Of a DNA stretch of 64,000 nucleotides, positions 1 through 64,000 are shown piece by piece; within the stretch, counting starts at the first letter, position 1, and every line of letters starts with the position of its first letter. The notes beneath the pieces are model-generated. The model was not told the DNA's origin. It did no database searches and worked only from the letters and a program-made list of their open reading frames with translations. The stretch lies in assembly GCF_004210215.2 (NCBI RefSeq), contig NZ_CP067394.1, positions 2,232,001 through 2,296,000 of the forward strand, in the 5' to 3' direction. The DNA is from Cryobacterium sp. SO1 (lineage in GTDB: Bacteria; Actinomycetota; Actinomycetes; Actinomycetales; Microbacteriaceae). The position numbers and the translations under genes are program-made.

Positions 1-47
1 AAGAGTGCCTTACCGGCCCTTGAGAGTTCACTCCGGCCTAGGACTCG

Positions 48-81
48 CCTTCAACGCGTCTGTCAAAAAACGCGTTGAAGG
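48..81. repeat. Perfect 12-bp hairpin ending at a cassette-junction motif
   Basis: CCTTCAACGCGT (48-59) and ACGCGTTGAAGG (70-81) are exact inverted repeats around a 10-base A-rich loop. The right arm runs into the 13-bp junction motif at 73-85. The outer ends (TTCAAC / GTTGAA) resemble the RYYYAAC/GTTRRRY ends of integron attC sites, but the other junctions here lack such a partner arm. Confidence 0.6.
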
Positions 82-85
82 TTCC
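73..85 (+). repeat. Junction motif 1, CGTTGAAGGTTCC
   Basis: First of a series of same-orientation 13-mers (consensus CRCTNAASGTTCC) lying between gene units of the island. It precedes the minus-strand membrane-protein unit at 134-364. Confidence 0.5.
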
Positions 86-133
86 GCTCGTGGGCATTTG
101 TCGTGATTGTCTCCACGGTCCGAGATTCGCGCG

Positions 134-364
134 CTATGGGCGAGCTCGGAAACTCAGGACTGACCGATTTCGGCCACTTTCCTCACTGTCCCAAGGGCCA
201 CACGTAGATAGAGCTACGAGGGCGAGGCCTACCAATAGGAGCCAAACGTAGGCCCATGATGTCGTCAGCACCAACTGAATAATTCCGGTCATCACAGCGA
301 AACTACCGACGCTGAAAAGCGCTCGCGTAACCATCCAGCTGAACAACCCGTGCTTAGGTCTCAT
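134..364 (-). CDS. Small putative two-helix membrane protein (76 aa)
   Basis: The product has two hydrophobic stretches (about residues 17-35 and 39-54) separated by a short turn, and a charged hydrophilic C-terminus. I recognise no family. It stands alone between junction motifs at 73-85 and 430-442, as a one-gene unit on the minus strand, like the other very small membrane proteins of this island (1953-2195, 4953-5195, 14765-14998, 15772-15966). Coding status rests on the clear membrane-protein composition and its fit between the two motifs; there is no homology that I can name. Confidence 0.45.
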   Translation of the reverse strand: MRPKHGLFSWMVTRALFSVGSFAVMTGIIQLVLTTSWAYVWLLLVGLALVALSTCGPWDSEESGRNRSVLSFRARP

Positions 365-429
365 CTGCCCACTCTACGCAAACCGCACGCGAACCCAGCG
401 AGCAAGGGTTGCATCGACCAAATGTGCCG

Positions 430-442
430 CGTTGGGCGTTCC
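430..442 (+). repeat. Junction motif 2, CGTTGGGCGTTCC
   Basis: Same-orientation junction 13-mer, 66 bp upstream (on the minus strand) of the small membrane gene and 25 bp before the start of the kinase-like gene at 467. Confidence 0.45.
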
Positions 443-466
443 GCATTCAGCCCTTACGTTGGGGGG

Positions 467-1213
467 ATGGATGAAGAGGTTCTGGCCGGGGGAAACTCGA
501 GCACGGTCGTGCGGGTAGGCGACACCGTTCACCGCCCCACCGGACCTTGGACTCCCGCGGTACATCAACTTATGAGCACACTCCGCGCGGCGGGCGTGAC
601 GGAAGTGCCTGAGCCTCTTGGCCTGGACGACGAGGGCCGCGAAGTGCTCTCCTACCTTCCGGGAGTAGTCGGCAACTACCCAATGCCCAGCTGGATCTGG
701 TCGCCCACGATCCTGCACGAGGCTGGCTCTTTGCTTCGACGGGTTCATGACGCCAGCGCGCCACTCGCGCACACGGCCGCCATATGGCAGCTGCCTGCGC
801 ACGAGCCAATCGAGGTGGTGTGCCTGAATGACGTCGCACCGTACAACATGGTCTTCCAAGACGGGCACATCACCGGTCTCATCGACGTCGACATGGCCTC
901 CCCCGGGCCTCGGATTTGGGACCTCGCCTACCTCGCATATCGGCTCGTCCCGCTCGGCGAGTACGCAGACCCTGACGCTCCGGACTGGGATGCTCGCCCC
1001 GGCCGGCTCGATGCGCTCATCCGCGCCTATGGCTATGGGTTCGACCAGGCTGCCGTTCTTCGGGCGGCAGCGGACCGCATGGAGGATCTTGCCGTTTTCA
1101 CGGATCAACGTGCGGCCGACACGGGTCGCAATGATTTCCTGGAGCATGCCGCCCAATACCGACGCGATCGCGACCGACTTGTCGAAATGATCGCACGCCC
1201 GTGGGCCTCGTGA
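467..1213 (+). CDS. Aminoglycoside phosphotransferase (APH)/choline kinase-like protein
   Basis: A 248-residue kinase-like protein of the APH family, which phosphorylates small molecules such as aminoglycosides, homoserine or choline. The catalytic loop reads LNDVAPYN, with the Asp and Asn of the family's HxDxxxxN motif but Leu in place of the usual His. It is followed by LIDVDMASPGPRIWDLAY, carrying the metal-binding Asp. I chose ATG 467 because it follows a run of six G (461-466); an in-frame start at 350 would add 39 non-conserved residues and cross junction motif 2. The stop overlaps the next gene by 4 bases (GTGA), so the two are translationally coupled. Substrate, and any resistance phenotype, cannot be told from sequence. 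Confidence 0.8.
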   Translation: MDEEVLAGGNSSTVVRVGDTVHRPTGPWTPAVHQLMSTLRAAGVTEVPEPLGLDDEGREVLSYLPGVVGNYPMPSWIWSPTILHEAGSLLRRVHDASAPLAHTAAIWQLPAHEPIEVVCLNDVAPYNMVFQDGHITGLIDVDMASPGPRIWDLAYLAYRLVPLGEYADPDAPDWDARPGRLDALIRAYGYGFDQAAVLRAAADRMEDLAVFTDQRAADTGRNDFLEHAAQYRRDRDRLVEMIARPWAS

Positions 1214-1806
1214 ACGCGGATATCCAGGTAGTCCAAGTCAACGATCCACGCCTGCAGCACCTGACCGAGGCGGGTTACGTCGTTGTCGGCGAATCATGGG
1301 GTGCCCGCCTTCGCCTGAGTGATCCACCCGACCTGACTGTGCTGAACGCGGCAGTCGTCGCGGCAACGGACCAAGGATTCCTGATCGAGGAACTCGGCGC
1401 CAGCTGGGCGCCTCAGGTCACGGCCCTTGAAGCCTTGAACCACGCCGACTACCCGTACACGCCAGCGACAGCAGCACCGCATCGCGACGAGTCCGACCTA
1501 CGCGAACTGTGGAGATCCGGATGCCGCCTATTCGGCGCAATCAACGACGGGCAACTCGTGGCCGTCAGCACCATACGGCTGACTACCGCGCGAGCAGAAA
1601 CCGAATTCACTTCCGTCCACCGCTCCTGCCGCCGCAGAGGGCTCGCCGTTGCTGTCAAGGCCGCATCGATCACGGCGTTGGCTAACGACGGCGTCAGGAT
1701 CTTCGGCACGGGTGGTGCTCAAATCAACACCGGCAGCATCCGCATGAATGAACATCTCGGCTATGCCATCGAAGAACGATGGCTCAGCCTCACGATGCCG
1801 AAATAG
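1210..1806 (+). CDS. GNAT-family N-acetyltransferase
   Basis: A 198-residue acetyltransferase whose C-terminal half holds the acetyl-CoA loop (SCRRRGLAVAVKAAS) and the downstream INTGSIRMNEHLGY segment typical of GNAT folds. GNATs move acetyl from acetyl-CoA to an amine; the acceptor is unknown. The start GTG at 1210 overlaps the TGA of the kinase-like gene. The N-terminal 90 residues look like a degenerate second GNAT half. A junction motif lies 17 bp after the stop. Confidence 0.8.
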   Translation: MNADIQVVQVNDPRLQHLTEAGYVVVGESWGARLRLSDPPDLTVLNAAVVAATDQGFLIEELGASWAPQVTALEALNHADYPYTPATAAPHRDESDLRELWRSGCRLFGAINDGQLVAVSTIRLTTARAETEFTSVHRSCRRRGLAVAVKAASITALANDGVRIFGTGGAQINTGSIRMNEHLGYAIEERWLSLTMPK

Positions 1807-1822
1807 CCCAAGAACGCACGCC

Positions 1823-1835
1823 CGGAGAAGGTTCC
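1823..1835 (+). repeat. Junction motif 3, CGGAGAAGGTTCC
   Basis: Lies 17 bp after the GNAT stop and marks the left edge of the duplicated 419-bp unit. It differs from motif 8 (7085-7097) by one base. Confidence 0.5.
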
Positions 1836-1952
1836 CCTGAAACCGAATTGGCAAGCACGCTCTCCGAGGTGCAGGGAGGGCGAACGGCCGCCAGCGTGCG
1901 AGCCGCGCACGTCGATTTCGCCAGCACCTCCGCCTTGGCGAGGAAGGCAGGC

Positions 1953-2195
1953 CTATGAGCCGGTGGGCGTGTCTTCGTTCGAAACGAGCGCTTTGATGAC
2001 GGATGCCACGGCAAGAACCGTTCCGGCTAGCAAGCCGCCCCAGCCAAGGAATTGCTCAACCAGCGTCGGGGAAGTACCCAGGTCATCGACGCGGATTCCC
2101 GTGTTCACAAGGAAGATGGCCGCGCTCAACGCGATCAGAACTCCGATGATCAAACCAATGATGCTGCCTCTTCTGCTGCGCATGTGATGATCCAA
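1953..2195 (-). CDS. Small two-helix membrane protein, paralogue A (80 aa)
   Basis: It encodes 80 residues: a basic start (MDHHMRSRRG), helix 1 at about 12-30 (IIGLIIGVLIALSAAIFLV), a polar segment, helix 2 at about 48-68, and an acidic tail. Paralogue B at 4953-5195 differs mostly by conservative changes (R/K, I/V, D/E, A/V). That is the pattern expected of a translated gene under purifying selection. No family is recognised. It sits alone in a short unit between junction motifs 3 and 4. Confidence 0.7.
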   Translation of the reverse strand: MDHHMRSRRGSIIGLIIGVLIALSAAIFLVNTGIRVDDLGTSPTLVEQFLGWGGLLAGTVLAVASVIKALVSNEDTPTGS

Positions 2196-2245
2196 TCAGT
2201 TTTCGCGACTCTATCGTCTCGAACACGGGAGTCGCGTTGTCTTCG

Positions 2246-2258
2246 CACTTAGGGTTCC
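2246..2258 (+). repeat. Junction motif 4, CACTTAGGGTTCC
   Basis: Right edge of duplicated unit A. It lies 51 bp from the gene start at 2195, the same distance as in copy B, and homology between the copies stops here. Confidence 0.55.
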
Positions 2259-2547
2259 CCGATGAAGACGACAACGTATCGTCCGACATCGTGAACGGTG
2301 GGGGTGCAGGAGCCAGAGGAACAGCTGGTGCCACGGGACGATTGAGAGAACGAACCGGAGCGGGGGAGGTTTGATGTGCGAGCAGTTGGCGTCCGGAGTT
2401 CACCCGTCGTGTCCTAGTTGGGCGGTGGCGTCTCGACGCTGAGTTCGCTGTCTTCTGCCCCCGGTGATGTTCCGATGAATTTCACCGAGCCACCGTTGGG
2501 TCTCGGCCACGACCATTCAATTCGCCATTCGGTTCCTGATCCTCCAA

Positions 2548-2555
2548 CCGAGAGT
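2548..2555. repeat. Target-site duplication CCGAGAGT (left of IS256 copy 1)
   Basis: The 8-bp CCGAGAGT abuts the left IS end and recurs at 3982-3989 on the right, the duplication length expected for IS256-family transposition. Confidence 0.95.
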
Positions 2556-3981
2556 GGTTACGTCCCCGTGAGTGGTGTGGTTTCCCGCTCTTGAGTGTTG
2601 CTTCGTCAACGTGAAGAGCCACCGTGGGATGGTCAGTGAGAACCGATCAAAGCTACTCACAGAAAGACACAAACCACGATGGCTCTAGACCAGTCTGCCC
2701 TGCTCGACCTGCTGGGAGAACTCAAACTCACCGATGTCACCGATCGCATCCGATCCGCGACCGAAAAGCTCTACCAAGAACTGATCGATGCGGAAGCGAC
2801 CGCGTTCATCGGCGCCGCCCCGTTCGAGCGCTCCGGCGACCGCACCACCCACCGCAACGGCACCCGATCCAGGACGTTGACGACCACCGCCGGCGACCTC
2901 GACCTGAAGATCCCGAAGCTCCGTGCCGGGTCGTTCTTCCCTGCCCTGCTCGAGCGGCGCCGACGGGTCGACCAGGCGTTGTTCGCGGTCGTGATGGAGG
3001 CCTACGTCCACGGCGTCTCAACCCGCAAAGTCGACGACCTGGTCAAGGCCCTCGGCGCGGACACCGGGATCTCCAAGTCCGAGGTGTCTCGGATTTGCGC
3101 GGGCCTGGACGCGGAGGTGGCCGAGTTCCGCGACCGCACCTTGGCCGCCCAGGACTTCCCCTACGTGTTCCTCGATGCCACCTACTGCAAAGCCCGGGTC
3201 GGCCACCGGATCGTGTCCCAAGCCATCGTCGTCGCGGTCGGGGTCGCCGCCGACGGCCGCCGGGAAGTACTGGGCTTCGACGTGGGTGACAGCGAGAATG
3301 AGGGCTTCTGGACGTCGTTTCTACGGTCGCTCAAGACCCGCGGTCTCGACGGGGTCAAGCTGGTCATGTCTGACGCCCACACCGGGCTCAAGAAGGCCAT
3401 CAGCACCGTGTTCCAAGGCGCCGGGTGGCAGAGATGCCGAGTCCATTTCATGCGCAACGTCCTCGCCGTGATCCCGAAAGGATCCCAGGACATGGTGGCC
3501 TCGATCATCCGCACCATCTTCGCCCAACCCGACCGTGAGCACATCGAGAAGCAGTTCCGCGAGGTCACCACCATGCTCGCCCGGTCACACCCGAAGGTCG
3601 CCGCGATGCTCGTCGACGCGCAACCCGACCTGCTCGCCTTCGCCGCGTTCCCGCGGCGGCACTGGCGCCAGATCTGGTCCACTAATCCGTTGGAACGGGT
3701 GAACAAGGAGATCAAACGCCGCACCGACGTCGTCGGCGTGTTCCCCAACGCCGCCGCGCTGCTGCGCTTGGCCGGGTCGGTGTTGATCGAGCAGCACGAC
3801 GAGTGGGAAGCCGGCGAAAGACGCTACTTCTCCGAGGCCTCGATGCTCGAGCTGGCCACCATGAACAATCCCATCGAGGTCATAGACGAGGCGGTGATCC
3901 TCCCAGAACTCGCCGCCGCCTAGACTAGAACCACTGACCCGCACGGTGTTGAGAAATTCCACCACTCAGCGGGACGTGACC
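2556..3981 (+). mobile_element. IS256-family insertion sequence, copy 1 (1426 bp)
   Basis: Ends are imperfect inverted repeats: GGTTACGTCCCCGTGAGTGG on the left and GGTCACGTCCCGCTGAGTGG (reverse complement of the right end). An 8-bp duplication CCGAGAGT flanks it. It carries one transposase gene and interrupts the minus-strand gene 2414-4378. A near-identical inverted copy lies at 16210-17635. Confidence 0.95.
2679..3923 (+). CDS. IS256-family (mutator-type) transposase
   Basis: This 414-residue DDE transposase catalyses cut-and-copy movement of the element. Visible catalytic blocks are FLDATYCKARVG (first Asp), VMSDAHTGLKKA (second Asp), the family CRVHFMRN (C-x-x-H) signature and NPLERVNKEIKRR (Glu). 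Full length for the family. Copy 2 differs at one residue seen here (A versus S in TTML[A/S]RSHPK). The start ATG follows an A-rich leader inside the IS left end. Confidence 0.95.
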   Translation: MALDQSALLDLLGELKLTDVTDRIRSATEKLYQELIDAEATAFIGAAPFERSGDRTTHRNGTRSRTLTTTAGDLDLKIPKLRAGSFFPALLERRRRVDQALFAVVMEAYVHGVSTRKVDDLVKALGADTGISKSEVSRICAGLDAEVAEFRDRTLAAQDFPYVFLDATYCKARVGHRIVSQAIVVAVGVAADGRREVLGFDVGDSENEGFWTSFLRSLKTRGLDGVKLVMSDAHTGLKKAISTVFQGAGWQRCRVHFMRNVLAVIPKGSQDMVASIIRTIFAQPDREHIEKQFREVTTMLARSHPKVAAMLVDAQPDLLAFAAFPRRHWRQIWSTNPLERVNKEIKRRTDVVGVFPNAAALLRLAGSVLIEQHDEWEAGERRYFSEASMLELATMNNPIEVIDEAVILPELAAA

Positions 3982-3989
3982 CCGAGAGT
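3982..3989. repeat. Target-site duplication CCGAGAGT (right of IS256 copy 1)
   Basis: Exact copy of 2548-2555. Confidence 0.95.
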
Positions 3990-4434
3990 TGGCGATCAAA
4001 GTTCACTCCCGAATCATTTTGGGCCAGCGTGACCTCGATACGGGCCATTATTCCACCGGGTCCTCGCGGCGGTTCCCCCGCAGCTTCCCAACCTTGTGAC
4101 TGTTGCACGTTTCTCCAGCGCTGGCCGGCGGTCCAGAACTCGGTTGTCAGTTGCTCGGTCAAGCTGTTGGGCACGGCTCGCCCGTGTAGCCACACTCGCT
4201 CGTTTGTGAAGTCGACCCGTTCGGCAATAACTGTGACACCCTCAACAGTGCCGAGCACATGGATCCTGTTGAGCAGGACGGAAACGCGAGTCTCCGTGTC
4301 GGGGATCAGAGGATGGTCGGGAACGGACATGACCGAGACTTTAGCATCCAGATTTACCACGCGGCCTTTCCTCGTCAAAGGTCATCGATCTGGGCCATGA
4401 AAAAATGGCAGACGATGAGTGCCGGAATGTGTGC

Positions 4435-4447
4435 CAACAGGCGTTCC
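4435..4447 (+). repeat. Junction motif 5, CAACAGGCGTTCC
   Basis: Same-orientation 13-mer, 57 bp upstream of the split gene's start (4378) and before the lipoprotein-like ORF. Confidence 0.4.
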
Positions 4448-4486
4448 CCCTGCGTGGCGACCAGAAGATCTTTCGCCGGCACAGCA

Positions 4487-4693
4487 TCATGCAGGCTGGT
4501 TTCGCTGTGAATCGCAGTGGTAAGTAGTGCCCCTAGCAGCCAAAGCGCGCCGCATCTTGAGTCGCGGCGATTTCATGCGTCCACGGTACGAGCCAGCTGC
4601 CGGAACTACTGTCGAAGCGTCATCTGTGCACCCACACATGCCGACTGCGACGGCAATCGCGATCGCCATCAGTGCAGGTCGATTCGGACTCAT
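4487..4693 (-). CDS. Possible small lipoprotein or lipoprotein remnant (68 aa)
   Basis: The N-terminus looks like a lipoprotein signal: MSPNRPALMAIAIAVAVGMCGC, with a Cys near residue 22, then TDDASTVVPAAGSYRG. After about residue 38 the sequence becomes Arg-rich and loses protein-like character, suggesting that the 3' part is missing or frameshifted. It sits as a unit between junction motif 5 and the left edge of duplicated unit B. The flanks (4379-4486 and 4694-4839) hold nothing else I can support. Confidence 0.3.
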   Translation of the reverse strand: MSPNRPALMAIAIAVAVGMCGCTDDASTVVPAAGSYRGRMKSPRLKMRRALAARGTTYHCDSQRNQPA

Positions 4694-4952
4694 AATGAGA
4701 TTCTATGGGCGACGAGTAACCCCACCCCGAGACGGTAGGCGATCGTTACGGGGCTCGACCGCACTTCGAATCTTGCCGGGCAGCAATCGATGCACCTGGC
4801 CCGATTCCCTCCCGGCACGCCCCAAACAGAGTTCGATTAAAACCGAATTGGCAAGCGCTCTCTCCGATGTGCAGGGAGGGCGAACGGCCAACAGCGAGTG
4901 AGCCGCGCACGTCGATTTCGCCAGCACTTCCGCCTTGGCGAGGAAGGCAGGC

Positions 4953-5195
4953 CTATGAGCTGGTGGTCGTGTCTTCGTTCGAAACGAGCACTTTGATGAC
5001 GGATGCCACTGCAAGGGCCGTTCCGACCAGCAAGCCGCCCCAGCCAAGGAATTGCTCAATCAGCGTCGGGGAAGTACCCAGCTCATCCACGCGGATTCCC
5101 GTGTTCACAAGGAAAATAGCCGCGCTCAACGCGACCAGAACTCCGACGATCAAACCAATGATGCTGCCTCTTTTGCTGCGCATGTGATGATCCAA
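4953..5195 (-). CDS. Small two-helix membrane protein, paralogue B (80 aa)
   Basis: Same length and layout as the protein at 1953-2195: basic N-terminus, hydrophobic helices at about 12-30 and 48-68, acidic tail ending TTTSS instead of TPTGS. The nucleotide divergence, with conservative residue changes, says that this is not a just-made duplicate and that both copies have been maintained. Function unknown. Confidence 0.7.
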   Translation of the reverse strand: MDHHMRSKRGSIIGLIVGVLVALSAAIFLVNTGIRVDELGTSPTLIEQFLGWGGLLVGTALAVASVIKVLVSNEDTTTSS

Positions 5196-5245
5196 TCAAT
5201 TTCCGCGACTCTATCGTCTCGAACACGGGAGTCGCGTTGTCTTCG

Positions 5246-5258
5246 CACTCAGGGTTCC
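5246..5258 (+). repeat. Junction motif 6, CACTCAGGGTTCC
   Basis: Right edge of duplicated unit B, 51 bp from the gene start. It is followed by sequence unrelated to that after motif 4. Confidence 0.55.
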
Positions 5259-5293
5259 GCTACTGCTCGGCCGTGATGAGCAACCTCAGCAGG

Positions 5294-5809
5294 TCATCGG
5301 AGAGTGACACGTGGCGCACCCGGAGAATTCCACCTGAAGAGGGTCAGATGCCACAGCCCTGGGCGTTTGCGCGAAGGATCGACGAGGCCATTCGCTCCAA
5401 GGGCTTCCAACCGCCGGCGGACCTGCCACGAAGAGGGTTCGCCTCCGGTTTTCACGATGTCCTGCCAGGGCGCGACTGCGTCCGCAAGGTCGATACCGGC
5501 TGCGAGGAGGACTGCCGGGTCGCGCAAATCGACGATGCTATGGGCCTCCACGCGAAATTCCAGCAAGACGAGCTCGGCGACACGACCTTGGGTATGAGCG
5601 ATCATCGCCGCGTCGACTCCCTGAGGAGATGAGCTCAGGTACAGCGTCGGTTGAGACGGTTCCGAGTACCTGCCTGCAAGGCGCGAACCCAGAATTGCCG
5701 TGTCCTGGTGTGAGGGATCTACGGCGCGATAGAACGAGCCGGAAATGCTGGACCAGACATCGCCAACTTGTACCACCGAGGGTTCACCCCACACTGATTC
5801 GCTCCCCAC
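5294..5809 (-). CDS. Solitary RES-domain protein
   Basis: A 171-residue RES-domain protein, recognised from FYRAVDPS, the GRYSEPSQPTLYLSSSPQGV block, the VDLRDP segment and the conserved C-terminal GANGLVDPSRKRPGLWHL stretch. RES domains form the toxin half of Xre-RES (MbcT-type) toxin-antitoxin systems, which degrade or transfer NAD. Here no Xre-type antitoxin gene is adjacent: the neighbour on the same strand is a GNAT whose stop lies 13 bp upstream. It may be an orphan enzyme of the family rather than a toxin. Confidence 0.7.
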   Translation of the reverse strand: MGSESVWGEPSVVQVGDVWSSISGSFYRAVDPSHQDTAILGSRLAGRYSEPSQPTLYLSSSPQGVDAAMIAHTQGRVAELVLLEFRVEAHSIVDLRDPAVLLAAGIDLADAVAPWQDIVKTGGEPSSWQVRRRLEALGANGLVDPSRKRPGLWHLTLFRWNSPGAPRVTLR

Positions 5810-5822
5810 GACAGCCCACCGC

Positions 5823-6248
5823 CTATCCTGCGCTATTCAAGACCATCAGCTTGTGCGGGTCTGGGGCCGACACGAATCCCACTTGTTCGTAGAGGCCGTG
5901 AGCGTCGAGCGTCGAAAGAAGCACTCGTTTGAGTTGCATCGGCGTCAACCTGTCCACCACCGCTTGAGCGAGCAACCGGCCGAGACCGCGGCCTCGGAAC
6001 TCACGGTCAACGTACACGTCGCATAGCCAAGCAAACGTCGCATGGTCGGTGACAACCCGGGCGTACCCGCACAGGACACCCGTGCCGCTGAAGAGGCCAA
6101 AATTCAACGAGCCCTCGGCCGAGCGCTCAACGGTTTCCAAGGACCGCCCGAGCGCCCAGAACGCATCGGTAGAAAGCCAGCGGTGAACCGTGAGCAGGTC
6201 GATTCGGCTCAGGTCGGTGTCAACGGAGAAGTCGTCTTTCACGGGCAT
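5823..6248 (-). CDS. GNAT-family N-acetyltransferase
   Basis: A 141-residue single-domain GNAT. The acetyl-CoA binding loop is VDREFRGRGLGRLLAQAVVD, followed by a C-terminal LYEQVGF strand typical of the fold. I start it at MPVKDDFSV; upstream in-frame codons to 6290 are possible but not GNAT-like. It ends 13 bp before the RES gene start on the same strand, so the two may be co-transcribed. Acceptor unknown. Confidence 0.8.
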   Translation of the reverse strand: MPVKDDFSVDTDLSRIDLLTVHRWLSTDAFWALGRSLETVERSAEGSLNFGLFSGTGVLCGYARVVTDHATFAWLCDVYVDREFRGRGLGRLLAQAVVDRLTPMQLKRVLLSTLDAHGLYEQVGFVSAPDPHKLMVLNSAG

Positions 6249-6409
6249 AACTCCACGATAACTGTCATCCAACGGGCGTCCGCAAGACAACTCGCAGCGA
6301 CTCGACGCGTGCGCTCTGCTTGTCTAACAACCGCGTCGCTGCTGACGGTCCCGTTGGAGGTTCATCTCCCGGAACGAAATCAAGCGGCCGAGCCGGCAAG
6401 ACGATGCAA

Positions 6410-7015
6410 TTACTGGAGGGAGAATTCCCGCGTGGCCAAGGAGTGCCGAAGGCCCACACGCACGGCAGGCCATTCACTGGCCGTAATAGAGAAAATGACG
6501 GTGTCGCGGAGTGCACCGTCCGGTCCAACTGAGTGACTGCGCAGCACTCCATCTTCCTTTGCGCCCAAAGCAGCTATTGCCTTTCGTGATTGGCGGTTGT
6601 GCCAGTGAGTGCGAAACTCGACGGCAATGCAGTCCAAAACGTCGAAAGCGTACGTCAGTTGGAGGAGCTTGGCCTCTCGGTTCGCGCCCGTACCTTGAGC
6701 GCTTCTCGCCAGCCAAGTGGAGCCGATTTCTAATCGCGGCGCATCGGTGCTCGGGTTCATAAAGGTCGTCATGCCGACGATCCGCCCTGTTGACGCGAGC
6801 CGAGTGGCCCATGGCAGCATTTTTCCCTGCTCGTGGAGGCCGAGTCGGCGTTCAACCTCCGCGGTCATCGCCTCGGGGTGCGGTATTGATGTGTACCAAG
6901 CACGCCAGAGTTCTCCTTCGTTCGCAGCTTCACGAAGCTCGGCTACGTGATCGAAAGACAGGGGCTCAAGGGTTACGAGCGATCCTGAGAGCGTGGGCGA
7001 TTCTGATAGATGCAT
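6410..7015 (-). CDS. RimJ-type GNAT acetyltransferase
   Basis: A 201-residue protein of the RimJ/RimL-like subfamily: the N-terminal LSGSLVTLEPLSFDHVAEL opening, the ARSAQGTGANREAKLL acetyl-CoA loop and HWHNRQSRKAIAALGAKEDGVLR. Such enzymes acetylate protein N-termini or small amines. Single-gene unit, with the 13-mer CGGAGGAGGTTCC 70 bp beyond its start. Confidence 0.85.
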   Translation of the reverse strand: MHLSESPTLSGSLVTLEPLSFDHVAELREAANEGELWRAWYTSIPHPEAMTAEVERRLGLHEQGKMLPWATRLASTGRIVGMTTFMNPSTDAPRLEIGSTWLARSAQGTGANREAKLLQLTYAFDVLDCIAVEFRTHWHNRQSRKAIAALGAKEDGVLRSHSVGPDGALRDTVIFSITASEWPAVRVGLRHSLATREFSLQ

Positions 7016-7084
7016 GGTCCGACACTATGGCAGCCGGAAACCTAGTGCGTTTCGGTCGGCATGCGTCGCACCAGGGGCTGAACC

Positions 7085-7097
7085 CGGAGGAGGTTCC
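7085..7097 (+). repeat. Junction motif 7, CGGAGGAGGTTCC
   Basis: Lies between two GNAT genes. It is one base different from motif 3 at 1823-1835. Confidence 0.45.
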
Positions 7098-7167
7098 TCG
7101 GTGGCACCGAATCGCTGGCGCTGGAGCTAGCCGAGGAACGCCCCCTATGGGCGCCCGGTGATGTGCG

Positions 7168-7674
7168 ATGCTGTGCGAAATGGATGTCATTACTGAACGT
7201 TTGGTTCTTCACGCTCTCTCTTCCGTTGAGGCTGAGCGGATTGTCAACCGGGCGCCCAACGAGGATGACCTGTGGCACGAGGATTATCCGCTCGAAGACG
7301 AGCTTGATCCATTGCGGAGTCTGGCGGATTCACTCGACGCCCACCCTGCCTTCACTCTGTACATGATTCAACGGGTCGAGGACCGGCGCGCAATTGGCGG
7401 CATCGGCTTCTTCGGTGCACCGGGTGCAGACGGAGTGGTCGAACTGGGCTACGGACTCGTCCAACCCATGCGAGGACTTGGCCTGGCGACGGAAGCATTA
7501 CTGGCGGCGATCACCATTGCCGCGACCTACGGCGCACTGCGAGTCAAAGCAGACACTGCGGTCGACAACATCGCCTCCCAGCGCGTACTCGCCAAAGCAG
7601 GGTTCCTCGAAACTTCCCGGTCAAGTGCGGACATCTATTACGCGCTCGAGCTGAGGCGCGAAACGCAGATTTGA
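7168..7674 (+). CDS. GNAT-family N-acetyltransferase
   Basis: A 168-residue GNAT with the TERLVLHAL opening of the RimJ-like group, the acetyl-CoA loop LVQPMRGLGLATEALLAA and the DNIASQRVLAKAGF segment that commonly follows. The start may instead be Met5 (7180); neither has a strong ribosome-binding site. A junction motif lies 36 bp after the stop. Acceptor unknown. Confidence 0.8.
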   Translation: MLCEMDVITERLVLHALSSVEAERIVNRAPNEDDLWHEDYPLEDELDPLRSLADSLDAHPAFTLYMIQRVEDRRAIGGIGFFGAPGADGVVELGYGLVQPMRGLGLATEALLAAITIAATYGALRVKADTAVDNIASQRVLAKAGFLETSRSSADIYYALELRRETQI

Positions 7675-7709
7675 CCGGAGGAGACGCTAGCCGTTCGATC
7701 GAACAAGCG

Positions 7710-7722
7710 CGCTAAACGTTCC
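7710..7722 (+). repeat. Junction motif 8, CGCTAAACGTTCC
   Basis: Identical to the motif at 14554-14566; the identity extends two bases to the left. Downstream, 7723-7761 can fold as a GC-rich hairpin (CGCCGGC...GCCGGCG). Confidence 0.55.
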
Positions 7723-7792
7723 CCGCCGGCCCCGTGCGACGGGCCCAGCGAGCCGCGCCGGCGATTGTAAGCGAAGTAGCCAGACTGTTGTC

Positions 7793-8389
7793 ATGCTCAT
7801 TGATCACTGGCCCTTCGTCGGCTTGCGCCTGAATACGGATCGACTCGAGCTTCGCCTGCCCACCGATGAGGAGTTGACCGAAGTCGCGTTGGTCGCCGCC
7901 GGGGGCGTCCATCAGCGCGGTGAGCGACCCTACCTAACGCCGTGGACAGACCTATCACCACCCGAACGCACAGTGCACGTCATGCAACAGCATTGGAGCC
8001 GCCGAGGCGACTGGAGCACAGACGCGTGGACCCTCGAACTCGCTGTTTTCCAAGAGCAGCACCCCATTGGCATGGTTGCTCTGAGAGGGCGTGACTTCCC
8101 GGTCCTTCGCGAAGTCAAGACAGAATCCTGGCTCGGCCTCGACCATCACGGTAGAGGCCTGGGGACCGAGGCACGGTCCGCGCTTCTGCACCTCGCCTTC
8201 GACGGTCTCGAAGCCGACGCTGCTTTGTCCGAGGTTTTCCAAAGCAATCCAGCGTCACAGGGTGTCTCGCGAAAGCTTGGCTACAAGCACGATGGCATCT
8301 CCAGGGATGTGCTCGATGGCCGAGCTGTTACCTCCGACCGACTGCGTCTGACACGTGAGGCGTGGGAAGCGGGGCCGCGTCTCACGTGA
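7793..8389 (+). CDS. GNAT-family N-acetyltransferase
   Basis: A 198-residue RimJ/RimL-like acetyltransferase. It begins with LNTDRLELRLPTDEEL, has the WLGLDHHGRGLGTEARSALL acetyl-CoA loop and the NPASQGVSRKLGYKHDG segment. Its nearest relative by pattern is the protein N-acetyltransferase branch. Single-gene unit; only a degenerate junction-like sequence (CGATGAACGGCCT, 8390-8402) follows its stop directly. Confidence 0.85.
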   Translation: MLIDHWPFVGLRLNTDRLELRLPTDEELTEVALVAAGGVHQRGERPYLTPWTDLSPPERTVHVMQQHWSRRGDWSTDAWTLELAVFQEQHPIGMVALRGRDFPVLREVKTESWLGLDHHGRGLGTEARSALLHLAFDGLEADAALSEVFQSNPASQGVSRKLGYKHDGISRDVLDGRAVTSDRLRLTREAWEAGPRLT

Positions 8390-8535
8390 CGATGAACGGC
8401 CTCTCGCCCTGCCTGCCATTCTTCGTGTGACACCTGGCCGACGAACCTAGACAATCCCTCAGGGCCGTGACGGGTGGACGCGCCGAACTATCGGGGCTCA
8501 GGTTGTTCGCGTGGACGGGCGAGCGTTCGGGGCAT

Positions 8536-9810
8536 TCAGTTCGCGGCCACCACGACCGGGCGCCGCTCCATTTCCCGCCAGGCTCCTCCGGACAGTGGGC
8601 TCAGCGTGACGAGCGTGTAGACGACCGCGATGATTCCGAAGGCGAGCGACAGGCCGATCGTGTCGGCGGCGATGCCGCCGAGTAGGGCGCCGAATGGCAC
8701 GCCCGCCCAGGCACCGGCGTTGATCAGGCCGAACACCCGGCCGCGCATGTGTTCGGGAACGCGTTCGAGCTCCACCGTGCCGAGTATCGGGTTGATCGCC
8801 CCCGCCGCTAGGCCCGAGAGCGCGGTCATCGCGACGAGCACGGGCAGCGGCGCACCGACGGCGAAGGCAGCGCTGGACGGGCCGCCAGCCACGGCGAAGC
8901 AAACCGCCAGGGTCACGCGGCGGGGCACACGGTGAGCGACGAAGCCGAAGGCCACGTTGCCCACCAGGGCGGATCCGCCCATGACCGCAACGAGCAGACC
9001 GAGGGCGGCCGCGCCTCCCAGTCGATCGTTCGCATACAGGGGCATCAGGGTCGCGCCGCGGGCGGCGTCGAGCAGGTTGGTGACCAGGACGAGGCCGACG
9101 ACCAACCGCATCAGCGGGTCGTGGATGACGAAGCGGAAGCCTTCGGCCAGGTCGGCCCAGTAGGAGGAACGGGGAGCGCTATCGCTGCTGTCGACGCTCA
9201 GCCTGACGGTGGCAGGGACGGCTGCCACGAACGCCCAGGTCAGCAGGGCTGAGACCGCGAACGTTGCCGCGTTGACGAAGAGGGCTGCGATCGGTCCCAG
9301 GATGGCGACGAGCAGGCCGGCGATCGAGGCGCCGATCAGCTTTGCGAAGCGCTCAGAGCCGTCGAGGAGCCCGACACTCTGCTCGATCCGCACGCCGGCC
9401 CTTACGGTCAAATCGGGCAGCATGACGCGCCGGGCAGTCTGTCCCGGGGTATCGAGCAGCCCGCCCGCGAACACCAGGAGGAGAAGGGCCCAGAATGGCA
9501 GCCCGACGGTCAGCGCCAGTACCGGCATGGCCAGCACGGTGGCACCACTCACGAGGTCCGCAACGATCGCCGCACTGCGGTGACCCATTCTGTCCACGAC
9601 AACCCCGCCGAGCGCCCCGCCGACAACGACCGGGGCGGTAGCGAAGAAGGCCGCGATTCCCACCTCGACTCCCGACCCGCCGAGGCCGAGGACGTAGAAG
9701 GGGATGGCGAACGCTGTGATCACGTTGCCCGTTTGCGAGATTGCGTGGGCAGCCAGCAGGGCCGAGAGGGCGCCCGTTGCGCGGCGGTCGCGAGGCAGCG
9801 CCTCCTTCAT
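8536..9810 (-). CDS. Major facilitator superfamily exporter
   Basis: A 424-residue MFS transporter with about twelve hydrophobic segments spread along its length, resembling drug/proton antiporters of the enterobactin-exporter-like branch (DRMGHRSAAIVADLVSG loop between helices 2 and 3; VELERVPEHMRGRVFGLINAG between 10 and 11). I start at 9810 because GAGGAA lies at a suitable distance upstream; an ATG at 9822 overlaps that site. The regulator reading frame (stop at 9835) ends just upstream, so the pair was an ArsR-exporter operon. IS21 now lies 250 bp upstream and has cut off the native promoter. Substrate unknown. Confidence 0.85.
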   Translation of the reverse strand: MKEALPRDRRATGALSALLAAHAISQTGNVITAFAIPFYVLGLGGSGVEVGIAAFFATAPVVVGGALGGVVVDRMGHRSAAIVADLVSGATVLAMPVLALTVGLPFWALLLLVFAGGLLDTPGQTARRVMLPDLTVRAGVRIEQSVGLLDGSERFAKLIGASIAGLLVAILGPIAALFVNAATFAVSALLTWAFVAAVPATVRLSVDSSDSAPRSSYWADLAEGFRFVIHDPLMRLVVGLVLVTNLLDAARGATLMPLYANDRLGGAAALGLLVAVMGGSALVGNVAFGFVAHRVPRRVTLAVCFAVAGGPSSAAFAVGAPLPVLVAMTALSGLAAGAINPILGTVELERVPEHMRGRVFGLINAGAWAGVPFGALLGGIAADTIGLSLAFGIIAVVYTLVTLSPLSGGAWREMERRPVVVAAN

Positions 9811-10171
9811 GCTCTTCCTCATCGGCGGTCTGACTCAGGGACGGCGATAGGCCTGGTAGACGAGCACCACGGGCTCGGCGCCATCGGCGGTAGCCGGGTC
9901 GTGGGCAGCGCTCGCGTCGACCCACCGGTTGACCAGGGCGTCGAGCTCGGCACGCATGGTGCCCAATTCGTCGACCGTTAGACGCAGGCTGCGATCCCCG
10001 CTCGCGCCGGCCGCGACCCACTCACGAGGCAGGGTCGGTGTCGCGTCGATGTAGTCTGTGTTTTGTCAACTTGAAGCCGGCCATTTCAGCGCTAATTAAC
10101 CGGCCAGTTCGGCACTGTTTCCGGCCATTTGAGCAAGGCGGCCTGAACGGCCGGTTTTTGGGCGGCCCGGG

Positions 10172-10903
10172 CTATTTCATGAGGGCGTGTTTCACGCGGT
10201 AGGACTCGCCGCGGAACTGCAGGAGCCGGCCGTGGTGGACGATGCGGTCGATGACGGCTGCGGCCATGTTGTCGTCGCCGAATACCGTGCCCCAACGGGA
10301 GAACTCGAGGTTTGTGGTGATGATCAAGCTTCTTTTTTCATAACCGTCCGCGATGACCTGGAACAGGAGTCGGGCACCCTCGGTATCGATCGGTAGGTAG
10401 CCAAATTCATCGATTGCGAGGAGCCGGTTTTTGGCTATGTTGGCCAGCTCCCGATCGAGGCGGCCTTCATCTTTGGCGCGGCGCAGCTGCATGACCAGTG
10501 ACGAGGTGGTGAAGAAGCGTGCCGGGATTCCCTCGCGGCAGGCGGCAGCGACCAGGGCGCTGGCGAGGTGGGTTTTGCCGGTGCCGACATCGCCGTAGAG
10601 GACGAGGTCCTCGGCTCGGTCGATGAACTCCAGCGACGTCAGTTCTTCTCGGCCGTAGTCCTCGGGGAACTTGACGCTGGAGTAGTCGAAACCTGTCAGT
10701 GATTTCAGCGCTGGTAGTCGGGCGGCGCTGAGTAGTCGTTGGCGGCGTGAGGCTTGCCGGGATTCGTGCTCGGCGAGGAGCATGCCGTGCAGGTACTCAC
10801 GTTGTTTCGGGGTGCCTTTCTCGGCCCATTCGGCCAGCACGGTGTTCGTCAGCGATGCCTGCCGGCCGGTCTCGATGATGTCCTGAACGGTGACGAGGCT
10901 CAC
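10172..10903 (-). CDS. istB: IS21-family transposition helper ATPase IstB
   Basis: A 243-residue AAA+-type ATPase that helps IstA choose and hold target DNA. It has the Walker A motif GDVGTGKTHLASAL (about residue 97), Walker B LLAIDEFGYLPID and the C-terminal VIDRIVHHGRLLQFRGESYR block. Full length. Its start overlaps the istA stop by 4 bases. Confidence 0.95.
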   Translation of the reverse strand: MSLVTVQDIIETGRQASLTNTVLAEWAEKGTPKQREYLHGMLLAEHESRQASRRQRLLSAARLPALKSLTGFDYSSVKFPEDYGREELTSLEFIDRAEDLVLYGDVGTGKTHLASALVAAACREGIPARFFTTSSLVMQLRRAKDEGRLDRELANIAKNRLLAIDEFGYLPIDTEGARLLFQVIADGYEKRSLIITTNLEFSRWGTVFGDDNMAAAVIDRIVHHGRLLQFRGESYRVKHALMK

Positions 10904-12393
10904 GCGATCTCTCCCGTCAGCGTGTTCACGGTGGTGAAGGCGTCGGTGGTGAAGATGTCATAAACACTCAAGTCCACGTTCTCCGCCGCCGGGGCGGTCC
11001 CGTCGGCCAGGCGCCGGGCGAGCATGCCCAACGCGGCGATCTCGGGGGCGTCTCCGCGCTGGATGAGCAAGTGCGCAGCAGTGATGGCGGCGTCGAACCC
11101 GGCCGATCCCGAGGCGGCATCGACGGCGTTGAGCAGCCTTCGCCGATTAGTGGCCGTGGCTTTGTCGAGCCAGTCGCGCACCGGCTCGGGGACCAGAGGC
11201 CGCAGCTGGGAATGCCCCCAGGCTCCGGGCTTGGTCACCAGCAACGGCAGCAGTGACGCCGGTTCGAAGATCGTCTCCGTCTGCCGGCCGAAGGCGCGCG
11301 GGAAGGAGCAGACGGGCGTGGCGTGCTCGTCGAGGATCTCGACGACGTCGTGGCGTAACCCGACGGTGAGGGTGCGGCTGTGGAAGGAGGACCCGGCCGC
11401 GTAGGTGTTCCCGTCAATGAGCAGGTTCCCGGTCTTGTCGGCAGTGCGGGACTCGTAACGCACCGGGTCGAACCCGACTCCGGGCAGCGCCAGAGACGCG
11501 GCGACGTCTTGGGCGAAGAGTTCGCTGATGGGCAGTCCTTTCCGGTAGTGCGTGGCCTCAGCCAACGCCATGCACCGGGCCATCAGCACGTCGTTCAGGC
11601 CCTGCAGCGTGGCCGCCTCGGGTTCGGGGACCATCAGGTTCCGGCGGAGGAACCCGACCGCGTTTTCCACGTTGCCCTTCTCGTTGCCGGAGTACGGATT
11701 GCAGTAACGGGACTCCGATCGGTAGTGCAGTTTGAACGCGCCGAACAGTTTGGTCTCAACCACCTTGGTGCCCACGCGTCGTCCGATGCCGGTGGCGTTA
11801 TCAAAGACCAAGTGCCGGGGCGCGGCGCCGATGTGGTCGAACACGGTGCGCAGTCCGTGGCAGACGCACTCGGCGGTTTCGCCACGGTAAGCCTGAACAA
11901 AGCGCATGTTCGAGAACGGGAACGTGACGACGAAGATGTGTAGGACCTGCCGGATCCCACCGATGATGGCCTCGGCCTGCCCGAAGTCGACCTGCGCAGT
12001 GCCAGCCGGCCAGACCAATTCAGTGAAGCCCTCACCAGCCTGACGGTGGAGGGCATTCCACTTCTTCACGAAACGTTGCACCGGCGAATAACTCCCGCCG
12101 AAGGCCTGCTCGGCGACCAACCGGTCAAAGACCCGTTTGGCTGTGTGGCGTTGCTTGCGCGGCCGGCGCTGGTCCTCACCCAACCACTTCTCCACGGTCG
12201 CTTCGAACCCGGTCATCGCCGAGCCAGTCGGCCGGGCCACCGGCACCGGCGGCTTCGGTGAGTAATCGTGTTGCCCGGCGTATTTGACCACCGCGTCGCG
12301 GCTGACTCCCAACCGGCGGGCGATTTCCCGGCCCGGGATTCCGTGGGAGTCGAGTGTTCTGATATTTTCTTGCACGGACATGGGTACCGTCAT
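10900..12393 (-). CDS. istA: IS21-family transposase IstA
   Basis: About 497 residues from MTVPMSVQEN. An N-terminal helix-turn-helix (GREIARRLGVSRDAVVKY) precedes the DDE core, with AQVDFGQAEA, HLVFDNATGI and GNEKGNVENAVGFLRRN supplying the acidic residues. Length is normal for the family. Upstream in-frame codons to 12540 are unlikely to be translated. Confidence 0.93.
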   Translation of the reverse strand: MTVPMSVQENIRTLDSHGIPGREIARRLGVSRDAVVKYAGQHDYSPKPPVPVARPTGSAMTGFEATVEKWLGEDQRRPRKQRHTAKRVFDRLVAEQAFGGSYSPVQRFVKKWNALHRQAGEGFTELVWPAGTAQVDFGQAEAIIGGIRQVLHIFVVTFPFSNMRFVQAYRGETAECVCHGLRTVFDHIGAAPRHLVFDNATGIGRRVGTKVVETKLFGAFKLHYRSESRYCNPYSGNEKGNVENAVGFLRRNLMVPEPEAATLQGLNDVLMARCMALAEATHYRKGLPISELFAQDVAASLALPGVGFDPVRYESRTADKTGNLLIDGNTYAAGSSFHSRTLTVGLRHDVVEILDEHATPVCSFPRAFGRQTETIFEPASLLPLLVTKPGAWGHSQLRPLVPEPVRDWLDKATATNRRRLLNAVDAASGSAGFDAAITAAHLLIQRGDAPEIAALGMLARRLADGTAPAAENVDLSVYDIFTTDAFTTVNTLTGEIA

Positions 12394-13044
12394 CTGCTTC
12401 CTGGTTCCTTCCGGCGCGACCGCTTGGCAGTAGCTACGCCGTAAGGAACCTATCTGGGGGTGGCGGGCCCATGTCTCCAGCTCACTGAAGAGGGCCTCGG
12501 CCACCGGTGATCTCAATCTCTGCGACTTCCCCAAATCCAAGGTCTGGGAGGGGAATCGACTGGCCTGATTCTTAGCGCTCTTTTGGCAGGAAACCGGCCG
12601 CTAACTTGGCAGGATTCCAGTGCTGAAACGGCCTACAAAGAGTTGATCACACACAGTAGTCGGTGAACCGGGCGGCGTAGGCCTGAGCAATCGACTTCTG
12701 CAGAACAGAAGACGCCGCCAGCTTGTCGGGGTCGTCGAGTAGATCGGCGGGCTCCCAGCTGGTCAGCAGGGTCGTGGCCTTCCACCAGCGTTCGCGGTGG
12801 TCGGTGCTCTGAGCCTCGGCGGGCTCGATCAGGGCGATGGAGGCAAGCTTGCCGAGGTGATAGCTGATGGTACCGGGAGCCTCATCAACGACGTCTCCGA
12901 GCTGGGCGGCGGTCAACGGGCCGCGTTCGCGAAGCAGGCCGAGCAGACGCAACCGGGTCGGATGCGCGAGGACCCGCATGGAGGCAGCCGAGCTGAGCGT
13001 GGTGCGTGAGGCGTCGCGGGGGGTCATACCGATGACCCTATAAG

Positions 13045-13088
13045 AACAACAGTTATTGCGCAACGATTGTTGCGCAATAACTGTTGTT
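13045..13088. promoter_or_regulatory. Perfect palindromic operator between regulator and phosphatase genes
   Basis: AACAACAGTTATTGCGCAAC (13045-13064) is repeated exactly inverted at 13069-13088 around the spacer GATT. Each arm carries its own TTGCGCAA palindrome. It lies 18 bp upstream of the ArsR-type start and 31 bp upstream of the divergent phosphatase start, so it is well placed to control both. Binding by this regulator is inference. Confidence 0.75.
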
Positions 13089-13118
13089 TGATCTTTCTCC
13101 CGCTCCTAAGCTGAGTCC

Positions 13119-13856
13119 ATGGTCAACGAGGCGGAACATGAGGGCAGGGCTCTTCGGGTCGACGGTTTGGTGAACGCACGCGATCTCGGTGGCCTCCCCC
13201 GACAAAATGGAGCACTGACTCCGAGAGGCGTTTTCTTCCGTTCCGAGAATGTCGACTGGGTTACCCCGGCGGGATGGAACCAGATGCGTGAGGCCGGCAT
13301 CCGCACCATCGTCGACCTCCGCCAGGCAGGAGAACGGGCGCGGGACACCCAGCCGCGGCCCGATTGGCTGACCACTCTCACAGTCGATCTGGACGGCCTC
13401 GATGATGCCGTCTTCTGGAAGGACTTCTGGAGCAATGGGCTCAGCGGCACGGCCCTGTACTTCTTGCCGCATCTTGAGGCGATGCCCGAGCGTAGCGTCG
13501 CTGTCCTGTCCGCGTTGGCCAGCTCGCCAGAAGGAGGAGTTCTCTTCCATTGCATGGGCGGAAGAGATCGAACCGGACTCATCGCGATGCTGCTTCTGAC
13601 TGCCATTGACACGGAACCGGACGCCATCGTCGACGATTATCTCGAAACAGTCAGACTGGCCCATCTTCGAGCGGCAACATCGAATCGGAACAACGCTGAA
13701 CCCGAGATCGAGGCGTTGTGTCAGACCTACGGCACGACAACAGAGGGCGCATTTCGCTCAGCACTTCTCGGCCTCGACCTGGAAGGGCTCCTCGCCTCAT
13801 CTGCGCTCAGCGACGTCAACAGGGCTGCCGTCACGAGCTGGCGAGGCTCCGTCTGA
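13119..13856 (+). CDS. Tyrosine/serine protein phosphatase (DSP-like, MptpB-type)
   Basis: A 245-residue phosphatase of the family that includes mycobacterial PtpB. The P-loop is FHCMGGRDRTGL (HCx5R, about residue 143), with the general-acid region upstream and the N-terminal NARDLGG motif typical of this branch. It would hydrolyse phospho-tyrosine, phospho-serine or phosphoinositides. It is divergent from the split ArsR gene and shares its palindromic operator. A junction motif starts 21 bp after the stop. Confidence 0.85.
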   Translation: MVNEAEHEGRALRVDGLVNARDLGGLPRQNGALTPRGVFFRSENVDWVTPAGWNQMREAGIRTIVDLRQAGERARDTQPRPDWLTTLTVDLDGLDDAVFWKDFWSNGLSGTALYFLPHLEAMPERSVAVLSALASSPEGGVLFHCMGGRDRTGLIAMLLLTAIDTEPDAIVDDYLETVRLAHLRAATSNRNNAEPEIEALCQTYGTTTEGAFRSALLGLDLEGLLASSALSDVNRAAVTSWRGSV

Positions 13857-13876
13857 CCCGGGTGCACGACATGACG

Positions 13877-13889
13877 CACTGAGCGTTCC
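13877..13889 (+). repeat. Junction motif 9, CACTGAGCGTTCC
   Basis: Same-orientation 13-mer, 21 bp after the phosphatase stop. Confidence 0.5.
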
Positions 13890-13954
13890 GCTTGCGCGTG
13901 TCCATCTCGGCTTTGCCCTGCGGCGACGCCAACCAGCGATAGCGAAGAAAAGGC

Positions 13955-14425
13955 TCAGTCGAGCTTCTTGAGCATCTTCACCGAAGTTGTCTCGTAGCCG
14001 AGGGACTCGTAAAGCCCCCTGGCCCCGGTGTTGAATCCGAAGACGCTTAGGCCGAGAGAGTGCGCACCCTGTGTGCGTGCATATTCCTCGCCGAGCAGCA
14101 TCGCCGTTCTCCCATAACCCTGGCCACGCTGGTCAGCGTTGATGAGAACGTCCCAGACCCACCACGCTCCCGGATCGGTGGTGACATCCTGCCCGATCCA
14201 CAGATATCCGACTGCCTCATCAGCCTCGTTCATGACGTGAAAGACCTCATTGCCAGGGTTCTGAGTACCATCCGGGAACGAACGAGCCATGCTCTCGACC
14301 GCTATGCGCCGAGCTTCCTCGTGTGATCGGCCCTGGGCAAGCAAATCACCGACGTACTCGGCACAGCTTTGGTCGATCCACGTTAGGAAATCGCTGGTGT
14401 GGATTCGCTGAAGGGTTACGGTCAT
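13955..14425 (-). CDS. GNAT-family N-acetyltransferase
   Basis: A 156-residue GNAT with acetyl-CoA loop INADQRGQGYGRTAMLLG and the late GLYESLGYE strand. The N-terminal part resembles the acetyltransferases that open with MTVTLQRI...FLTWIDQSCAEYVGDLL. Single-gene unit between junction motifs at 13877 and 14554. Acceptor unknown. Confidence 0.85.
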   Translation of the reverse strand: MTVTLQRIHTSDFLTWIDQSCAEYVGDLLAQGRSHEEARRIAVESMARSFPDGTQNPGNEVFHVMNEADEAVGYLWIGQDVTTDPGAWWVWDVLINADQRGQGYGRTAMLLGEEYARTQGAHSLGLSVFGFNTGARGLYESLGYETTSVKMLKKLD

Positions 14426-14553
14426 CGCTCAATTCTTCCAGGCCGAGCCGTCGGGTTGCACGGACAGAGCGGGGACGGGCAGGAGTGGCTTGAACTATTG
14501 CCATGGCTGCGCCCATGAGGTCGTTGTTGCCCTGACTGGCTCCTGATCTGTCG

Positions 14554-14566
14554 CGCTAAACGTTCC
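14554..14566 (+). repeat. Junction motif 10, CGCTAAACGTTCC
   Basis: Identical to 7710-7722. It separates the GNAT unit from the small membrane-protein unit. Confidence 0.55.
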
Positions 14567-14764
14567 TGCGTGGGCCGGCTGGGATGAGTTGATTACCAAA
14601 ACTCCGAAGGCAAACCTCTCAAAGTGGCGGATCACCCTGCAGGGACAGTACATCTGCCATGGCACGGGTGGCGTCATCGAACCTGTTTGGGATCTCGAAA
14701 CCACCCGACCGGTGGTATCGACATGGACAATGCTAACCAAGCTTTGCAATCCGTAGGAGGAACT

Positions 14765-14998
14765 ATGTCTCAGCAACGTCTCGGCTTCATCATTGGTGGC
14801 GCCGTCACCGCAAGCGTCGGAGTGCTTCTGCTAATCGGAGGGTTCGTCGCCTTCTCGATACTCGTTGCATCTGCCGAGGGCAGCGACTCAAGCGGGGACG
14901 GCACCTTCGCGGTGACGGCGTTTGTTATCGGCGCAGCGGCTGCCGTGATCGGGCTCGTGCTGCTCATCGCAGCGCTAATCCGCCAGCACCGCGGATGA
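14765..14998 (+). CDS. Small two-helix membrane protein (77 aa)
   Basis: The ATG at 14765 follows a strong ribosome-binding site (AGGAGGA, 14755-14761), which fixes this start over upstream in-frame codons. Two hydrophobic helices (about residues 7-28 and 46-68) flank a Ser/Gly/Asp-rich loop (AEGSDSSGDG). No family recognised. A junction-like 13-mer lies 20 bp after the stop. Confidence 0.65.
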   Translation: MSQQRLGFIIGGAVTASVGVLLLIGGFVAFSILVASAEGSDSSGDGTFAVTAFVIGAAAAVIGLVLLIAALIRQHRG

Positions 14999-15017
14999 CT
15001 GCGCGCCACCGGATCTC

Positions 15018-15030
15018 GTCCCGAACGGTT
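15018..15030 (+). repeat. Junction motif 11, CCCGAACGGTTCC
   Basis: Weaker match, 20 bp after the small membrane gene. Confidence 0.35.
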
Positions 15031-15256
15031 CCGGGAACTGGGCGTGCCTAAGCCGCGACATGACACCGGACGCGCCTGTCGACGCGAGTGTCGCTGGGTT
15101 ATGACGTAACTCAAACATGGGTATTCGTGAAACACCGCGGAGCATGCCGGGGAAGCGGGCCACCCAGCAATTGGTGGCCGCTTCTGAATTCCTAAAGCGG
15201 ATCGCTTGTACCCATAAATTCTCAGTGGGTTGTTCGAAGATTATTCTTCAGAAGTT

Positions 15257-15775
15257 ATGGCAGGTCTCACGGTGGGCGCCGATTTCGATGCCGATGCCGC
15301 CCTCTACGCCAATGGCACCATCGATCTGAACGAGTTCGGCCGGCGAATTCGTGCCCGTAATCGCCATGGCTAGATTCGTAGACCCGTATCTCGATAGGGC
15401 AACCGGACATGATCGGCGCTGCACGAACCATTCGCCTCCCGATGCACACCGTGGAGAAGCTCAACAAGATCAAGCGCATCCGCAGCGACCTCACCGGCAC
15501 CCTGCACCACGAACCCACCCTGGCGGAGCTGGCCGAGGCCTGCCAGTCTCCGATGACCGACGTGCGGGCCTTGCTCGACTGGGACGTCGAACCAATCTCA
15601 AATCAGACTCCCCTCGGCGAGGGATTGGCCGACATCTCCGAGCTGATCATGGACGACGACCTGCCCCAGCCAGACGAATACGCGACTCAGGCCCTGCGCC
15701 GGTCTGACATCACGTTCTATCTCGACGCGCTGCCCACACGGGAGCGAACTATCTTGGAGGCCCGGTTCGGGTTAC
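15257..15775 (+). pseudogene. Remnant of a group-1/2 sigma-70 factor
   Basis: A short N-terminal piece (15257-15370, DLNEFGRRIRARNRHG then stop) and a longer piece from about 15400 match a primary-like sigma factor: GAARTIRLPMHTVEKLNKI is the end of region 2 and start of region 3, and LPTRERTILEARFGL opens region 4. The DNA-melting part of region 2 is missing between them. The region 4 helix-turn-helix is cut off exactly at the stop codon of the convergent membrane gene, so at least two rearrangements have occurred. The preceding 15031-15256 holds nothing that I can support. Confidence 0.7.
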
Positions 15776-15966
15776 TTATGCGGATGAGCGCTCGTTGTTC
15801 GCTTCTTACGCAGCACAACGACGAGCGCTCCCCCGATGATGAGCAGGCCACCAACCGCGCCGAGTAGTCCAAGCGGCACGCTGGTCGACAGATACGCACC
15901 ACCTGCGATCACGAATGCGACGCCGATCAAGGCCAGGACACCCTGGACGACTAATGTTTCGCGCAT
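15772..15966 (-). CDS. Small two-helix membrane protein (64 aa)
   Basis: Starts MRETLVVQGVLALIG after an AGGAG-type site. Two hydrophobic helices fill about residues 6-27 and 31-51; the tail is basic (LRKKRTTSAHPHK). Its stop codon marks the break point of the sigma-factor remnant on the other strand. The upstream 15967-16209 contains no gene that I can support; a degenerate junction-like ACGTAGACGTTCG lies at 16047-16059. Confidence 0.6.
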   Translation of the reverse strand: MRETLVVQGVLALIGVAFVIAGGAYLSTSVPLGLLGAVGGLLIIGGALVVVLRKKRTTSAHPHK

Positions 15967-16201
15967 GAGCGAGCTCCTGAATCGCGAGGTTGAGTTGCAC
16001 TTGAGTGACAGCCTCGCACAGGCTCATGCCGCCGGGCAGCGATTCCACGTAGACGTTCGTCCATTGCCTAGGTAGAACCGGAGTGTTTGAGCCTGGACGT
16101 CACGCGCAATGACTGCAACACTCGAGTCATGTTTCTTCGATAAGCGCGCAAATCCATGTCGACAAATCGACCTAGCCACTTGTCTGAATTGAGGAACACT
16201 G

Positions 16202-16209
16202 TCATGACC
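16202..16209. repeat. Target-site duplication TCATGACC (left of IS256 copy 2)
   Basis: Repeated exactly at 17636-17643, where it contains the ATG of the downstream GNAT gene. Confidence 0.95.
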
Positions 16210-17635
16210 GGTCACGTCCCGCTGAGTGGTGGAATTTCTCAACACCGTGCGGGTCAGTGGTTCTAGTCTAGGCGGCGGCGAGTTCTGGGAGGATCACCGC
16301 CTCGTCGATGACCTCGATGGGATTGTTCATGGTGGCCAGCTCGAGCATCGAGGCCTCGGAGAAGTAGCGTCTTTCGCCGGCTTCCCACTCGTCGTGCTGC
16401 TCGATCAACACCGACCCCGCCAAGCGCAGCAGCGCGGCGGCGTTGGGGAACACGCCGACGACGTCGGTGCGGCGTTTGATCTCCTTGTTCACCCGTTCCA
16501 ACGGATTAGTGGACCAGATCTGGCGCCAGTGCCGCCGCGGGAACGCGGCGAAGGCGAGCAGGTCGGGTTGCGCGTCGACGAGCATCGCGGCGACCTTCGG
16601 GTGCGACCGACTGAGCATCGTGGTGACCTCGCGGAACTGCTTCTCGATGTGCTCACGGTCGGGTTGGGCGAAGATGGTGCGGATGATCGAGGCCACCATG
16701 TCCTGGGATCCTTTCGGGATCACGGCGAGGACGTTGCGCATGAAATGGACTCGGCATCTCTGCCACCCGGCGCCTTGGAACACGGTGCTGATGGCCTTCT
16801 TGAGCCCGGTGTGGGCGTCAGACATGACCAGCTTGACCCCGTCGAGACCGCGGGTCTTGAGCGACCGTAGAAACGACGTCCAGAAGCCCTCATTCTCGCT
16901 GTCACCCACGTCGAAGCCCAGTACTTCCCGGCGGCCGTCGGCGGCGACCCCGACCGCGACGACGATGGCTTGGGACACGATCCGGTGGCCGACCCGGGCT
17001 TTGCAGTAGGTGGCATCGAGGAACACGTAGGGGAAGTCCTGGGCGGCCAAGGTGCGGTCGCGGAACTCGGCCACCTCCGCGTCCAGGCCCGCGCAAATCC
17101 GAGACACCTCGGACTTGGAGATCCCGGTGTCCGCGCCGAGGGCCTTGACCAGGTCGTCGACTTTGCGGGTTGAGACGCCGTGGACGTAGGCCTCCATCAC
17201 GACCGCGAACAACGCCTGGTCGACCCGTCGGCGCCGCTCGAGCAGGGCAGGGAAGAACGACCCGGCACGGAGCTTCGGGATCTTCAGGTCGAGGTCGCCG
17301 GCGGTGGTCGTCAACGTCCTGGATCGGGTGCCGTTGCGGTGGGTGGTGCGGTCGCCGGAGCGCTCGAACGGGGCGGCGCCGATGAACGCGGTCGCTTCCG
17401 CATCGATCAGTTCCTGGTAGAGCTTTTCGGTCGCGGATCGGATGCGATCGGTGACATCGGTGAGTTTGAGTTCTCCCAGCAGGTCGAGCAGGGCAGACTG
17501 GTCTAGAGCCATCGTGGTTTGTGTCTTTCTGTGAGTAGCTTTGATCGGTTCTCACTGACCATCCCACGGTGGCTCTTCACGTTGACGAAGCAACACTCAA
17601 GAGCGGGAAACCACACCACTCACGGGGACGTAACC
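16210..17635 (-). mobile_element. IS256-family insertion sequence, copy 2 (1426 bp, inverted)
   Basis: Same length and ends as copy 1 at 2556-3981 but in reverse orientation, flanked by the 8-bp duplication TCATGACC. Only a few base differences from copy 1 are visible. The two copies bracket 12.2 kb as inverted repeats. Confidence 0.95.
16268..17512 (-). CDS. IS256-family (mutator-type) transposase
   Basis: A 414-residue DDE transposase, identical to that of copy 1 apart from a Ser/Ala difference near residue 305. FLDATY, MSDAHTG, CRVHFMRN and NPLERVNKEIKRR are all intact, so it should be active. Expression runs away from the neighbouring GNAT gene. Confidence 0.95.
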   Translation of the reverse strand: MALDQSALLDLLGELKLTDVTDRIRSATEKLYQELIDAEATAFIGAAPFERSGDRTTHRNGTRSRTLTTTAGDLDLKIPKLRAGSFFPALLERRRRVDQALFAVVMEAYVHGVSTRKVDDLVKALGADTGISKSEVSRICAGLDAEVAEFRDRTLAAQDFPYVFLDATYCKARVGHRIVSQAIVVAVGVAADGRREVLGFDVGDSENEGFWTSFLRSLKTRGLDGVKLVMSDAHTGLKKAISTVFQGAGWQRCRVHFMRNVLAVIPKGSQDMVASIIRTIFAQPDREHIEKQFREVTTMLSRSHPKVAAMLVDAQPDLLAFAAFPRRHWRQIWSTNPLERVNKEIKRRTDVVGVFPNAAALLRLAGSVLIEQHDEWEAGERRYFSEASMLELATMNNPIEVIDEAVILPELAAA

Positions 17636-17643
17636 TCATGACC
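17636..17643. repeat. Target-site duplication TCATGACC (right of IS256 copy 2)
   Basis: Exact copy of 16202-16209. Bases 17638-17640 are the GNAT start codon. Confidence 0.95.
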
Positions 17644-18126
17644 TTGCATATCCGCGATGCTTCAGCCGAGGACATCGATTTTCTCGCTGCAATGCTGCTG
17701 GAAGCAGCTAACTGGCGCCAGGACCGGCAGACTGCGACTCTGCAATCGATCATGAATACCCCCGACCTGTGGCACTACCTCTCCGACTGGAAACGGAGCT
17801 CAGATTTCGGTTTCCTTGCACACGAGGCGGACAAGCCGGTCGGTGCCGCGTGGGCGAGGTTCATGACCGCCGAAGATCCCGGATATGGATTCGTTGACGA
17901 GGACATCCCCGAGCTGGGCATGGGCGTAGTGAGCACTCATCGAGGCCGGGGCGTGGGCCGCGTTCTTCTTGAGCAGACCATACGAGCCTCAGCGGATCGT
18001 GGCCTCCGGGGACTGAGCTTGAGTGTCGAGGATGAAAACGAGCGAGCCCGCGCTCTATATGTGAGCAACGGATTCGTGGTCGCGGGACGAGCCGGCAATT
18101 CGGACACGATGCTCTTAAGGTTTTGA
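17638..18126 (+). CDS. GNAT-family N-acetyltransferase, IS at its start codon
   Basis: A 162-residue GNAT with the loop VVSTHRGRGVGRVLLEQTI and the ENERARALYVSNGFVVAG segment. ATG 17638 is the natural start: the empty site, rebuilt by removing the IS, reads GAGGAACACTGTCATGACC, with GAGGAA as ribosome-binding site. The insertion has moved that site and the promoter 1.4 kb away, leaving only IS-end bases (GGGGACGTAACC) in front of the ATG. The coding frame itself is complete. A junction motif starts 3 bp after the stop. Confidence 0.85.
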   Translation: MTLHIRDASAEDIDFLAAMLLEAANWRQDRQTATLQSIMNTPDLWHYLSDWKRSSDFGFLAHEADKPVGAAWARFMTAEDPGYGFVDEDIPELGMGVVSTHRGRGVGRVLLEQTIRASADRGLRGLSLSVEDENERARALYVSNGFVVAGRAGNSDTMLLRF

Positions 18127-18128
18127 CC

Positions 18129-18141
18129 CGCTGAAGGTTCC
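18129..18141 (+). repeat. Junction motif 12, CGCTGAAGGTTCC
   Basis: Near-consensus 13-mer, 3 bp after the GNAT stop. Confidence 0.55.
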
Positions 18142-18277
18142 CTTGCGACACTCGACGAGCTCCATCCTGGGAAGGCGACTTTTGCGCTCGACCTGCGTCG
18201 CTGACCGTCCGTCTTTCGGGACACGCAGGAGACGACACTCCCGGCACGGCTCCCCGGCCTGCGTACACGCTCATGGC

Positions 18278-18562
18278 ATGAGCCAAGTGCGCCTGAGTGG
18301 TCAACTCGTCTGCCGCGATCGGGCCCAGACGGCCGTAGCGCTGAGCCTCTTTCGGATCACGTCGAACGAACGCGTGCGGACCCGGGAGCCCGGGTGCATC
18401 TCATTCAGTGTCGCCTCGACCGTCGATCCCATGGTGTGGCAGGTCGACGAGTGCTTCCAGGACAGTTCTGCGCTCAAAGCACACCAGGACCACGTTGCGG
18501 GAAGCGACTGGGGACGGGTCACAGCCGGGATCGAACGTCGCTACGCGATCCACGGGCTCTAG
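18278..18562 (+). CDS. ABM-type putative monooxygenase
   Basis: A 94-residue antibiotic-biosynthesis-monooxygenase-fold protein (putative quinol monooxygenase). Family marks are VRLSGQLVCRD, REPGCISFSVAST, WQVDECFQDSSALKAHQ and SDWGRVTAGIERRY. Such small dimeric ferredoxin-like proteins oxidise quinols or act as aldehyde/quinone detoxifiers, usually without cofactor. Start MSQVRLSG is chosen because the upstream in-frame extension is Arg-rich and unlike the family. Confidence 0.8.
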   Translation: MSQVRLSGQLVCRDRAQTAVALSLFRITSNERVRTREPGCISFSVASTVDPMVWQVDECFQDSSALKAHQDHVAGSDWGRVTAGIERRYAIHGL

Positions 18563-18614
18563 TCACCCCACATTGCCCCACCTTGGGCTGCCGGTACGAG
18601 AACTACGGTGCTAC

Positions 18615-19040
18615 CTAGCGGAGCGCCTCGACCAACTGAAACCGCTCCAGCACGACGAGCGTTTCGTCATCGAGTGTGAAGTCTGGATTATTGAGGAAGT
18701 CACGCATCTCCGCGCTGTGCCAGAAGGCTTCATGACCGCGCCGCCAGGCGGCTACGGAGTCGAATCCTTCGCCCTCATCGCGCGCATGCTCGAGGCCGAC
18801 GTCAGCAAGTCGGACTATCTCGACCGCAACCGTCTGGATGATCGCCACCGCGGCATCGTTTGAATCCACAACCGTCTGCCTATACCCGACGATCGGCAAC
18901 TGTTCGTCCTCTACCGAAAACTCCACGAAAGTCGAGCTGGTGGAGGTCTTCTGGCCGGCCAGAATTGCGGCGATCAGACGATCCCGAAGCGGGCCTGGAA
19001 AGCCGAACTCAGCAATCGGGAATTCACCGTGGTTGGTCAT
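18615..19040 (-). CDS. ASCH-domain protein
   Basis: A 141-residue ASCH-fold protein, related to the PUA superfamily and proposed to bind RNA; some members are amidohydrolases acting on N4-acetylcytidine. Recognisable parts are GFPGPLRDRLIAAILAGQKTSTSS, the central VDSNDAAVAIIQT strand region and EGEGFDSVAAWRRGHEAFW. It is complete. Single-gene minus-strand unit, with a junction motif 38 bp beyond its start. Confidence 0.8.
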   Translation of the reverse strand: MTNHGEFPIAEFGFPGPLRDRLIAAILAGQKTSTSSTFVEFSVEDEQLPIVGYRQTVVDSNDAAVAIIQTVAVEIVRLADVGLEHARDEGEGFDSVAAWRRGHEAFWHSAEMRDFLNNPDFTLDDETLVVLERFQLVEALR

Positions 19041-19077
19041 GAAGTGATCCTAGGTGCCGAGGCACGAACCCCTGAAC

Positions 19078-19090
19078 CCCAAGGCGTTCC
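19078..19090 (+). repeat. Junction motif 13, CCCAAGGCGTTCC
   Basis: Last member of the series, 15 bp from the 3' end of the recombinase gene. Confidence 0.4.
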
Positions 19091-19105
19091 CCTGCTCACC
19101 CTGGA

Positions 19106-20377
19106 TCATGCAGTTTCGTCGCTGTCTACGCCTTCAAGATCAGACAGCAGATCTTCTTCATCCGTTGTCATGATTCGTCGAAGAAGCGCATCGTCCGGAT
19201 CGACCGGGCGGAGGGTGCGTTGAAGAAGTTCCGCTGGGCCATGATCAACAGTTCGATCGGGTTCAATGTAGTGACCTTCGGTAATGGCGGTGGAGCCATG
19301 GCCGAGAAACGCGGCTGCCGCATCGGTGCTCCCACCGCGGGCAATGACGGTCGCCCCCGTGCGGCGGTACCAACGCAAAGTGATGTCGGGTTTATCTAGT
19401 CCTGCCAGCTCCAGAAATGCTCGAAAGGTGCGTCGAACGTTGTAGGGGCTGAAGGGGCCACCGTTTCGATTCGCAAAAATTGTTCGTTCGGAGTCGTTCG
19501 GGCCCATAGCGGAAAGCCGCGCGCGAAGAACGGCGGCCGCAAACTCTGGCAAAGCAATGCGGCGAATCGAGTGCTCAGTTTTGGGGTGGGGCTGACGGAC
19601 AGCACCGTGACCGGTCCTCAAGACGACCGTGCCGGTCACCTCGATCACCATGCCCTGCGGACGATCATGAACATCGCACGGACGCAAAGCGAGGGCCTCG
19701 CCAATCCTGAGCGCCGATCCCAGAAGGATTTCCAGAATGTCCCGGACCTGCCCGTCGGGTTTTGGGCCGAGAACGTCGGGGCCGGTGCGCCAGGTCGCTG
19801 CCGCGTGGCGGATGGCCGCGATCTGTTTCAAGGTCAACGCCTCCGGAGTGCCTTTGGGCTTCTTCAGCTGCGAGGTGCCCTCGACGGGGTTTCGTGGGAT
19901 CGCGTCGTAGCGCAGCGCGAATCCGAACAGGAGATTCAGCATGGTCCGCGAATGCTTCGCCCGAGAGTACGACACGGCCAGTTCCGACTTCAAGAAGCGT
20001 TCGACCCGACCGGTCGTGATCTCTCCCAGTGTGAAGTGTTGGAACGCGGGCAGCACATGCAGGCGGATATCGTCGCGGTAGTTCTCTTTGGTCTGCTCCA
20101 CAAGGTCCTGCAGTTGAAGATCTGCCAGCCACAGGGCCACAAGGTCACCGAAGGAACTGCTGAGCGAGAGCATCCCGGACGTTCCATAGCCGGAGCGATT
20201 CAGCAGTCGCAATTTCAGGTTCGCCTTGGCGGCGGATTGGGATTCGCCGCGTGCGGTTACTACCCGCAGGCGCCCATCGGCATCCCTGTATCGTGTTGCA
20301 ACAAGGAACCTGTCGGCCTGGCGGCGAACACCGATCTGTCCGTACGTGCCAATAGCCGTGTGAGGGCGACCAGCCAT
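19106..20377 (-). CDS. Tyrosine recombinase (integrase)
   Basis: A 423-residue integrase with an N-terminal arm-binding region (GTYGQIGVRRQADRFLVATRYRD), a core-binding SAM-like domain and a C-terminal catalytic domain. Catalytic blocks are GSALRIGEALALRPCDV (first Arg), TLRWYRRTGATVIA (second Arg) and AFLGHGSTAITEGHYIE, with the nucleophilic Tyr. The box II His is replaced by Arg (RxxR instead of HxxR). Start ATG 20377 overlaps the excisionase stop (TAATG). It lies at the edge next to tRNA-Ala and most likely drives island integration. Confidence 0.9.
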   Translation of the reverse strand: MAGRPHTAIGTYGQIGVRRQADRFLVATRYRDADGRLRVVTARGESQSAAKANLKLRLLNRSGYGTSGMLSLSSSFGDLVALWLADLQLQDLVEQTKENYRDDIRLHVLPAFQHFTLGEITTGRVERFLKSELAVSYSRAKHSRTMLNLLFGFALRYDAIPRNPVEGTSQLKKPKGTPEALTLKQIAAIRHAAATWRTGPDVLGPKPDGQVRDILEILLGSALRIGEALALRPCDVHDRPQGMVIEVTGTVVLRTGHGAVRQPHPKTEHSIRRIALPEFAAAVLRARLSAMGPNDSERTIFANRNGGPFSPYNVRRTFRAFLELAGLDKPDITLRWYRRTGATVIARGGSTDAAAAFLGHGSTAITEGHYIEPDRTVDHGPAELLQRTLRPVDPDDALLRRIMTTDEEDLLSDLEGVDSDETA

Positions 20378-20610
20378 TACCCTCGCCCCACCCGCGATCG
20401 CCGTGCGTCGTCTTCTTCCAAACGACGAAGCCACGCCTCGACCTCGGACGCCCGAAATTTCAGCTCGCGGCCGATACGGAAGCCATGTGGACCTCGACCA
20501 TGATGGCGCAGGTCGTAGATCGTCTGGATGGGGACGCCGAGACGTGCCGCCAGATCGGAGATAGACAGAACCGACTCGAAGTCGCTGGAGAGAAAAGTTT
20601 CACTAGTCAT
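20377..20610 (-). CDS. Excisionase-like helix-turn-helix protein
   Basis: A 77-residue MerR-type/excisionase-family protein. LSISDLAARLGVPIQTIYDLRHHGRGPHGFRIGRELKFRASEVEAWLRRLE is the winged-helix DNA-binding unit that bends attachment-site DNA and biases the integrase towards excision. Start at 20610; an ORF extending to 20811 would run into the tRNA and is not credible. The stop overlaps the integrase start, so the pair is co-translated. Confidence 0.88.
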   Translation of the reverse strand: MTSETFLSSDFESVLSISDLAARLGVPIQTIYDLRHHGRGPHGFRIGRELKFRASEVEAWLRRLEEDDARRSRVGRG

Positions 20611-20710
20611 ACCTACGAGGTATGCAAGCGATTCCGAACCCGCCCGGGAACACCTCGAGGGCATTCGAAAAAGGTGGGCACGAAAGCAATAAGTGTCGAA
20701 TAAACGTCGA

Positions 20711-20752
20711 ACGGCCATCCCAAATCCCTTGTTCGGGTTTTGGAATGGCCGT
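20711..20752 (-). terminator. Hairpin downstream of tRNA-Ala
   Basis: ACGGCCATCCCAAA and TTTGGAATGGCCGT pair over 14 positions. The single imperfect position is a G-U pair only on the minus strand, so it fits termination of the tRNA-Ala transcript. It has no strong U-tract. Confidence 0.6.
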
Positions 20753-20769
20753 CTGACCTTTACTATCGG

Positions 20770-20842
20770 TGGATCCGAGGGGATTCGAACCCCTGACCCC
20801 CTGCATGCCATGCAGGTGCGCTACCAGCTGCGCCACGGACCC
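20770..20842 (-). tRNA. tRNA-Ala (anticodon GGC)
   Basis: 73 nt with a cloverleaf, anticodon loop ATGGCAT (GGC), T-loop GGTTCGAATCC and the alanine identity pair G3-U70 in the acceptor stem. CCA is not encoded. The 3' end faces the island and is the probable integration target. Confidence 0.97.
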
Positions 20843-20915
20843 AGACTTTGTTTCGAATTCCTCCGAAACAACTTCATTAGGTTACTACATGTTTGGAGTG
20901 CTCGCGAACCAAACG

Positions 20916-21359
20916 CTACTCCGCGGCATCGATTTCCACGATCGATCCGTCATCGCCGGCACTGGGAGCAATGTCGGATGAGTCGTCGATGGCGCGCGCG
21001 CTGGCCAGGTCGATCGGGATGACCGGGCAGTCCTTCCACAGGCGCTCGAGCGAGTAATAGACGCGCTCCTCCTCGTGGAACACGTGCACCACGAGGTCGC
21101 CGAAGTCAACGAGGACCCAGCGGCCTTCGGCGCGGCCCTCACGGCGAAGTGGCTTGTAGCCGGCTTCGATCAGCTTGTCCTCGATTTCGCCGGCGATCGC
21201 GACGACGTTGCGTTCCGAGCGCCCCGTGACGATGAGGAAGATGTCGGCCAACGGCAACGGGTTGGAGACGTCAATGGCAACAAGGTCCTCCCCCGCTTTC
21301 GAGTCGGCGGCGGCGGCGGCCACCTTGAGGAGCTCGAGAGCGTGGGCAGAAGCGGTCAT
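20916..21359 (-). CDS. rsfS: Ribosomal silencing factor RsfS
   Basis: A 147-residue RsfS/Iojap protein. It binds ribosomal protein L14 and blocks subunit joining when nutrients fall. Family marks are AIDVSNPLPLADIFLIVTGRSERNV, the EGRAEGRWVLVDFGDLVVHVFHEEERVYYSLERLW core and an acidic C-terminal extension. It closes the nadD cluster upstream of tRNA-Ala, as in many Actinobacteria. Confidence 0.95.
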   Translation of the reverse strand: MTASAHALELLKVAAAAADSKAGEDLVAIDVSNPLPLADIFLIVTGRSERNVVAIAGEIEDKLIEAGYKPLRREGRAEGRWVLVDFGDLVVHVFHEEERVYYSLERLWKDCPVIPIDLASARAIDDSSDIAPSAGDDGSIVEIDAAE

Positions 21360-21417
21360 CGATTGAATCCCTGAGTTAGTGAAGGTGAGTGGTGAGGTGA
21401 AAGTGACATCAAAGACA

Positions 21418-22434
21418 TCAGTAGATGTTGAAGGCGTAGCCGACGACGAAGAGCGATAGGACGCCGATTGCGAGCACGGCGGCAGTGATGGCCAGGACCG
21501 TCGGCAGGGAGGCGCCGCGCTTGCGCGGCGGTGTCATCACACCCCTGGTGGAGGTGTGGGTGCTCACGGCACGACTGGCACTGACCGGCGCCACATCGTT
21601 GTGGTGGCCGCCCTCGTCCAGTTGGTCGAGCATCCGGTCCATCTCCGACGAATCGAAGAGGTTGGGGTGCTGGCCGGTGGCGCCGAGACTGCGGGGCAGG
21701 TCGATGGACCCGGTGATCATGATCTCACCGGTGCTGGTGATGGGACCGCCGGGGCCCTGACGAGGGATGGAGGGCAGGATCAGCGCGTTGGTGGTCGTGG
21801 GGAAACCACCCGCGCCGACGCCACGACCCACGAGATCGTCGAAGGTCGCGTCGTCGCGGCGCCCGATGGTCTCGATGTGGCTGTCGTCTTCGCGGTCGAC
21901 CGACCAATGGCCGATCGGCGGGTGCAGGACAGTGCTGTCGATCGCGACGTCCGAACGCTGCGGGTCGGCGCCTGCGGAGCGCGGCGCCGGCGCCGGCGCC
22001 GGCGCGACCTGGTCCTGGCCGGACGTGGTGCCATCCACGCTCGCGGAGGATGCCGCCTGCAGGGCGCGTAGTTCACGACGGGTGAGGGTGCGACCGGTGT
22101 CGGTGTCGACCGGGGCCTCTGGCGTCGGCGCGGCGGCGGCCGGTGCGGCGGCGGCCGGTGCGGCGGCGGTCGGCAGCGGGGCCGGAGCAGCATTGGCCCG
22201 CACGGACGTCAGGCGCTCGACGGGCGGTGACGTGTGACGCGAGTGGTGCGGCTCTGCCGGCGTCGCGGCGGGCGTGGGTGCAGCGGGCGTCGGTACAGCG
22301 GGCGTGGGTGCAGCGGAGTCGCCCGTGGAGGACTCCTGGGCGTCACCGGACTCGGCGACCGCAGGCTCCTGCTCCCGAGCCAACTCGCGCAACTGTCGTC
22401 GCGTCAGTGGCTGCGGGCTATTACCCAACGTCAT
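21418..22434 (-). CDS. Proline/alanine-rich tail-anchored membrane protein
   Basis: A 338-residue protein with a long disordered Ala/Pro-rich N-terminal region and a single C-terminal membrane helix (about residues 312-335), giving a tail-anchored topology with the bulk in the cytoplasm. A short motif occurs twice: [10 protein letters not shown] near residue 11 and [10 protein letters not shown] near 117. The start overlaps the nadD stop by 4 bases. Proteins of this kind between nadD and rsfS are familiar in Microbacteriaceae, but I know no function. Confidence 0.75.
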
Positions 22435-23024
22435 GCCACACTCCGATACAGATGGTGCTTTGAGATGTACTGGACTACCCCGTCGGGGACCAAGTACCAA
22501 ACCGGGAAGCCCCGGTTCACGCGTGCCCGGCAGTCAGTAGACGAAATCGCCAGAGCCGGAACCTCCAGCAAGCTTACGTCCTGGTTAGGCAATCCTGAAA
22601 TACTCAGATCGTGTCCCGGGCGACTCACAGCCACGAAGTGGGCCAGTTTCCACAGTTCCGCGACATCCTTCCAGCCGAGGATTTGGGTGATGGCGTCGGC
22701 GCCGGTGATGAAGAACAGCTCGGCGTCCGGCCGTTCGGCGTGTAAGTCTCGGAGGGTGTCGATGGTGAAGGTCGGGCCGGTGCGGTCGATGTCGACACGG
22801 CTGACCGTGAAGCGGGGATTGGACGCTGTAGCGATGACCGTCATCAGGTAACGGTGCTCAGCAAGAGTCACATCCGGCTTCTGCCACGGCTGCCCGGTGG
22901 GCACGAAGATGACCTCATCGAGGTCGAAACTTTGCGCAACCTCGCTCGCTGCGACAAGGTGGCCGTGGTGGATGGGATCGAAGGTGCCGCCCATCACTCC
23001 GATGCGCGGGCGGTTCCGGGTCAC
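22431..23024 (-). CDS. nadD: Nicotinate-nucleotide adenylyltransferase
   Basis: NadD adenylates nicotinate mononucleotide with ATP to give deamido-NAD. The nucleotide-binding motif [15 protein letters not shown] sits at residues 9-23, and [11 protein letters not shown] is the C-terminal ISST-type motif. I start at GTG 23024 (197 residues), the usual length; upstream codons are not family-like. The stop overlaps the next gene. Confidence 0.93.
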
Positions 23025-23037
23025 GTTGCGCCGATTG

Positions 23038-23244
23038 TCAGTGGCCGCCGTGGCTGGCGGCGCCACCGTGGGCGGCAGCGTAGGCGTTGGCCTTGGCACT
23101 GTGGCGGTTCGCGACGTCGCGGGAGCTCCAAACCACGAATCCGAGGGCAGAGAAGACGATGAGGGCCACGAGGCCGTAGACCCAGGTCGGGACGGGCAGC
23201 TGGGTGTGCTCGACCTCGGCAAGTACAGCGGTCACGAACAACAT
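23038..23244 (-). CDS. Small single-helix membrane protein (68 aa)
   Basis: One hydrophobic helix at about residues 20-40 ([19 protein letters not shown]), then a His/Ala/Gly-rich cytoplasmic tail ([12 protein letters not shown]). It lies between proA and nadD, 13 bp before nadD, and is probably co-transcribed with it. Small proteins of this type recur at this place in actinobacterial proBA-nadD loci. Function unknown. Confidence 0.7.
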
Positions 23245-23363
23245 GAAATCTCCATTCAGGAATACATTTCTGCCGGTTAGGGCGAGCCGACGAGGGCGGG
23301 CGGTGGCAGTACCGAATTCAGTCTAGCGGGACCATCCGCCCGCCCCCACGAGCGGCACCGTCC

Positions 23364-24677
23364 CTAGTGGCGGATCTGGCCGGTCCCGCGCACTATCCAC
23401 TTGGTGCTGGTGAGCTCGGGCAGCCCCATCGGACCGCGCGCGTGCAGTTTCTGCGTGGAGATCCCGACCTCGGCGCCGAAGCCGAATTCGCCGCCGTCTG
23501 TGAAACGGGTGGACGTGTTCACCATCACGGCGGCGGAGTCGACCTCGGCCAGGAATCGCTCCGCGTTGACGACGTCGTTGGTGATGATCGACTCGGTGTG
23601 CCCGGTCGAGTATCGCCGGATGTGAGCGATCGCGGCGTCGAGGTCGGGCACCACGGCGACCGACAGGTCAAGGCTCATGTATTCGGTTGCCCAGTCCTCG
23701 TCGGTCGCGGGAATCGCCGCCGGGTACAGTGCGCGTACCGCGTCGTCGCCGTGGATCGTGACTCCAGCCCCGGCAAGCTTCGCGAGTACTCCGGGCAGCA
23801 CCCGGTCGGCGGCGTCCTCGTGCACAAGCACGGTCTCCACGGCGTTGCAGACGCTGGGCCGTTGCACCTTGGCGTTGTGCACGATGTCCGCCGACCACTG
23901 CTCGTTGGCGGAGGCGTCCAGGAAGATGTGCACGACACCGGCCCCGGTTTCGATCACGGGCACCGTCGACTCGGTCACGACGGCCTGGATCAGCCCGGCG
24001 CTGCCGCGCGGGATCAACACGTCGACCTGTCCGCGGGCCTGCATCAGCGCGGTCGCGCCGGCCCGGCCGAACGGGTCGATGGTCTGCACGGACTCCCCCG
24101 GCAGCCCGGCGGCGACCAGCGCATCCTGAATCACGGCGACGAGAACCCGGTTGGAGTTCTCGGCGGCGGAGCCGCCCCGCAGCACGGCGGCGTTCCCGCT
24201 CTTGAGCGCCAGTGCGGCGATGTCCACCGTCACGTTCGGCCGAGCCTCGTAGATGACGCCGACAACGCCGAACGGCACGCGCACCTGGCTGATCTTGACG
24301 CCGTTGGGCAGGCTGCTGCCCCGCACCACCTGACCGACAGGGTCGGTCAGCGCTTCGATCTCGTCGACGGCGTCGGCGAGTGAGCGGATGCGCGGCTCAT
24401 CCAGGCTCAGCCGGTCCAGTAGCCCGGCGCTGAGGCCGTTCTGGGCGCCGGCAGCCAGGTCACGGGCGTTTGCGGCGAGGATCTGCGGCACGTTCTCGCG
24501 CAAGGCCACGGCGATTCCGTGCAGCGCGCGGTTCTTCCCCTGCGTGGGAGCGGACGCCAGGGCGACGGAGGCCGCGCGGCCGGCGACGAGCAGAGCCGTG
24601 AAGTCGACGCTCGGCTCCGCACCGGACCCGGTCGGTCCTGCGGCGGGCGGTACGGCGGCGGGAGTGGTCTGCGACAT
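23364..24677 (-). CDS. proA: Glutamate-5-semialdehyde dehydrogenase (gamma-glutamyl phosphate reductase)
   Basis: ProA reduces gamma-glutamyl phosphate with NADPH to glutamate semialdehyde, the second step of proline synthesis. The catalytic Cys is in RPSVCNAVETVLVH, and EARPNVTVDIAALALKSGNA and the DGGEFGFGAEVGISTQKLHARGP end are typical. 437 residues including a short variable N-terminus. It starts 4 bp after the second proB stop, so it is in one operon with both kinases. Confidence 0.96.
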   Translation of the reverse strand: MSQTTPAAVPPAAGPTGSGAEPSVDFTALLVAGRAASVALASAPTQGKNRALHGIAVALRENVPQILAANARDLAAGAQNGLSAGLLDRLSLDEPRIRSLADAVDEIEALTDPVGQVVRGSSLPNGVKISQVRVPFGVVGVIYEARPNVTVDIAALALKSGNAAVLRGGSAAENSNRVLVAVIQDALVAAGLPGESVQTIDPFGRAGATALMQARGQVDVLIPRGSAGLIQAVVTESTVPVIETGAGVVHIFLDASANEQWSADIVHNAKVQRPSVCNAVETVLVHEDAADRVLPGVLAKLAGAGVTIHGDDAVRALYPAAIPATDEDWATEYMSLDLSVAVVPDLDAAIAHIRRYSTGHTESIITNDVVNAERFLAEVDSAAVMVNTSTRFTDGGEFGFGAEVGISTQKLHARGPMGLPELTSTKWIVRGTGQIRH

Positions 24678-24681
24678 GACC

Positions 24682-25491
24682 TCAGCTTAGGACAGGCCCC
24701 TGCACGCTTGCCGGGTCGGCGGGCTCGAACCAGGTTCCGATCCGGTCGCCGCGCAGGGCCTCGGCGACCAGCGCGGTCGACGTCACCAGGACCGCTGTTC
24801 CGGCCTCGGCCGCGATCCGTGCTGCGGACACCTTTGTGCCGGCGCCGCCGGTTCCCACCCCGGACTGGGAAGAGCCGAATTCCACGCCGAGCAGGCTGTC
24901 GCCCAGCCCCACGTGGTCGATGCGTTCGGCGCCGGGCAGGTGTGGGGGCCGGGTGAAGAGCGCGTCAACGTCGCTGAGTAGAACGAGCAGGTCGGCCCTC
25001 ACGAGGGTCGCGACGAGGGCCGCAAGTCTGTCGTTGTCGCCGAACCGGATCTCGTGGGTGGCGACGGTGTCGTTCTCGTTCACGATCGGCAGGATCCTCA
25101 GGTCCAGGAGACGGTCCATGGCCCGCTGGGCATTGCTGCGGTGTGACGGGTTCTCGAGGTCCCCCGCGGTGAGCAGAACTTGGCCGGCGACGATGTCGTA
25201 GCGGTCCAGGCTCTCCTGGTAGCGAAACACAAGCAGGTTCTGGCCCACTGAGGCCGCGGCCTGCTGGGTGGCCAGATCGGTGGGCCGTTCGTCGAGCTGC
25301 AGGTACGGCATGCCGGTGGCGATTGCTCCCGAGGACACCAGGACCACCTCGGTGCCCCTGCCGTGCGCGGCCGCGAGGGCATCCACCAGACGTGGGATCT
25401 GGCCGGCGTTGGCGCCGCTGATCGAGGAGGAACCCACCTTGACCACGATGCGCGAGGCCCCGGACACCCCGTCCCTGGTCAGGACGCTCAT
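24682..25491 (-). CDS. proB: Glutamate 5-kinase, second tandem copy
   Basis: A 269-residue amino-acid kinase with [44 protein letters not shown] and GVGTGGAGTKVSAARIAA. It phosphorylates glutamate to start proline synthesis. There is no C-terminal PUA domain. It keeps Glu at the position matching E. coli Glu143 (HEIRFGDND), the usual form. It starts 52 bp after the first proB and ends 4 bp before proA. Start MSVLTRDG is chosen from length and alignment with its twin. Confidence 0.93.
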   Translation of the reverse strand: MSVLTRDGVSGASRIVVKVGSSSISGANAGQIPRLVDALAAAHGRGTEVVLVSSGAIATGMPYLQLDERPTDLATQQAAASVGQNLLVFRYQESLDRYDIVAGQVLLTAGDLENPSHRSNAQRAMDRLLDLRILPIVNENDTVATHEIRFGDNDRLAALVATLVRADLLVLLSDVDALFTRPPHLPGAERIDHVGLGDSLLGVEFGSSQSGVGTGGAGTKVSAARIAAEAGTAVLVTSTALVAEALRGDRIGTWFEPADPASVQGPVLS

Positions 25492-25543
25492 TCGCGCACG
25501 CACCAGGGCACACCCAGCCGGAGGTCGACGATTCCGGGCCGGG

Positions 25544-26350
25544 TCACAGCAGCGCTCGCCCGGGTGCCTGCGGTGCAGGTTCGAACCAGGTACCGACGTG
25601 TTCGCCGAGGAGGGCCGGTCCGGCCAATCCGGTTGCGGTGACGAGCACGGCCGTTCCGGCGGACGCCGCCAGGCGGGCCGCCGTGACCTTGGTGTTCGCG
25701 CCGCCGGTACCGACGCCGGGCCCGTTGCTTCCGCCGAATTCCATGCCGACGAGCTCCTGGTCGAAACCGATGTCGTCGATCCGCTCGGCACCCGGCAGGT
25801 GCGGCGGCTTGGTGTACAGCGCATCGACGTCGCTGAGCAGCACCAGCAGGTCGGCGCGGATCAGCACGGACAGCATGGCCGCCAGCCGGTCGTTGTCCCC
25901 GAACCTCAGGCCGTAGGTGGCCACCGTGTCGTTTTCGTTCACGATCGGCAGGATGCGCAGGTCGAGGAGTCGGTTCACCGCCCGGCGGGTGTTGCTGCGG
26001 TGCGGTTCGTTGAGGAGATCGCCCTCGGTGAGCAGCACCTGTCCGGCGGAGATCCCGTGCTGGTCCAGAGTCTTCTGATACGTCGCGGCGAGCACATTCT
26101 GCCCGACGGATGCCGCGGCCTGTTGGGTGGCCAGGTCCGCCGGCCGGTCCTCGAGGCCGAGGTGACGCATCCCGCTGGGAACCGCACCGGAGGACACGAG
26201 CACGACTTCGGCGCCGCGGTCATGCAGCTTCGCGAGCGTCTCGATCAACGGGCCGATCTGATCGGCGTTGGCACCGGTGATCGACGACGACCCGACCTTC
26301 ACGACGACTCGCCGTGCCGAGGAGATCCGGGCGCGCTCGTGCGAGCTCAT
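25544..26350 (-). CDS. proB: Glutamate 5-kinase, first tandem copy with altered feedback residue
   Basis: A 268-residue amino-acid kinase of the same fold: [63 protein letters not shown]. It lacks the PUA domain. At the position of E. coli Glu143 it has Gly (YGLRFGDND), while Asp107 (LLTEGD) is kept. The start overlaps the obgE stop (ATGA), so translation is coupled to obgE. The two paralogues are clearly diverged from each other, so this is an old duplication. Confidence 0.93.
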
Positions 26351-27930
26351 GCGGAGTCGCCCTCCTTGGTGCGCCGGCGCTCGGCATTGTTCTCGGTGAC
26401 GACGCCCTCGCCGGCGTTGTACTCCTCTTCGCCGGTGGACCACATGCCGGCTTCCCGCTCCCGGATCAGTTCCGCACGCGCGGCGGACTTGGCGTCCATA
26501 CGCTTGAGGTACTCCTCGCGACGCTCGTTGCTGGTGCGGCGCTTGGAGTCGTCCATCCGGCTGTCGGTGCCGCGGGGGGCTGTGATCAGTTCAGCGGTGG
26601 AGGTGAGGGTGGGCTCCCAGTCGAAGATCATACCGTCGCCGGGGCCGATGACGACCGTTGAGCCGGCGACTGCGCCGGCCTTGAACAGTTCGTCCTCTGT
26701 GCCCAGCTTGGCCAGACGGTCGGCGAGGAAGCCGACGGCCTCGTCGTTCTTGAAGTCGGTCTGCTGCACCCAACGCTCGGGCTTGGCGCCGAGGATTCGG
26801 AAGATGTTGCCGAATGAGCCACCCTCGACACGCACGATGAAGCCACTGTCGTCGACGGGCTTGGGGCGGATGACGATGCGCGGTTTGAGTGCCGCGGCTT
26901 CGGCGCTGGTGATCCGGCCGGCCTCGACGGTTTCGGCCAGGGCGAAGTTGAGCTGGCGGAGTCCCTCGTGGCTGACGGTGGAGATCTCGAAGACCCGATA
27001 GCCGCGCTCCTCGAGTTCCGCCTTCACGAAGGCGGCGAGCTCGCGACCCTCGGGGACGTCGATCTTGTTCAGCGCGATCAGCTGGGGGCGCTCGAGCAGC
27101 GGCGTCTGGCCCTCCGGCACCGGGTACGCGGCGAGTTCACCGAGGATGATGTCGAGGTCGCTGATCGGGTCGCGGCCGGGGTCGAGGGTGGCGCAGTCGA
27201 GCACATGCAACAGTGCTGTACAGCGTTCGACGTGGCGCAAGAACTCCAGGCCGAGGCCCTTGCCCTCACTGGCGCCCTCGATGAGGCCGGGCACGTCGGC
27301 GACGGTGTAGCGCACCTCACCGGCATCCACGACGCCGAGGTTGGGCTGCAGGGTGGTGAAGGGGTAGTCGGCGATCTTGGGCCTGGCCGCGGAGATGGCG
27401 GCGATCAGGCTGGACTTGCCGGCCGAGGGGTAGCCGACCAGTGCCACATCGGCCACGGTCTTGAGTTCGAGGTAGACGTCGCCCTCGAAGCCGTAGGTGC
27501 CGAGCAGCGCGAATCCGGGGGCCTTGCGCTTGGTGGAGGCCAGCGCGGCGTTGCCGAGTCCACCCTGACCGCCGGGTGCCACGACGATTCGGTAGCCGGG
27601 CTCCGTCATGTCGGCGAGTTCGTTGCCCTCTGCGTCCTTGACGACGGTCCCCAGCGGCACGGACAGTTCGATGACGTCGCTGCCGTAGCCGTTGCGGTGG
27701 TCGCCCATGCCGGGTCCGCCGTTGGCGGAGCTGCGGTGGGGTGAGCGGTGGAACGCGAGCAGGGTGGTCACCTGCGGGTCGGCGACGAGCACGATGTCGC
27801 CGCCGTTGCCGCCGTTTCCGCCATCGGGGCCGGCGAGAGGCTTGAACTTCTCGCGTTTGACCGAGACACAACCGTTTCCTCCGTTGCCCGCTCGCAGGTG
27901 CAGCGTGACTTGGTCAACGAACGTGGCCAT
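26347..27930 (-). CDS. obgE: Obg-family GTPase
   Basis: A 527-residue GTPase involved in late 50S assembly and stress control. N-terminal glycine-rich Obg fold ([29 protein letters not shown]), G domain with [20 protein letters not shown] and NKIDVPEG, then the Obg C-terminal domain ([24 protein letters not shown]) and a charged tail. Start ATG 27930 follows GGAAGGGG. Upstream lies an intrinsic terminator (27965-27994) separating it from rpmA. Confidence 0.97.
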
Positions 27931-27964
27931 GGGAATGCCCCTTCCAGGTGGCGATAAAAACAAA

Positions 27965-27994
27965 CATGAGGACGAGCCGAAGCCCGCCCTCATG
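27965..27994 (-). terminator. Intrinsic terminator/attenuator between rpmA and obgE
   Basis: CATGAGG...CCTCATG arms pair over 13 positions with a TTCG loop, using G-U pairs only on the minus strand, and are followed by TTTGTTTTTA. Only 34 bases remain before the obgE start, leaving little room for a separate promoter, so read-through probably sets obgE-proB expression. Confidence 0.8.
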
Positions 27995-28014
27995 CTGAAA
28001 AGCTGTGTGGATGC

Positions 28015-28272
28015 CTAAGCGGCAGCCACCACGATGTTGACAACCTTGCGGCCACCCTTGGCGCCGAACTCGACCGAGCCGGCTTCGAGGGCGAAGAGGG
28101 TGTCATCGCCACCACGACCGACGTTCACGCCGGGGTGGAAGTGGGTGCCACGCTGACGGACGATGATCTCGCCTGCGCCGACAACCTGACCACCGAAGCG
28201 CTTCACGCCGAGGCGCTGCGCGTTGGAGTCACGACCGTTGCGAGTGGAACTCGCACCTTTTTTGTGTGCCAT
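28015..28272 (-). CDS. rpmA: 50S ribosomal protein L27
   Basis: 85 residues: [22 protein letters not shown] start, [22 protein letters not shown] core. Its N-terminus reaches the peptidyl-transferase centre. It lies between rplU and obgE in the conserved order. Confidence 0.98.
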
Positions 28273-28290
28273 TAGTTATTCTCCTCGGGC

Positions 28291-28599
28291 CTAGGCGATG
28301 CCGGTGACCTGAACGCGAGTGAGCTCCTGACGGTGCCCCTGACGCTTCTTGTAACCGGTCTTGTTCTTGAACTTCTGGATGACGATCTTCGGGCCGCGGA
28401 GGTCGTTGAGGACCTCGGCAGTGACCTTGACCTTGGCCAGTGACGATGAGTCGGAGGTGATCTTGTCGCCGTCGACGAGAAGCACGGCGGCCAGCTCGAC
28501 GTTGCCGTCCTTGTCAGCCTTGATTCGGTCCATCGTTACGATGGTCCCGACCTCTACCTTCTCCTGCCGCCCACCGGCGCGCACAACTGCGTAAACCAC
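28291..28599 (-). CDS. rplU: 50S ribosomal protein L21
   Basis: 102 residues starting [20 protein letters not shown], ending [19 protein letters not shown]. It binds 23S rRNA. First gene of the rplU-rpmA pair; the 260-bp region upstream (28600-28859) has no gene and should hold its promoter. Confidence 0.98.
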
Positions 28600-28859
28600 T
28601 TTACGTACCTATCTCTGGGGAACCCCGGGGGCTCCGATTCCTATGATGGAAAGTTACCGAGCGCAAATGGGCCAAGTCGGACCATTTCACTTCAGAAAAC
28701 CTTGGGCGTTACGTGGACACAGTCCTACGCACACCAACACTCGACTTTAGCTGATCGGGTAGCCCCGGTCAAACCATCTCACGGGGGTGTGTCGCGCGCC
28801 CGGTTGGAGAGCGCCGCCAGAGTCAAGCTGAGGGGCGGGATACTCCATACACTTTCAGG

Positions 28860-29147
28860 ATGGGCATACTGATCGACCAGCCGGCCTGGCCGGCGCACGG
28901 CACGCTCTGGTCGCACCTGGTGAGCGACTCGTCGCTGGCGGAGTTGCATGCCTTCGCGGCCGCCCAGGGCATCCCCCGCCGCGGCTTCGATCTCGACCAT
29001 TACGACGTGCCCCAGGCGCGGTACGACAGCCTGGTGGCGGCGGGGGCCGAACCTGTCGACTTCCGCGGGCTGGTCACCCGGCTGCGGGCCAGCGGACTGC
29101 GGGTCAGCGGCCGGGACCGACGCGACCAGGCCGCGCACCGTCACTGA
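28860..29147 (+). CDS. DUF4031 family protein
   Basis: A 95-residue protein with the DUF4031 pattern: MGILIDQPAWPAHGTLWSHL, HAFAAAQGIPRRGFDLDHYDVP and the C-terminal VSGRDRRDQAAHRH. Members are common single-copy genes near rplU or rne in Actinobacteria. No function is established. It converges on the propeller-like gene ending at 29158. Confidence 0.85.
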   Translation: MGILIDQPAWPAHGTLWSHLVSDSSLAELHAFAAAQGIPRRGFDLDHYDVPQARYDSLVAAGAEPVDFRGLVTRLRASGLRVSGRDRRDQAAHRH

Positions 29148-29157
29148 CCTCCCGGAC

Positions 29158-30125
29158 TCACCAGGTGGCGTCGATGCCCACGATACTTCGGCTGATGACA
29201 CCGGTGGACAGCTCCACGAACACCGTTGTTGCCGTGGTGGCCTGAGGGTCGACCGGATAGCCGTCGCTCTGCTGGGTCTGACTGTTCGGCACGGTTTGGA
29301 TCGCGAGGTACTGGTCGTTCGGTGACACCGTGAATCCCACGATCGTCTCGTTGGGCAGAACCGGCACGTAGACCACCCGGCTGGTCGGCGTGGCCACGTC
29401 CCCGGTCACCAGGATGAGCGACTGCGTGACCTGACCGGTGGCCTGGTCGAATTCGGCCACCCGCTGCACGAACCCCTCTCCCCCGGTGAGGAAGTGCAGT
29501 TCGGCGGTGTACGGCGTGCTGCCGGCGACATCCTGCGGCACGATGGCCGCCTCGGTGCCGGTGGACAGGTCGAGGATGTACTGGCTGCCCTGATCGGAGA
29601 CCGCGATACGCAGTCCGTCGGGGGCGGAGGCGTTCAGGTTAAGAAACTGGCCGATCGGGATGGGCGCGGCCTCGCTTCCGGACCTGGGGTCGATCAGGAG
29701 CAGGGTGGTGTCGAAGAGTTGGGCCACGATCTCGGCGCGGTCGGCCATGAAGCCCCAGGCGATGGCCTGGACGGGTTGGCCGTCGAGCCCGGCCACGGTG
29801 TCGACGGTGCCGCGGGTCAGGTCCAGCAGGAACAGGGTGTTGTCGTAGGCGTTGCCGGCCGCACCGGGGCTGCTGCTGAAGCGGAAGCCGACGGTGGCCG
29901 ACGACGGGGACGCCTGCAGGTCGTGCACCGTCCCGGTGCCAGGCAGCGTGAGCGCGGCGGCACGGCCGTCGGGGTCGACCAGGCTGAGCACGTTGGTGAG
30001 GTCATCGTTGAGGGTGGCCACCACCAGTTCGTCGCCGACGGGAACGAAGGACTGGATGTACGGGGCGCTGAACACGACACTCGTCTCGGCCGATCCGACG
30101 GTGGTGCGCACGATCCGGTCCGGCG
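29158..30125 (-). pseudogene. C-terminal part of a beta-propeller-like extracytoplasmic protein
   Basis: About 320 residues of repeating beta-strand pattern (SFVPVGDELVVATLNDD, AIAWGFMADRAEIVAQLFD, ISVSDQGSQYILDLS type blades), like secreted WD40/NHL-type proteins of Actinobacteria. There is no signal peptide. The frame continues upstream of GTG 30111 as ...CSKAPDRIVRTTVG and then overlaps the permease fragment in another frame. I read this as a 5'-truncated gene joined to a permease fragment by deletion. A shorter functional product from GTG 30111 cannot be excluded. Confidence 0.55.
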
Positions 30126-30127
30126 CC

Positions 30128-30436
30128 TTAGAACATGCCCAGGAGCGAGATCGACGCCCGGCGCAGCACGGGATGGCGGGGCAGGAACCGGGTGATGAAG
30201 CCGTGCGGGAGCCAGACCTGCACCACGGTCGAGAGCAGGATGCCGAGGAACACGAACGGCGCTGATTCGATGATCACGCTCAGCGCGAGGGTGATGGTGT
30301 CCTGCGCCCGGACGGGCAACCCCCAGCCGGCGAAGGCGGGACTGAGCGCCCGGACGGTGAAGGCGAGGGCCACCAGCACTACACCGAGGATCAGGCCGGT
30401 GGGCACCCGTCGCGACGTCCCCCGGTCGCTGTGCAT
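30128..30436 (-). pseudogene. N-terminal fragment of a UPF0718-type permease
   Basis: 102 residues: basic start, helix at about 12-35, then the TITLALSVIIESAPFVFLGILLS helix and a VQVWLPHGFITRFLPRHPVLRRASISLLGM segment, the opening of UPF0718 permeases, which run to about 300 residues with many more helices. The reading frame stops at the point where the family normally continues into a Cys-containing motif. The rest is gone, replaced by the propeller-like fragment. Confidence 0.65.
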
Positions 30437-30503
30437 TCGTCGATTTCACCTGTGCAGGGTCGGGTTCCGGGTCAGCGGGCCGGTCCGGGTGGGCGGGACG
30501 ACA

Positions 30504-30535
30504 ACAGCGGTGCCGCCCGAAGGCGGCACCGCTGT
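30504..30535 (-). terminator. Terminator hairpin after rne
   Basis: A perfect 14-bp stem, ACAGCGGTGCCGCC / GGCGGCACCGCTGT, with a four-base loop, 25 bp after the rne stop. Confidence 0.8.
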
Positions 30536-30559
30536 GGATCCGGGAACGGTCGGTGACCG

Positions 30560-33169
30560 TTACGGGTTGTCGTGTGTGGGAACCACGATCGGCTGCACGG
30601 CGGCGGTCGGACCGCCGGCCGTGGTGACCCGGCGGCTGCGCGAGCGGCCCTGGCCGGGCTGCTTGGGCTCCGGCAGGGCGTCCAGCACCGAATCGAGAAG
30701 CTGGTCGGTGACCTGCTTGCTCACCGGGCGCCGACTGCGGGGCGACTTCTGCACGGGGATGTCGAGGATTGCGACGTCCTCCGTCGAGTCGGCCGACGCG
30801 GCCTCCGGAGCCTGGACCGCCGCTTCAACCGCCGCGGCGGGCTCGGGCTCTCCTGCTGCGTGGGCCTGCGCCTCCGGCGCGCTCTCGTTGGACTGGCCGT
30901 TCGCCTGGCCGTTGCCGCCACCCGACCGGTTGCCGGAGCGTGAGCCGCGAGACGTCGAACTGTCCGCCGGCGCGGTGTCAACACTGTCGGCGCCGGTAAC
31001 GACGTCGTTCGCGACCTCGACGGGGGCGCCGGAGACCACCTCGGCTGCCGGGGCAGCCGCCTCCGGAGTGATCACGGGGATCGAGCCGGTCAGCGAGCGG
31101 CTGATGGTACGCGCGGCGATCAGGGCGAGGGCATGCTTGGCGTCCTCGGTGATTCCGTGCGTGCCGTGGCCGGCCCTTGCGGCATCCGTCAGCGAGGGCG
31201 CGGCGTGAGCCTGGCCCGAGTTCTGGTTGCCGTTGCCGCGCTGGCCTGCGCCCTGAGCGTCATGCCCGGCCCCGCCGTTGCCGTTGGACTTGCTGCGGGG
31301 GCGACGCTCCTGAGCGGGCTGCGCGGTCTGGCGGTGCTTGACGACGGGGTCGTGGTGGATGACGATTCCACGTCCGGCGCAGGCTTCGCAGTTCTCGCTG
31401 AACGACTCCAACAGGCCCAGGCCGAGCTTCTTGCGGGTCATCTGCACGAGCCCGAGCGAGGTCACCTCGGCAACCTGGTGCTTGGTGCGGTCACGGCTGA
31501 GGCATTCGACGAGGCGGCGGAGCACCAGGTCCCGGTTGGATTCGAGCACCATGTCGATGAAGTCGACAACGATGATGCCGCCGATGTCGCGCAGGCGCAG
31601 CTGGCGCACGATTTCGTCGGCCGCTTCGAGGTTGTTCTTGGTGACGGTCTCTTCAAGGTTTCCGCCCGAGCCGACGAACTTGCCGGTGTTGACGTCGACA
31701 ACGGTCATCGCCTCGGTGCGGTCGATCACGAGCGAACCACCCGACGGCAGCCAGACCTTGCGGTCGAGGGCCTTCTCGATCTGCTCGGAGATGCGGAATT
31801 CGTCGAACGCGTCGCGTTCGCCCTCGTAGCGCTGCACGCGCTCGACGAGGTCGGGTGCGACCTGGCGCAGGTAGGACTCGATGACTTCTTGGGCATCGTC
31901 ACCGGAGATGACCATCTTGTGGAAGTCCTCGTTGAAGACGTCGCGCACGATCTTGATCAGAAGGTCCGGTTCGCTGTGCAGCAGGGCAGGCCCAGACACG
32001 GTTTCGACCTGCTTGGCAATGGAGGCCCACTGCGCGGTCAGGCGGTTGACGTCGAGGGTGAGCTGTTCGTCGGTCGCGCCCTCGGCGGCGGTGCGCACGA
32101 TGACGCCCACGTTGTCGGGCAGGACCTCCTTGAGGATCTTCTTCAGGCGTGCCCGCTCGGTGTCCGGCAGCTTGCGGCTGATGCCGTTCATGGAGCCGTT
32201 TGGCACGTAGACGAGGTAGCGGCCGGGCAGGGAGACCTGGCTGGTGAGCCGGGCGCCCTTGTGGCCGATGGGGTCCTTGGTGACCTGCACGAGCACCTTG
32301 TCGCCGGGCTTGAGGGCCAGCTCGATACGTCGGGTCTGGGCGTTCCCCGGGGAGTTGACCGCGGCGGCATCCCAGTCGACCTCACCGGAGTAGAGCACGG
32401 CGTTTCGGCCGCGGCCGATGTCGACGAAGGCGGCTTCCATGCTGGGCAGCACGTTCTGCACCCGGCCGAGGTAGACGTTGCCGATCAACGACGCATCCTG
32501 GTTCTTGGCCACGTAGTGCTCGACCAGCACACCGTCTTCGAGAACGCCGATCTGGATCTTGTTGTGTTTGGCGCGCACGATCATGGCCCGGTCGACCGAC
32601 TCGCGGCGGGCCAGGAACTCGGCCTCCGTGATGACGGGACGACGACGGCCGGCGTCGCGGCCGTCGCGGCGGCGCTGCTTCTTCGCCTCCAGGCGGGTGG
32701 AACCCTTGATCCGCTGCGGTTCCGTGATGAGCTCGGGCTCGCGGGGGGTGCGAACGCGCACAACGGTGTTGGCGGGGTCGTCGCTGCGGCCCTCTTCACC
32801 GGTGCGGCGGCGGGCACGACGGCGCACGGTCGAGGCTTCTTCGGAGTCATCGTCCTCGTCGTCGAGCACGCGTCCACCGGATCGCACCGGTGCCGGCAGG
32901 ATCGCCGGAGCCTGGAAGATCAGGGACGTCGTCGGGCGACGGACCTCCTCGACGTTGTCGTCGAACGGGGTGGGCAGTGCCGGGAAGGCCACGGGCTGGT
33001 CGAGCGCGTCCGCGCTCAGTGCGTCCACGTCCACGGCGGGCTGCGCTGCGGCAGCGTCAACGGCCGGAGCAGTCTGCTCGGCAGGTGCCGCCGGTGCTGT
33101 CTTCCTGGTTGTTTTGCGAGTGCCGAACAGGCCCTTGCGCTTCTTGTTTTCGTTGTCTTCCACCATCAC
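30560..33169 (-). CDS. rne: Ribonuclease E/G family endoribonuclease
   Basis: An 869-residue actinobacterial RNase E. An N-terminal disordered, charged region (1-200) precedes the S1-like domain (VYLGRVQNVLPSMEAAFVDIG), the DNase I-like catalytic domain with AMTVVDVNTGKFVGSG and GGIIVVDFIDM (metal-binding aspartates), and the zinc link CEACAGRG. The C-terminal 250 residues are Ala/Gly-rich and disordered. It processes rRNA and decays mRNA. Start GTG 33169 (ATG at 33166) follows AAGGAG. Confidence 0.95.
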   Translation of the reverse strand: MMVEDNENKKRKGLFGTRKTTRKTAPAAPAEQTAPAVDAAAAQPAVDVDALSADALDQPVAFPALPTPFDDNVEEVRRPTTSLIFQAPAILPAPVRSGGRVLDDEDDDSEEASTVRRRARRRTGEEGRSDDPANTVVRVRTPREPELITEPQRIKGSTRLEAKKQRRRDGRDAGRRRPVITEAEFLARRESVDRAMIVRAKHNKIQIGVLEDGVLVEHYVAKNQDASLIGNVYLGRVQNVLPSMEAAFVDIGRGRNAVLYSGEVDWDAAAVNSPGNAQTRRIELALKPGDKVLVQVTKDPIGHKGARLTSQVSLPGRYLVYVPNGSMNGISRKLPDTERARLKKILKEVLPDNVGVIVRTAAEGATDEQLTLDVNRLTAQWASIAKQVETVSGPALLHSEPDLLIKIVRDVFNEDFHKMVISGDDAQEVIESYLRQVAPDLVERVQRYEGERDAFDEFRISEQIEKALDRKVWLPSGGSLVIDRTEAMTVVDVNTGKFVGSGGNLEETVTKNNLEAADEIVRQLRLRDIGGIIVVDFIDMVLESNRDLVLRRLVECLSRDRTKHQVAEVTSLGLVQMTRKKLGLGLLESFSENCEACAGRGIVIHHDPVVKHRQTAQPAQERRPRSKSNGNGGAGHDAQGAGQRGNGNQNSGQAHAAPSLTDAARAGHGTHGITEDAKHALALIAARTISRSLTGSIPVITPEAAAPAAEVVSGAPVEVANDVVTGADSVDTAPADSSTSRGSRSGNRSGGGNGQANGQSNESAPEAQAHAAGEPEPAAAVEAAVQAPEAASADSTEDVAILDIPVQKSPRSRRPVSKQVTDQLLDSVLDALPEPKQPGQGRSRSRRVTTAGGPTAAVQPIVVPTHDNP

Positions 33170-33446
33170 TGGTGCGCTCCTTGACCGCTGTGGGTGACCG
33201 CGCCACTCACTCGGTTACTCTCTCGTGCGACGCTTCCGCTTGCGCGAAAACCCCGCGAATCCTATTGCGTTGACGCAACCGGCCCGTGGCTCTGGTTGCT
33301 AATACCTTTGGTCTAGGACCAATGAATCTGGGCGAATGTAAGCCCATTAAGCCTTTTGGCATCGGTTTGAGCGCGGCTCAAACGACTGTTCCGATTATCG
33401 CACGCATTCCCAGGGTCGCGGACGCGACACATGGCATAATCCGGAT

Positions 33447-34046
33447 GTGCCATTCACCACGTCAAAAAAGCCTCCGGTCGGTCTTGCGGTTTTCCTGATC
33501 ATCGCGGGGGCGATCGGCTTCGCGGCGGCGTTTGCGCTCACGTTGGACAAGTTCACGATGCTTGAAGACCCCGCGGCGCCGCTGTCCTGCAACTTCAGTG
33601 TGCTGGTGGGCTGCAGCACCAACCTCGGCTCCTGGCAGGGCGAGCTGTTCGGCTTCCCGAACCCGCTGATCGGGGTGGCCGCGTGGAGCGTCGTGATCAC
33701 CATCGGCGCCGCGATCCTGTCCGGCGCCCGCTTTGCGCGGTGGTTCTGGCTCGGCCTGAACATCGGCGTGACCGGCGCGCTGGCCTTTGTGATCTGGCTG
33801 ATGGGGCAGAGCTTCTTCGTCCTCGACGTGCTGTGCCCGTGGTGCATGGTCACCTGGACGGTGACGATCCCGGTGTTCCTGGCCGTGACCCTGTACAACC
33901 TGAAGACCGGCATCATCCCGGGTTCGGCGCGGGTGCGGCGCCTCGCGGCCGGCGCCTACTCCTGGATCTTCGTGATCACCATCGCCTGCTACCTCATCGC
34001 CGCCACGGTCGCCCAGCTGCAAATGGACTTCCTACACCGCCTCTAG
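33447..34046 (+). CDS. Vitamin K epoxide reductase (VKOR) family protein
   Basis: A 199-residue membrane protein with four or five helices. CNFSVLVGCSTN supplies the loop cysteines and VLCPWCMVTW the CxxC redox centre in the fourth helix. In Actinobacteria VKOR reoxidises DsbA-like proteins using menaquinone and thus supports disulfide formation outside the membrane. Convergent with ndk. Confidence 0.93.
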   Translation: MPFTTSKKPPVGLAVFLIIAGAIGFAAAFALTLDKFTMLEDPAAPLSCNFSVLVGCSTNLGSWQGELFGFPNPLIGVAAWSVVITIGAAILSGARFARWFWLGLNIGVTGALAFVIWLMGQSFFVLDVLCPWCMVTWTVTIPVFLAVTLYNLKTGIIPGSARVRRLAAGAYSWIFVITIACYLIAATVAQLQMDFLHRL

Positions 34047-34063
34047 CCCGGTCACCCGGGTGG

Positions 34064-34483
34064 TTAGGCGAACCAGAGCGCCAGTTCGCGGGCGGCCGAC
34101 TCGGGCGAGTCCGAGCCGTGCACCAGGTTCTGCTGCACCTTCAGGCCCCAGTCGCGGCCGAGGTCGCCGCGGATGGTTCCGGGGGCGGCCGTGGTGGGGT
34201 CGGTGGTGCCGGCCAGGGCGCGGAAACCCTCGATGACACGGTCACCGGCGATGCGCAGCGCCAGGATCGATCCACTTTCCATGAATTCGACGAGCGGTTC
34301 GAAGAACGGCTTCCCGGCGTGCTCGGCGTAGTGCTCGGCGAGGAGCGTGCGCTCGGCCTGCACGAGCTTGATGTCGACGAGGGAGTACCCCTTCGCTTCG
34401 ATGCGGCGCAGGATCTCGCCGGAGAGGTTGCGGGCCACGCCGTCGGGCTTGACCAATACGAGTGTTTCCTGGACGTTAGTCAT
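34064..34483 (-). CDS. ndk: Nucleoside diphosphate kinase
   Basis: 139 residues. It transfers gamma-phosphate among NTPs through a phospho-His. LVLVKPDGVAR, the catalytic His in QNLVHGSDSPESA and the usual C-terminus are present. Downstream of folC and DUF4233 in one minus-strand run. Confidence 0.97.
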   Translation of the reverse strand: MTNVQETLVLVKPDGVARNLSGEILRRIEAKGYSLVDIKLVQAERTLLAEHYAEHAGKPFFEPLVEFMESGSILALRIAGDRVIEGFRALAGTTDPTTAAPGTIRGDLGRDWGLKVQQNLVHGSDSPESAARELALWFA

Positions 34484-34505
34484 GAGTTCTCCTTGTGCTG
34501 TCTGT

Positions 34506-34847
34506 CTACTTGTTACGTCTGTCGATACGTGAGCCGGTGATCATGCAGTAGGTCCACATGCCGGCGAAGAGTGCCCCGACGAAGAACATCGCCGGGTTGA
34601 GGAATCCGGTGGCGACGATGACGACCTGCACGGCCCAACCGACCCCATAGGCCCAGTTGTACCGTAGCAACCCGAGGGTGCCGACCATGATCAGGCAGAG
34701 CAGCGCTCCGCCGCCCAGGGTGACCCAGGCCGGCAGCTCGCTGAGCCCGAAGATCACCAGGGTGGCCAGGAACACCACGATCAGCTCGAAGCCGAGCACG
34801 ATCGAGGCGAGCGAACGCCGTACGGAGGACGCCCGCGGCGCACTCAC
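34506..34847 (-). CDS. DUF4233 membrane protein
   Basis: A 113-residue protein with four hydrophobic segments. RSLASIVLGFELIVVFLATLVIFGL and YGVGWAVQVVIVATGFLNPAMFFVGALFAGMW match DUF4233, which sits between folC and ndk in Actinobacteria. It overlaps the folC stop by 4 bases. Function unknown. Confidence 0.88.
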   Translation of the reverse strand: MSAPRASSVRRSLASIVLGFELIVVFLATLVIFGLSELPAWVTLGGGALLCLIMVGTLGLLRYNWAYGVGWAVQVVIVATGFLNPAMFFVGALFAGMWTYCMITGSRIDRRNK

Positions 34848-36214
34848 GGGGTCATCCAGTCCCCCGCGTCGGCCAACGCCACGGCGTCACCGACGAGGGT
34901 GATCGATCCCGCGACCAGCACGGCGCGCTTGGGGGCATCCTGAGCCCAGCCGCGGGCCGCATCGAGGGCCTGCGCGAGGTCGCCGAAGCGGAAGGTGTCG
35001 GCGTCGCCGACGTGCTCGGCAACGAGGTCGGCGAGGTCGTCGACGGGGATCGCCCGCTCGGAGTGCGACTGGGTCACGTGGAAGCGGGCGACGGCGGGGC
35101 GGAGGGCCTCGATGATGCCCGCGGCGTCCTTGTCCTCGAGGATTCCGAGGACGACGACGATCTCGTCGAAGTCGAAGTAGCTCTCCAGGGCCGCTGACAG
35201 CGCGAGCGCCCCGTGCGGGTTGTGCGCCGCATCCACCAGCACGGTCGGCTCGATGCCGATCAGCTGCAGGCGACCGGGCGAGGTCGCCGTGGCGAGGCCC
35301 TCGACGAGGATGTCTTCGACGAGGGCCTGGCTGCCCGCGCCGAGGAACGACTCCACGGCGGCGATGGCCACGGCCGCGTTCTGGGCCTGGTGGGTGCCGT
35401 AGAGCGGGAGGAAGAGCTCCGAGTAGGTGCCGGCGATGCCGCGCACCGAGATGAGCTGACCGCCGACGGCCACGTGGCTGGCCAGGAGAGCGAAGTCGCC
35501 TCCCTCGCCGACCAGGGTCGACTCGGTGAGCTCGGCCGCCCGGCTCAGTTCGGCCAAGGCCTCCGGCAGCTGGGCGGCGGTGACGACGGCCGCCGCGGGC
35601 TTGATGATGCCGGACTTGGTGCGTGCGATCTCGGCGATGGTGCTGCCGAGCCGCCTGGTGTGGTCGAGAGCGATGGGGGTGAACACGGCCACCTGACCGT
35701 CGGCGACGTTGGTGGAGTCCCATTCGCCGCCCATGCCGACCTCGAGCACGACCACGTCGACCGGCGCATCCGCGAAACAGGCGAACGCCAGAACGGTGAG
35801 GGCCTCGAAGAACGTCAGCGGTTGGTCGCCCGCGGTCGCGAGTTCGGCGTCGACCATCTGCAGGTACGGCTGGATGTCGGCCCAGTTAGCGGCCAGGGCC
35901 TCGTCGGTGATGGACTGCCCATCTATCACGATGCGTTCGTTCAGCCGCACGAGGTGAGGGCTGACCAACAGCCCGGTGCGCAGCCCGTAGGCGCGGAGGA
36001 TGCTCTCGATGATGCGGCTGGTGCTGGTCTTGCCGTTGGTTCCGGTGACGTGGATGATCGGGTACGAGTTCTGCGGGTCGCCGAGCAGCTCGACCGCACG
36101 GCGGGTGGCCTGCAGCCTCGGTTGGGGTGCGCTCTCGCCCACCCGTTCCAGCAGTGCGGCGAGCACGGCATCGCCGGCGTCACGGAATTCGTCGGGGTAG
36201 TAGTCGTCAGACAT
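34844..36214 (-). CDS. folC: Folylpolyglutamate synthase/dihydrofolate synthase
   Basis: A 456-residue Mur-ligase-like enzyme adding glutamate to dihydropteroate and tetrahydrofolates. P-loop [15 protein letters not shown] (about residue 55), then [13 protein letters not shown] and the C-terminal DAAHNPHGA motif. ATG 36214 lies inside the end of ileS (8-base overlap), so translation is coupled; longer upstream starts would be inside ileS and are not family-like. Confidence 0.95.
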
Positions 36215-39200
36215 TGATGGTTCCTTTTTCGCGGGCGACGGCAACGATGACCGGTCCGTGGTTCGCGTAGTGGTCGGCCTCGAAGCGCACGTAGTGCTCC
36301 ACGACTGAGCCGGACAGGCCCTGCAGCCATTCTGCGGGGGTGCCGACGGCGTCAGCCGAAGCGGCGTGCGTGTGGAAGCGGGTGGCGAGTGTCTCACCGG
36401 CGACGTCGACCCCGCTCGCGAGGGCGAACGTGGCGGCATCGGCGTCGTCGAAGAAGACCAGGTCGAGCCGAATGCGGTCGCTGACCTCGAATCCGGCCGA
36501 CTTGCGGGTGTCCTGCACGGCCCTGATCAGGTCGCGGGCCAGGCCCTCGGCTTCGAGTTCGGGTGTGGTGGTGGTCTCCAACAGCACGAAACCGCCGCCG
36601 GAGAGCAGCGCCAGCGCCGAGCTGTTCAGCACGGACTCGGCGTCCGCCGCCGTGGAGGCTGCCTGCAATTCCAGGTCGTACTCCCCCGCCTCCAGGGCGA
36701 TGCCGCCGGCGGTGACGACGCCGTCGGTCCCGGACCAGTCGCCGGTGCGGGCCGCCTTGATGACCTGTTGCACCTGCTTGCCGAGCCTGGGGCCGGCGGC
36801 CCGGGCGTTGACGGTGAGCTTGGAGGTGATGCCGTAGCTCTCGGCGCTGTCGGCCGATTGTTCGACCAGGGTGACGGCCTTGACGTTCAGTTCGTCGCGC
36901 AGGATGGCCTCGAACCCGGCCAGGGCGGCCGTCTCGGTGGTGACCACGGTGAGGTTCGCCAGCGGAAGGCGCACCCGCAGGCCGGCCTTCTTGCGGAGCG
37001 ACAGCACGGTGGAGCTGATCAAGCGGACCTGGTCCATCGCCGTGACCAGTCCGGCGTCGGCAGGGAATGCCGCGGCGTCGGGCCAGTCGGTGAGGTGCAC
37101 GCTGCGGCCTCCGGTCAGACCCTGCCAGATGCGCTCGCTGATCAGGGGCAGCAGCGGGGCGGCGACCCTCGTCACGGTTTCCAGCACCGTGTACAGCGTG
37201 TCGAAGGCATCCGCCCCGGTGCCGTCGGCAGCGACGCCGGCCCAGAACCTGTCGCGGGAGCGCCGCACGTACCAGTTGGTCAGCACGTCGGCGAAGTCGC
37301 GAAGACGCGAGGCGGCCAGCGTGCTGTCGAGCCTCTCGAGGTCGCTTGTGACGTCCTCGATGAGGTCGCGGGTCTTGGCCAGCAGGTAGCGGTCGAGCAC
37401 GTCGGTGGAGTCGGTGCGCCAGGTGGCCGTGTAGCCGGAGGCGTTGGCATAGAGCGAGAAGAAGTACCAGGTGCTCCAGAGCGGCAGCAGCATCTGGCGG
37501 GTGCCCTCGCGGATGCCCTCCTCGGTGACGATGAGGTTGCCGCCGCGCAGCACCGGCGAGCTCATCAGGAACCAGCGCATGGCGTCGGAGCCGTCACGGT
37601 CGAAGACCTCGTTGACGTTGGGGTAGTTCTGCAGCGACTTGCTCATCTTCGCACCGTCGTTGCCGAGCACGATGCCGTGGCTGACCACGTTCTTGAAAGC
37701 GGGCCGGTCGAACAAGGCGGTCGAGAGCACGTGCAGCAGGTAGAACCAGCCGCGGGTCTGCCCAATGTATTCCACGATGAAGTCGGCCGGGTTGTGGCTG
37801 TCGAACCATTCGCGGTTCTCGAACGGGTAGTGCACCTGGGCGAACGGCATCGAGCCGGAGTCGAACCAGACGTCGAGGACATCCTCGATGCGTCGCATGG
37901 TGGACGCCCCGGTGGGGTCGTCGGGGTTGGGCCGGGTGAGCTGGTCGATGTAGGGGCGGTGCAGGTCGGTGGGGCGCACACCGAAGTCGGCCTCGAGCTC
38001 GTCCAGCGAACCGTACACGTCGATGCGTGGGTAGGCGGGGTTGTCGCTCTTCCAGACCGGGATGGGCGAGCCCCAGTATCGGTTGCGGCTGATCGACCAG
38101 TCGCGGGCGTTGCCGATCCACTTGCCGAACTGGCCGTCCTTGACGTTCTCCGGCACCCAGTTCACCTCCTGGTTGAGGTCCACCATGCGGCCCCGGAAGT
38201 CGGTGACGCGCACGAACCAGCTCGACACGGCCTTGTAGATCAGCGGGTTGCGGCAGCGCCAGCAGTGCGGATAGGAGTGCTCGTAGCTGGCCTGGCGCAG
38301 CAGCCGGCCCTGCGACTTGATCAGCTGGGTGAGCGGCTTGTTGGCGTCGCTCCAGAGCTGGCCGGCGACCTCGGTGACCTCGGGCAGGAACTTTCCGCCG
38401 TCGTCGAGGGACAGGATCACGGGGATGCCGTAGGCCTGGCAGACCATCTGGTCCTCCTCGCCGTAGGCGGGCGCCTGGTGCACGATGCCGGTGCCGTCGC
38501 TGGTGGTCACGTAGTCGGCGACCACGAAACGCCAGGCGTTCTGGGTGCCCCACTCGCTTTCGTCGGCGTAGTAGTCGAAGAGCCGGTCGTAGGAGACGCC
38601 CTCGAGCTCGCGGCCGGTGACGGTGCGGCTGATCGCGGCCGTCGCGTCGGCGGCGCTCTCGTAGCCGAGGTCCTTGGCGTAGCTGCCGACCAGGTCGATG
38701 GCCAGGAGGTACTCGGCGCCGAGCACCTCGGTGGTCGCGGCGGATGCGTCCTGGCCGGCCTGCTCGCGCAACACCTCGGCATCCGGGGTGCCGTTGGCGC
38801 CGGCGGGAACAACGGCGTACATGATGTCCGGGCCCACGGCCAGGGCGAGGTTGGTCGGCAGGGTCCACGGTGTGGTCGTCCAGGCGAGGGCGCGCACGGC
38901 GGTGAGACCGAGGGTCTCGGCCTTCGCGCCCACGAGGGGGAAGGTGACCGTGACGGTCTGGTCCTGGCGCATCTTGTAGACGTCGTCGTCCATGCGCAGT
39001 TCGTGGTTGGACAGCGGCGTCTGGTCGCGCCAGCAGTACGGCAGCACCCGGTAGCCCTCATAGGCCAGTCCCTTGGTGTGCAGTTCCTTGAACGCCCAGA
39101 TCACCGATTCCATGAAGGTGATGTCGAGGGTCTTGTAGTCGTTCTCGAAGTCCACCCAGCGGGCCTGGCGGGTGACGTAGGTCTCCCAGTCCTTGGTGTA

Positions 39201-39626
39201 TTCGAGCACCGATTCGCGCGCGACGGCGTTGAACGCGGCCAGGCCCATCTGCTCGATCTGGCTCTTGTCGGTGATGCCCAGCTTCCGCTCGGCCTCCAGC
39301 TCGGCGGGCAGGCCGTGGGTGTCCCAGCCGAACCGCCGGTGTACCTGCTTGCCGCGCATGGTCTGGAAGCGCGGGAACAGGTCCTTGGCGTAGCCGGTGA
39401 GCAGGTGGCCGTAGTGCGGCAGTCCGTTGGCGAACGGCGGGCCGTCGTAGAACACCCACTCAGGGGCACCCTCACGGTTGTCGATGGAGGCCTGGAAGGT
39501 GCCGTCCTTCGCCCAGAAGTCGAGCACCTCGCCCTCGATCTGCGGAAAATTCGGAGAGGGAACGACGGGAGCGTTGGGGGTGGCCGGATCGGACTGGTTG
39601 TCTTCGGGGGACTTCGGGTACGTCAT
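36207..39626 (-). CDS. ileS: Isoleucyl-tRNA synthetase, type 2
   Basis: An 1139-residue IleRS. The HIGH motif is GLPHYGH (residues 68-74) and the KMSKS loop is [11 protein letters not shown] (about 655). The HYGH form and the long C-terminal region assign it to the eukaryote-like type 2 class, which is known for mupirocin tolerance. CP1 editing and anticodon-binding domains are in normal order. A T-box leader precedes it. Start ATG follows AGGAG. Confidence 0.96.
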
Positions 39627-39639
39627 GCTTCTCCTGGAC

Positions 39640-39885
39640 GAGGCGGGTGAAAAGCCGCTGGCCTATTCCACGAGGACGCCCGCCCCGACAGGGCAAAACG
39701 CGGTACCACCTCGCTTGCCGTTCCCGTGCAGGCGAACGACCGCTCATACAAAGGCTGTGACGGGCCCGACCCGTTCGGCTCTACTGGCTGGTCTCGCACC
39801 GGGGCGCGATTCCACTGTTCTTCCGAAGACTCCCCGGTGATGGCCGGATCAACGTCGGTCAATAGTACCGCTCCCGTCAACCCCG
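39640..39885 (-). promoter_or_regulatory. T-box riboswitch leader of ileS (Ile specifier)
   Basis: The T-box sequence GAGGTGGTACCGCG occupies 39713-39700 on the minus strand. About 125 bases upstream, a short hairpin CCGG...CCGG presents ATC (39841-39839), an isoleucine codon, in its loop, which fits the actinobacterial type with a reduced Stem I. The distal part contains TCCTCGTGG, able to pair with the CCAGGAG ribosome-binding region, and no U-tract terminator. Control is therefore probably at translation: uncharged tRNA-Ile frees the binding site. Confidence 0.88.
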
Positions 39886-39913
39886 GTGCCCGTCGACTCC
39901 GGCGTCGGGCAGG

Positions 39914-40528
39914 TCAGCCGCGATCGAGAACAGGCCAGAATCCGGCGCAGACCGGAGTGATAGCCGCATCCACATAGGCGGTCAGGTCACCGCGCGCCAC
40001 TCCGGCGCCGGCCCACTCCGCGGCGGCAGCGGCCGCTGCGGCCACCACGGCGGTGGAGAAGGCGCGCCCCACCGGGTCGGTATCGGCCGAGTGCCCGGGT
40101 CGCGCGCCCACGAATTCCCGCACCAGGCCCACCTGCACCAGAAACCGGGCGAGGGCGGATGCCTCCAGCTCGCTGGCCGTGTTCATCAGCTCGTATTGGG
40201 TGACGGACCAGGGCACCCGGCCGGGCCCGAACCCCGCGGCCACCCGCAGCAGTGCTTGGCGGACCGCACCAGTCACGCCGGCGCTCCGGTCACACTCGGC
40301 CAGCGCGCCGGGCAGAGCGCCCAGGCCCGCGTCGACATCCACCCAGAGCAGGTCGCTCTTGGCGGAGAAGTAATTGAAGAACGTGTTGCGGCTCACGCCG
40401 GCTCGCCGTGCGATGTCACCGATGGTGGTCTTGGCGTAGGTCTGCTCGAGGAACAGCTCGGCGGCAGCCTCTTCGAGCATCGCCCGGGAAGATCCGCGAG
40501 GGCGGCCGACGGTGCGGGAATCGTTCAT
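39914..40528 (-). CDS. TetR-family transcriptional regulator
   Basis: A 204-residue regulator. The N-terminal helix-turn-helix is TTIGDIARRAGVSRNTFFNYFSAKSDLLW; the C-terminal ligand domain is variable. It is divergent from the peptide-transport operon, with a palindrome between them, so it likely represses that operon and itself. Ligand unknown. Confidence 0.92.
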   Translation of the reverse strand: MNDSRTVGRPRGSSRAMLEEAAAELFLEQTYAKTTIGDIARRAGVSRNTFFNYFSAKSDLLWVDVDAGLGALPGALAECDRSAGVTGAVRQALLRVAAGFGPGRVPWSVTQYELMNTASELEASALARFLVQVGLVREFVGARPGHSADTDPVGRAFSTAVVAAAAAAAAEWAGAGVARGDLTAYVDAAITPVCAGFWPVLDRG

Positions 40529-40570
40529 GGTTCTTTCGTGTTCTACGATGGGACTCGACGTCTTCGGTTT

Positions 40571-40585
40571 TTGGACCGAGTCCAA
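40571..40585. promoter_or_regulatory. Candidate TetR operator TTGGACCGAGTCCAA
   Basis: A perfect 6+3+6 palindrome between the divergent TetR and transporter genes. It is overlapped by a longer GGACTCG...CGAGTCC inverted repeat (40551-40583) and followed by AATAAT, a possible -10. Confidence 0.6.
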
Positions 40586-40689
40586 TAATGGCACAGCAGC
40601 CTTCGAAGCAGACATCGCGGCCGGTCCCACGGCCGTTCCGCACCGTCGACGCACGTCTCCCCCAAACATCCCGCACTCCCTGAGTACCC

Positions 40690-42408
40690 GTGAAAAGAGC
40701 CCATCGCATGCCCCGTCCGGCACCCTTTCGATCCACACCGAGTCTCTCGGCCCGGCGCCCGCTCGGCGTGACCCTCGCGGCCGGCGTCACCGTCCTCGGC
40801 CTCGCGCTGACCGGCTGCACCAGCGCCGCCCCGCCGGCCTCGTCGACCCCGACGACCGGCGGAACCCTCACCTACGCCTCCGGCGACGCCGAACCCACCT
40901 GCCTCGACCCGCACGTGGGCGGCAACTACCCGCAGGCCCTGGTGAGCACGCAGTACCTCGAATCGCTGGTCTCCCTCGACTCCGAGGGCACCGTCATCCC
41001 CTGGCTGGCCGACAGCTGGACCGTCAGCCCCGATGGCCTGACTTGGGAGTTCACGCTGCGAGACGGCGTCACCTTCTCCGACGGCACGCCGCTGGACGCG
41101 GCGGCCGTGCAGGCCAACATCGCGCACCTGCAGGACCCGGCGACCGGGTCGTCCACCGGCTATCTGGCCCTGGCGAAGGTCACCGGCACCGAGGCAGTCT
41201 CCGACTCGGTCGTGCGTTTCACCCTCGCTCAGCCTGACAGTGCGCTACTCGAGTCGCTCTCCCAGCCATGGCTGGGCATCCAGTCCCCCACCGCGCTGGA
41301 GCGCAGCCAGGATGACAATTGCGCCGCCCCGGTGGGAACCGGCCCGTTCGTCGTCGACTCCTGGGTCAAACAGAACGCCATCACCCTGGTGCGGAACGAC
41401 GGCTACACCTCCCCGCCCGCCGACGCCGAGCACGATGGACCGGCCTACCTCGACACCATCGTCTGGCGCTTCATCCCCGATTCGGCCTCCCGCTATGCCG
41501 CGCTGCAGGCCGGCGAGGTCGACGTGATCGACAACGCCCAGCCCGACACCATCGCCCAGGCCGAGCAGAGCGATTCCATCGTGCACCTGGATGCCCCGCG
41601 ACCCGGCGCCTCCAACCGGATCGAGCTGAACTCGGGCAAGGCGCCGTTCAACGACGCGGCCGTGCGCGAGGCGTTCATCCGCTCGTCGAATGTCGATGAC
41701 GCCGTCGCGTCCCTGTTCCAGGGCAGCGCGGAGCGCTCCTTCTCGGCCCTGTCCAGCGTCGAGCCCCTCGGCGTCTCCCGCCCGAAACTCTTCGACTACG
41801 ATCCCGCAGCCGCCGCGGCCCTGCTCGATGACGCCGGCTGGTCCGAGAAGGACGCTGACGGATACCGGACCAAGGACGGCGTGCGCCTCACCGTGGTCTT
41901 CCCGGTGAGCACCAACCAGTCCATCCCGGCCGAGCAGTCCCTGTTCGAACAGATCCAGGCGACCGCCAAGGAGACCGGGTTCGACGTGCAGCTGACCAAG
42001 CTCGACCTCTCCAGCTGGTACACGGCCCTCGGCAGCAACGCCTATGACGCGGTGAGCGCGCCGTACACGAAGGTCGGGCCGGACGTCCTGCGGATCCTCT
42101 TCCACTCGGACGGCATCACCCCGGCACCGAGCGGCTATTTTGCCAACCACGCCCAGGTGAACGACCCGGAGCTGGACTCGCTGCTCACCCGGGCCGGCCA
42201 GGTCTCGACGGGCTCGACCACCGGAGGGGCCGCCGACGAACGCGCGTCCCTGTACGCCGACGCGCAGGACTTGATCCTCGAGGGCTTCTACGTCCTGCCG
42301 CTCTACGACCAGCAGAACCACTTCCTGCTCGGCACGGCCGTCCAGGGCGCCCGCGCCCTGCCGACGGTGTCGACGCCCACCTTTTATGACGCATGGCTGA
42401 ACCGCTGA
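40690..42408 (+). CDS. Peptide/nickel-type ABC transporter substrate-binding lipoprotein
   Basis: A 572-residue family-5 solute-binding protein with a lipoprotein signal peptide: basic start, hydrophobic core and lipobox LTGC near residue 40. The mature part opens GGTLTYASGDAEPTCLDPH, as usual. It delivers peptides or similar ligands to the membrane complex encoded downstream. A start at 40708 is also possible. Its end overlaps the permease start by 16 bases. Confidence 0.92.
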   Translation: MKRAHRMPRPAPFRSTPSLSARRPLGVTLAAGVTVLGLALTGCTSAAPPASSTPTTGGTLTYASGDAEPTCLDPHVGGNYPQALVSTQYLESLVSLDSEGTVIPWLADSWTVSPDGLTWEFTLRDGVTFSDGTPLDAAAVQANIAHLQDPATGSSTGYLALAKVTGTEAVSDSVVRFTLAQPDSALLESLSQPWLGIQSPTALERSQDDNCAAPVGTGPFVVDSWVKQNAITLVRNDGYTSPPADAEHDGPAYLDTIVWRFIPDSASRYAALQAGEVDVIDNAQPDTIAQAEQSDSIVHLDAPRPGASNRIELNSGKAPFNDAAVREAFIRSSNVDDAVASLFQGSAERSFSALSSVEPLGVSRPKLFDYDPAAAAALLDDAGWSEKDADGYRTKDGVRLTVVFPVSTNQSIPAEQSLFEQIQATAKETGFDVQLTKLDLSSWYTALGSNAYDAVSAPYTKVGPDVLRILFHSDGITPAPSGYFANHAQVNDPELDSLLTRAGQVSTGSTTGGAADERASLYADAQDLILEGFYVLPLYDQQNHFLLGTAVQGARALPTVSTPTFYDAWLNR

Positions 42409-43409
42409 CGGATGCCCGCAGCTCCGGCCGACGGCCCGGCCGGCGGCTGGGCTCGCTGATCGGCTTCCCGCTCGCACGGAGGCTCGGCGGCGCCGTCTTC
42501 GTGCTGTGGGCGGTGGCCACGCTCACGTTCTTCGCCGTCCGGCTGATCCCCGGCGACCCGGCCGAGGCCATCCTGGGCGGGCCGGGGTCTCAGACCTCAC
42601 CCGAGGCTCTCGCCGCGGTGCGTGCTGAATACGGTCTGGATCAGCCTGTCTTCCTGCAGTACCTTGCCCAGCTGGGCCGCCTCGCCACGGGAGACCTGGG
42701 TCGCTCGTACGCCCTGAACATGGACGTGGGTCCGCTGGTGCTCAGTCAGCTCGGGGGCACCCTGCTCCTGGCGGTGCTCTCCCTCACCGTCGCCTGGTTC
42801 CTCTCCCTGGGGCTGGCCACCTGGTCCACCGGACGTGGTCCGGTGGCCCGGCGCATCGGGTCAGGCCTGGAGATCGTCGCGGCGGCGCTGCCGCATTTCT
42901 GGCTGGCCACGACCCTCATCGTGGTCGCCAGCGTCTGGTGGGGCATCCTGCCGCCGATCAGCACCGCGGATGCGCGCGGCCTGGTCCTCCCGGTGCTCAC
43001 CCTGGCCATCCCCCTGGCCGGGTTTCTCGGCCAGGTGATGCGGGAGAGCCTGACCACGGCCCTGGATTCCCCGTTCGTGCTCTCGGCCCGCGCCCGCGGG
43101 GAGAGCGAGCGTGGGGTGCTCTGGCGCCACGCACTCCGGCACGCGGCCCTGCCGGCCATCGGACTGTCCGGCTGGGCCTTCGGCTCGCTGATCAGCGGTG
43201 CCGTGGTGGTCGAGACCGTCTTCGCGCGCCCCGGACTCGGCCGCACCCTGCTCAACGCGGTCACGGTGCGCGATGTGCCGGTGGTGATCGGCGTCGTGAT
43301 GGTCGTCGCGCTCGCCTATATCCTCATGACGATCCTCACCGACCTGGCCACCCACCTGGCCGACCCGCGCCCCACCACGACAGCACGCACCTCCGGAGGA
43401 GCAGAGTGA
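42393..43409 (+). CDS. Peptide-type ABC transporter permease (DppB-like)
   Basis: 338 residues with six membrane helices. RLIPGDPAEAILGG after the first helix and the EAA-like ARARGESERGVLWRHALRHAALPA loop that contacts the ATPase are characteristic of the DppB/OppB branch. Confidence 0.93.
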   Translation: MAEPLTDARSSGRRPGRRLGSLIGFPLARRLGGAVFVLWAVATLTFFAVRLIPGDPAEAILGGPGSQTSPEALAAVRAEYGLDQPVFLQYLAQLGRLATGDLGRSYALNMDVGPLVLSQLGGTLLLAVLSLTVAWFLSLGLATWSTGRGPVARRIGSGLEIVAAALPHFWLATTLIVVASVWWGILPPISTADARGLVLPVLTLAIPLAGFLGQVMRESLTTALDSPFVLSARARGESERGVLWRHALRHAALPAIGLSGWAFGSLISGAVVVETVFARPGLGRTLLNAVTVRDVPVVIGVVMVVALAYILMTILTDLATHLADPRPTTTARTSGGAE

Positions 43410-44305
43410 GTGAACTCGAGATCACCGCCTCGGCGACCGGTCGGCCGGGTGGCCGGGACACAGACCATAACGGCCGACCGGGTTCCGCGTCGACCGGTCG
43501 GCGCGTCCGGCTCAGCGCCGTGGAAATCGCGGCCGCCCTCCTCGCCCTGCTGCTACTCACAGCGGCCATCGCCCCGAAGCTTCTGGCCCCGGGCGATCCG
43601 CTCGCGATCGACCCGCTGTCGGCATTCGGTGCGCCATCCTGGACGCACTGGTTCGGCACCGACGAGTCCGGCCGGGACATCTACACCCGGGTGATCGACG
43701 GCGCTCGCGATTCGCTCGTGATCGGTATCTCGGCCACCCTGATCGGGCTGGGCCTTGGCGCCGTGCTCGGAACCGTCGCCGGTACGCTGGGCTCCGCCGT
43801 GGACTTCACGGTCAACAGGTTCCTCGAGGTCCTGTTCGCCTTTCCCGGCCTGCTGCTCGCGCTCCTTTTCATCCTCGTCTTCGGTCCAGGGGCTGGCAGC
43901 GCGATCGTGGCCGTCGGGCTGTCGACGGCACCGGGATACGCGCGCATCATCCGCGCCCAGCTGGTGCGGGTGCGCTCCTCGGCGTTCGTCGAGGCCGCCA
44001 CGGTGCAGGGACTGGGCCGCGGGCGCATCCTCGGCCGGCACATCCTGCCCAACACCCTGGCACCCCTGCTCGTTCTCGGCACCCTCGGAGTGGGCCAGGC
44101 CATCGTCTGGGCCGCCGCCCTGAGCTACCTGGGCCTGGGCGCCCAGCCGCCGGCCGCCGAATGGGGCGCGATGCTCGCGGCCGGCCGCACCTACATCACG
44201 TCGGCGTGGTGGATGAGTTTCTTCCCCGGTCTGTTCATCGTGCTCACGGCCGTGTGCGCCACGGCCCTGGGCCGAGCGATTGAAGGCCGGATGAGGCACG
44301 CATGA
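43406..44305 (+). CDS. Peptide-type ABC transporter permease (DppC-like)
   Basis: 299 residues. GTG start overlaps the previous stop (GTGA) and follows GGAGGAGC. HWFGTDESGRDIYTRVIDGARDSL is the family opening and VEAATVQGLGRGRILGRHILPN the EAA loop. Its stop overlaps the ATPase start. Confidence 0.93.
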   Translation: MSELEITASATGRPGGRDTDHNGRPGSASTGRRVRLSAVEIAAALLALLLLTAAIAPKLLAPGDPLAIDPLSAFGAPSWTHWFGTDESGRDIYTRVIDGARDSLVIGISATLIGLGLGAVLGTVAGTLGSAVDFTVNRFLEVLFAFPGLLLALLFILVFGPGAGSAIVAVGLSTAPGYARIIRAQLVRVRSSAFVEAATVQGLGRGRILGRHILPNTLAPLLVLGTLGVGQAIVWAAALSYLGLGAQPPAAEWGAMLAAGRTYITSAWWMSFFPGLFIVLTAVCATALGRAIEGRMRHA

Positions 44306-46062
44306 GCGCCGCCGACGCTGTTCCGATGGCCGTGCCGGCGAACAGCCCGCTCGAGCCGGCGCTTCGCCTCCGGAATCTCTCGGTCGGGTTCGGCTCCCAG
44401 ACGGTGGTCCGCGGGGTGTCCCTGGAGCTCGCACCGGGCGAATGCCTGGCTATCGTCGGTGAGTCCGGGTCGGGCAAGAGCGTCACGGCGCGCAGCCTGC
44501 TGGGCCTCGCCGGTGCCGGTGCCCGGGTCAGCGCCGACGAACTCAGCCTGGCCGGCGAGGCGGTGCTCGGCCTCAGCGAGACCGCCTGGCGCCGACGCCG
44601 GGGCCGCGACGTGGGCCTGGTGCTGCAGGACGCTCTCGCGTCGCTCGACCCGCTGCGCCCGATCGCGCGGGAGATCGGTGATTCGCTGCGCCTGCACACG
44701 GAGCTCGACGATGCTGCCCGCAGCAGGCGGGTGCTCGAGGTCCTCGAAGCCGTCGGCCTGCCCCACCCTGAGCTCTATGCCGGCCGGCGGTCCGGGGAGC
44801 TCTCCGGCGGCCAGCGCCAGCGGGCGCTCATCGCGGCCGCGCTCGCCCTCGATCCCCCGCTGCTGATCGCCGACGAACCCACCACGGCGCTCGACGTCAC
44901 CGTGCAGGCCCAGGTGCTCGACCTGCTCGAGGAGATCCGCGACCGCGGAACCGCCATCCTGCTGATCAGTCACGACCTCGCCGTGGTCGGCCGCATCGCC
45001 GACCGGATCGCGGTCATGCACGACGGCCGGATCGTCGAGACCGGCCCGACGGCCGAGGTGCTCGGGCGCCCCACGCACCTGGAGACACGGCGGATGCTGG
45101 CCGCGGTTCCCGTGGACAAGCCGCGGGGATCCCGGCTGGTGCCCCCGCCCGAGCCTGGGCCGTCAGCGAGGTCGATCACCGTTCCGGGCATCCTGCGCGT
45201 GGCCGAGCGGCCGGTCGCGCCCGCCGCGATGGCGTTCGCCGGTGCCGTGGGCGCCGCTCCCGGCCCCGGCCTGGCCCTGGAAGGCGTCGGGCTGAACAAG
45301 ACCTTCCGTGGCCCGCACGGCACCGTGCAGCACGCGGTCGCTGACGTGTCCTTCAGCCTGCCGCACGGCCGCACCCTGGGTATCGTGGGCGAGTCCGGCT
45401 CGGGCAAGACCACCACAGCACGTCTCGCCCTGGCGCTCACCCCTGCGGACTCGGGTGAGGTGCGCCTGCTCGGCGAGCCGTGGAGCGCGCTGCCCGAGAA
45501 GGACCGACGGGCCCGTCGCCGTCTGGTGGGTGCCGTGTACCAGGATGTGCTCGCGTCCTTCGATCCCCGGCTGAGCGTGCGTGAGATCCTGCGTCACGCC
45601 GTCGCCCTGGCCGTCGACGTACCCCAACCACACGGGCGCGACGGCACTGCCCGCCGGGCCGGCGACGCCCGGGTGAGTGCGCTCCTGGACGATGTGGGCC
45701 TGTCGGCCGCCCTGCTCGATCGTCGACCGACCGATCTGTCGGGCGGGCAACGACAGCGGGTCGGCATCGCCCGCGCCCTGGCCTCCCGCCCGCAGATCCT
45801 GATCTGCGATGAACCGGTGTCCGCGCTCGACGTAAGCGTGCAGGCCCAGGTGCTCGACCTGCTCGACGAGCTGCAGCGCGAACTTTCGCTGAGCATGCTG
45901 TTCATCTCGCACGACCTGGGTGTGATCCAGCACGTCAGCGACCAGGTCGCCGTGATGCACGCGGGCCGCATCGTCGAGACGGGTTCGGCTGAGCAGGTTT
46001 TTGCGGCACCGGTGCATCCGTACACCCAGGCCTTGCTCGCGGCGGTGCCCCGGCTCGTCTGA
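44302..46062 (+). CDS. Peptide-type ABC transporter ATPase, fused DppD-DppF
   Basis: 586 residues holding two complete ATPase domains: Walker A GESGSGKSVTAR and GESGSGKTTTAR, signatures ELSGGQRQRALIAAAL and DLSGGQRQRVGIARAL, Walker B LLIADEPTTALD and ILICDEPVSALD. One polypeptide replaces the usual pair, so the operon is complete: binding protein, two permeases and both ATPases. Confidence 0.95.
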   Translation: MSAADAVPMAVPANSPLEPALRLRNLSVGFGSQTVVRGVSLELAPGECLAIVGESGSGKSVTARSLLGLAGAGARVSADELSLAGEAVLGLSETAWRRRRGRDVGLVLQDALASLDPLRPIAREIGDSLRLHTELDDAARSRRVLEVLEAVGLPHPELYAGRRSGELSGGQRQRALIAAALALDPPLLIADEPTTALDVTVQAQVLDLLEEIRDRGTAILLISHDLAVVGRIADRIAVMHDGRIVETGPTAEVLGRPTHLETRRMLAAVPVDKPRGSRLVPPPEPGPSARSITVPGILRVAERPVAPAAMAFAGAVGAAPGPGLALEGVGLNKTFRGPHGTVQHAVADVSFSLPHGRTLGIVGESGSGKTTTARLALALTPADSGEVRLLGEPWSALPEKDRRARRRLVGAVYQDVLASFDPRLSVREILRHAVALAVDVPQPHGRDGTARRAGDARVSALLDDVGLSAALLDRRPTDLSGGQRQRVGIARALASRPQILICDEPVSALDVSVQAQVLDLLDELQRELSLSMLFISHDLGVIQHVSDQVAVMHAGRIVETGSAEQVFAAPVHPYTQALLAAVPRLV

Positions 46063-46280
46063 TCCGGCTTCCTCCGATCCGGCTCATTCGAACAGGACCA
46101 GGCGAGCCGGGGACGGCGAGCAGGATCACCCGCCGCCGGCGACGACCTGATCGTTCACCAGCTGGGGCCGCAGCCCGGCAGGGAGTAGCCGGAGAGCCAC
46201 CTCGGGCTAACCCGGTAGTTGATCAGCAGAACGACGCTCGATGGTGGCGGCCAGGCGCGGCATCACTGCCGTCATCGGGC

Positions 46281-46778
46281 TCACTGGACCGACTTGGCGG
46301 CTTTGTGTGCATTCTGGGCACTCTCTGCCTTCGCTGCGGACTTCTGCGCCTTCCGGGTCCCCTTCCGCGCACTTTTCTGCGACGCGGGCTGTTTCCCCGT
46401 CGTGGTGGACTTCTTGGATCGTTCGACCGGCTGGGCGTCTAGTGTCACGGCGTCTGGGCGGGATGCCGGGCGGATGCTGCGCAGCACCATCTGCTCAGGA
46501 CAGACGGTGGAAAGGAAGTCGCCCACCGACACGGCGAGGCGGTCTCCCGCCAGCGCATAGAGGATGCGGTTGGCGTCGCGACGCTCGGTGACCAGGCCAG
46601 CGATCCTGAGGACCGACAGGTGCCGGGATATTGTGGGCCCGGTGGCCGGGAACCGTGCGGCGATCTCTCCCGCAGCCAACTCGCCGTCCTTCAAGTCCTG
46701 CAGGATCTGCCGACGGGTGGGATGCGCCAGGGCGGTGAAGACATCGCCAACGGCTTCGGTCGTGCTCGCAGCTTGCAT
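46281..46778 (-). CDS. ArsR-family regulator with lysine/alanine-rich tail
   Basis: 165 residues. The winged helix (ALAHPTRRQILQDLKDGELAAGEIAARF, GPTISRHLSVLRIAGLV) fills residues 1-90. The C-terminal 50 residues are a low-complexity Lys/Ala/Ser stretch like histone-H1-type tails of actinobacterial DNA-binding proteins. No metal-binding cysteine pair is evident. Three direct repeats lie just upstream. The preceding 46063-46280 holds nothing clear. Confidence 0.85.
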   Translation of the reverse strand: MQAASTTEAVGDVFTALAHPTRRQILQDLKDGELAAGEIAARFPATGPTISRHLSVLRIAGLVTERRDANRILYALAGDRLAVSVGDFLSTVCPEQMVLRSIRPASRPDAVTLDAQPVERSKKSTTTGKQPASQKSARKGTRKAQKSAAKAESAQNAHKAAKSVQ

Positions 46779-46788
46779 GTTCGCAATG

Positions 46789-46830
46789 TAGCACTCAAAC
46801 TAAATAGCACACAAGCTAATTAGCACACAA
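46789..46830. repeat. Three 16-bp-spaced direct repeats TAGCAC(T/A)CAA upstream of ArsR gene
   Basis: Copies at 46789-46798, 46805-46814 and 46821-46830. Between the second and third lies the palindrome GCTAATTAGC. They lie 10-52 bp from the ArsR start and are AT-rich, as expected for a promoter-operator. Confidence 0.65.
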
Positions 46831-46836
46831 ACAATT

Positions 46837-47046
46837 CTAGAGCACGGTGATCGTGGAGACCGGCGTGTGCGCATCTTCGTCTCGGCGATCGGCGCGGATG
46901 GCGATAGCGCTCCCCACCGAGGACCGGCCAAGTTGCCCGGAGTTGAAGCTGATCAGCGCGGCGAGCCGGACCACGACCGGCGCCGGCGCCGCCTCGAGGT
47001 GCCCGGCCGCCCGCACGGAGTGTTCCACGGTGCGCATCAGTAACAC
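46837..47046 (-). CDS. Hypothetical 69-residue protein
   Basis: An ORF with fairly natural composition, VRLAALISFNSGQLGRSSVG then AIRADRRDEDAHTPVSTITVL, but no recognised family and no clear ribosome-binding site. It could be the 3' remnant of a longer gene. The rest of the 47047-47257 gap has no gene. Confidence 0.3.
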   Translation of the reverse strand: MLLMRTVEHSVRAAGHLEAAPAPVVVRLAALISFNSGQLGRSSVGSAIAIRADRRDEDAHTPVSTITVL

Positions 47047-47257
47047 CTCGGGGATCTGTTCCTAGCTCGGGACGTGGCAGTAGAGCGAGGCCTGCCGGAT
47101 ACCCACAGGTCGGCTGGGCAGCCTCCCAAACAGGGCCCGGATCGGCCGTCCGAGGGGGTCCAGTGCGGCCTTCGGCGCAGAATCGGCTAGATTAGATCAG
47201 CACTACTGAAGGCACCTCACCATCGACACGGTGCCGCAGATATCGAATCGGAGAGTC

Positions 47258-49840
47258 ATGACCAGCGCCGACCGCGTTCCCGAAAAGCCTGCCCTCGAAG
47301 GGTTGGAAGCGAAATGGGAAACCAGCTGGGAGGCTCAGGGCACCTACCGCTTCGACCGTGCCGGCGCCACGAAGGAGTCGATCTTCTCGATCGACACTCC
47401 CCCGCCCACGGCGTCCGGCTCCCTGCATATCGGCCACGTCTTCAGCTACACGCACACCGACGTCGTCGCCCGGTTCCAACGTATGCGCGGCAAGAGCGTC
47501 TTCTACCCGATGGGCTGGGACGACAACGGCCTGCCCACCGAACGCCGGGTGCAGAACTTCTACGGGGTCCGTTGCGACCCGTCCCTGCCGTACACGGCGG
47601 ACTTCGTTCCTCCGTTCCAGGGTGGCGACGGCAAGAGCACCAAGGCCGCCGATCAGCTTCCCGTGAGCCGTCGTAACTTCATCGAGTTGTGTGAACGCCT
47701 TACCGTCGAGGACGAAAAGCAGTTCGAGGAACTCTGGCGCACCCTGGGCCTCAGCGTCGACTGGACCCAGAGCTACCGCACGATCGCGCCCGAATCGATC
47801 ACCGCGTCCCAGCTGGCCTTCGTCGGCAACGTCAACCGCGGCGAGGCGTACCAGGCGATGGCGCCCACCCTCTGGGACGTCACCTTCCGCACCGCCGTCG
47901 CCCAGGCCGAGCTTGAAGACAAGGAGATGCCGGCCGCGTATCACCGGGTCTCCTTCCACCAGCCGGATGGCGGAACCATCGAGATCGAGACCACGCGCCC
48001 TGAGCTCCTGGCTGCCTGCGTCGCCCTGGTGGCGCATCCGGATGACGACAGGTACAAGGAGTTCTTCGGCACGACGGTGCGCACGCCCGTGTTCGACGTC
48101 GAGATTCCCGTTCTCGCCCACCACCTCGCCCAGAAGGACAAGGGCTCGGGCATCGCGATGATCTGCACCTTCGGCGACGTGACCGACGTGGTCTGGTGGC
48201 GGGAACTCGACCTGCCCAACCGCGCGATCATGGGTTTCGACGGCCGCATCATCGCCGAGGCTCCCGACGTCATCGTGACACCGGCCGCACAGGCCGCCTA
48301 CGCCCAGCTCGCCGGCAAGACCGTCTTCTCGGCCAAGCAGGCCGTGGTCGAGCTGCTCCGCGAATCCGGCGACCTGATCGGTGACCCCAAGCCGATCGTG
48401 CACCAGGTCAAGTTCTTCGAAAAGGGTGACAAGCCGCTCGAAATCGTCTCCACCCGGCAGTGGTACATCCGCAACGGCGCCCGCGACGAGAAGCTGCGCG
48501 CCAGACTGATCGAACACGGCTCCGCCTTGCAGTGGCATCCTGAGTTCATGCGGGTGCGCTACGAGAACTGGGTCAATGGCCTGACCGGCGACTGGTTGGT
48601 GTCCCGACAGCGTTTCTTCGGGGTCCCCCTGCCCGTCTGGTACCCGCTCGACGCCGAGTCCAACCCCATCTTCGACCAGCCGATCATCGCCACCAGCGAC
48701 CTGCTTCCCGTCGACCCATCCTCCGACGTCGCTCCCGGCTACACAGCCGAGCAACGCGGCCAGGCCAACGGCTTCGTCGGCGAGGTCGACGTGATGGACA
48801 CCTGGGCGACGTCATCGCTGACCCCGCAGCTCGCCGGCGGCTGGGAGCGCGACCCCGAACTCTTCGACCTGGTCTACCCGTACTCGCTCCGCCCGCAGGG
48901 TCAGGACATCATCCGCACCTGGCTGTTCTCCACCCTGCTGCGCGCCGAGCTCGAGCACGGCGAATCGCCGTGGCAGCACGCCGCGCTGTCCGGTTTCATC
49001 GTGGACCCCGACCGCAAGAAGATGTCCAAGTCCAAGGGCAACGTGGTGACTCCGGCCGACGTGCTGGTTCAGCACGGTTCGGATGCCGTGCGGTACTGGG
49101 CTGCGTCGTCCCGCCTGGGCACGGATGCCGCCTTCGACCCGAAGAACCCCACCCAGATCAAGATCGGCCGCCGTCTGGCCATCAAGATTCTCAACGCCAG
49201 CAAGTTCATCCTCGGCTTCGCCGGCGATGACGCCGCCCCGGTCACCGAGCCCATCGACGCGAGCATGCTGGCCCGCCTCGACGTGGTTGTCGGCCAGGCC
49301 ACCGCGGCGTTCGAGGGCTACGACCACGCCCGCGCACTCGAGCTCACCGAGAGCTTCTTCTGGACGTTCTGCGACGACTACCTCGAACTGGTCAAGGAAC
49401 GCGCCTACGGCGAAGCCGGTCCGGAGCAGGCCTCGGCCGTTGCCGCGCTGCGCATCGCCCTGTCGACGTTGCTGCGCCTGTTCGCCCCGTTCGTGCCGTT
49501 CGCCACCGAGGAAGCCTGGTCCTGGTCGAACGACGGCTCGGTGCACCAGGCCCAGTGGCCCACCGCCTCCGGCGTGGCCGCGGATGCCGACAGCATCGCC
49601 CTGTTGGATCTGGCTAGCCGGGCGCTCACGGGCATCCGTCGCGCCAAAACCGACGCAAAAGCGTCACAGAAGTCTGCCGTCGAGTCCGCCACCATCGGCG
49701 GACCTGACGCAGAGGTGGCCCTGCTCGCCCAGGTCGCCGCCGACTTGAAAGCAGTAGGCCGGATCACCGACTTGACCTTCGTCAAAGCCGATGACTTGGT
49801 CGTAGCTGATATCGTGCTCGCCACGGTGTCGGAAATCTAA
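47258..49840 (+). CDS. valS: Valyl-tRNA synthetase
   Basis: 860 residues. HIGH motif in GSLHIGHVF (57-60), KMSKS in RKKMSKSKGN (about 590), editing domain between them. Start ATG 47258 follows GGAGAG; an upstream in-frame GTG at 47231 is less likely. I see no T-box in its leader. The C-terminal coiled-coil is short. Confidence 0.96.
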   Translation: MTSADRVPEKPALEGLEAKWETSWEAQGTYRFDRAGATKESIFSIDTPPPTASGSLHIGHVFSYTHTDVVARFQRMRGKSVFYPMGWDDNGLPTERRVQNFYGVRCDPSLPYTADFVPPFQGGDGKSTKAADQLPVSRRNFIELCERLTVEDEKQFEELWRTLGLSVDWTQSYRTIAPESITASQLAFVGNVNRGEAYQAMAPTLWDVTFRTAVAQAELEDKEMPAAYHRVSFHQPDGGTIEIETTRPELLAACVALVAHPDDDRYKEFFGTTVRTPVFDVEIPVLAHHLAQKDKGSGIAMICTFGDVTDVVWWRELDLPNRAIMGFDGRIIAEAPDVIVTPAAQAAYAQLAGKTVFSAKQAVVELLRESGDLIGDPKPIVHQVKFFEKGDKPLEIVSTRQWYIRNGARDEKLRARLIEHGSALQWHPEFMRVRYENWVNGLTGDWLVSRQRFFGVPLPVWYPLDAESNPIFDQPIIATSDLLPVDPSSDVAPGYTAEQRGQANGFVGEVDVMDTWATSSLTPQLAGGWERDPELFDLVYPYSLRPQGQDIIRTWLFSTLLRAELEHGESPWQHAALSGFIVDPDRKKMSKSKGNVVTPADVLVQHGSDAVRYWAASSRLGTDAAFDPKNPTQIKIGRRLAIKILNASKFILGFAGDDAAPVTEPIDASMLARLDVVVGQATAAFEGYDHARALELTESFFWTFCDDYLELVKERAYGEAGPEQASAVAALRIALSTLLRLFAPFVPFATEEAWSWSNDGSVHQAQWPTASGVAADADSIALLDLASRALTGIRRAKTDAKASQKSAVESATIGGPDAEVALLAQVAADLKAVGRITDLTFVKADDLVVADIVLATVSEI

Positions 49841-49851
49841 AGGAGAACCGC

Positions 49852-50298
49852 ATGTCAATCAAGGTCCGCCCGCTGGGCGATAAGGACTTCTTCCCGTGGC
49901 TCGGCCTCTTCGAAGGGTACAGCGAGCTGTCCAAGAGCGACCTGACCGATGAGAAGGCTCTGCGCGTGTGGAGCTGGATCATTGACAAGAACCATGATCT
50001 CGACGGCGCTGTCGCGGTCGACGACAACGGCGACTTCGTCGCCTTCACCCTGTACCGGGCCGTCCCCCGCACCCTCAGCGGCGACGTGGGACTCTTCATC
50101 GATGACCTGTACGTGACCCCCGACGCCGAAGAAGCCGGCGCCGGCCGGGACCTGATGGCCTTCGCGACCGAGTACGCCAAGGCGCACAACTACAGCAAGC
50201 TGCAGTGGACCACCGCTGCCGACAACGCCGCGGCCCAGAAGCTCTACGACGAGGTCGGCACCCGCACCAGCCTGGTCACCTACGAGGCAGAGGTCTAA
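49852..50298 (+). CDS. GNAT-family N-acetyltransferase
   Basis: 148 residues. LFIDDLYVTPDAEEAGAGRDLMAFATEYAK contains the acetyl-CoA loop, followed by WTTAADNAAAQKLYDEVGT. It starts 11 bp after valS with AAGGAGA as binding site and is probably co-transcribed. Widely conserved next to valS in this family; acceptor unknown. Confidence 0.88.
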   Translation: MSIKVRPLGDKDFFPWLGLFEGYSELSKSDLTDEKALRVWSWIIDKNHDLDGAVAVDDNGDFVAFTLYRAVPRTLSGDVGLFIDDLYVTPDAEEAGAGRDLMAFATEYAKAHNYSKLQWTTAADNAAAQKLYDEVGTRTSLVTYEAEV

Positions 50299-50300
50299 TC

Positions 50301-50567
50301 ATGCAGCTCGGAACCCGCTGGTCCCTCGGCGCAGAACCGCCCGCGGGCCTGCCCGAGGTCGTCGTCATCGCGCTGCAGGCCGTGGAGGGCGACCTCGCCG
50401 CCCTGCCGGATGACACCAGCGCCTGGCGGTGGACCCTGACCTGGCTCGAGGGCAACCCGGTCATCGAACTCGACGACGGCACCGTCATCAGGTTCGACCC
50501 GAAACAAGACAGCGCCACCATCACCCAGCCTGCCGTCGTGGTGGACGACGACGAGGACTGGATCTAA
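50301..50567 (+). CDS. Small conserved hypothetical protein (88 aa)
   Basis: Starts 2 bp after the GNAT stop: MQLGTRWSLGAEPPAGLPEVV, a Trp-rich middle (WRWTLTWLEG) and an acidic tail (VVVDDDEDWI). Looks like a small cytoplasmic beta-type domain. The tight spacing suggests a valS-GNAT operon. Function unknown. Confidence 0.7.
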   Translation: MQLGTRWSLGAEPPAGLPEVVVIALQAVEGDLAALPDDTSAWRWTLTWLEGNPVIELDDGTVIRFDPKQDSATITQPAVVVDDDEDWI

Positions 50568-50570
50568 AGA

Positions 50571-51404
50571 TCACCGGGTGGCGATGATCTCGCCGTGCGG
50601 GATGCCGAACCACGCGTCCGGGTCCTGAGCCCACTGGTGCCAGGCCGCGCCGATCTCGTGGAGGTCCGCCAGCCTGGCACCGGTCTCGATCGCCCGGGCG
50701 GCGAAGTCGGGTTCGGTGGCCCGCGCGGCCCAGGATTCCCCCCACCACTCCCGTTCGGCCGGCGACGCGAAGCACCAGATGGATGCGCTGCTTGTCACCT
50801 CATCGAAGCCCGCCTGCCGCGCCCACGCCTTGAGCGCCCGCCCGGCGTTCGGGTCGCCGCCGCCCTGCCCGTGCACCCGGCGGTACACCGACAACCAAGT
50901 GGCCAGCCCGGCAAGCCCCGGATACCAGGTCACACCGCCGTAGTCGGCGTCTCGGGCGGCCAGCACGCCGCCCGGTTTCAGCACCCGCCTCATCTCGCGG
51001 AGCGCCGCCACAGGGTTGTCGAGGTGCTGGAGCACCTGGTGGGCATGCACGATGTCCACCGACGCATCCGGTACCGGGATGGCGCAGGCGCCACCGACCA
51101 GGAAGCGCGCGTTCCTCACCCCGCCGTCGAACGCCAGGCCCGCCGCCTGCTCCACCATCTGGCGGGACGTGTCGATACCGAGCACCGTGCCCGGCGCGAC
51201 CCGGCGCGCCAGATCGATGGTGATGGTGCCCGGCCCGCACGTCACGTCGACGATGCTGAGCCCCGCGCGCAGCTGTGGCACCAGGTACGCGGCCGAGTTG
51301 GCCACGGTACGCCAGGTGAGCACCCGCGGAAGGTGCTCCCGGCCGGCCCCGGGTTCGTCTCGCGGTGCGGTTTCCTGACGCTCCGGGCTCTCAGTCATGC
51401 CCAC
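50571..51404 (-). CDS. SAM-dependent methyltransferase (UbiE/Methyltransf_11-like)
   Basis: 277 residues. Motif I VDVTCGPGTITIDLA, acidic end of strand 2 VLGIDTSRQMV and RVLKPGGVLAARDADYGG define a class I methyltransferase. Starts GTG 51404 or ATG 51398. Substrate unknown. Confidence 0.88.
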   Translation of the reverse strand: MGMTESPERQETAPRDEPGAGREHLPRVLTWRTVANSAAYLVPQLRAGLSIVDVTCGPGTITIDLARRVAPGTVLGIDTSRQMVEQAAGLAFDGGVRNARFLVGGACAIPVPDASVDIVHAHQVLQHLDNPVAALREMRRVLKPGGVLAARDADYGGVTWYPGLAGLATWLSVYRRVHGQGGGDPNAGRALKAWARQAGFDEVTSSASIWCFASPAEREWWGESWAARATEPDFAARAIETGARLADLHEIGAAWHQWAQDPDAWFGIPHGEIIATR

Positions 51405-51481
51405 ACCCTACGTCGCCGTCAGGGTCAACGCACCGGGCACTGCCCGGGCCGGTATCCCGACGGCGACACTAGGCTGGGGCG

Positions 51482-53527
51482 ATGGCCGACACCTTGAACC
51501 CGTTTCTCGCTCCCAGCACCCTGCCGTACCAGCTGCCGCCGTTCGCCGAGATCCGCAACGAGCACTATCGCCCGGCCTTCGACGCCGGCATGGCCGAACA
51601 GCTCGCCGAGGTCACCGCCATCACGGCGGATCCCACCGAACCGACCATCGAGAACACCCTCATCGCCCTGGAACGAAGCGGACAGGTTCTGCAACGCGTG
51701 GCCACGGTGTTCTTCTCCTTGAGCGCGTCAGACTCGACCGAGTTCGGCACGGCCCTCGAGGAGGAACTGGCGCCCAGACTCGCAGCGCACGCCGACGCCA
51801 TCCGGCTCGACCCGGCCCTCTACGCCCGGATCGCCGTCTTGCACCAGCGCCGTGCCGGCCTGGATCTCGACCCCGAGACCGCCTATCTGCTCGAGCGGTA
51901 TTACACCGAGTACACCCTCGCCGGTGCGGCACTCTCCGACGACGACAAGGTCGCCCTGCGCGACCTCAACATGCGCCTGTCCACCCTGACCACCAGGTTC
52001 GAGAAGAACCTGCTGGCCGACACCAACGCCCTGGCCCTGGTGCTCGACGACGTCAGCGAGCTGCACGGACTCGGCGAGGGCGAGATCTCCGCCGCCGCGG
52101 AGGCCGCCGCCGAACGTGGTCTCGCCGGCAAGTACGTCATCACCTTGGTGCTGCCCACCAGCCATCCCTACCTCGCGTCTCTCACCGACCGTGCGGTGCG
52201 CGAACGCCTGCTGACCGCCTCCAGGTCCCGGGGCATCCGCGGCGGCGAGTACGACAACCGCGAGCTGGTGCTCGAGATCACCCGGCTGCGCGCCCACCGT
52301 GCCCGGCTGCTGGGCTTCGGCAGCCATGCCGCATACGTCACGGCCGACGAAACGGCCAAGTCCCCCGAAGCCGTCGCCGGCATGCTGGACCGGCTCGCAC
52401 CGGCCGCGGCACGGAACGCCCAAGCCGAGCAGCAGGCGTTGCAGGACGCTGTGCGGGACTCCGGCGGCGACTTCGATCTGGCTGCCTGGGACTGGGCGTT
52501 CTACACCGAGCGAGTGCGCCAGTCCCGATTCGATGTCGACGCCAGCGCGATGCGTCCGTACTTCGAACTGGAACGGGTGCTGCACGATGGGGTGTTCTTC
52601 GCCGCCACCCGGCTCTACGGCGTCACCTTCACCGAGCGCCCCGACCTCACCGCCTGGAACCCCGAGGCCAGAGTCTTCGAGGTCGCCAACGAGGACGGCC
52701 CACCGGTCGGCCTGTACATCGCCGACTTCTACACCCGCGATGCCAAACGCGGCGGTGCCTGGATGAACGCCCTGGTGTCCCAGTCCACCCTGCTGGACAC
52801 CCCGACGATCGTCACCAACAACCTCAACCTGCCCAAGCCCGCCGCCGGCTCCCCCACGCTGCTCAGCTTCGACGAGGTGACCACCCTGTTCCACGAGTTC
52901 GGCCACGCTCTGCACGGCCTCTTCGCGGAGGTGACCTACCCGCGTTTCGCCGGCACCAATGTGTACCGGGACTTCGTCGAGTTCCCCAGCCAGGTCAACG
53001 AGATGTGGATGCTCTGGCCCGAGGTCCTGGCGAACTACGCCAGGCACTACCGCACCGGCGAAGCCATGCCCCAGGGGCTCGTCGACAGCATCCGTGAGTC
53101 GACGACGTTCAACGAGGGCTTCGGTACCAGCGAGTACCTGGCCGCGGCCCTGCTTGACCAGGCCTGGCACAGCATCAGCGCCGACGACTCGATCACGGAT
53201 GTGGCCGCGTTCGAAGCCGCCGCGTTGGCCGAGGTGGGCCTCGACAACCCGGTGGTGCCCACCCGGTACGCGAGCACCTACTTCGCGCACACGTTCTCCG
53301 GCGGCTACGACGCCGGCTACTACTCCTACATCTGGAGCGAGGTCCTCGACGCCGATACCGTGGCCTGGTTCACCGAGAACGGCGGCCTCACCCGGGCCAA
53401 CGGGGACAGGTTCCGCGACCGCCTGCTCGGTGTGGGCGGCAGCGTGGACCCGCTGGCCGCCTACCGGGACTTCCGCGGCCGTGACGCCCACATCCAGCCC
53501 CTGCTCGACCGCCGCGGGCTCAACTAG
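51482..53527 (+). CDS. M3-family metallopeptidase (oligopeptidase A/Dcp type)
   Basis: 681 residues. The zinc motif is TLFHEFGHALHG (HExxH, about 475), with the downstream FVEFPSQVNEMW glutamate motif and the C-terminal SGGYDAGYYSYIWSEVLDAD block. It degrades short peptides in the cytoplasm. Full length for the family. Confidence 0.94.
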   Translation: MADTLNPFLAPSTLPYQLPPFAEIRNEHYRPAFDAGMAEQLAEVTAITADPTEPTIENTLIALERSGQVLQRVATVFFSLSASDSTEFGTALEEELAPRLAAHADAIRLDPALYARIAVLHQRRAGLDLDPETAYLLERYYTEYTLAGAALSDDDKVALRDLNMRLSTLTTRFEKNLLADTNALALVLDDVSELHGLGEGEISAAAEAAAERGLAGKYVITLVLPTSHPYLASLTDRAVRERLLTASRSRGIRGGEYDNRELVLEITRLRAHRARLLGFGSHAAYVTADETAKSPEAVAGMLDRLAPAAARNAQAEQQALQDAVRDSGGDFDLAAWDWAFYTERVRQSRFDVDASAMRPYFELERVLHDGVFFAATRLYGVTFTERPDLTAWNPEARVFEVANEDGPPVGLYIADFYTRDAKRGGAWMNALVSQSTLLDTPTIVTNNLNLPKPAAGSPTLLSFDEVTTLFHEFGHALHGLFAEVTYPRFAGTNVYRDFVEFPSQVNEMWMLWPEVLANYARHYRTGEAMPQGLVDSIRESTTFNEGFGTSEYLAAALLDQAWHSISADDSITDVAAFEAAALAEVGLDNPVVPTRYASTYFAHTFSGGYDAGYYSYIWSEVLDADTVAWFTENGGLTRANGDRFRDRLLGVGGSVDPLAAYRDFRGRDAHIQPLLDRRGLN

Positions 53528-53531
53528 CCCG

Positions 53532-53591
53532 CTGTTCCCGGTGCGGACAACTGGTCCCGGTGTGCCGGGTGCAATTGTCCGGAACGGGCAC
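53532..53591. repeat. 60-bp near-palindromic dispersed repeat, copy 1
   Basis: The arms CGGACAA...TTGTCCG flank a central GGTCCCGGTGTGCCGGG. A second copy lies at 58424-58483. This copy is directly after the M3 peptidase gene and may double as its terminator. Confidence 0.8.
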
Positions 53592-53626
53592 GGTCGCCCA
53601 CTCCTGCCGCGTCCGTGAAGCGGAAA

Positions 53627-53651
53627 CGCCCCCACCGAGGAGGCGGGGGCG
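53627..53651 (-). terminator. Terminator hairpin after clpX
   Basis: CGCCCCC-A-CC pairs with GG-C-GGGGGCG around GAGGA, 27 bp from the clpX stop. Confidence 0.65.
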
Positions 53652-53677
53652 GTTCTGACCTGACGGCGCAAGTGTGG

Positions 53678-54958
53678 TTACGCGGACTTGTTTTCGCGAC
53701 GGGCCTTGTGCAGCACGATGGTGGGAGCCGCGTTTTCGAGCACCGACTCCCGGGTGACGATGACCCGGGCGACATCCGTGGCGGACGGCACCTCGAACAT
53801 GATCGGTCCGAGCACCTCCTCCATGATGGCGCGCAACCCGCGGGCACCGGTCTTGCGGAGCACGGCGAGATCGGCGATGGCCTCGAGGGCCGGCTGCTCG
53901 AAGTCGAGCTCCACCCCGTCGAGTTCGAACATGCGCTGGTACTGGCGTACCAAGGCGTTCTTGGGCACGGTCAGGATCTGCATCAGCGCAACCTGGTCGA
54001 GCTGGGTTACCGTGGTCACGACTGGTAGGCGGCCGATGAACTCGGGGATCAGACCGAACTTGTGCAGGTCTTCCGGCAGGACCTCGCTGAACAGGTTGAT
54101 GTCGTCGCCCTTGCTGTGCAGCGGGGCGCCGAAGCCGATACCTTTCTTGCCGGCACGCTGGGAGATGATGTCGTCGAGTCCGGCGAACGCGCCGGCCACG
54201 ATGAAAAGCACGTTCGTGGTGTCGACCTGGATGAATTCCTGGTGCGGATGTTTGCGCCCGCCCTGCGGCGGCACCGACGCGACGGTTCCCTCGAGGATCT
54301 TGAGGAGAGCTTGCTGCACGCCCTCCCCCGACACGTCGCGGGTGATCGACGGGTTTTCGGCCTTGCGGGCGATCTTGTCGATCTCATCGATGTAGATGAT
54401 GCCGGTCTCGGCACGCTTCACGTCGTAATCGGCGGCCTGGATGAGTTTGAGGAGGATGTTCTCCACGTCCTCACCGACGTAGCCGGCCTCGGTCAGGGCC
54501 GTGGCATCCGCGACGGCGAACGGCACGTTCAGCCGCTTCGCGAGAGTCTGCGCGAGGTAGGTCTTGCCGCAGCCGGTGGGGCCGATCAGCAGGATGTTGG
54601 ACTTGGCGATCTCGACATCGTCGTGGATGGCGTCGGCCGCTGTGAGGGTGGCGCGGCTGCGCACGCGCTTGTAGTGGTTGTAGACGGCAACGGCGAGGGC
54701 GCGCTTGGCGGCTTCCTGCCCGATGACGTACTCCTCCAGGAATCCGAAGATCTCCCGGGGCTTGGGCAGTTCGAACTCGCTGCCGGCTTCTTCGGCTCCG
54801 GCCTCGGCCAGGCGTTCCTCGATGATTTCGTTGCAGAGCTCAACGCATTCATCGCAGATGTACACGCCGGGTCCGGCAATGAGCTGCTGCACCTGCTTTT
54901 GGCTCTTTCCGCAGAAAGAACACTTCAACAGGTCGGCGCTCTCGCCTATTCGGGCCAT
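53678..54958 (-). CDS. clpX: ATP-dependent Clp protease ATP-binding subunit ClpX
   Basis: 426 residues. The N-terminal zinc domain [10 protein letters not shown]...CDECVELC selects substrates; Walker A is [15 protein letters not shown], Walker [14 protein letters not shown], followed by sensor 2 ([12 protein letters not shown]). Start [12 protein letters not shown]. It unfolds proteins and feeds them to the ClpP pair encoded upstream. Confidence 0.97.
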
Positions 54959-55037
54959 CCGTGAGCCTCCTCCATCAGTGACGCTGAATTCGAGCCTAGC
55001 TTGTGCGTGTGACAGATTTGTGCACCCGCGGAACAAA

Positions 55038-55078
55038 GCGGAACGGCGCGCCGCCTCGACAGCGACGCGCCGTTCCGC
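55038..55078 (-). terminator. Hairpin between clpP2 and clpX
   Basis: GCGGAACGGCGCG and CGCGCCGTTCCGC form a 13-bp perfect stem in the clpP2-clpX gap, suggesting that clpX is transcribed at least partly on its own. Confidence 0.6.
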
Positions 55079-55116
55079 GAACAAGCTGGCCAGAGGGCCA
55101 ACTCGGTGGTGGAGTG

Positions 55117-55803
55117 CTACTTGACCAGCGTGGGTACGCTTTTGCGGCTGGTCAGGATCTGGTCGATCAGGCCGTACTCGAGGGCCTCGGGGGCGCCGAA
55201 GATCTTGTCGCGGTCGATGTCCTTGTGGATCTGCTCCTTGGTGCGGTTGGAGTGGCCGGCGAGGGTCTCTTCGAGCCATTCGCGCATCCGCTGGATCTCG
55301 GCTGCCTGGATCTCGATGTCGGACGCCTGGCCGCCACCCTGGCCACCGGCTGAGGGCTGGTGGATGAGGATGCGGGCGTTCGGCAGGGCGAGACGCTTGC
55401 CGGGGGTTCCACCGGCGAGCAGCACGGCAGCGGCGGAAGCCGCCTGGCCGAGGCAGACCGTCTGGATGTGCGGACGGATGTACTGCATGGTGTCGTAGAT
55501 CGCCGTCATCGCGGTGAAGGAACCACCGGGCGAGTTGATGTACATGACGATGTCGCGGTCCGGGTCCTGGCTCTCGAGTACGAGCAGCTGGGCCATCACG
55601 TCGTCGGCGGAGGCGTCGTCAACCTGTACGCCGAGGAAGATGATTCGGTCCTCGAACAGCTTGGCGTACGGGTCCTGGCGCTTGTAGCCGTAAGCCGTGC
55701 GCTCCTCGAACGTGGGGAGGATGTAGCGCGACTCCGGGGCCTGCGGTGCCATTCCACCGGGAGCCATACCGCCGGCCTGGTGGCCAAAGTTCGTGAATTC
55801 CAT
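55117..55803 (-). CDS. clpP2: ATP-dependent Clp protease proteolytic subunit 2
   Basis: 228 residues. Catalytic Ser in [13 protein letters not shown], His in [10 protein letters not shown], Asp in DIDRDKIFG. In Actinobacteria ClpP1 and ClpP2 form a mixed double ring. It starts 13 bp after clpP1. Confidence 0.96.
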
Positions 55804-55816
55804 TGTCGTACCCGTC

Positions 55817-56416
55817 CTACTTCTTGTTCACTGAGTCGTCGGTACCGCCGCCGCCGACCACTTCCGACGCGAATTCGCGCAGGTGGTCGACAAAACCGTA
55901 GGCCAGGGCCTCCTGGGCCGTGAACCAGTTGTCACGGTCGTTGTCGATGAGGATCTGCTCGACCGACTTTCCAGTCTGCTCGGCAGTGAGCTCGGCCATG
56001 CGCTTTTTCATGTCCAGGATGACCTTCGCCTGGGTCTGGATGTCGGCCGCGGTGCCGCCGAATCCGCCGGACGGCTGGTGCAGTAGCACGCGAGCGTTCG
56101 GGGTGATGTAGCGCTTGCCCTTGGTCCCGGAGGAGAGCAGGAACTGGCCCATCGAGGCCGCCAGACCGATTCCCACGGTGACGATGTCGTTGGGCACGAA
56201 CTTCATGGTGTCGTAGATCGCCATGCCGGCGGTGATCGAGCCACCGGGTGAGTTGATGTAGAGGAAGATGTCCCGCTGAGAGTCCTCCGCCGCCAGCAGC
56301 AGGATCTTGGCACAGATCTCGTTGGCGTTGTCGTCCCGTACCTCTGAGCCGAGCCAGATGATGCGGTCGGCCAGCAGTCTGTCAAAAACGCCGGGTGTAG
56401 GTGCCATTTCGGCCAT
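55817..56416 (-). CDS. clpP1: ATP-dependent Clp protease proteolytic subunit 1
   Basis: 199 residues. Catalytic Ser in [13 protein letters not shown], His in VLLHQPSGG, Asp in DNDRDNWFT. First of the clpP pair after tig. MAPTP at residue 4 is an alternative start. Confidence 0.96.
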
Positions 56417-56522
56417 GTCGCGCTCCGTTTCGCTTGTCGCTTCAGAATGAATCTATAGGGTCCAACGCGCGCAAAAGGCTCTGTTCGCCCTCGGCAGATT
56501 CACCGGGGGCCGGCATACGCAG

Positions 56523-56556
56523 AACGGGCCGGATGTCCGTGGACATCCGACCCGTT
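56523..56556 (-). terminator. Terminator hairpin after tig
   Basis: AACGGG-C-CGGATGTCC pairs with GGACATCCG-A-CCCGTT, 40 bp after the tig stop and before clpP1. Confidence 0.65.
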
Positions 56557-56595
56557 CGCAGGCGCCCCGAGGAACGCCGGCCGGTGTGCGCGGTG

Positions 56596-57990
56596 CTACT
56601 TCTTTGCTGCGGCCTTCTTCTTCGGCTTGGCCTCAGCGGCCGGGGCCTCCTCGGCTGCTTCGGCGTCGGCTGCTGCCTCATCCGCCGTTGCCTCATCCGC
56701 TGCGGGCTCATCGTCGACGACGGCCGTGAACTCGGACAGGTCGACGGTGGCACCGTTGGAGTCGGTGACCAGCGCCTTGCCCAGGGCGATAGCGAGGGCC
56801 TTGTTCCGGGCGACCTCGGCGACCATGGACGGGATCTGGCCGTTGCCGGACAGCGCCTGAACGAATTCGCTCGGGTCCATGCCGTACTGCGACGCACCCT
56901 GGATCAGGTACTGGGTGAGCTCGTCCTGGCTGACCTTGACCTGCTCGGCCTCGGCAATGGTGTCGAGGAGGATCTGCTGGCGGAAGGTCTTCTCGCTGGC
57001 TTCGGTGACCTCGGCGCGGTGGGTCTCGTCTTCGAGCCGGTTCTCGCCCTCGAGGTGACGGTGCACCTCGTCGGCGATGATCGCCTCGGGGATGGGGACC
57101 TCGACGGAGGAGAGCAGCTGCTCGATGAGCAGCTCGCGGGCCTGGTTTCCCTGGCCGAACACCTTGGAGCGGCCGACCTGCACCTTCAGGCTCTCGGTGA
57201 GCTCGTCGATGGTGTCGAACTCGCTGGCGATCTGCGCGAAGTCGTCGTCGGCGGTGGGAAGCTCGCGCTCCTTGACGGCGATGACGGTCACGGTGATCTC
57301 GGCGGTCTCGCCCTCGTGGTCGCCACCGAGCAGCTTGGAGGCGAAGGTGGTGGTCTCACCGGCGGTGAGGGACTCGAGGGCCTCGTCGATGCCCTCGATG
57401 AGGTCGCCGGAGCCGACCTCGTAGGAGATGCCGCTGGCGTTGTCGACCTCGACACCGTTGACGGATGCGACGAGGTCGATCTGGGCGAAGTCGCCGCTGG
57501 TGGCGGGACGGTCGACCGTGATCAGGGTTCCGAACCGGCTGCGCAGGGTGTTGAGTTCCTCGGTGACCTCGTCGTCGGAGATCTCCACGGCGTCAACGGT
57601 GAGCTTGAGGCCCTCGTAGGCGGGCAGGTCGATCTCGGGGCGCACGTCGACCTCGATGGCCAGAAGCAGGTCTCCAGAGAAGTCCTTGTCGCTGGGCCAT
57701 TCGACGATGTCGGCTTCCGGGCGGCCCAGCGGGCGCAGCTTGTGTTCGTCGACGGCCTTGCGGTAGAAACCGTCGAGGCTCTCGTTGACGGCGTGCTCCA
57801 GCACCGCGGACTTGCCGACGCGCTGGTCGATGATGGGCGGCGGGACCTTGCCCTTGCGGAAGCCGGGGATGTTGATGTCCTCGGCAATGTGCCCGTAGGC
57901 GTGGGTGATGCTGGGCTTCAGCTCTTCCGGGGTCACCGAGATGGTGACCTTGGCGCGCGTGGGGCTCAGCTTTTCTACCGTGGACTTCAC
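56596..57990 (-). CDS. tig: Trigger factor
   Basis: A 464-residue ribosome-bound chaperone and prolyl isomerase. The ribosome-docking loop is GFRKGKVPP near residue 44; the FKBP-type domain lies at about 160-240 ([15 protein letters not shown]); the C-terminal chaperone domain ends in an Ala/Glu/Lys-rich tail. Upstream of clpP1P2-clpX, as usual. Confidence 0.97.
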
Positions 57991-58047
57991 GTTTAAATCT
58001 CCTGTGTTCGACAGATTATGTTCGACAGATGTGCAGGGGGGTGATGG

Positions 58048-58121
58048 TCGGGGCGACAGGATTCGAACCTGCGACCTCTCGGTCCCAAACCGAGCGCTCT
58101 ACCAAGCTGAGCTACGCCCCG
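58048..58121 (-). tRNA. tRNA-Pro (anticodon TGG)
   Basis: 74 nt cloverleaf with CGGGGCG/CGCCCCG acceptor stem, anticodon loop TTTGGGA and T-loop GTTCGAATC. Reads CCN proline codons. Two copies of TGTTCGACAGAT (58005-58016, 58019-58030) lie between it and tig. Confidence 0.97.
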
Positions 58122-58337
58122 GATGTCATCTCACCCGTTGGGGCCACCAGCTCGGCGCGCAGACTCACGCGACAGGCGGATTGACCTCCGTCAGTCTAGT
58201 GCACGAGCTGCAGCCCGGGGCATCCTTGAGGGTATTCCGGGCGCGTTCTGGTGCATCTGCCCCGCACTCGGCGGCGTCGGGGAAAACCTTCCGCGAAACC
58301 TGTACTACGATATTCGAGTGCCAACACGTCGGCACAT

Positions 58338-58411
58338 GGGGATGTAGCTCAATGGTAGAGCCTCAGTTTTCCAAACTGATGGCGCGGGTTCGATTCCCGT
58401 CATCCCCTCCA
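58338..58411 (+). tRNA. tRNA-Gly (anticodon TCC), CCA encoded
   Basis: GGGGATG/CATCCCC acceptor stem, anticodon loop TTTCCAA, T-loop GTTCGATTC; the 3' CCA is in the DNA (58409-58411). Confidence 0.96.
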
Positions 58412-58423
58412 TATTGTGCATCT

Positions 58424-58483
58424 GTGCCCCGTTCGGACAATTGGTCCCGGTGCGCCGGGCGCCTTTGTCCGCACGGGGAACAG
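58424..58483. repeat. 60-bp near-palindromic dispersed repeat, copy 2
   Basis: Shares CGGACAATTGGTCCCGGTGC-type core with 53532-53591. It lies directly after tRNA-Gly. Confidence 0.8.
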
Positions 58484-58511
58484 TTGCCGGGTCTGTAACG
58501 GCCCGGCCGGT

Positions 58512-59465
58512 TCAGCCGAAGTCATAGCTGACGCCGGTCAGGCGCTCGCTCTCGGCCCAGAGCCGGAGCGCGTCACCGGTATTCCTGGCGCGCTTGGAGC
58601 GTGTCACCGGCACCGGATGCCCGTGCTGCTGCCCGAACCCCTCCGGCCCCACGAACGAGTTGCCGTCCAGACCAGGCACGGTACTGGCGTAGAGGGTGGG
58701 CAACGCGCCCCACCCGGCCGGCTGGGCCAACTCGCGGATGAGGGCCACCGTCAACCGGGCTCGCCTGGTGGTGGCCTTCGCGCCGCGCATGGTCGGGCCG
58801 GCGGTCTGGAGGTTGGTCAACGCGAAACCCGGATGCGCCGCCATCGCCCGCAGCGACACCTTCGCCGCCGCCGCCCGGCGCTGCAGCTCACTGGTGAACA
58901 GCAGGTTGGCCAGCTTGCTCTGCCCGTACGCCGGCCACGGTCGGTAGCGTTTGGCTCCCATCAAGTCGTCGAAGTTCATGGTGCCGATCCGGTGCACGGT
59001 GGACGAGAGCGTGACCACGCGCGCATCCGGGGCGGCCAGAAGCAGCGGCAGCAACCGGCCGGTGAGTGCGAAGTGGCCCAGGTGGTTGGTGCCGAACTGC
59101 ATCTCAAAACCGTCGGCCGTCTGCCGCTGGGGCAGGTTCATCACGCCGGCGTTGTTCACGAGCAGGTCGAGGCGACCGGTCGCGGCGGTGACCTCGTCGG
59201 TGAAGGCGGCGATCGAGGCCAGGCTGGCAAGGTCGAGCACCCGCACCGTGAGGTCCGCGTCCGGCAGGCCATCCCGCATCCGTTCCACTGCCGCCGCTCC
59301 CCTGGAGGCGTCCCGCACCGCCAGGGTCACGGATGCCCCGTGCGCGGCCAATTGAGTCGCGGTCACGAAACCCAGCCCTGAGTTGGCCCCGGTCACCACG
59401 GCAGTGGTGCCGGTGAGGTCCGGGATCTTCTCTTCGGTCCAGCCGAGCCCGAGTTTCGGTTCCAC
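58512..59465 (-). CDS. Short-chain dehydrogenase/reductase (retinol-dehydrogenase-like)
   Basis: 317 residues. NAD(P)-binding [12 protein letters not shown] near residue 22, NNAG in [10 protein letters not shown], catalytic [11 protein letters not shown] (YxxxK). The branch resembles RDH11-like oxidoreductases. Ends 3 bp from ldh on the same strand, probably co-transcribed with it. Substrate unknown. Confidence 0.9.
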
Positions 59466-59468
59466 GCT

Positions 59469-60470
59469 TCAGGCCAGGCCGAGGGTGTCGAGCGAGGCGC
59501 GCAGGGTCGCGGCGGAGTGTTCGAAGAGGGCCTGTTCCTTGGCCGAGAACGGCACGTCGATGACGCGGGCGATGCCGCCGGCATCGATGACGCTAGGCAC
59601 CGACAGGGCCACCCCGCTCACGCCGCGGTAGTCGGTGAGTACCGAACTGACCGGCAGGATGGCGCCCTCATCGCGCAGTACCGCCTCCACGATCCGGGCC
59701 CCGGACAGGCCGATGGCGTAGTTGGTGGCGCCCTTACCCTCGATCACCTTGTAGGCGGCGTTCTTGACCTCGTCGGCGATGGACTCGAACTCGGCCTCGG
59801 AGAACGGCACCGACCCGGGCGAGGCCGTGACGCCGGAGCGGGCGACCCCGGGCTCGCTGCGCGCGAGCATCCAGTCGGCCAGCGAGATCGGGCCGATCCG
59901 CGCCTGCGACCAGAGCGGGAACTCGGAGTCGCCGTGTTCGCCGACGATCAGGGCGTGCACATTACTGATCGCCACCCCGACCCGTTCGGAGAGCATCCAA
60001 CGCAGCCGGGAGGAGTCCAGCACAGTGCCGGAGCCGAACACCCGCGCCGGCGGCAGGCCGCTGAACTGCTGGGCGGCGACGGCGAGCACGTCGACGGGGT
60101 TGGTGACCAGCACGAAGATGGCGTCCGGGGCCCGCTCGACGAGCTTGGGCATCAGGTCGCGGAGGATCTCCACGTTCACGCCGGCCATCTCGAGGCGGGA
60201 CTGGCCGGGGTGCTGCCGGGCTCCGGCGGTGATCACGACGACGTTGGCGCCGCTCACGACGTCGAGATCGTCGCCGCCGGTGACCCTGGAGGCTCCGGTG
60301 AACTGGGTTCCGTGGGCGAGGTCGAGCACCTCGGCGGCAACCTTGGCGGAATTGATGTCGTACAGGGCCACCTCACGCGCGGATTCCCGGATCAGGGCCG
60401 CGTAGGCCAGGGAGGTTCCGACGGCGCCGGCGCCGACGATGGCCAATTTGGAGTTCTCAATCACGCTCAT
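59469..60470 (-). CDS. ldh: L-lactate dehydrogenase
   Basis: About 333 residues from MSVIENSKLAIVGAGAVGTSLAY. The NAD fold is N-terminal; the active-site His lies in LIVGEHGDSEFPLWS, and the substrate Arg in SRLEMAGVN. It interconverts pyruvate and L-lactate with NADH. An upstream start at 60488 is possible. Confidence 0.94.
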   Translation of the reverse strand: MSVIENSKLAIVGAGAVGTSLAYAALIRESAREVALYDINSAKVAAEVLDLAHGTQFTGASRVTGGDDLDVVSGANVVVITAGARQHPGQSRLEMAGVNVEILRDLMPKLVERAPDAIFVLVTNPVDVLAVAAQQFSGLPPARVFGSGTVLDSSRLRWMLSERVGVAISNVHALIVGEHGDSEFPLWSQARIGPISLADWMLARSEPGVARSGVTASPGSVPFSEAEFESIADEVKNAAYKVIEGKGATNYAIGLSGARIVEAVLRDEGAILPVSSVLTDYRGVSGVALSVPSVIDAGGIARVIDVPFSAKEQALFEHSAATLRASLDTLGLA

Positions 60471-60542
60471 GGTCCCAGTGTCCTCCATCGAGCCCGCACC
60501 CCGGCACTGTTCGGCGTGGCGGATGCGGGCCACTATGGCTGC

Positions 60543-61256
60543 ATGTCCGACGAGGAGCCGACGTCGACACCGCCGGGACCCGAGGTTCCACCCGCGGTGC
60601 GCGCCCAGTTGCTCGCCACCGAGCACTGGAGCCTGCTGGCCTCCCGCAGCAGCACCCAGGGCGAGGTGCTCACCCGCATCAGCATGTTCCTTTACCTGGT
60701 CTCGGCCGGGCTGGTGAGCCTGGCCCTGGCCGGCCAGGCGACCGATTTCGACGAAGGATTCCCCGGTTTCGCGCTCACGGTGCTGAGCATCATCCTGCTG
60801 GTGGGCATCCTCACCCAGCTGCGGGTGACCAACGTGAGCATGGAGGACCTGGCCTACGTGCTGGCAATGAACCGGTTGAGAGCGGCGTACGTCGACCTGG
60901 ACCCGGGTGTGGCGCCCTACCTGATGGCGTCCCGTTTCGACGACATGCGTGGCGCCCAGACCACCTACTACTTCCTGGGCGTCCGGCCGCGGAACCTCAG
61001 CCAGATCCTCGGCAGCAGCATGGTGTTCATCATCGCGGTCAACGCCACCTTGCTCGGCTTGTTACTGGCCGGCATCACCCTCGGGCTGGGCCTGCCGCTG
61101 GTGATCAGCGTTGCAGCCTCCGTCGTCGGCAGCCTGTGCTTCCTGGTCGGCTCGGTCGTGGTGGGCGGCAGCCGGTATCTGGGTTTCTGGCGCCGCTACA
61201 CGCCACTGTTCCCCTCTCCCCCGGCCGACAATCCGGCCGCGGCGCCGCCCGGATGA
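60543..61256 (+). CDS. Four-helix membrane protein of unknown function
   Basis: 237 residues. A soluble start (LATEHWSLLASRSSTQGEVLTRISMFL) runs into helices at about 50-65 and 80-98; a polar central segment is followed by helices near 160-180 and 188-210. It resembles actinobacterial proteins annotated only as hypothetical membrane proteins. Divergent from ldh. Confidence 0.75.
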   Translation: MSDEEPTSTPPGPEVPPAVRAQLLATEHWSLLASRSSTQGEVLTRISMFLYLVSAGLVSLALAGQATDFDEGFPGFALTVLSIILLVGILTQLRVTNVSMEDLAYVLAMNRLRAAYVDLDPGVAPYLMASRFDDMRGAQTTYYFLGVRPRNLSQILGSSMVFIIAVNATLLGLLLAGITLGLGLPLVISVAASVVGSLCFLVGSVVVGGSRYLGFWRRYTPLFPSPPADNPAAAPPG

Positions 61257-61270
61257 GCCGCAGCGGGCGG

Positions 61271-61969
61271 CTAGCCCTGCAGGAAGGCCAGCACCGCGAG
61301 CACCCGGCGGTGGTCCGACCCGGTATCGTCCAGGCCGAGCTTGACGAAGATCGAGGTGACGTTCTTCTCGACCGCGCCCACCCCGATGACCAGCCGTTCG
61401 GCGATGCCCACGTTGGTGCGCCCCTCCGCCATCAGCCCGAGCACGTCGCGCTCCCGCGGGGTGAGCGCCGCGAGCGGGTTGGTGCGCCGGGCCAGCAGTT
61501 CCCGCACCACCTGGGGGTCGAGCACCGTGCCGCCGGCGCTGACCCTGGCGACGGCGTCCTGCAGCTCGTCGAGGGAGGCCACCCGATCCTTGAGCAAGTA
61601 ACCCAGTCCGCCCTCGCCGGACGCGAGCAACTCCTGCACGTAGGTGCCCTCGACGTACTGGCTGAGCAGCAGGATGCCGATGCCCGGCAGCCGGCGGCGC
61701 AGCTCGATGGCGGCGCGCACACCCTCGTCGCGGAAGGTGGGGGGCATCCGCACGTCGAGCACGGCGAGGTCGGGCCGGAGGAGCTCCACCTCGGCGAGCA
61801 GTGTGTGCGCGTCGCCGTAGGCGGCGACGGTCTCGAAGCCCGCCTCGGCGAACAGTCGCACCAGGCCCTCACGCAGCAGCACCGAGTCCTCCGCAAGCAC
61901 CAGTCGCAGGGGGAGGTTCGGGTTGGGGCGCTCGAGTGTGCTCACCCGTTCAGGATAGGTCCCGATCAC
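61271..61969 (-). CDS. NarL/LuxR-family response regulator
   Basis: 232 residues. The receiver domain has LVLAEDSVLL (acidic pocket), phospho-acceptor Asp in LAVLDVRMPP and Lys in YLLKDRVAS; the C-terminal helix-turn-helix is LTPRERDVLGLMAEGRTNVGIAERL. Its GTG start overlaps the kinase stop (GTGA), confirming a two-component pair. Confidence 0.94.
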   Translation of the reverse strand: MIGTYPERVSTLERPNPNLPLRLVLAEDSVLLREGLVRLFAEAGFETVAAYGDAHTLLAEVELLRPDLAVLDVRMPPTFRDEGVRAAIELRRRLPGIGILLLSQYVEGTYVQELLASGEGGLGYLLKDRVASLDELQDAVARVSAGGTVLDPQVVRELLARRTNPLAALTPRERDVLGLMAEGRTNVGIAERLVIGVGAVEKNVTSIFVKLGLDDTGSDHRRVLAVLAFLQG

Positions 61970-63585
61970 ACCGGGGCCACCGAGCTGCCTGCCACAGAAC
62001 TGCCCAGGACGGTCACGACCGGGATGTGGGCGCCGATGGCCGTCGGGCCGCCCGCCGGGCTCAGCACCGACAGGATGCCGCGGAGGCCCCTGAGGCGCTC
62101 GTCGAGGCCGGCCAGGCCGTGGCCGTCTCGCAGCACGGCGCCGCCGTGGCCGTTGTCGATCACCCAGAGGTCGAGCCAGGTGGAGTCGTCCTCCGGCACC
62201 CGGCGGAGTTCCAGGTGCAGCCGGATGCCGGTGGCGCCGGCGTGCTTGGCCACGTTGGTGAGCAGTTCGGCGGCGATGAAATAGGCGCTGCGCTCGATCT
62301 CTGAGGGCAGCCGGAGGTCGCGGTCCACCTGCAGTTCACGCTGCACGGGCACGGTGCTTCTGGCCGCGAGTGACTCGAGGGCCGCGATGAGGCCTCGGTC
62401 CTGCAGGATCGGCGGCACCAGCCCACGGGACAGCGCCCGCAGCTCCTCGAGGGTGTCACGGGCCTGCTCGCGGGCTTCACCGAGCAGCCGGCGGGCGGCA
62501 TCCGGGTCGTCATCGAGCCGGCGTTCGGCGCTGGCGAGGTCCATCTGCAGGCGCACCAGGCGCTGCTGCGGGCCGTCGTGGATGTCGCGTTCGAGCCGGC
62601 GCAAGGACTGGTCCTCAGCCGACACCGCGGCACCGCGGGAGGCGCTGAGGTCGGCGACCTCGCGCTGCAAGGCCTCGGACGACCACGCACCCAGCATCAC
62701 CACGGCGATGCCCTGGTGCATCATGACCAGCGCCCGGGTGAGGAACGGGAGGGTGAGCAGGAAGGCGAGGCCGAGTGCGGCGTTCACGACGTTCTCGGCG
62801 ACCAGATTCTGGGTGCTGCCCGGACCGTAGGCACCGGTCCACAGCCCGAAGAGCCCTACGGAGCCGCTGTCAGCCGGCAGAGTCCAGCTCCACAGCCAGT
62901 AGGTGAGCCCGCCGAGCGCGCCGGACACCCAGACGATGGTAAGCGACCAGGACACGAGGCCGACGATGAAATTCACGACCATCCCGTGGAGCAGGTAGAG
63001 CCAGTAGTGCCCGGACACCAGCGGGCCGAGGATGGCGCGCAGCGGCGTGGCCGGCTCGCCCCGCGGAGTCCATTGCGGCGCGGTGATGCGGGGCCGGCCC
63101 GCCCAATTCAGTCGGGTGAGCTCGACGACCCCGAAGCCGCGCGCGGCGTACAGGGCGGCCACCACGATGAACAGGCCCACGAACAGGGCGACCAGGCTCA
63201 GGCCGGTGGAGAACAGGGTCACGAGGACCGAGAAGGCGACGACGATAACGGGCAGGGTCGGCAGCAGGAAGCCCAGTTCCCGCGGTGTTCTCGACCAGAG
63301 GCCGAGGTACCCGCGCCCTGCGCCCGACAGGCTGTCAGATCCGTCCCCGGGCGCTCTGCCGGTGGGGCTGCCGGAGGTCAGGCCTGACGGCGCACTGTTC
63401 GGCTGCCCCGTCGGAGTGCCGGTCGGAGCGGTGGATGGTTCGCTGGCGGGCTGCACGAAGCCCAGCGTGGCAGAGTTCAGGCGTTCGGTGTTGCCATTGG
63501 AGGTGCTGTCGGTCATGCTGTCGGGGGTGTCACCGGGGCCGGGACCGGCTGGGCTGTGGGCGGAGTTAGGGGTGTTGTTCGTCAT
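61966..63585 (-). CDS. NarL-type sensor histidine kinase
   Basis: 539 residues. A disordered Ser/Thr/Pro/Gly-rich N-terminus (1-100), then about six membrane helices with no large extracellular sensor, HisKA_3 with LERDIHDGPQQRLVRLQ (phospho-His) and a HATPase domain (ELLTNVAKHAGAT, WVIDNGHGGA, GHGLAGLDERLRGL). It probably senses an envelope condition. ATG 63585 chosen over an upstream start. Confidence 0.93.
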   Translation of the reverse strand: MTNNTPNSAHSPAGPGPGDTPDSMTDSTSNGNTERLNSATLGFVQPASEPSTAPTGTPTGQPNSAPSGLTSGSPTGRAPGDGSDSLSGAGRGYLGLWSRTPRELGFLLPTLPVIVVAFSVLVTLFSTGLSLVALFVGLFIVVAALYAARGFGVVELTRLNWAGRPRITAPQWTPRGEPATPLRAILGPLVSGHYWLYLLHGMVVNFIVGLVSWSLTIVWVSGALGGLTYWLWSWTLPADSGSVGLFGLWTGAYGPGSTQNLVAENVVNAALGLAFLLTLPFLTRALVMMHQGIAVVMLGAWSSEALQREVADLSASRGAAVSAEDQSLRRLERDIHDGPQQRLVRLQMDLASAERRLDDDPDAARRLLGEAREQARDTLEELRALSRGLVPPILQDRGLIAALESLAARSTVPVQRELQVDRDLRLPSEIERSAYFIAAELLTNVAKHAGATGIRLHLELRRVPEDDSTWLDLWVIDNGHGGAVLRDGHGLAGLDERLRGLRGILSVLSPAGGPTAIGAHIPVVTVLGSSVAGSSVAPV

Positions 63586-63679
63586 GGTTCCAGCGTGCCC
63601 GGCGACGCAGACGGCGCCCATCCCCCTAGCCGCCGGATCGGGTTGGGGGTTATCCCCCGCAGGCGCGTCACACGCACGT

Positions 63680-64000
63680 CACGGGGTCTCGACAGGCTCG
63701 ACCGACGAGTGGGCGCGACCCATCCGCACGTCACGGGGTCTCGACCGGCTCGACCAACGAACCGGGCACGACACGCACGTACGTCACGGGGTCTCGACAG
63801 GCTCGACCGACGAGTGGGCGCGACCCATCCGCTGGTTGAGCTTGTCGAAACCTGGCGAGCCGATGTCGCGGGCGCGACCCTGCACCTGTCGATTGGTCTC
63901 GACAGGCTCGACCGACGAGTGGGCGCGACCCATCCGCTGGTTGAGCTTGTCGAAACCTGACAAGCCGATGTCGCGGGCGCGACCCTGCACCTGTCGCTTG
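63680..64000. repeat. Tandem 105-bp repeat of inverted GGTCTCGACAGGCTCGACC elements
   Basis: Two almost identical 105-bp units (63791-63895, 63896-64000) run to the window edge. Each holds GTCTCGACAGGCTCGACC and, inverted, GGTTGAGCTTGTCGAAACC, so each can form a long hairpin. Two diverged GGTCTCGAC elements precede them from about 63686. Such elements are common between genes in Microbacteriaceae and relatives. No gene is visible in 63586-64000. Confidence 0.85.

Follow-up and report, generated by a model that had tools for sequence, protein, structure and literature searches.

The window analysed here is a stretch of 64,000 nucleotides from Cryobacterium sp. SO1 (contig NZ_CP067394.1, positions 2,232,001 to 2,296,000). 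It covers one end of a 37-kb array of gene units whose left edge lies about 18 kb to the left of the window start. The array sits in a 75-kb island at a tRNA-Ala gene, with a 36-bp perfect copy of the tRNA 3' end at the island's far end. Between the units lie short junction sites, read in one direction, together with several insertion sequences (Table 1; other genomes are given by our own handles, G and a number). A second, small array in the SO1 genome adjoins broken recombinase pieces.

Table 1. Features at the right end of the array in window coordinates; units are putative cassettes, and site scores are from the 37-column profile.
Feature	Position	Strand	Basis and remarks
Junction site, centre TT	73..85	+	Score 19.6; one-off perfect hairpin
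Junction site, centre TT	430..442	+	Score 20.3
Unit: APH-family phosphotransferase (ORF 350-1213, start uncertain) and GNAT (1201-1806)	443..1835	+	Pfam; terminal site 1823-1835, 12.5
Cassette with small ORF (1953-2195, -)	1836..2258	+	Terminal site 2246-2258; 92% copy at 4840-5258 with identical end base
IS256-type insertion (Transposase_mut) in array	2556..3981	+	Pfam; 99.4% inverted copy at 16210-17635
Weak junction site, centre TT	4435..4447	+	Score 8.5
Second copy of 1836-2258 cassette	4840..5258	+	Terminal site 5246-5258, 17.1
Unit: RES-domain protein (5294-5809, -) and GNAT (5823-6290, -)	5259..6364	+	Pfam; terminal site 6352-6364, 19.8
GNAT cassette (6410-7015, -)	6365..7097	+	Pfam; terminal site 7085
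GNAT cassette (7168-7674, +)	7098..7722	+	Pfam; terminal site 7710, 7.8
Unit: GNAT (7793-8389), MFS (8536-9822, -), ArsR-type regulator (12647-13063, -), tyrosine phosphatase (13119-13856)	7723..13889	+	Terminal site 13877, 20.8
IS21-type insertion within MFS unit	10060..12656	-	Missing from G325 copy
GNAT cassette (13955-14425, -)	13890..14566	+	Terminal site 14554; homologous units of G300 and G325 begin at site
Unit: small ORF, sigma-70 region 3 ORF, IS256 copy (16210-17635), GNAT (17569-18126)	14567..18141	+	Terminal site 18129
Type-A 70-bp spacer, TT site 18129 to second-class TC site 18199-18211	18142..18211	+	
ASCH-domain cassette (18615-19040, -)	18212..19090	+	Terminal site 19078
Tyrosine integrase of tRNA-Ala island	19106..20434	-	Not the cassette enzyme on present evidence
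tRNA-Ala(GGC)	20768..20842	-	Island attachment site; 36-bp copy at genome 2177297-2177332

An earlier note on this DNA had picked out 13 sites by eye on the string GTTCC. Twelve of them carry it at the coordinates given; at 15018 it is 2 bp off (starting at 15028). We scored all 13 with a profile of 37 columns built from 188 TT sites in 17 arrays of other genomes, with the caveat that these training sites had themselves been chosen with a profile seeded from the window's sites. Eight score at least 12 (73, 430, 1823, 2246, 5246, 13877, 14554 and 18129) and four score 6.0-9.5 (4435, 7085, 7710 and 19078), while 15018 fails with -7.4, the bases around its GTTCC not fitting. A strong site at 6352 (19.8) had been overlooked, and 18199 belongs to a second class. 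Despite its low score, 19078 does mark the edge of a unit: the one with the ASCH domain stops there, within 1 base, in G300, G325 and G326 and also at genome position 2225412.

At a score of at least 10 with this profile, the array (genome 2213500-2251100) holds 17 sites on the plus strand and none on the minus strand, and the 44.8-kb right flank holds none at all; chance is thereby excluded for the array. The motif is not equally dense in the flanking DNA. Sites under the score thresholds were left out of these counts. A looser pattern matched 97 times in the 4.07-Mb genome, with 11 forward matches and 1 reverse match inside the 37-kb array, where about 0.8 would be expected. Scanning the genome collection with an ideal 20-mer gave at least 118 matching stretches against about 120 estimated by chance. 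A plasmid search with window positions 1-2600 returned a single 48-bp match, at the IS256 end.

Each site is a dyad of about 30 bp around GTTC or GTCC, with the core GTTCS or GTCCS. The sequence to the right of GTTCC had been described as variable, which is only partly so: a weaker CTTNCGG is present in the right arm. When the centre was masked in a search of 18 arrays, the array strand gave TT 212 times, TC 58 times and any other dinucleotide at most 8 times; the opposite strand gave AA 107 times and GA 29 times. The arms are thus near-symmetric, and it is the centre that sets the direction. A dyad of about 28-30 bp that takes its direction from the central 2 bp, here TT or TC, is what small serine recombinases and their res systems use. 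Other arrays are one-sided too, with plus:minus counts of 19:0, 19:2, 16:1, 14:0 and 14:2 (score 12; the profile was trained on these arrays). The sites of one array share a direction, whereas the ORFs of the 18 arrays lie in either orientation (268 plus and 248 minus). We found 29 TT-to-TC pairs less than 130 bp apart, at 58-60 (7), 68-70 (18) and 82-83 bp (4), against 2 TC-to-TT pairs; many TT sites have no TC partner. The array of G089 is nearly TC-only, and arrays elsewhere are mixed. In the site alignment, 16 of 70 listed sites were left out. Folding and the positions of block ends speak against reading the 70-bp TT-TC element as an attC composed of a left and a right simple site.

Inspection of further Cryobacterium genomes showed arrays in 17 of them, and three additional genera have arrays as well. 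Of 126 homology blocks shared by arrays from different genomes, 68 have their left end and 58 their right end within 15 bp of a site, against an expectation of 6.4 (maximum 14 in 200 draws), and the commonest offsets fall inside GTTC. The other 126 of the 252 block ends lie away from any site, and blocks with a common cassette are not independent. One clean 6.2-kb indel is joined at a site. Individual units give the same kind of picture: homologues of the 1836-2258 cassette in G322 and G304 end 1-2 bases short of that border, and the homology (93%) between the 6365-7097 cassette and its counterpart in G325 stops on the right at a site in each of the two genomes, on the left at a site in SO1 only. 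A recurrent directional junction at the edges of gene units is thus supported, and the observations that the note had named as refuting it went in its favour, the flanking DNA having no site at that score and the block ends clustering at the motif. Comparison across genomes bears out the proposal that the units are cassettes, and on this comparative evidence the region has, as integrons do, an array of mobile gene cassettes.

Which enzyme might act on such sites? A small serine recombinase would suit them. The window itself lacks one, and the SO1 genome contains no intact member of the family concerned, only broken pieces. In other genomes, a resolvase-like recombinase of 194 aa is carried as a cassette inside arrays. 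Intact copies have the GYARVS and LDRLARS motifs of the resolvase type, and the best solved relatives are Gin and gamma-delta resolvase. Thirty of 55 matches were retrieved, of which 28 were readable; in 25 of the 28 an array-type site adjoins the gene, at -72, about -150 or +608 to +640 of the GYARVS motif (a strand count of 71:9 was made by hand from the list behind this analysis). In distant Actinobacteria, the same dyad lies within 220 bp upstream in 11 of 19 scorable homologues, with TT, AT, GT or AC at its centre. These 11 are not all independent, because L361/L362 and L365/L366 are near-copies; the other 8 have no scorable dyad. Serine recombinases outside the family had an upstream dyad in 0 of 11 cases. 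This scoring covered 60 of 82 serine-recombinase loci, the remainder being too short or without a readable start. Values of dN/dS were 0.015-0.15 among the 30 pairs listed, from 13 loci hand-picked as intact. In G474 and G372 the recombinase stands beside a Mu-type integrase and AAA transposition genes. Two serine recombinases adjoining the arrays of G322 and G325 share only about 33% identity with the array family and were set aside.

Among the matches listed, the recombinase occurs in 26 of 57 Cryobacterium genomes. All 26 have at least 20 profile hits; their median is 40.5, compared with 14 for the remaining 31 genomes (p = 2e-8). For other serine-recombinase candidates the correlation is weak (rho 0.26). 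Profile hits per genome reach 117 at E <= 10 among the matches listed, and the 7-13 of the lowest genomes were taken as background. These genome-level counts were transferred by hand, and the family-wide counts refer to the best 24 candidates per genome. Such an association would also arise if the recombinase were no more than cargo, a frequent passenger of a real array whose sites are worked by a different enzyme. Array-rich genomes such as G324, G346 and G141 have no member of the family at E 1e-40 among the matches listed, and the gene only ties with one GNAT and one other ORF as the most recurrent (5 of 18 arrays each). In other genera, only one of six regions inspected has a family member. 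However, distant homologues keep the dyad upstream despite having few or no further sites around them, and the site layout suits the small serine recombinase class. We therefore consider the passenger explanation unlikely.

It is more doubtful still that host XerC and XerD recombine dif-like sites between the units, as in the modules of Acinetobacter (PMC12907356). A site of about 30 bp with inverted arms is dif-like in size, but its variation is focused on the central 2 bp and not on a 6-bp spacer, and in other taxa the same dyad precedes the gene for the serine recombinase. The arms also do not resemble the dif half-sites given in PMC12907356, and Xer genes would be expected with or without arrays.

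Slightly less probable again, and largely refuted, is a divergent integron, in which a tyrosine integrase (IntI or that of the island) would recombine folded, single-stranded attC-like sites. The units mostly hold a single gene, and the earlier note had pointed to a hairpin resembling attC at the first site and to a tyrosine recombinase gene 15 bp beyond the end of the series. The integron core is GTTRRRY; the cores here are not of this form, and the sites look like double-stranded dyads with two main 2-bp centres. The hairpin is perfect and real but exceptional: 70 sites gave no folding signal over control (mean z values of -0.29 and -0.26, compared with -0.47 for 60 positions drawn at random from arrays), and at 18 sites the pairing of a site with its own upstream arm did not exceed that of permuted pairs (10.56 against 10.16 +- 0.43; 382 of 2000 permutations reach the observed value). 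The proposed link to the tyrosine recombinase is not supported either. Judged by position, the gene serves the tRNA-Ala island as its integrase and is not an IntI-type enzyme beside the array; it passed no NCBIfam cut-off. Relatives occur in 54 of 299 genomes of the family; the 29 that were retrieved, each with flanks of 1.5 kb, had at most one motif match nearby and no array. On seven contigs of other genomes, five with clear arrays and some cut off as drafts, PF00589 was missing from six, and the seventh has one copy more than 100 kb from the array.

Hardly credible, finally, is a conserved non-mobile terminator or regulatory site with block ends left by ordinary intergenic recombination: the sites are mostly intergenic and the island holds several transposases, but the block ends concentrate on the site centre, the sites run one way among ORFs that do not, pairing is fixed at 59/70/82 bp, and the flanking DNA has no comparable density.

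Integrons consist of IntI, attI and arrays of attC gene cassettes, with CALINs as orphan arrays. The arrays described here resemble them in their rows of mostly small accessory-gene cassettes, head-to-tail sites, GNAT cargo, enzyme-less orphan arrays and a crossover that we propose to lie within the conserved core. They differ in having a serine recombinase in place of a tyrosine integrase, a double-stranded dyad in place of a folded attC, a recombinase carried as a cassette and not fixed beside attI, and genes in both orientations. Other known systems resemble them in part. The Acinetobacter Xer modules form islands with short dyad sites for recombination at their borders, although with C/D and D/C sites and host XerCD where we see same-direction sites with a class-specific 2-bp centre (PMC12907356). 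The res sites of Tn3 and Tn5053-type transposons likewise go with a small serine recombinase and a crossover dyad; they also have further subsites, to which the TC partners may correspond. They serve cointegrate resolution within one element, whereas here many sites flank unrelated genes (PMC9943657 and PMC7765201). Hin/Gin-type systems belong to the same enzyme superfamily and take direction from central bases; their inverted sites lead to inversion, while the direct repeats found here would yield cassette gain and loss (PMC4817059). As the earlier note had supposed, a literature search found no description of a system with this core.

Taken on sequence evidence, the region is very probably a mobile gene cassette array joined by directly repeated core sites of about 30 bp that belong to a resolvase-type small serine recombinase. 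Recombinase dimers would bind the dyads, two sites with a matching central dinucleotide would synapse, and both would be cut at the centre with a 2-base stagger. Exchange between direct repeats would excise a cassette and, less often, a circular cassette would be inserted. A TT site with a TC site 58-60, 68-70 or 82-83 bp away might form a composite, perhaps helically phased site, with a possible role in controlling synapsis or as a second class of compatibility. The recombinase itself would travel as a cassette, and arrays without an intact copy, as in the window, may be orphans that need the enzyme in trans, or fossils. Resolvases normally delete. Their behaviour does not account for the insertion step, and an exchange in a single step does not fit those cassettes that have TC at one end and TT at the other.

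For the storage and shuffling of single genes in bacteria, integrons are the standard example. These cold-loving soil and ice bacteria appear to keep single genes in long swappable rows in much the same manner, with a different enzyme class. We lean towards a wider reading, in which the arrays are a second type of integron that arose by convergence and serves gene capture in several Microbacteriaceae genera, whose cassette-borne resolvase-type recombinase both excises and inserts, with the TT, TC or AT centre as an address code separating cassette pools. The nearly TC-only array of G089 and the mixed arrays elsewhere would then be separate pools. Whether a resolvase-type enzyme is able to insert cassettes, and not only to delete them, becomes a testable question. 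If the reading is true, it adds a recombinase and a set of sites with distinct compatibility classes, the cassette strategy would have evolved more than once, with an unrelated enzyme class, and a large unread pool of accessory genes would be opened in Actinobacteria.

We scanned the island and its right flank with a profile trained on 188 TT sites (dyads of ~30 bp around GTTC; TC sites lie around GTCC) from 17 arrays in other genomes. These sites had been gathered with a profile seeded from the window, so that the test does not depend on the letters of the window itself, though it does depend on the initial motif choice. The profile gave 17 plus-strand and 0 minus-strand sites in the array region (2213500-2251100). 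It gave one plus and two minus sites in the remaining 36 kb of the island, and none in the 44.8 kb right of the array. A motif scan was among the checks listed in the earlier note, and its outcome favours the cassette system suspected there. Of the 13 GTTCC junction sites claimed, 12 are in place; at 15018, rejected by its score, GTTCC is 2 bp off. The window covers bases 2232001-2296000 of a 4.07-Mb genome; the array extends leftward beyond it to ~2213806 and is housed in a 75-kb island.

Features of the window, its genome and related arrays
Feature	Location	Strand	Remarks
tRNA-Ala(GGC)	window 20768-20842		3' end has perfect 36-bp copy at genome 2177297-2177332
Tyrosine recombinase	window 19106-20434
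IS256-type element, two copies	window 2556-3981 and 16210-17635		in array; inverted, 99.4% identical
IS21-type element (IstB, Mu-type transposase)	window 10060-12656		inside MFS unit; G325 copy lacks the insertion
Lone sigma-70 region 3 ORF	window 15409-15867		in array; probably a gene fragment
5.8-kb operon	genome 2225.8-2231.6 kb (locus L032, 13814-19619)		between two array sites, far above normal cassette size; by appearance solute-binding protein, ABC ATPase, permease, phosphodiesterase-like and LacI-type genes
Second small array	genome 1402668-1410775 (locus L398)	minus	beside recombinase pieces at ~1411711-1411967
Runs of three adjacent tyrosine recombinase genes	genome 2179-2182, 2897-2899, 3724-3726 and 4037-4040 kb		two pairs with identical scores
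Candidate attI-like anchor, ~105 bp	G325:C83 22212-22316; G304:C35 31085-31189; G326:C4 16-120	reverse complement	85-94% conserved, at first array site
Array end near same tRNA-Ala region	G300:C68 60642-60764	reverse complement	as in the window's genome; 94% over 123 bp

Duplicate units at 1836-2258 and 4840-5258 (92%) both end on the same base of the site, and the ASCH unit copies (18583-19090 and genome 2224917-2225424; 86%) share an identical end base within it. Homologues in G304 and G322 end at query positions 427 and 428, the border being 429, and those in G300, G325 and G326 at 520-522 for a border at 521; additional, shorter matches in other genomes stop before the border. Among 126 cross-genome homology blocks of at least 150 bp in 18 arrays, 68 left and 58 right ends lay no more than 15 bp from the centre of a site (both ends in 36 blocks), as against a mean of 6.4 and a maximum of 14 in 200 random placements; half of the block ends fall away from sites. 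These counts support the view that units behave as cassettes across genomes, and the cassette array itself is nearly certain. We found three changes of neighbour: in the first, 6.2 kb present in G330 is missing from G303, whose join falls at a site, the second is the IS21 insertion of the window, and the third is not located at a site.

Right block ends most often sit at +1 to +3 and left ones at -2 to 0, offsets that would place the exchange point within GTTC. Within 6 bp of the centre we counted 114 ends at TT, 15 at TC and 8 at other sites, so TC sites are also borders, below their share. The motif over ~122 sites reads CC[C G N T G A R S G T T C S]NCTTNCGG. In 270 sites the two arms match most closely at positions 2, 3 and 9-12, counted from the centre, and differ elsewhere. 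Folding and arm-pairing tests gave no signal for the attC-like hairpin proposed earlier. With the two central bases masked, the array strand of 18 arrays showed TT at 212 sites, TC at 58 and others at 55, and the opposite strand AA at 107 and GA at 29, largely the same sites viewed from behind; on these counts, site direction is set mainly by the central dinucleotide. Two papers describe small serine recombinases as cleaving with 2-base overhangs at the centre, a core mismatch blocking ligation in the recombinant orientation (PMC9943657, PMC4817059).

A TC site often follows downstream of a TT site. The 29 distances below 130 bp fall at 58-60 bp (7), 68-70 bp (18) and 82-83 bp (4), steps of ~11 bp that suggest helical phasing; only two pairs have the reverse order. 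Judged by eye, the spacers are of several unrelated sequence types.

Profile matches ranged from 7 to 117 per genome (E <= 10) in 57 Cryobacterium genomes. Arrays were present in fetched regions, picked for their matches, of 17 other genomes, and two other fetched contigs (G332:C93, G314:C29) held only few sites. Three more genera, g77 (G139, G076, G277), g84 (G084) and g7 (G089), have arrays in six regions, likewise picked for matches, whose sites on a single strand number 32 TT and 34 TC; G089 is almost TC-only (15 of 16). Genus g3 also had raised counts in a family-wide screen, in which counts are lower bounds. Genes left of the candidate anchor differ between genomes (dnaE2-like in G325). 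The top-ranked titles and abstracts among open-licence papers describe neither serine-recombinase cassette arrays nor Cryobacterium cassettes.

The phenomenon of the earlier note is real and important, but its likely machinery was misassigned. The tyrosine recombinase 15 bp from the last site is, judged by position, the integrase of the tRNA-Ala island, and no tyrosine recombinase was found on six of the seven contigs examined in other genomes, five of them with clear arrays and some, being drafts, cut off. The G300:C68 array has no integrase at its tRNA-Ala-region end.

What recurs inside arrays is a 194-aa serine recombinase, likely, from sequence comparison, the enzyme acting on the sites. 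It occurs in 26 of 57 Cryobacterium genomes (E 1e-40), with a median of 40.5 profile matches (minimum 20) versus 14 in genomes lacking it (Mann-Whitney p = 2e-8); for other serine-recombinase candidates, rho with site counts was 0.26, and -0.15 in genomes without the family gene. From 55 matches, 30 loci were fetched and 28 were readable. In 25 of these an array-type site lies at -72, ~-150 or +608 to +640 from the GYARVS reference motif, with TC centres in 8/8 at -72 and 7/7 near -150 and TT in 11/13 near +618; counted by hand, 71 sites share one orientation and 9 have the opposite one. Outside Cryobacterium, 11 of 19 scorable homologues are preceded by the same dyad, 118-172 bp upstream (two pairs among the 11 being near-copies), as against 0 of 11 serine recombinases that by sequence fall outside the family. 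At loci L365 and L366 both arms are unlike the Cryobacterium form yet match one another, as a true dyad requires. A dN/dS of 0.015-0.15 among 30 printed pairs shows the protein to be under selection.

Among solved structures, Gin invertase (1.7e-29) and gamma-delta resolvase come closest, and at least 7737 of 7999 scored database candidates reach E <= 1e-40. The ancestor was likely a transposon resolvase, since the gene adjoins Mu-type integrase and AAA genes in G474 and G372, and in G474 also a pyridine nucleotide-disulphide oxidoreductase.

Association by itself cannot tell enzyme from cargo: the recombinase shares the place of most recurrent gene with a GNAT and one further ORF (5 of 18 arrays each). 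G324, G346 and G141 are array-rich without it, and of the six regions in the other array-bearing genera a single one held it (G084, 88%). The present model does not account for how a resolvase-type enzyme would insert cassettes, and units with unlike ends need two exchange steps.

The tyrosine recombinase triplets of the window's genome resemble three-recombinase (RIT-like) elements. The second small array contains sites of both centre types, TT and TC, including a pair spaced by 70 bp. Because this genome has no family recombinase match at E 1e-40, only broken pieces (query L326: 84% over 55 residues, 94% over 18, 71% over 14), the window's array is an orphan, which we liken to the CALINs (orphan arrays) of integrons.
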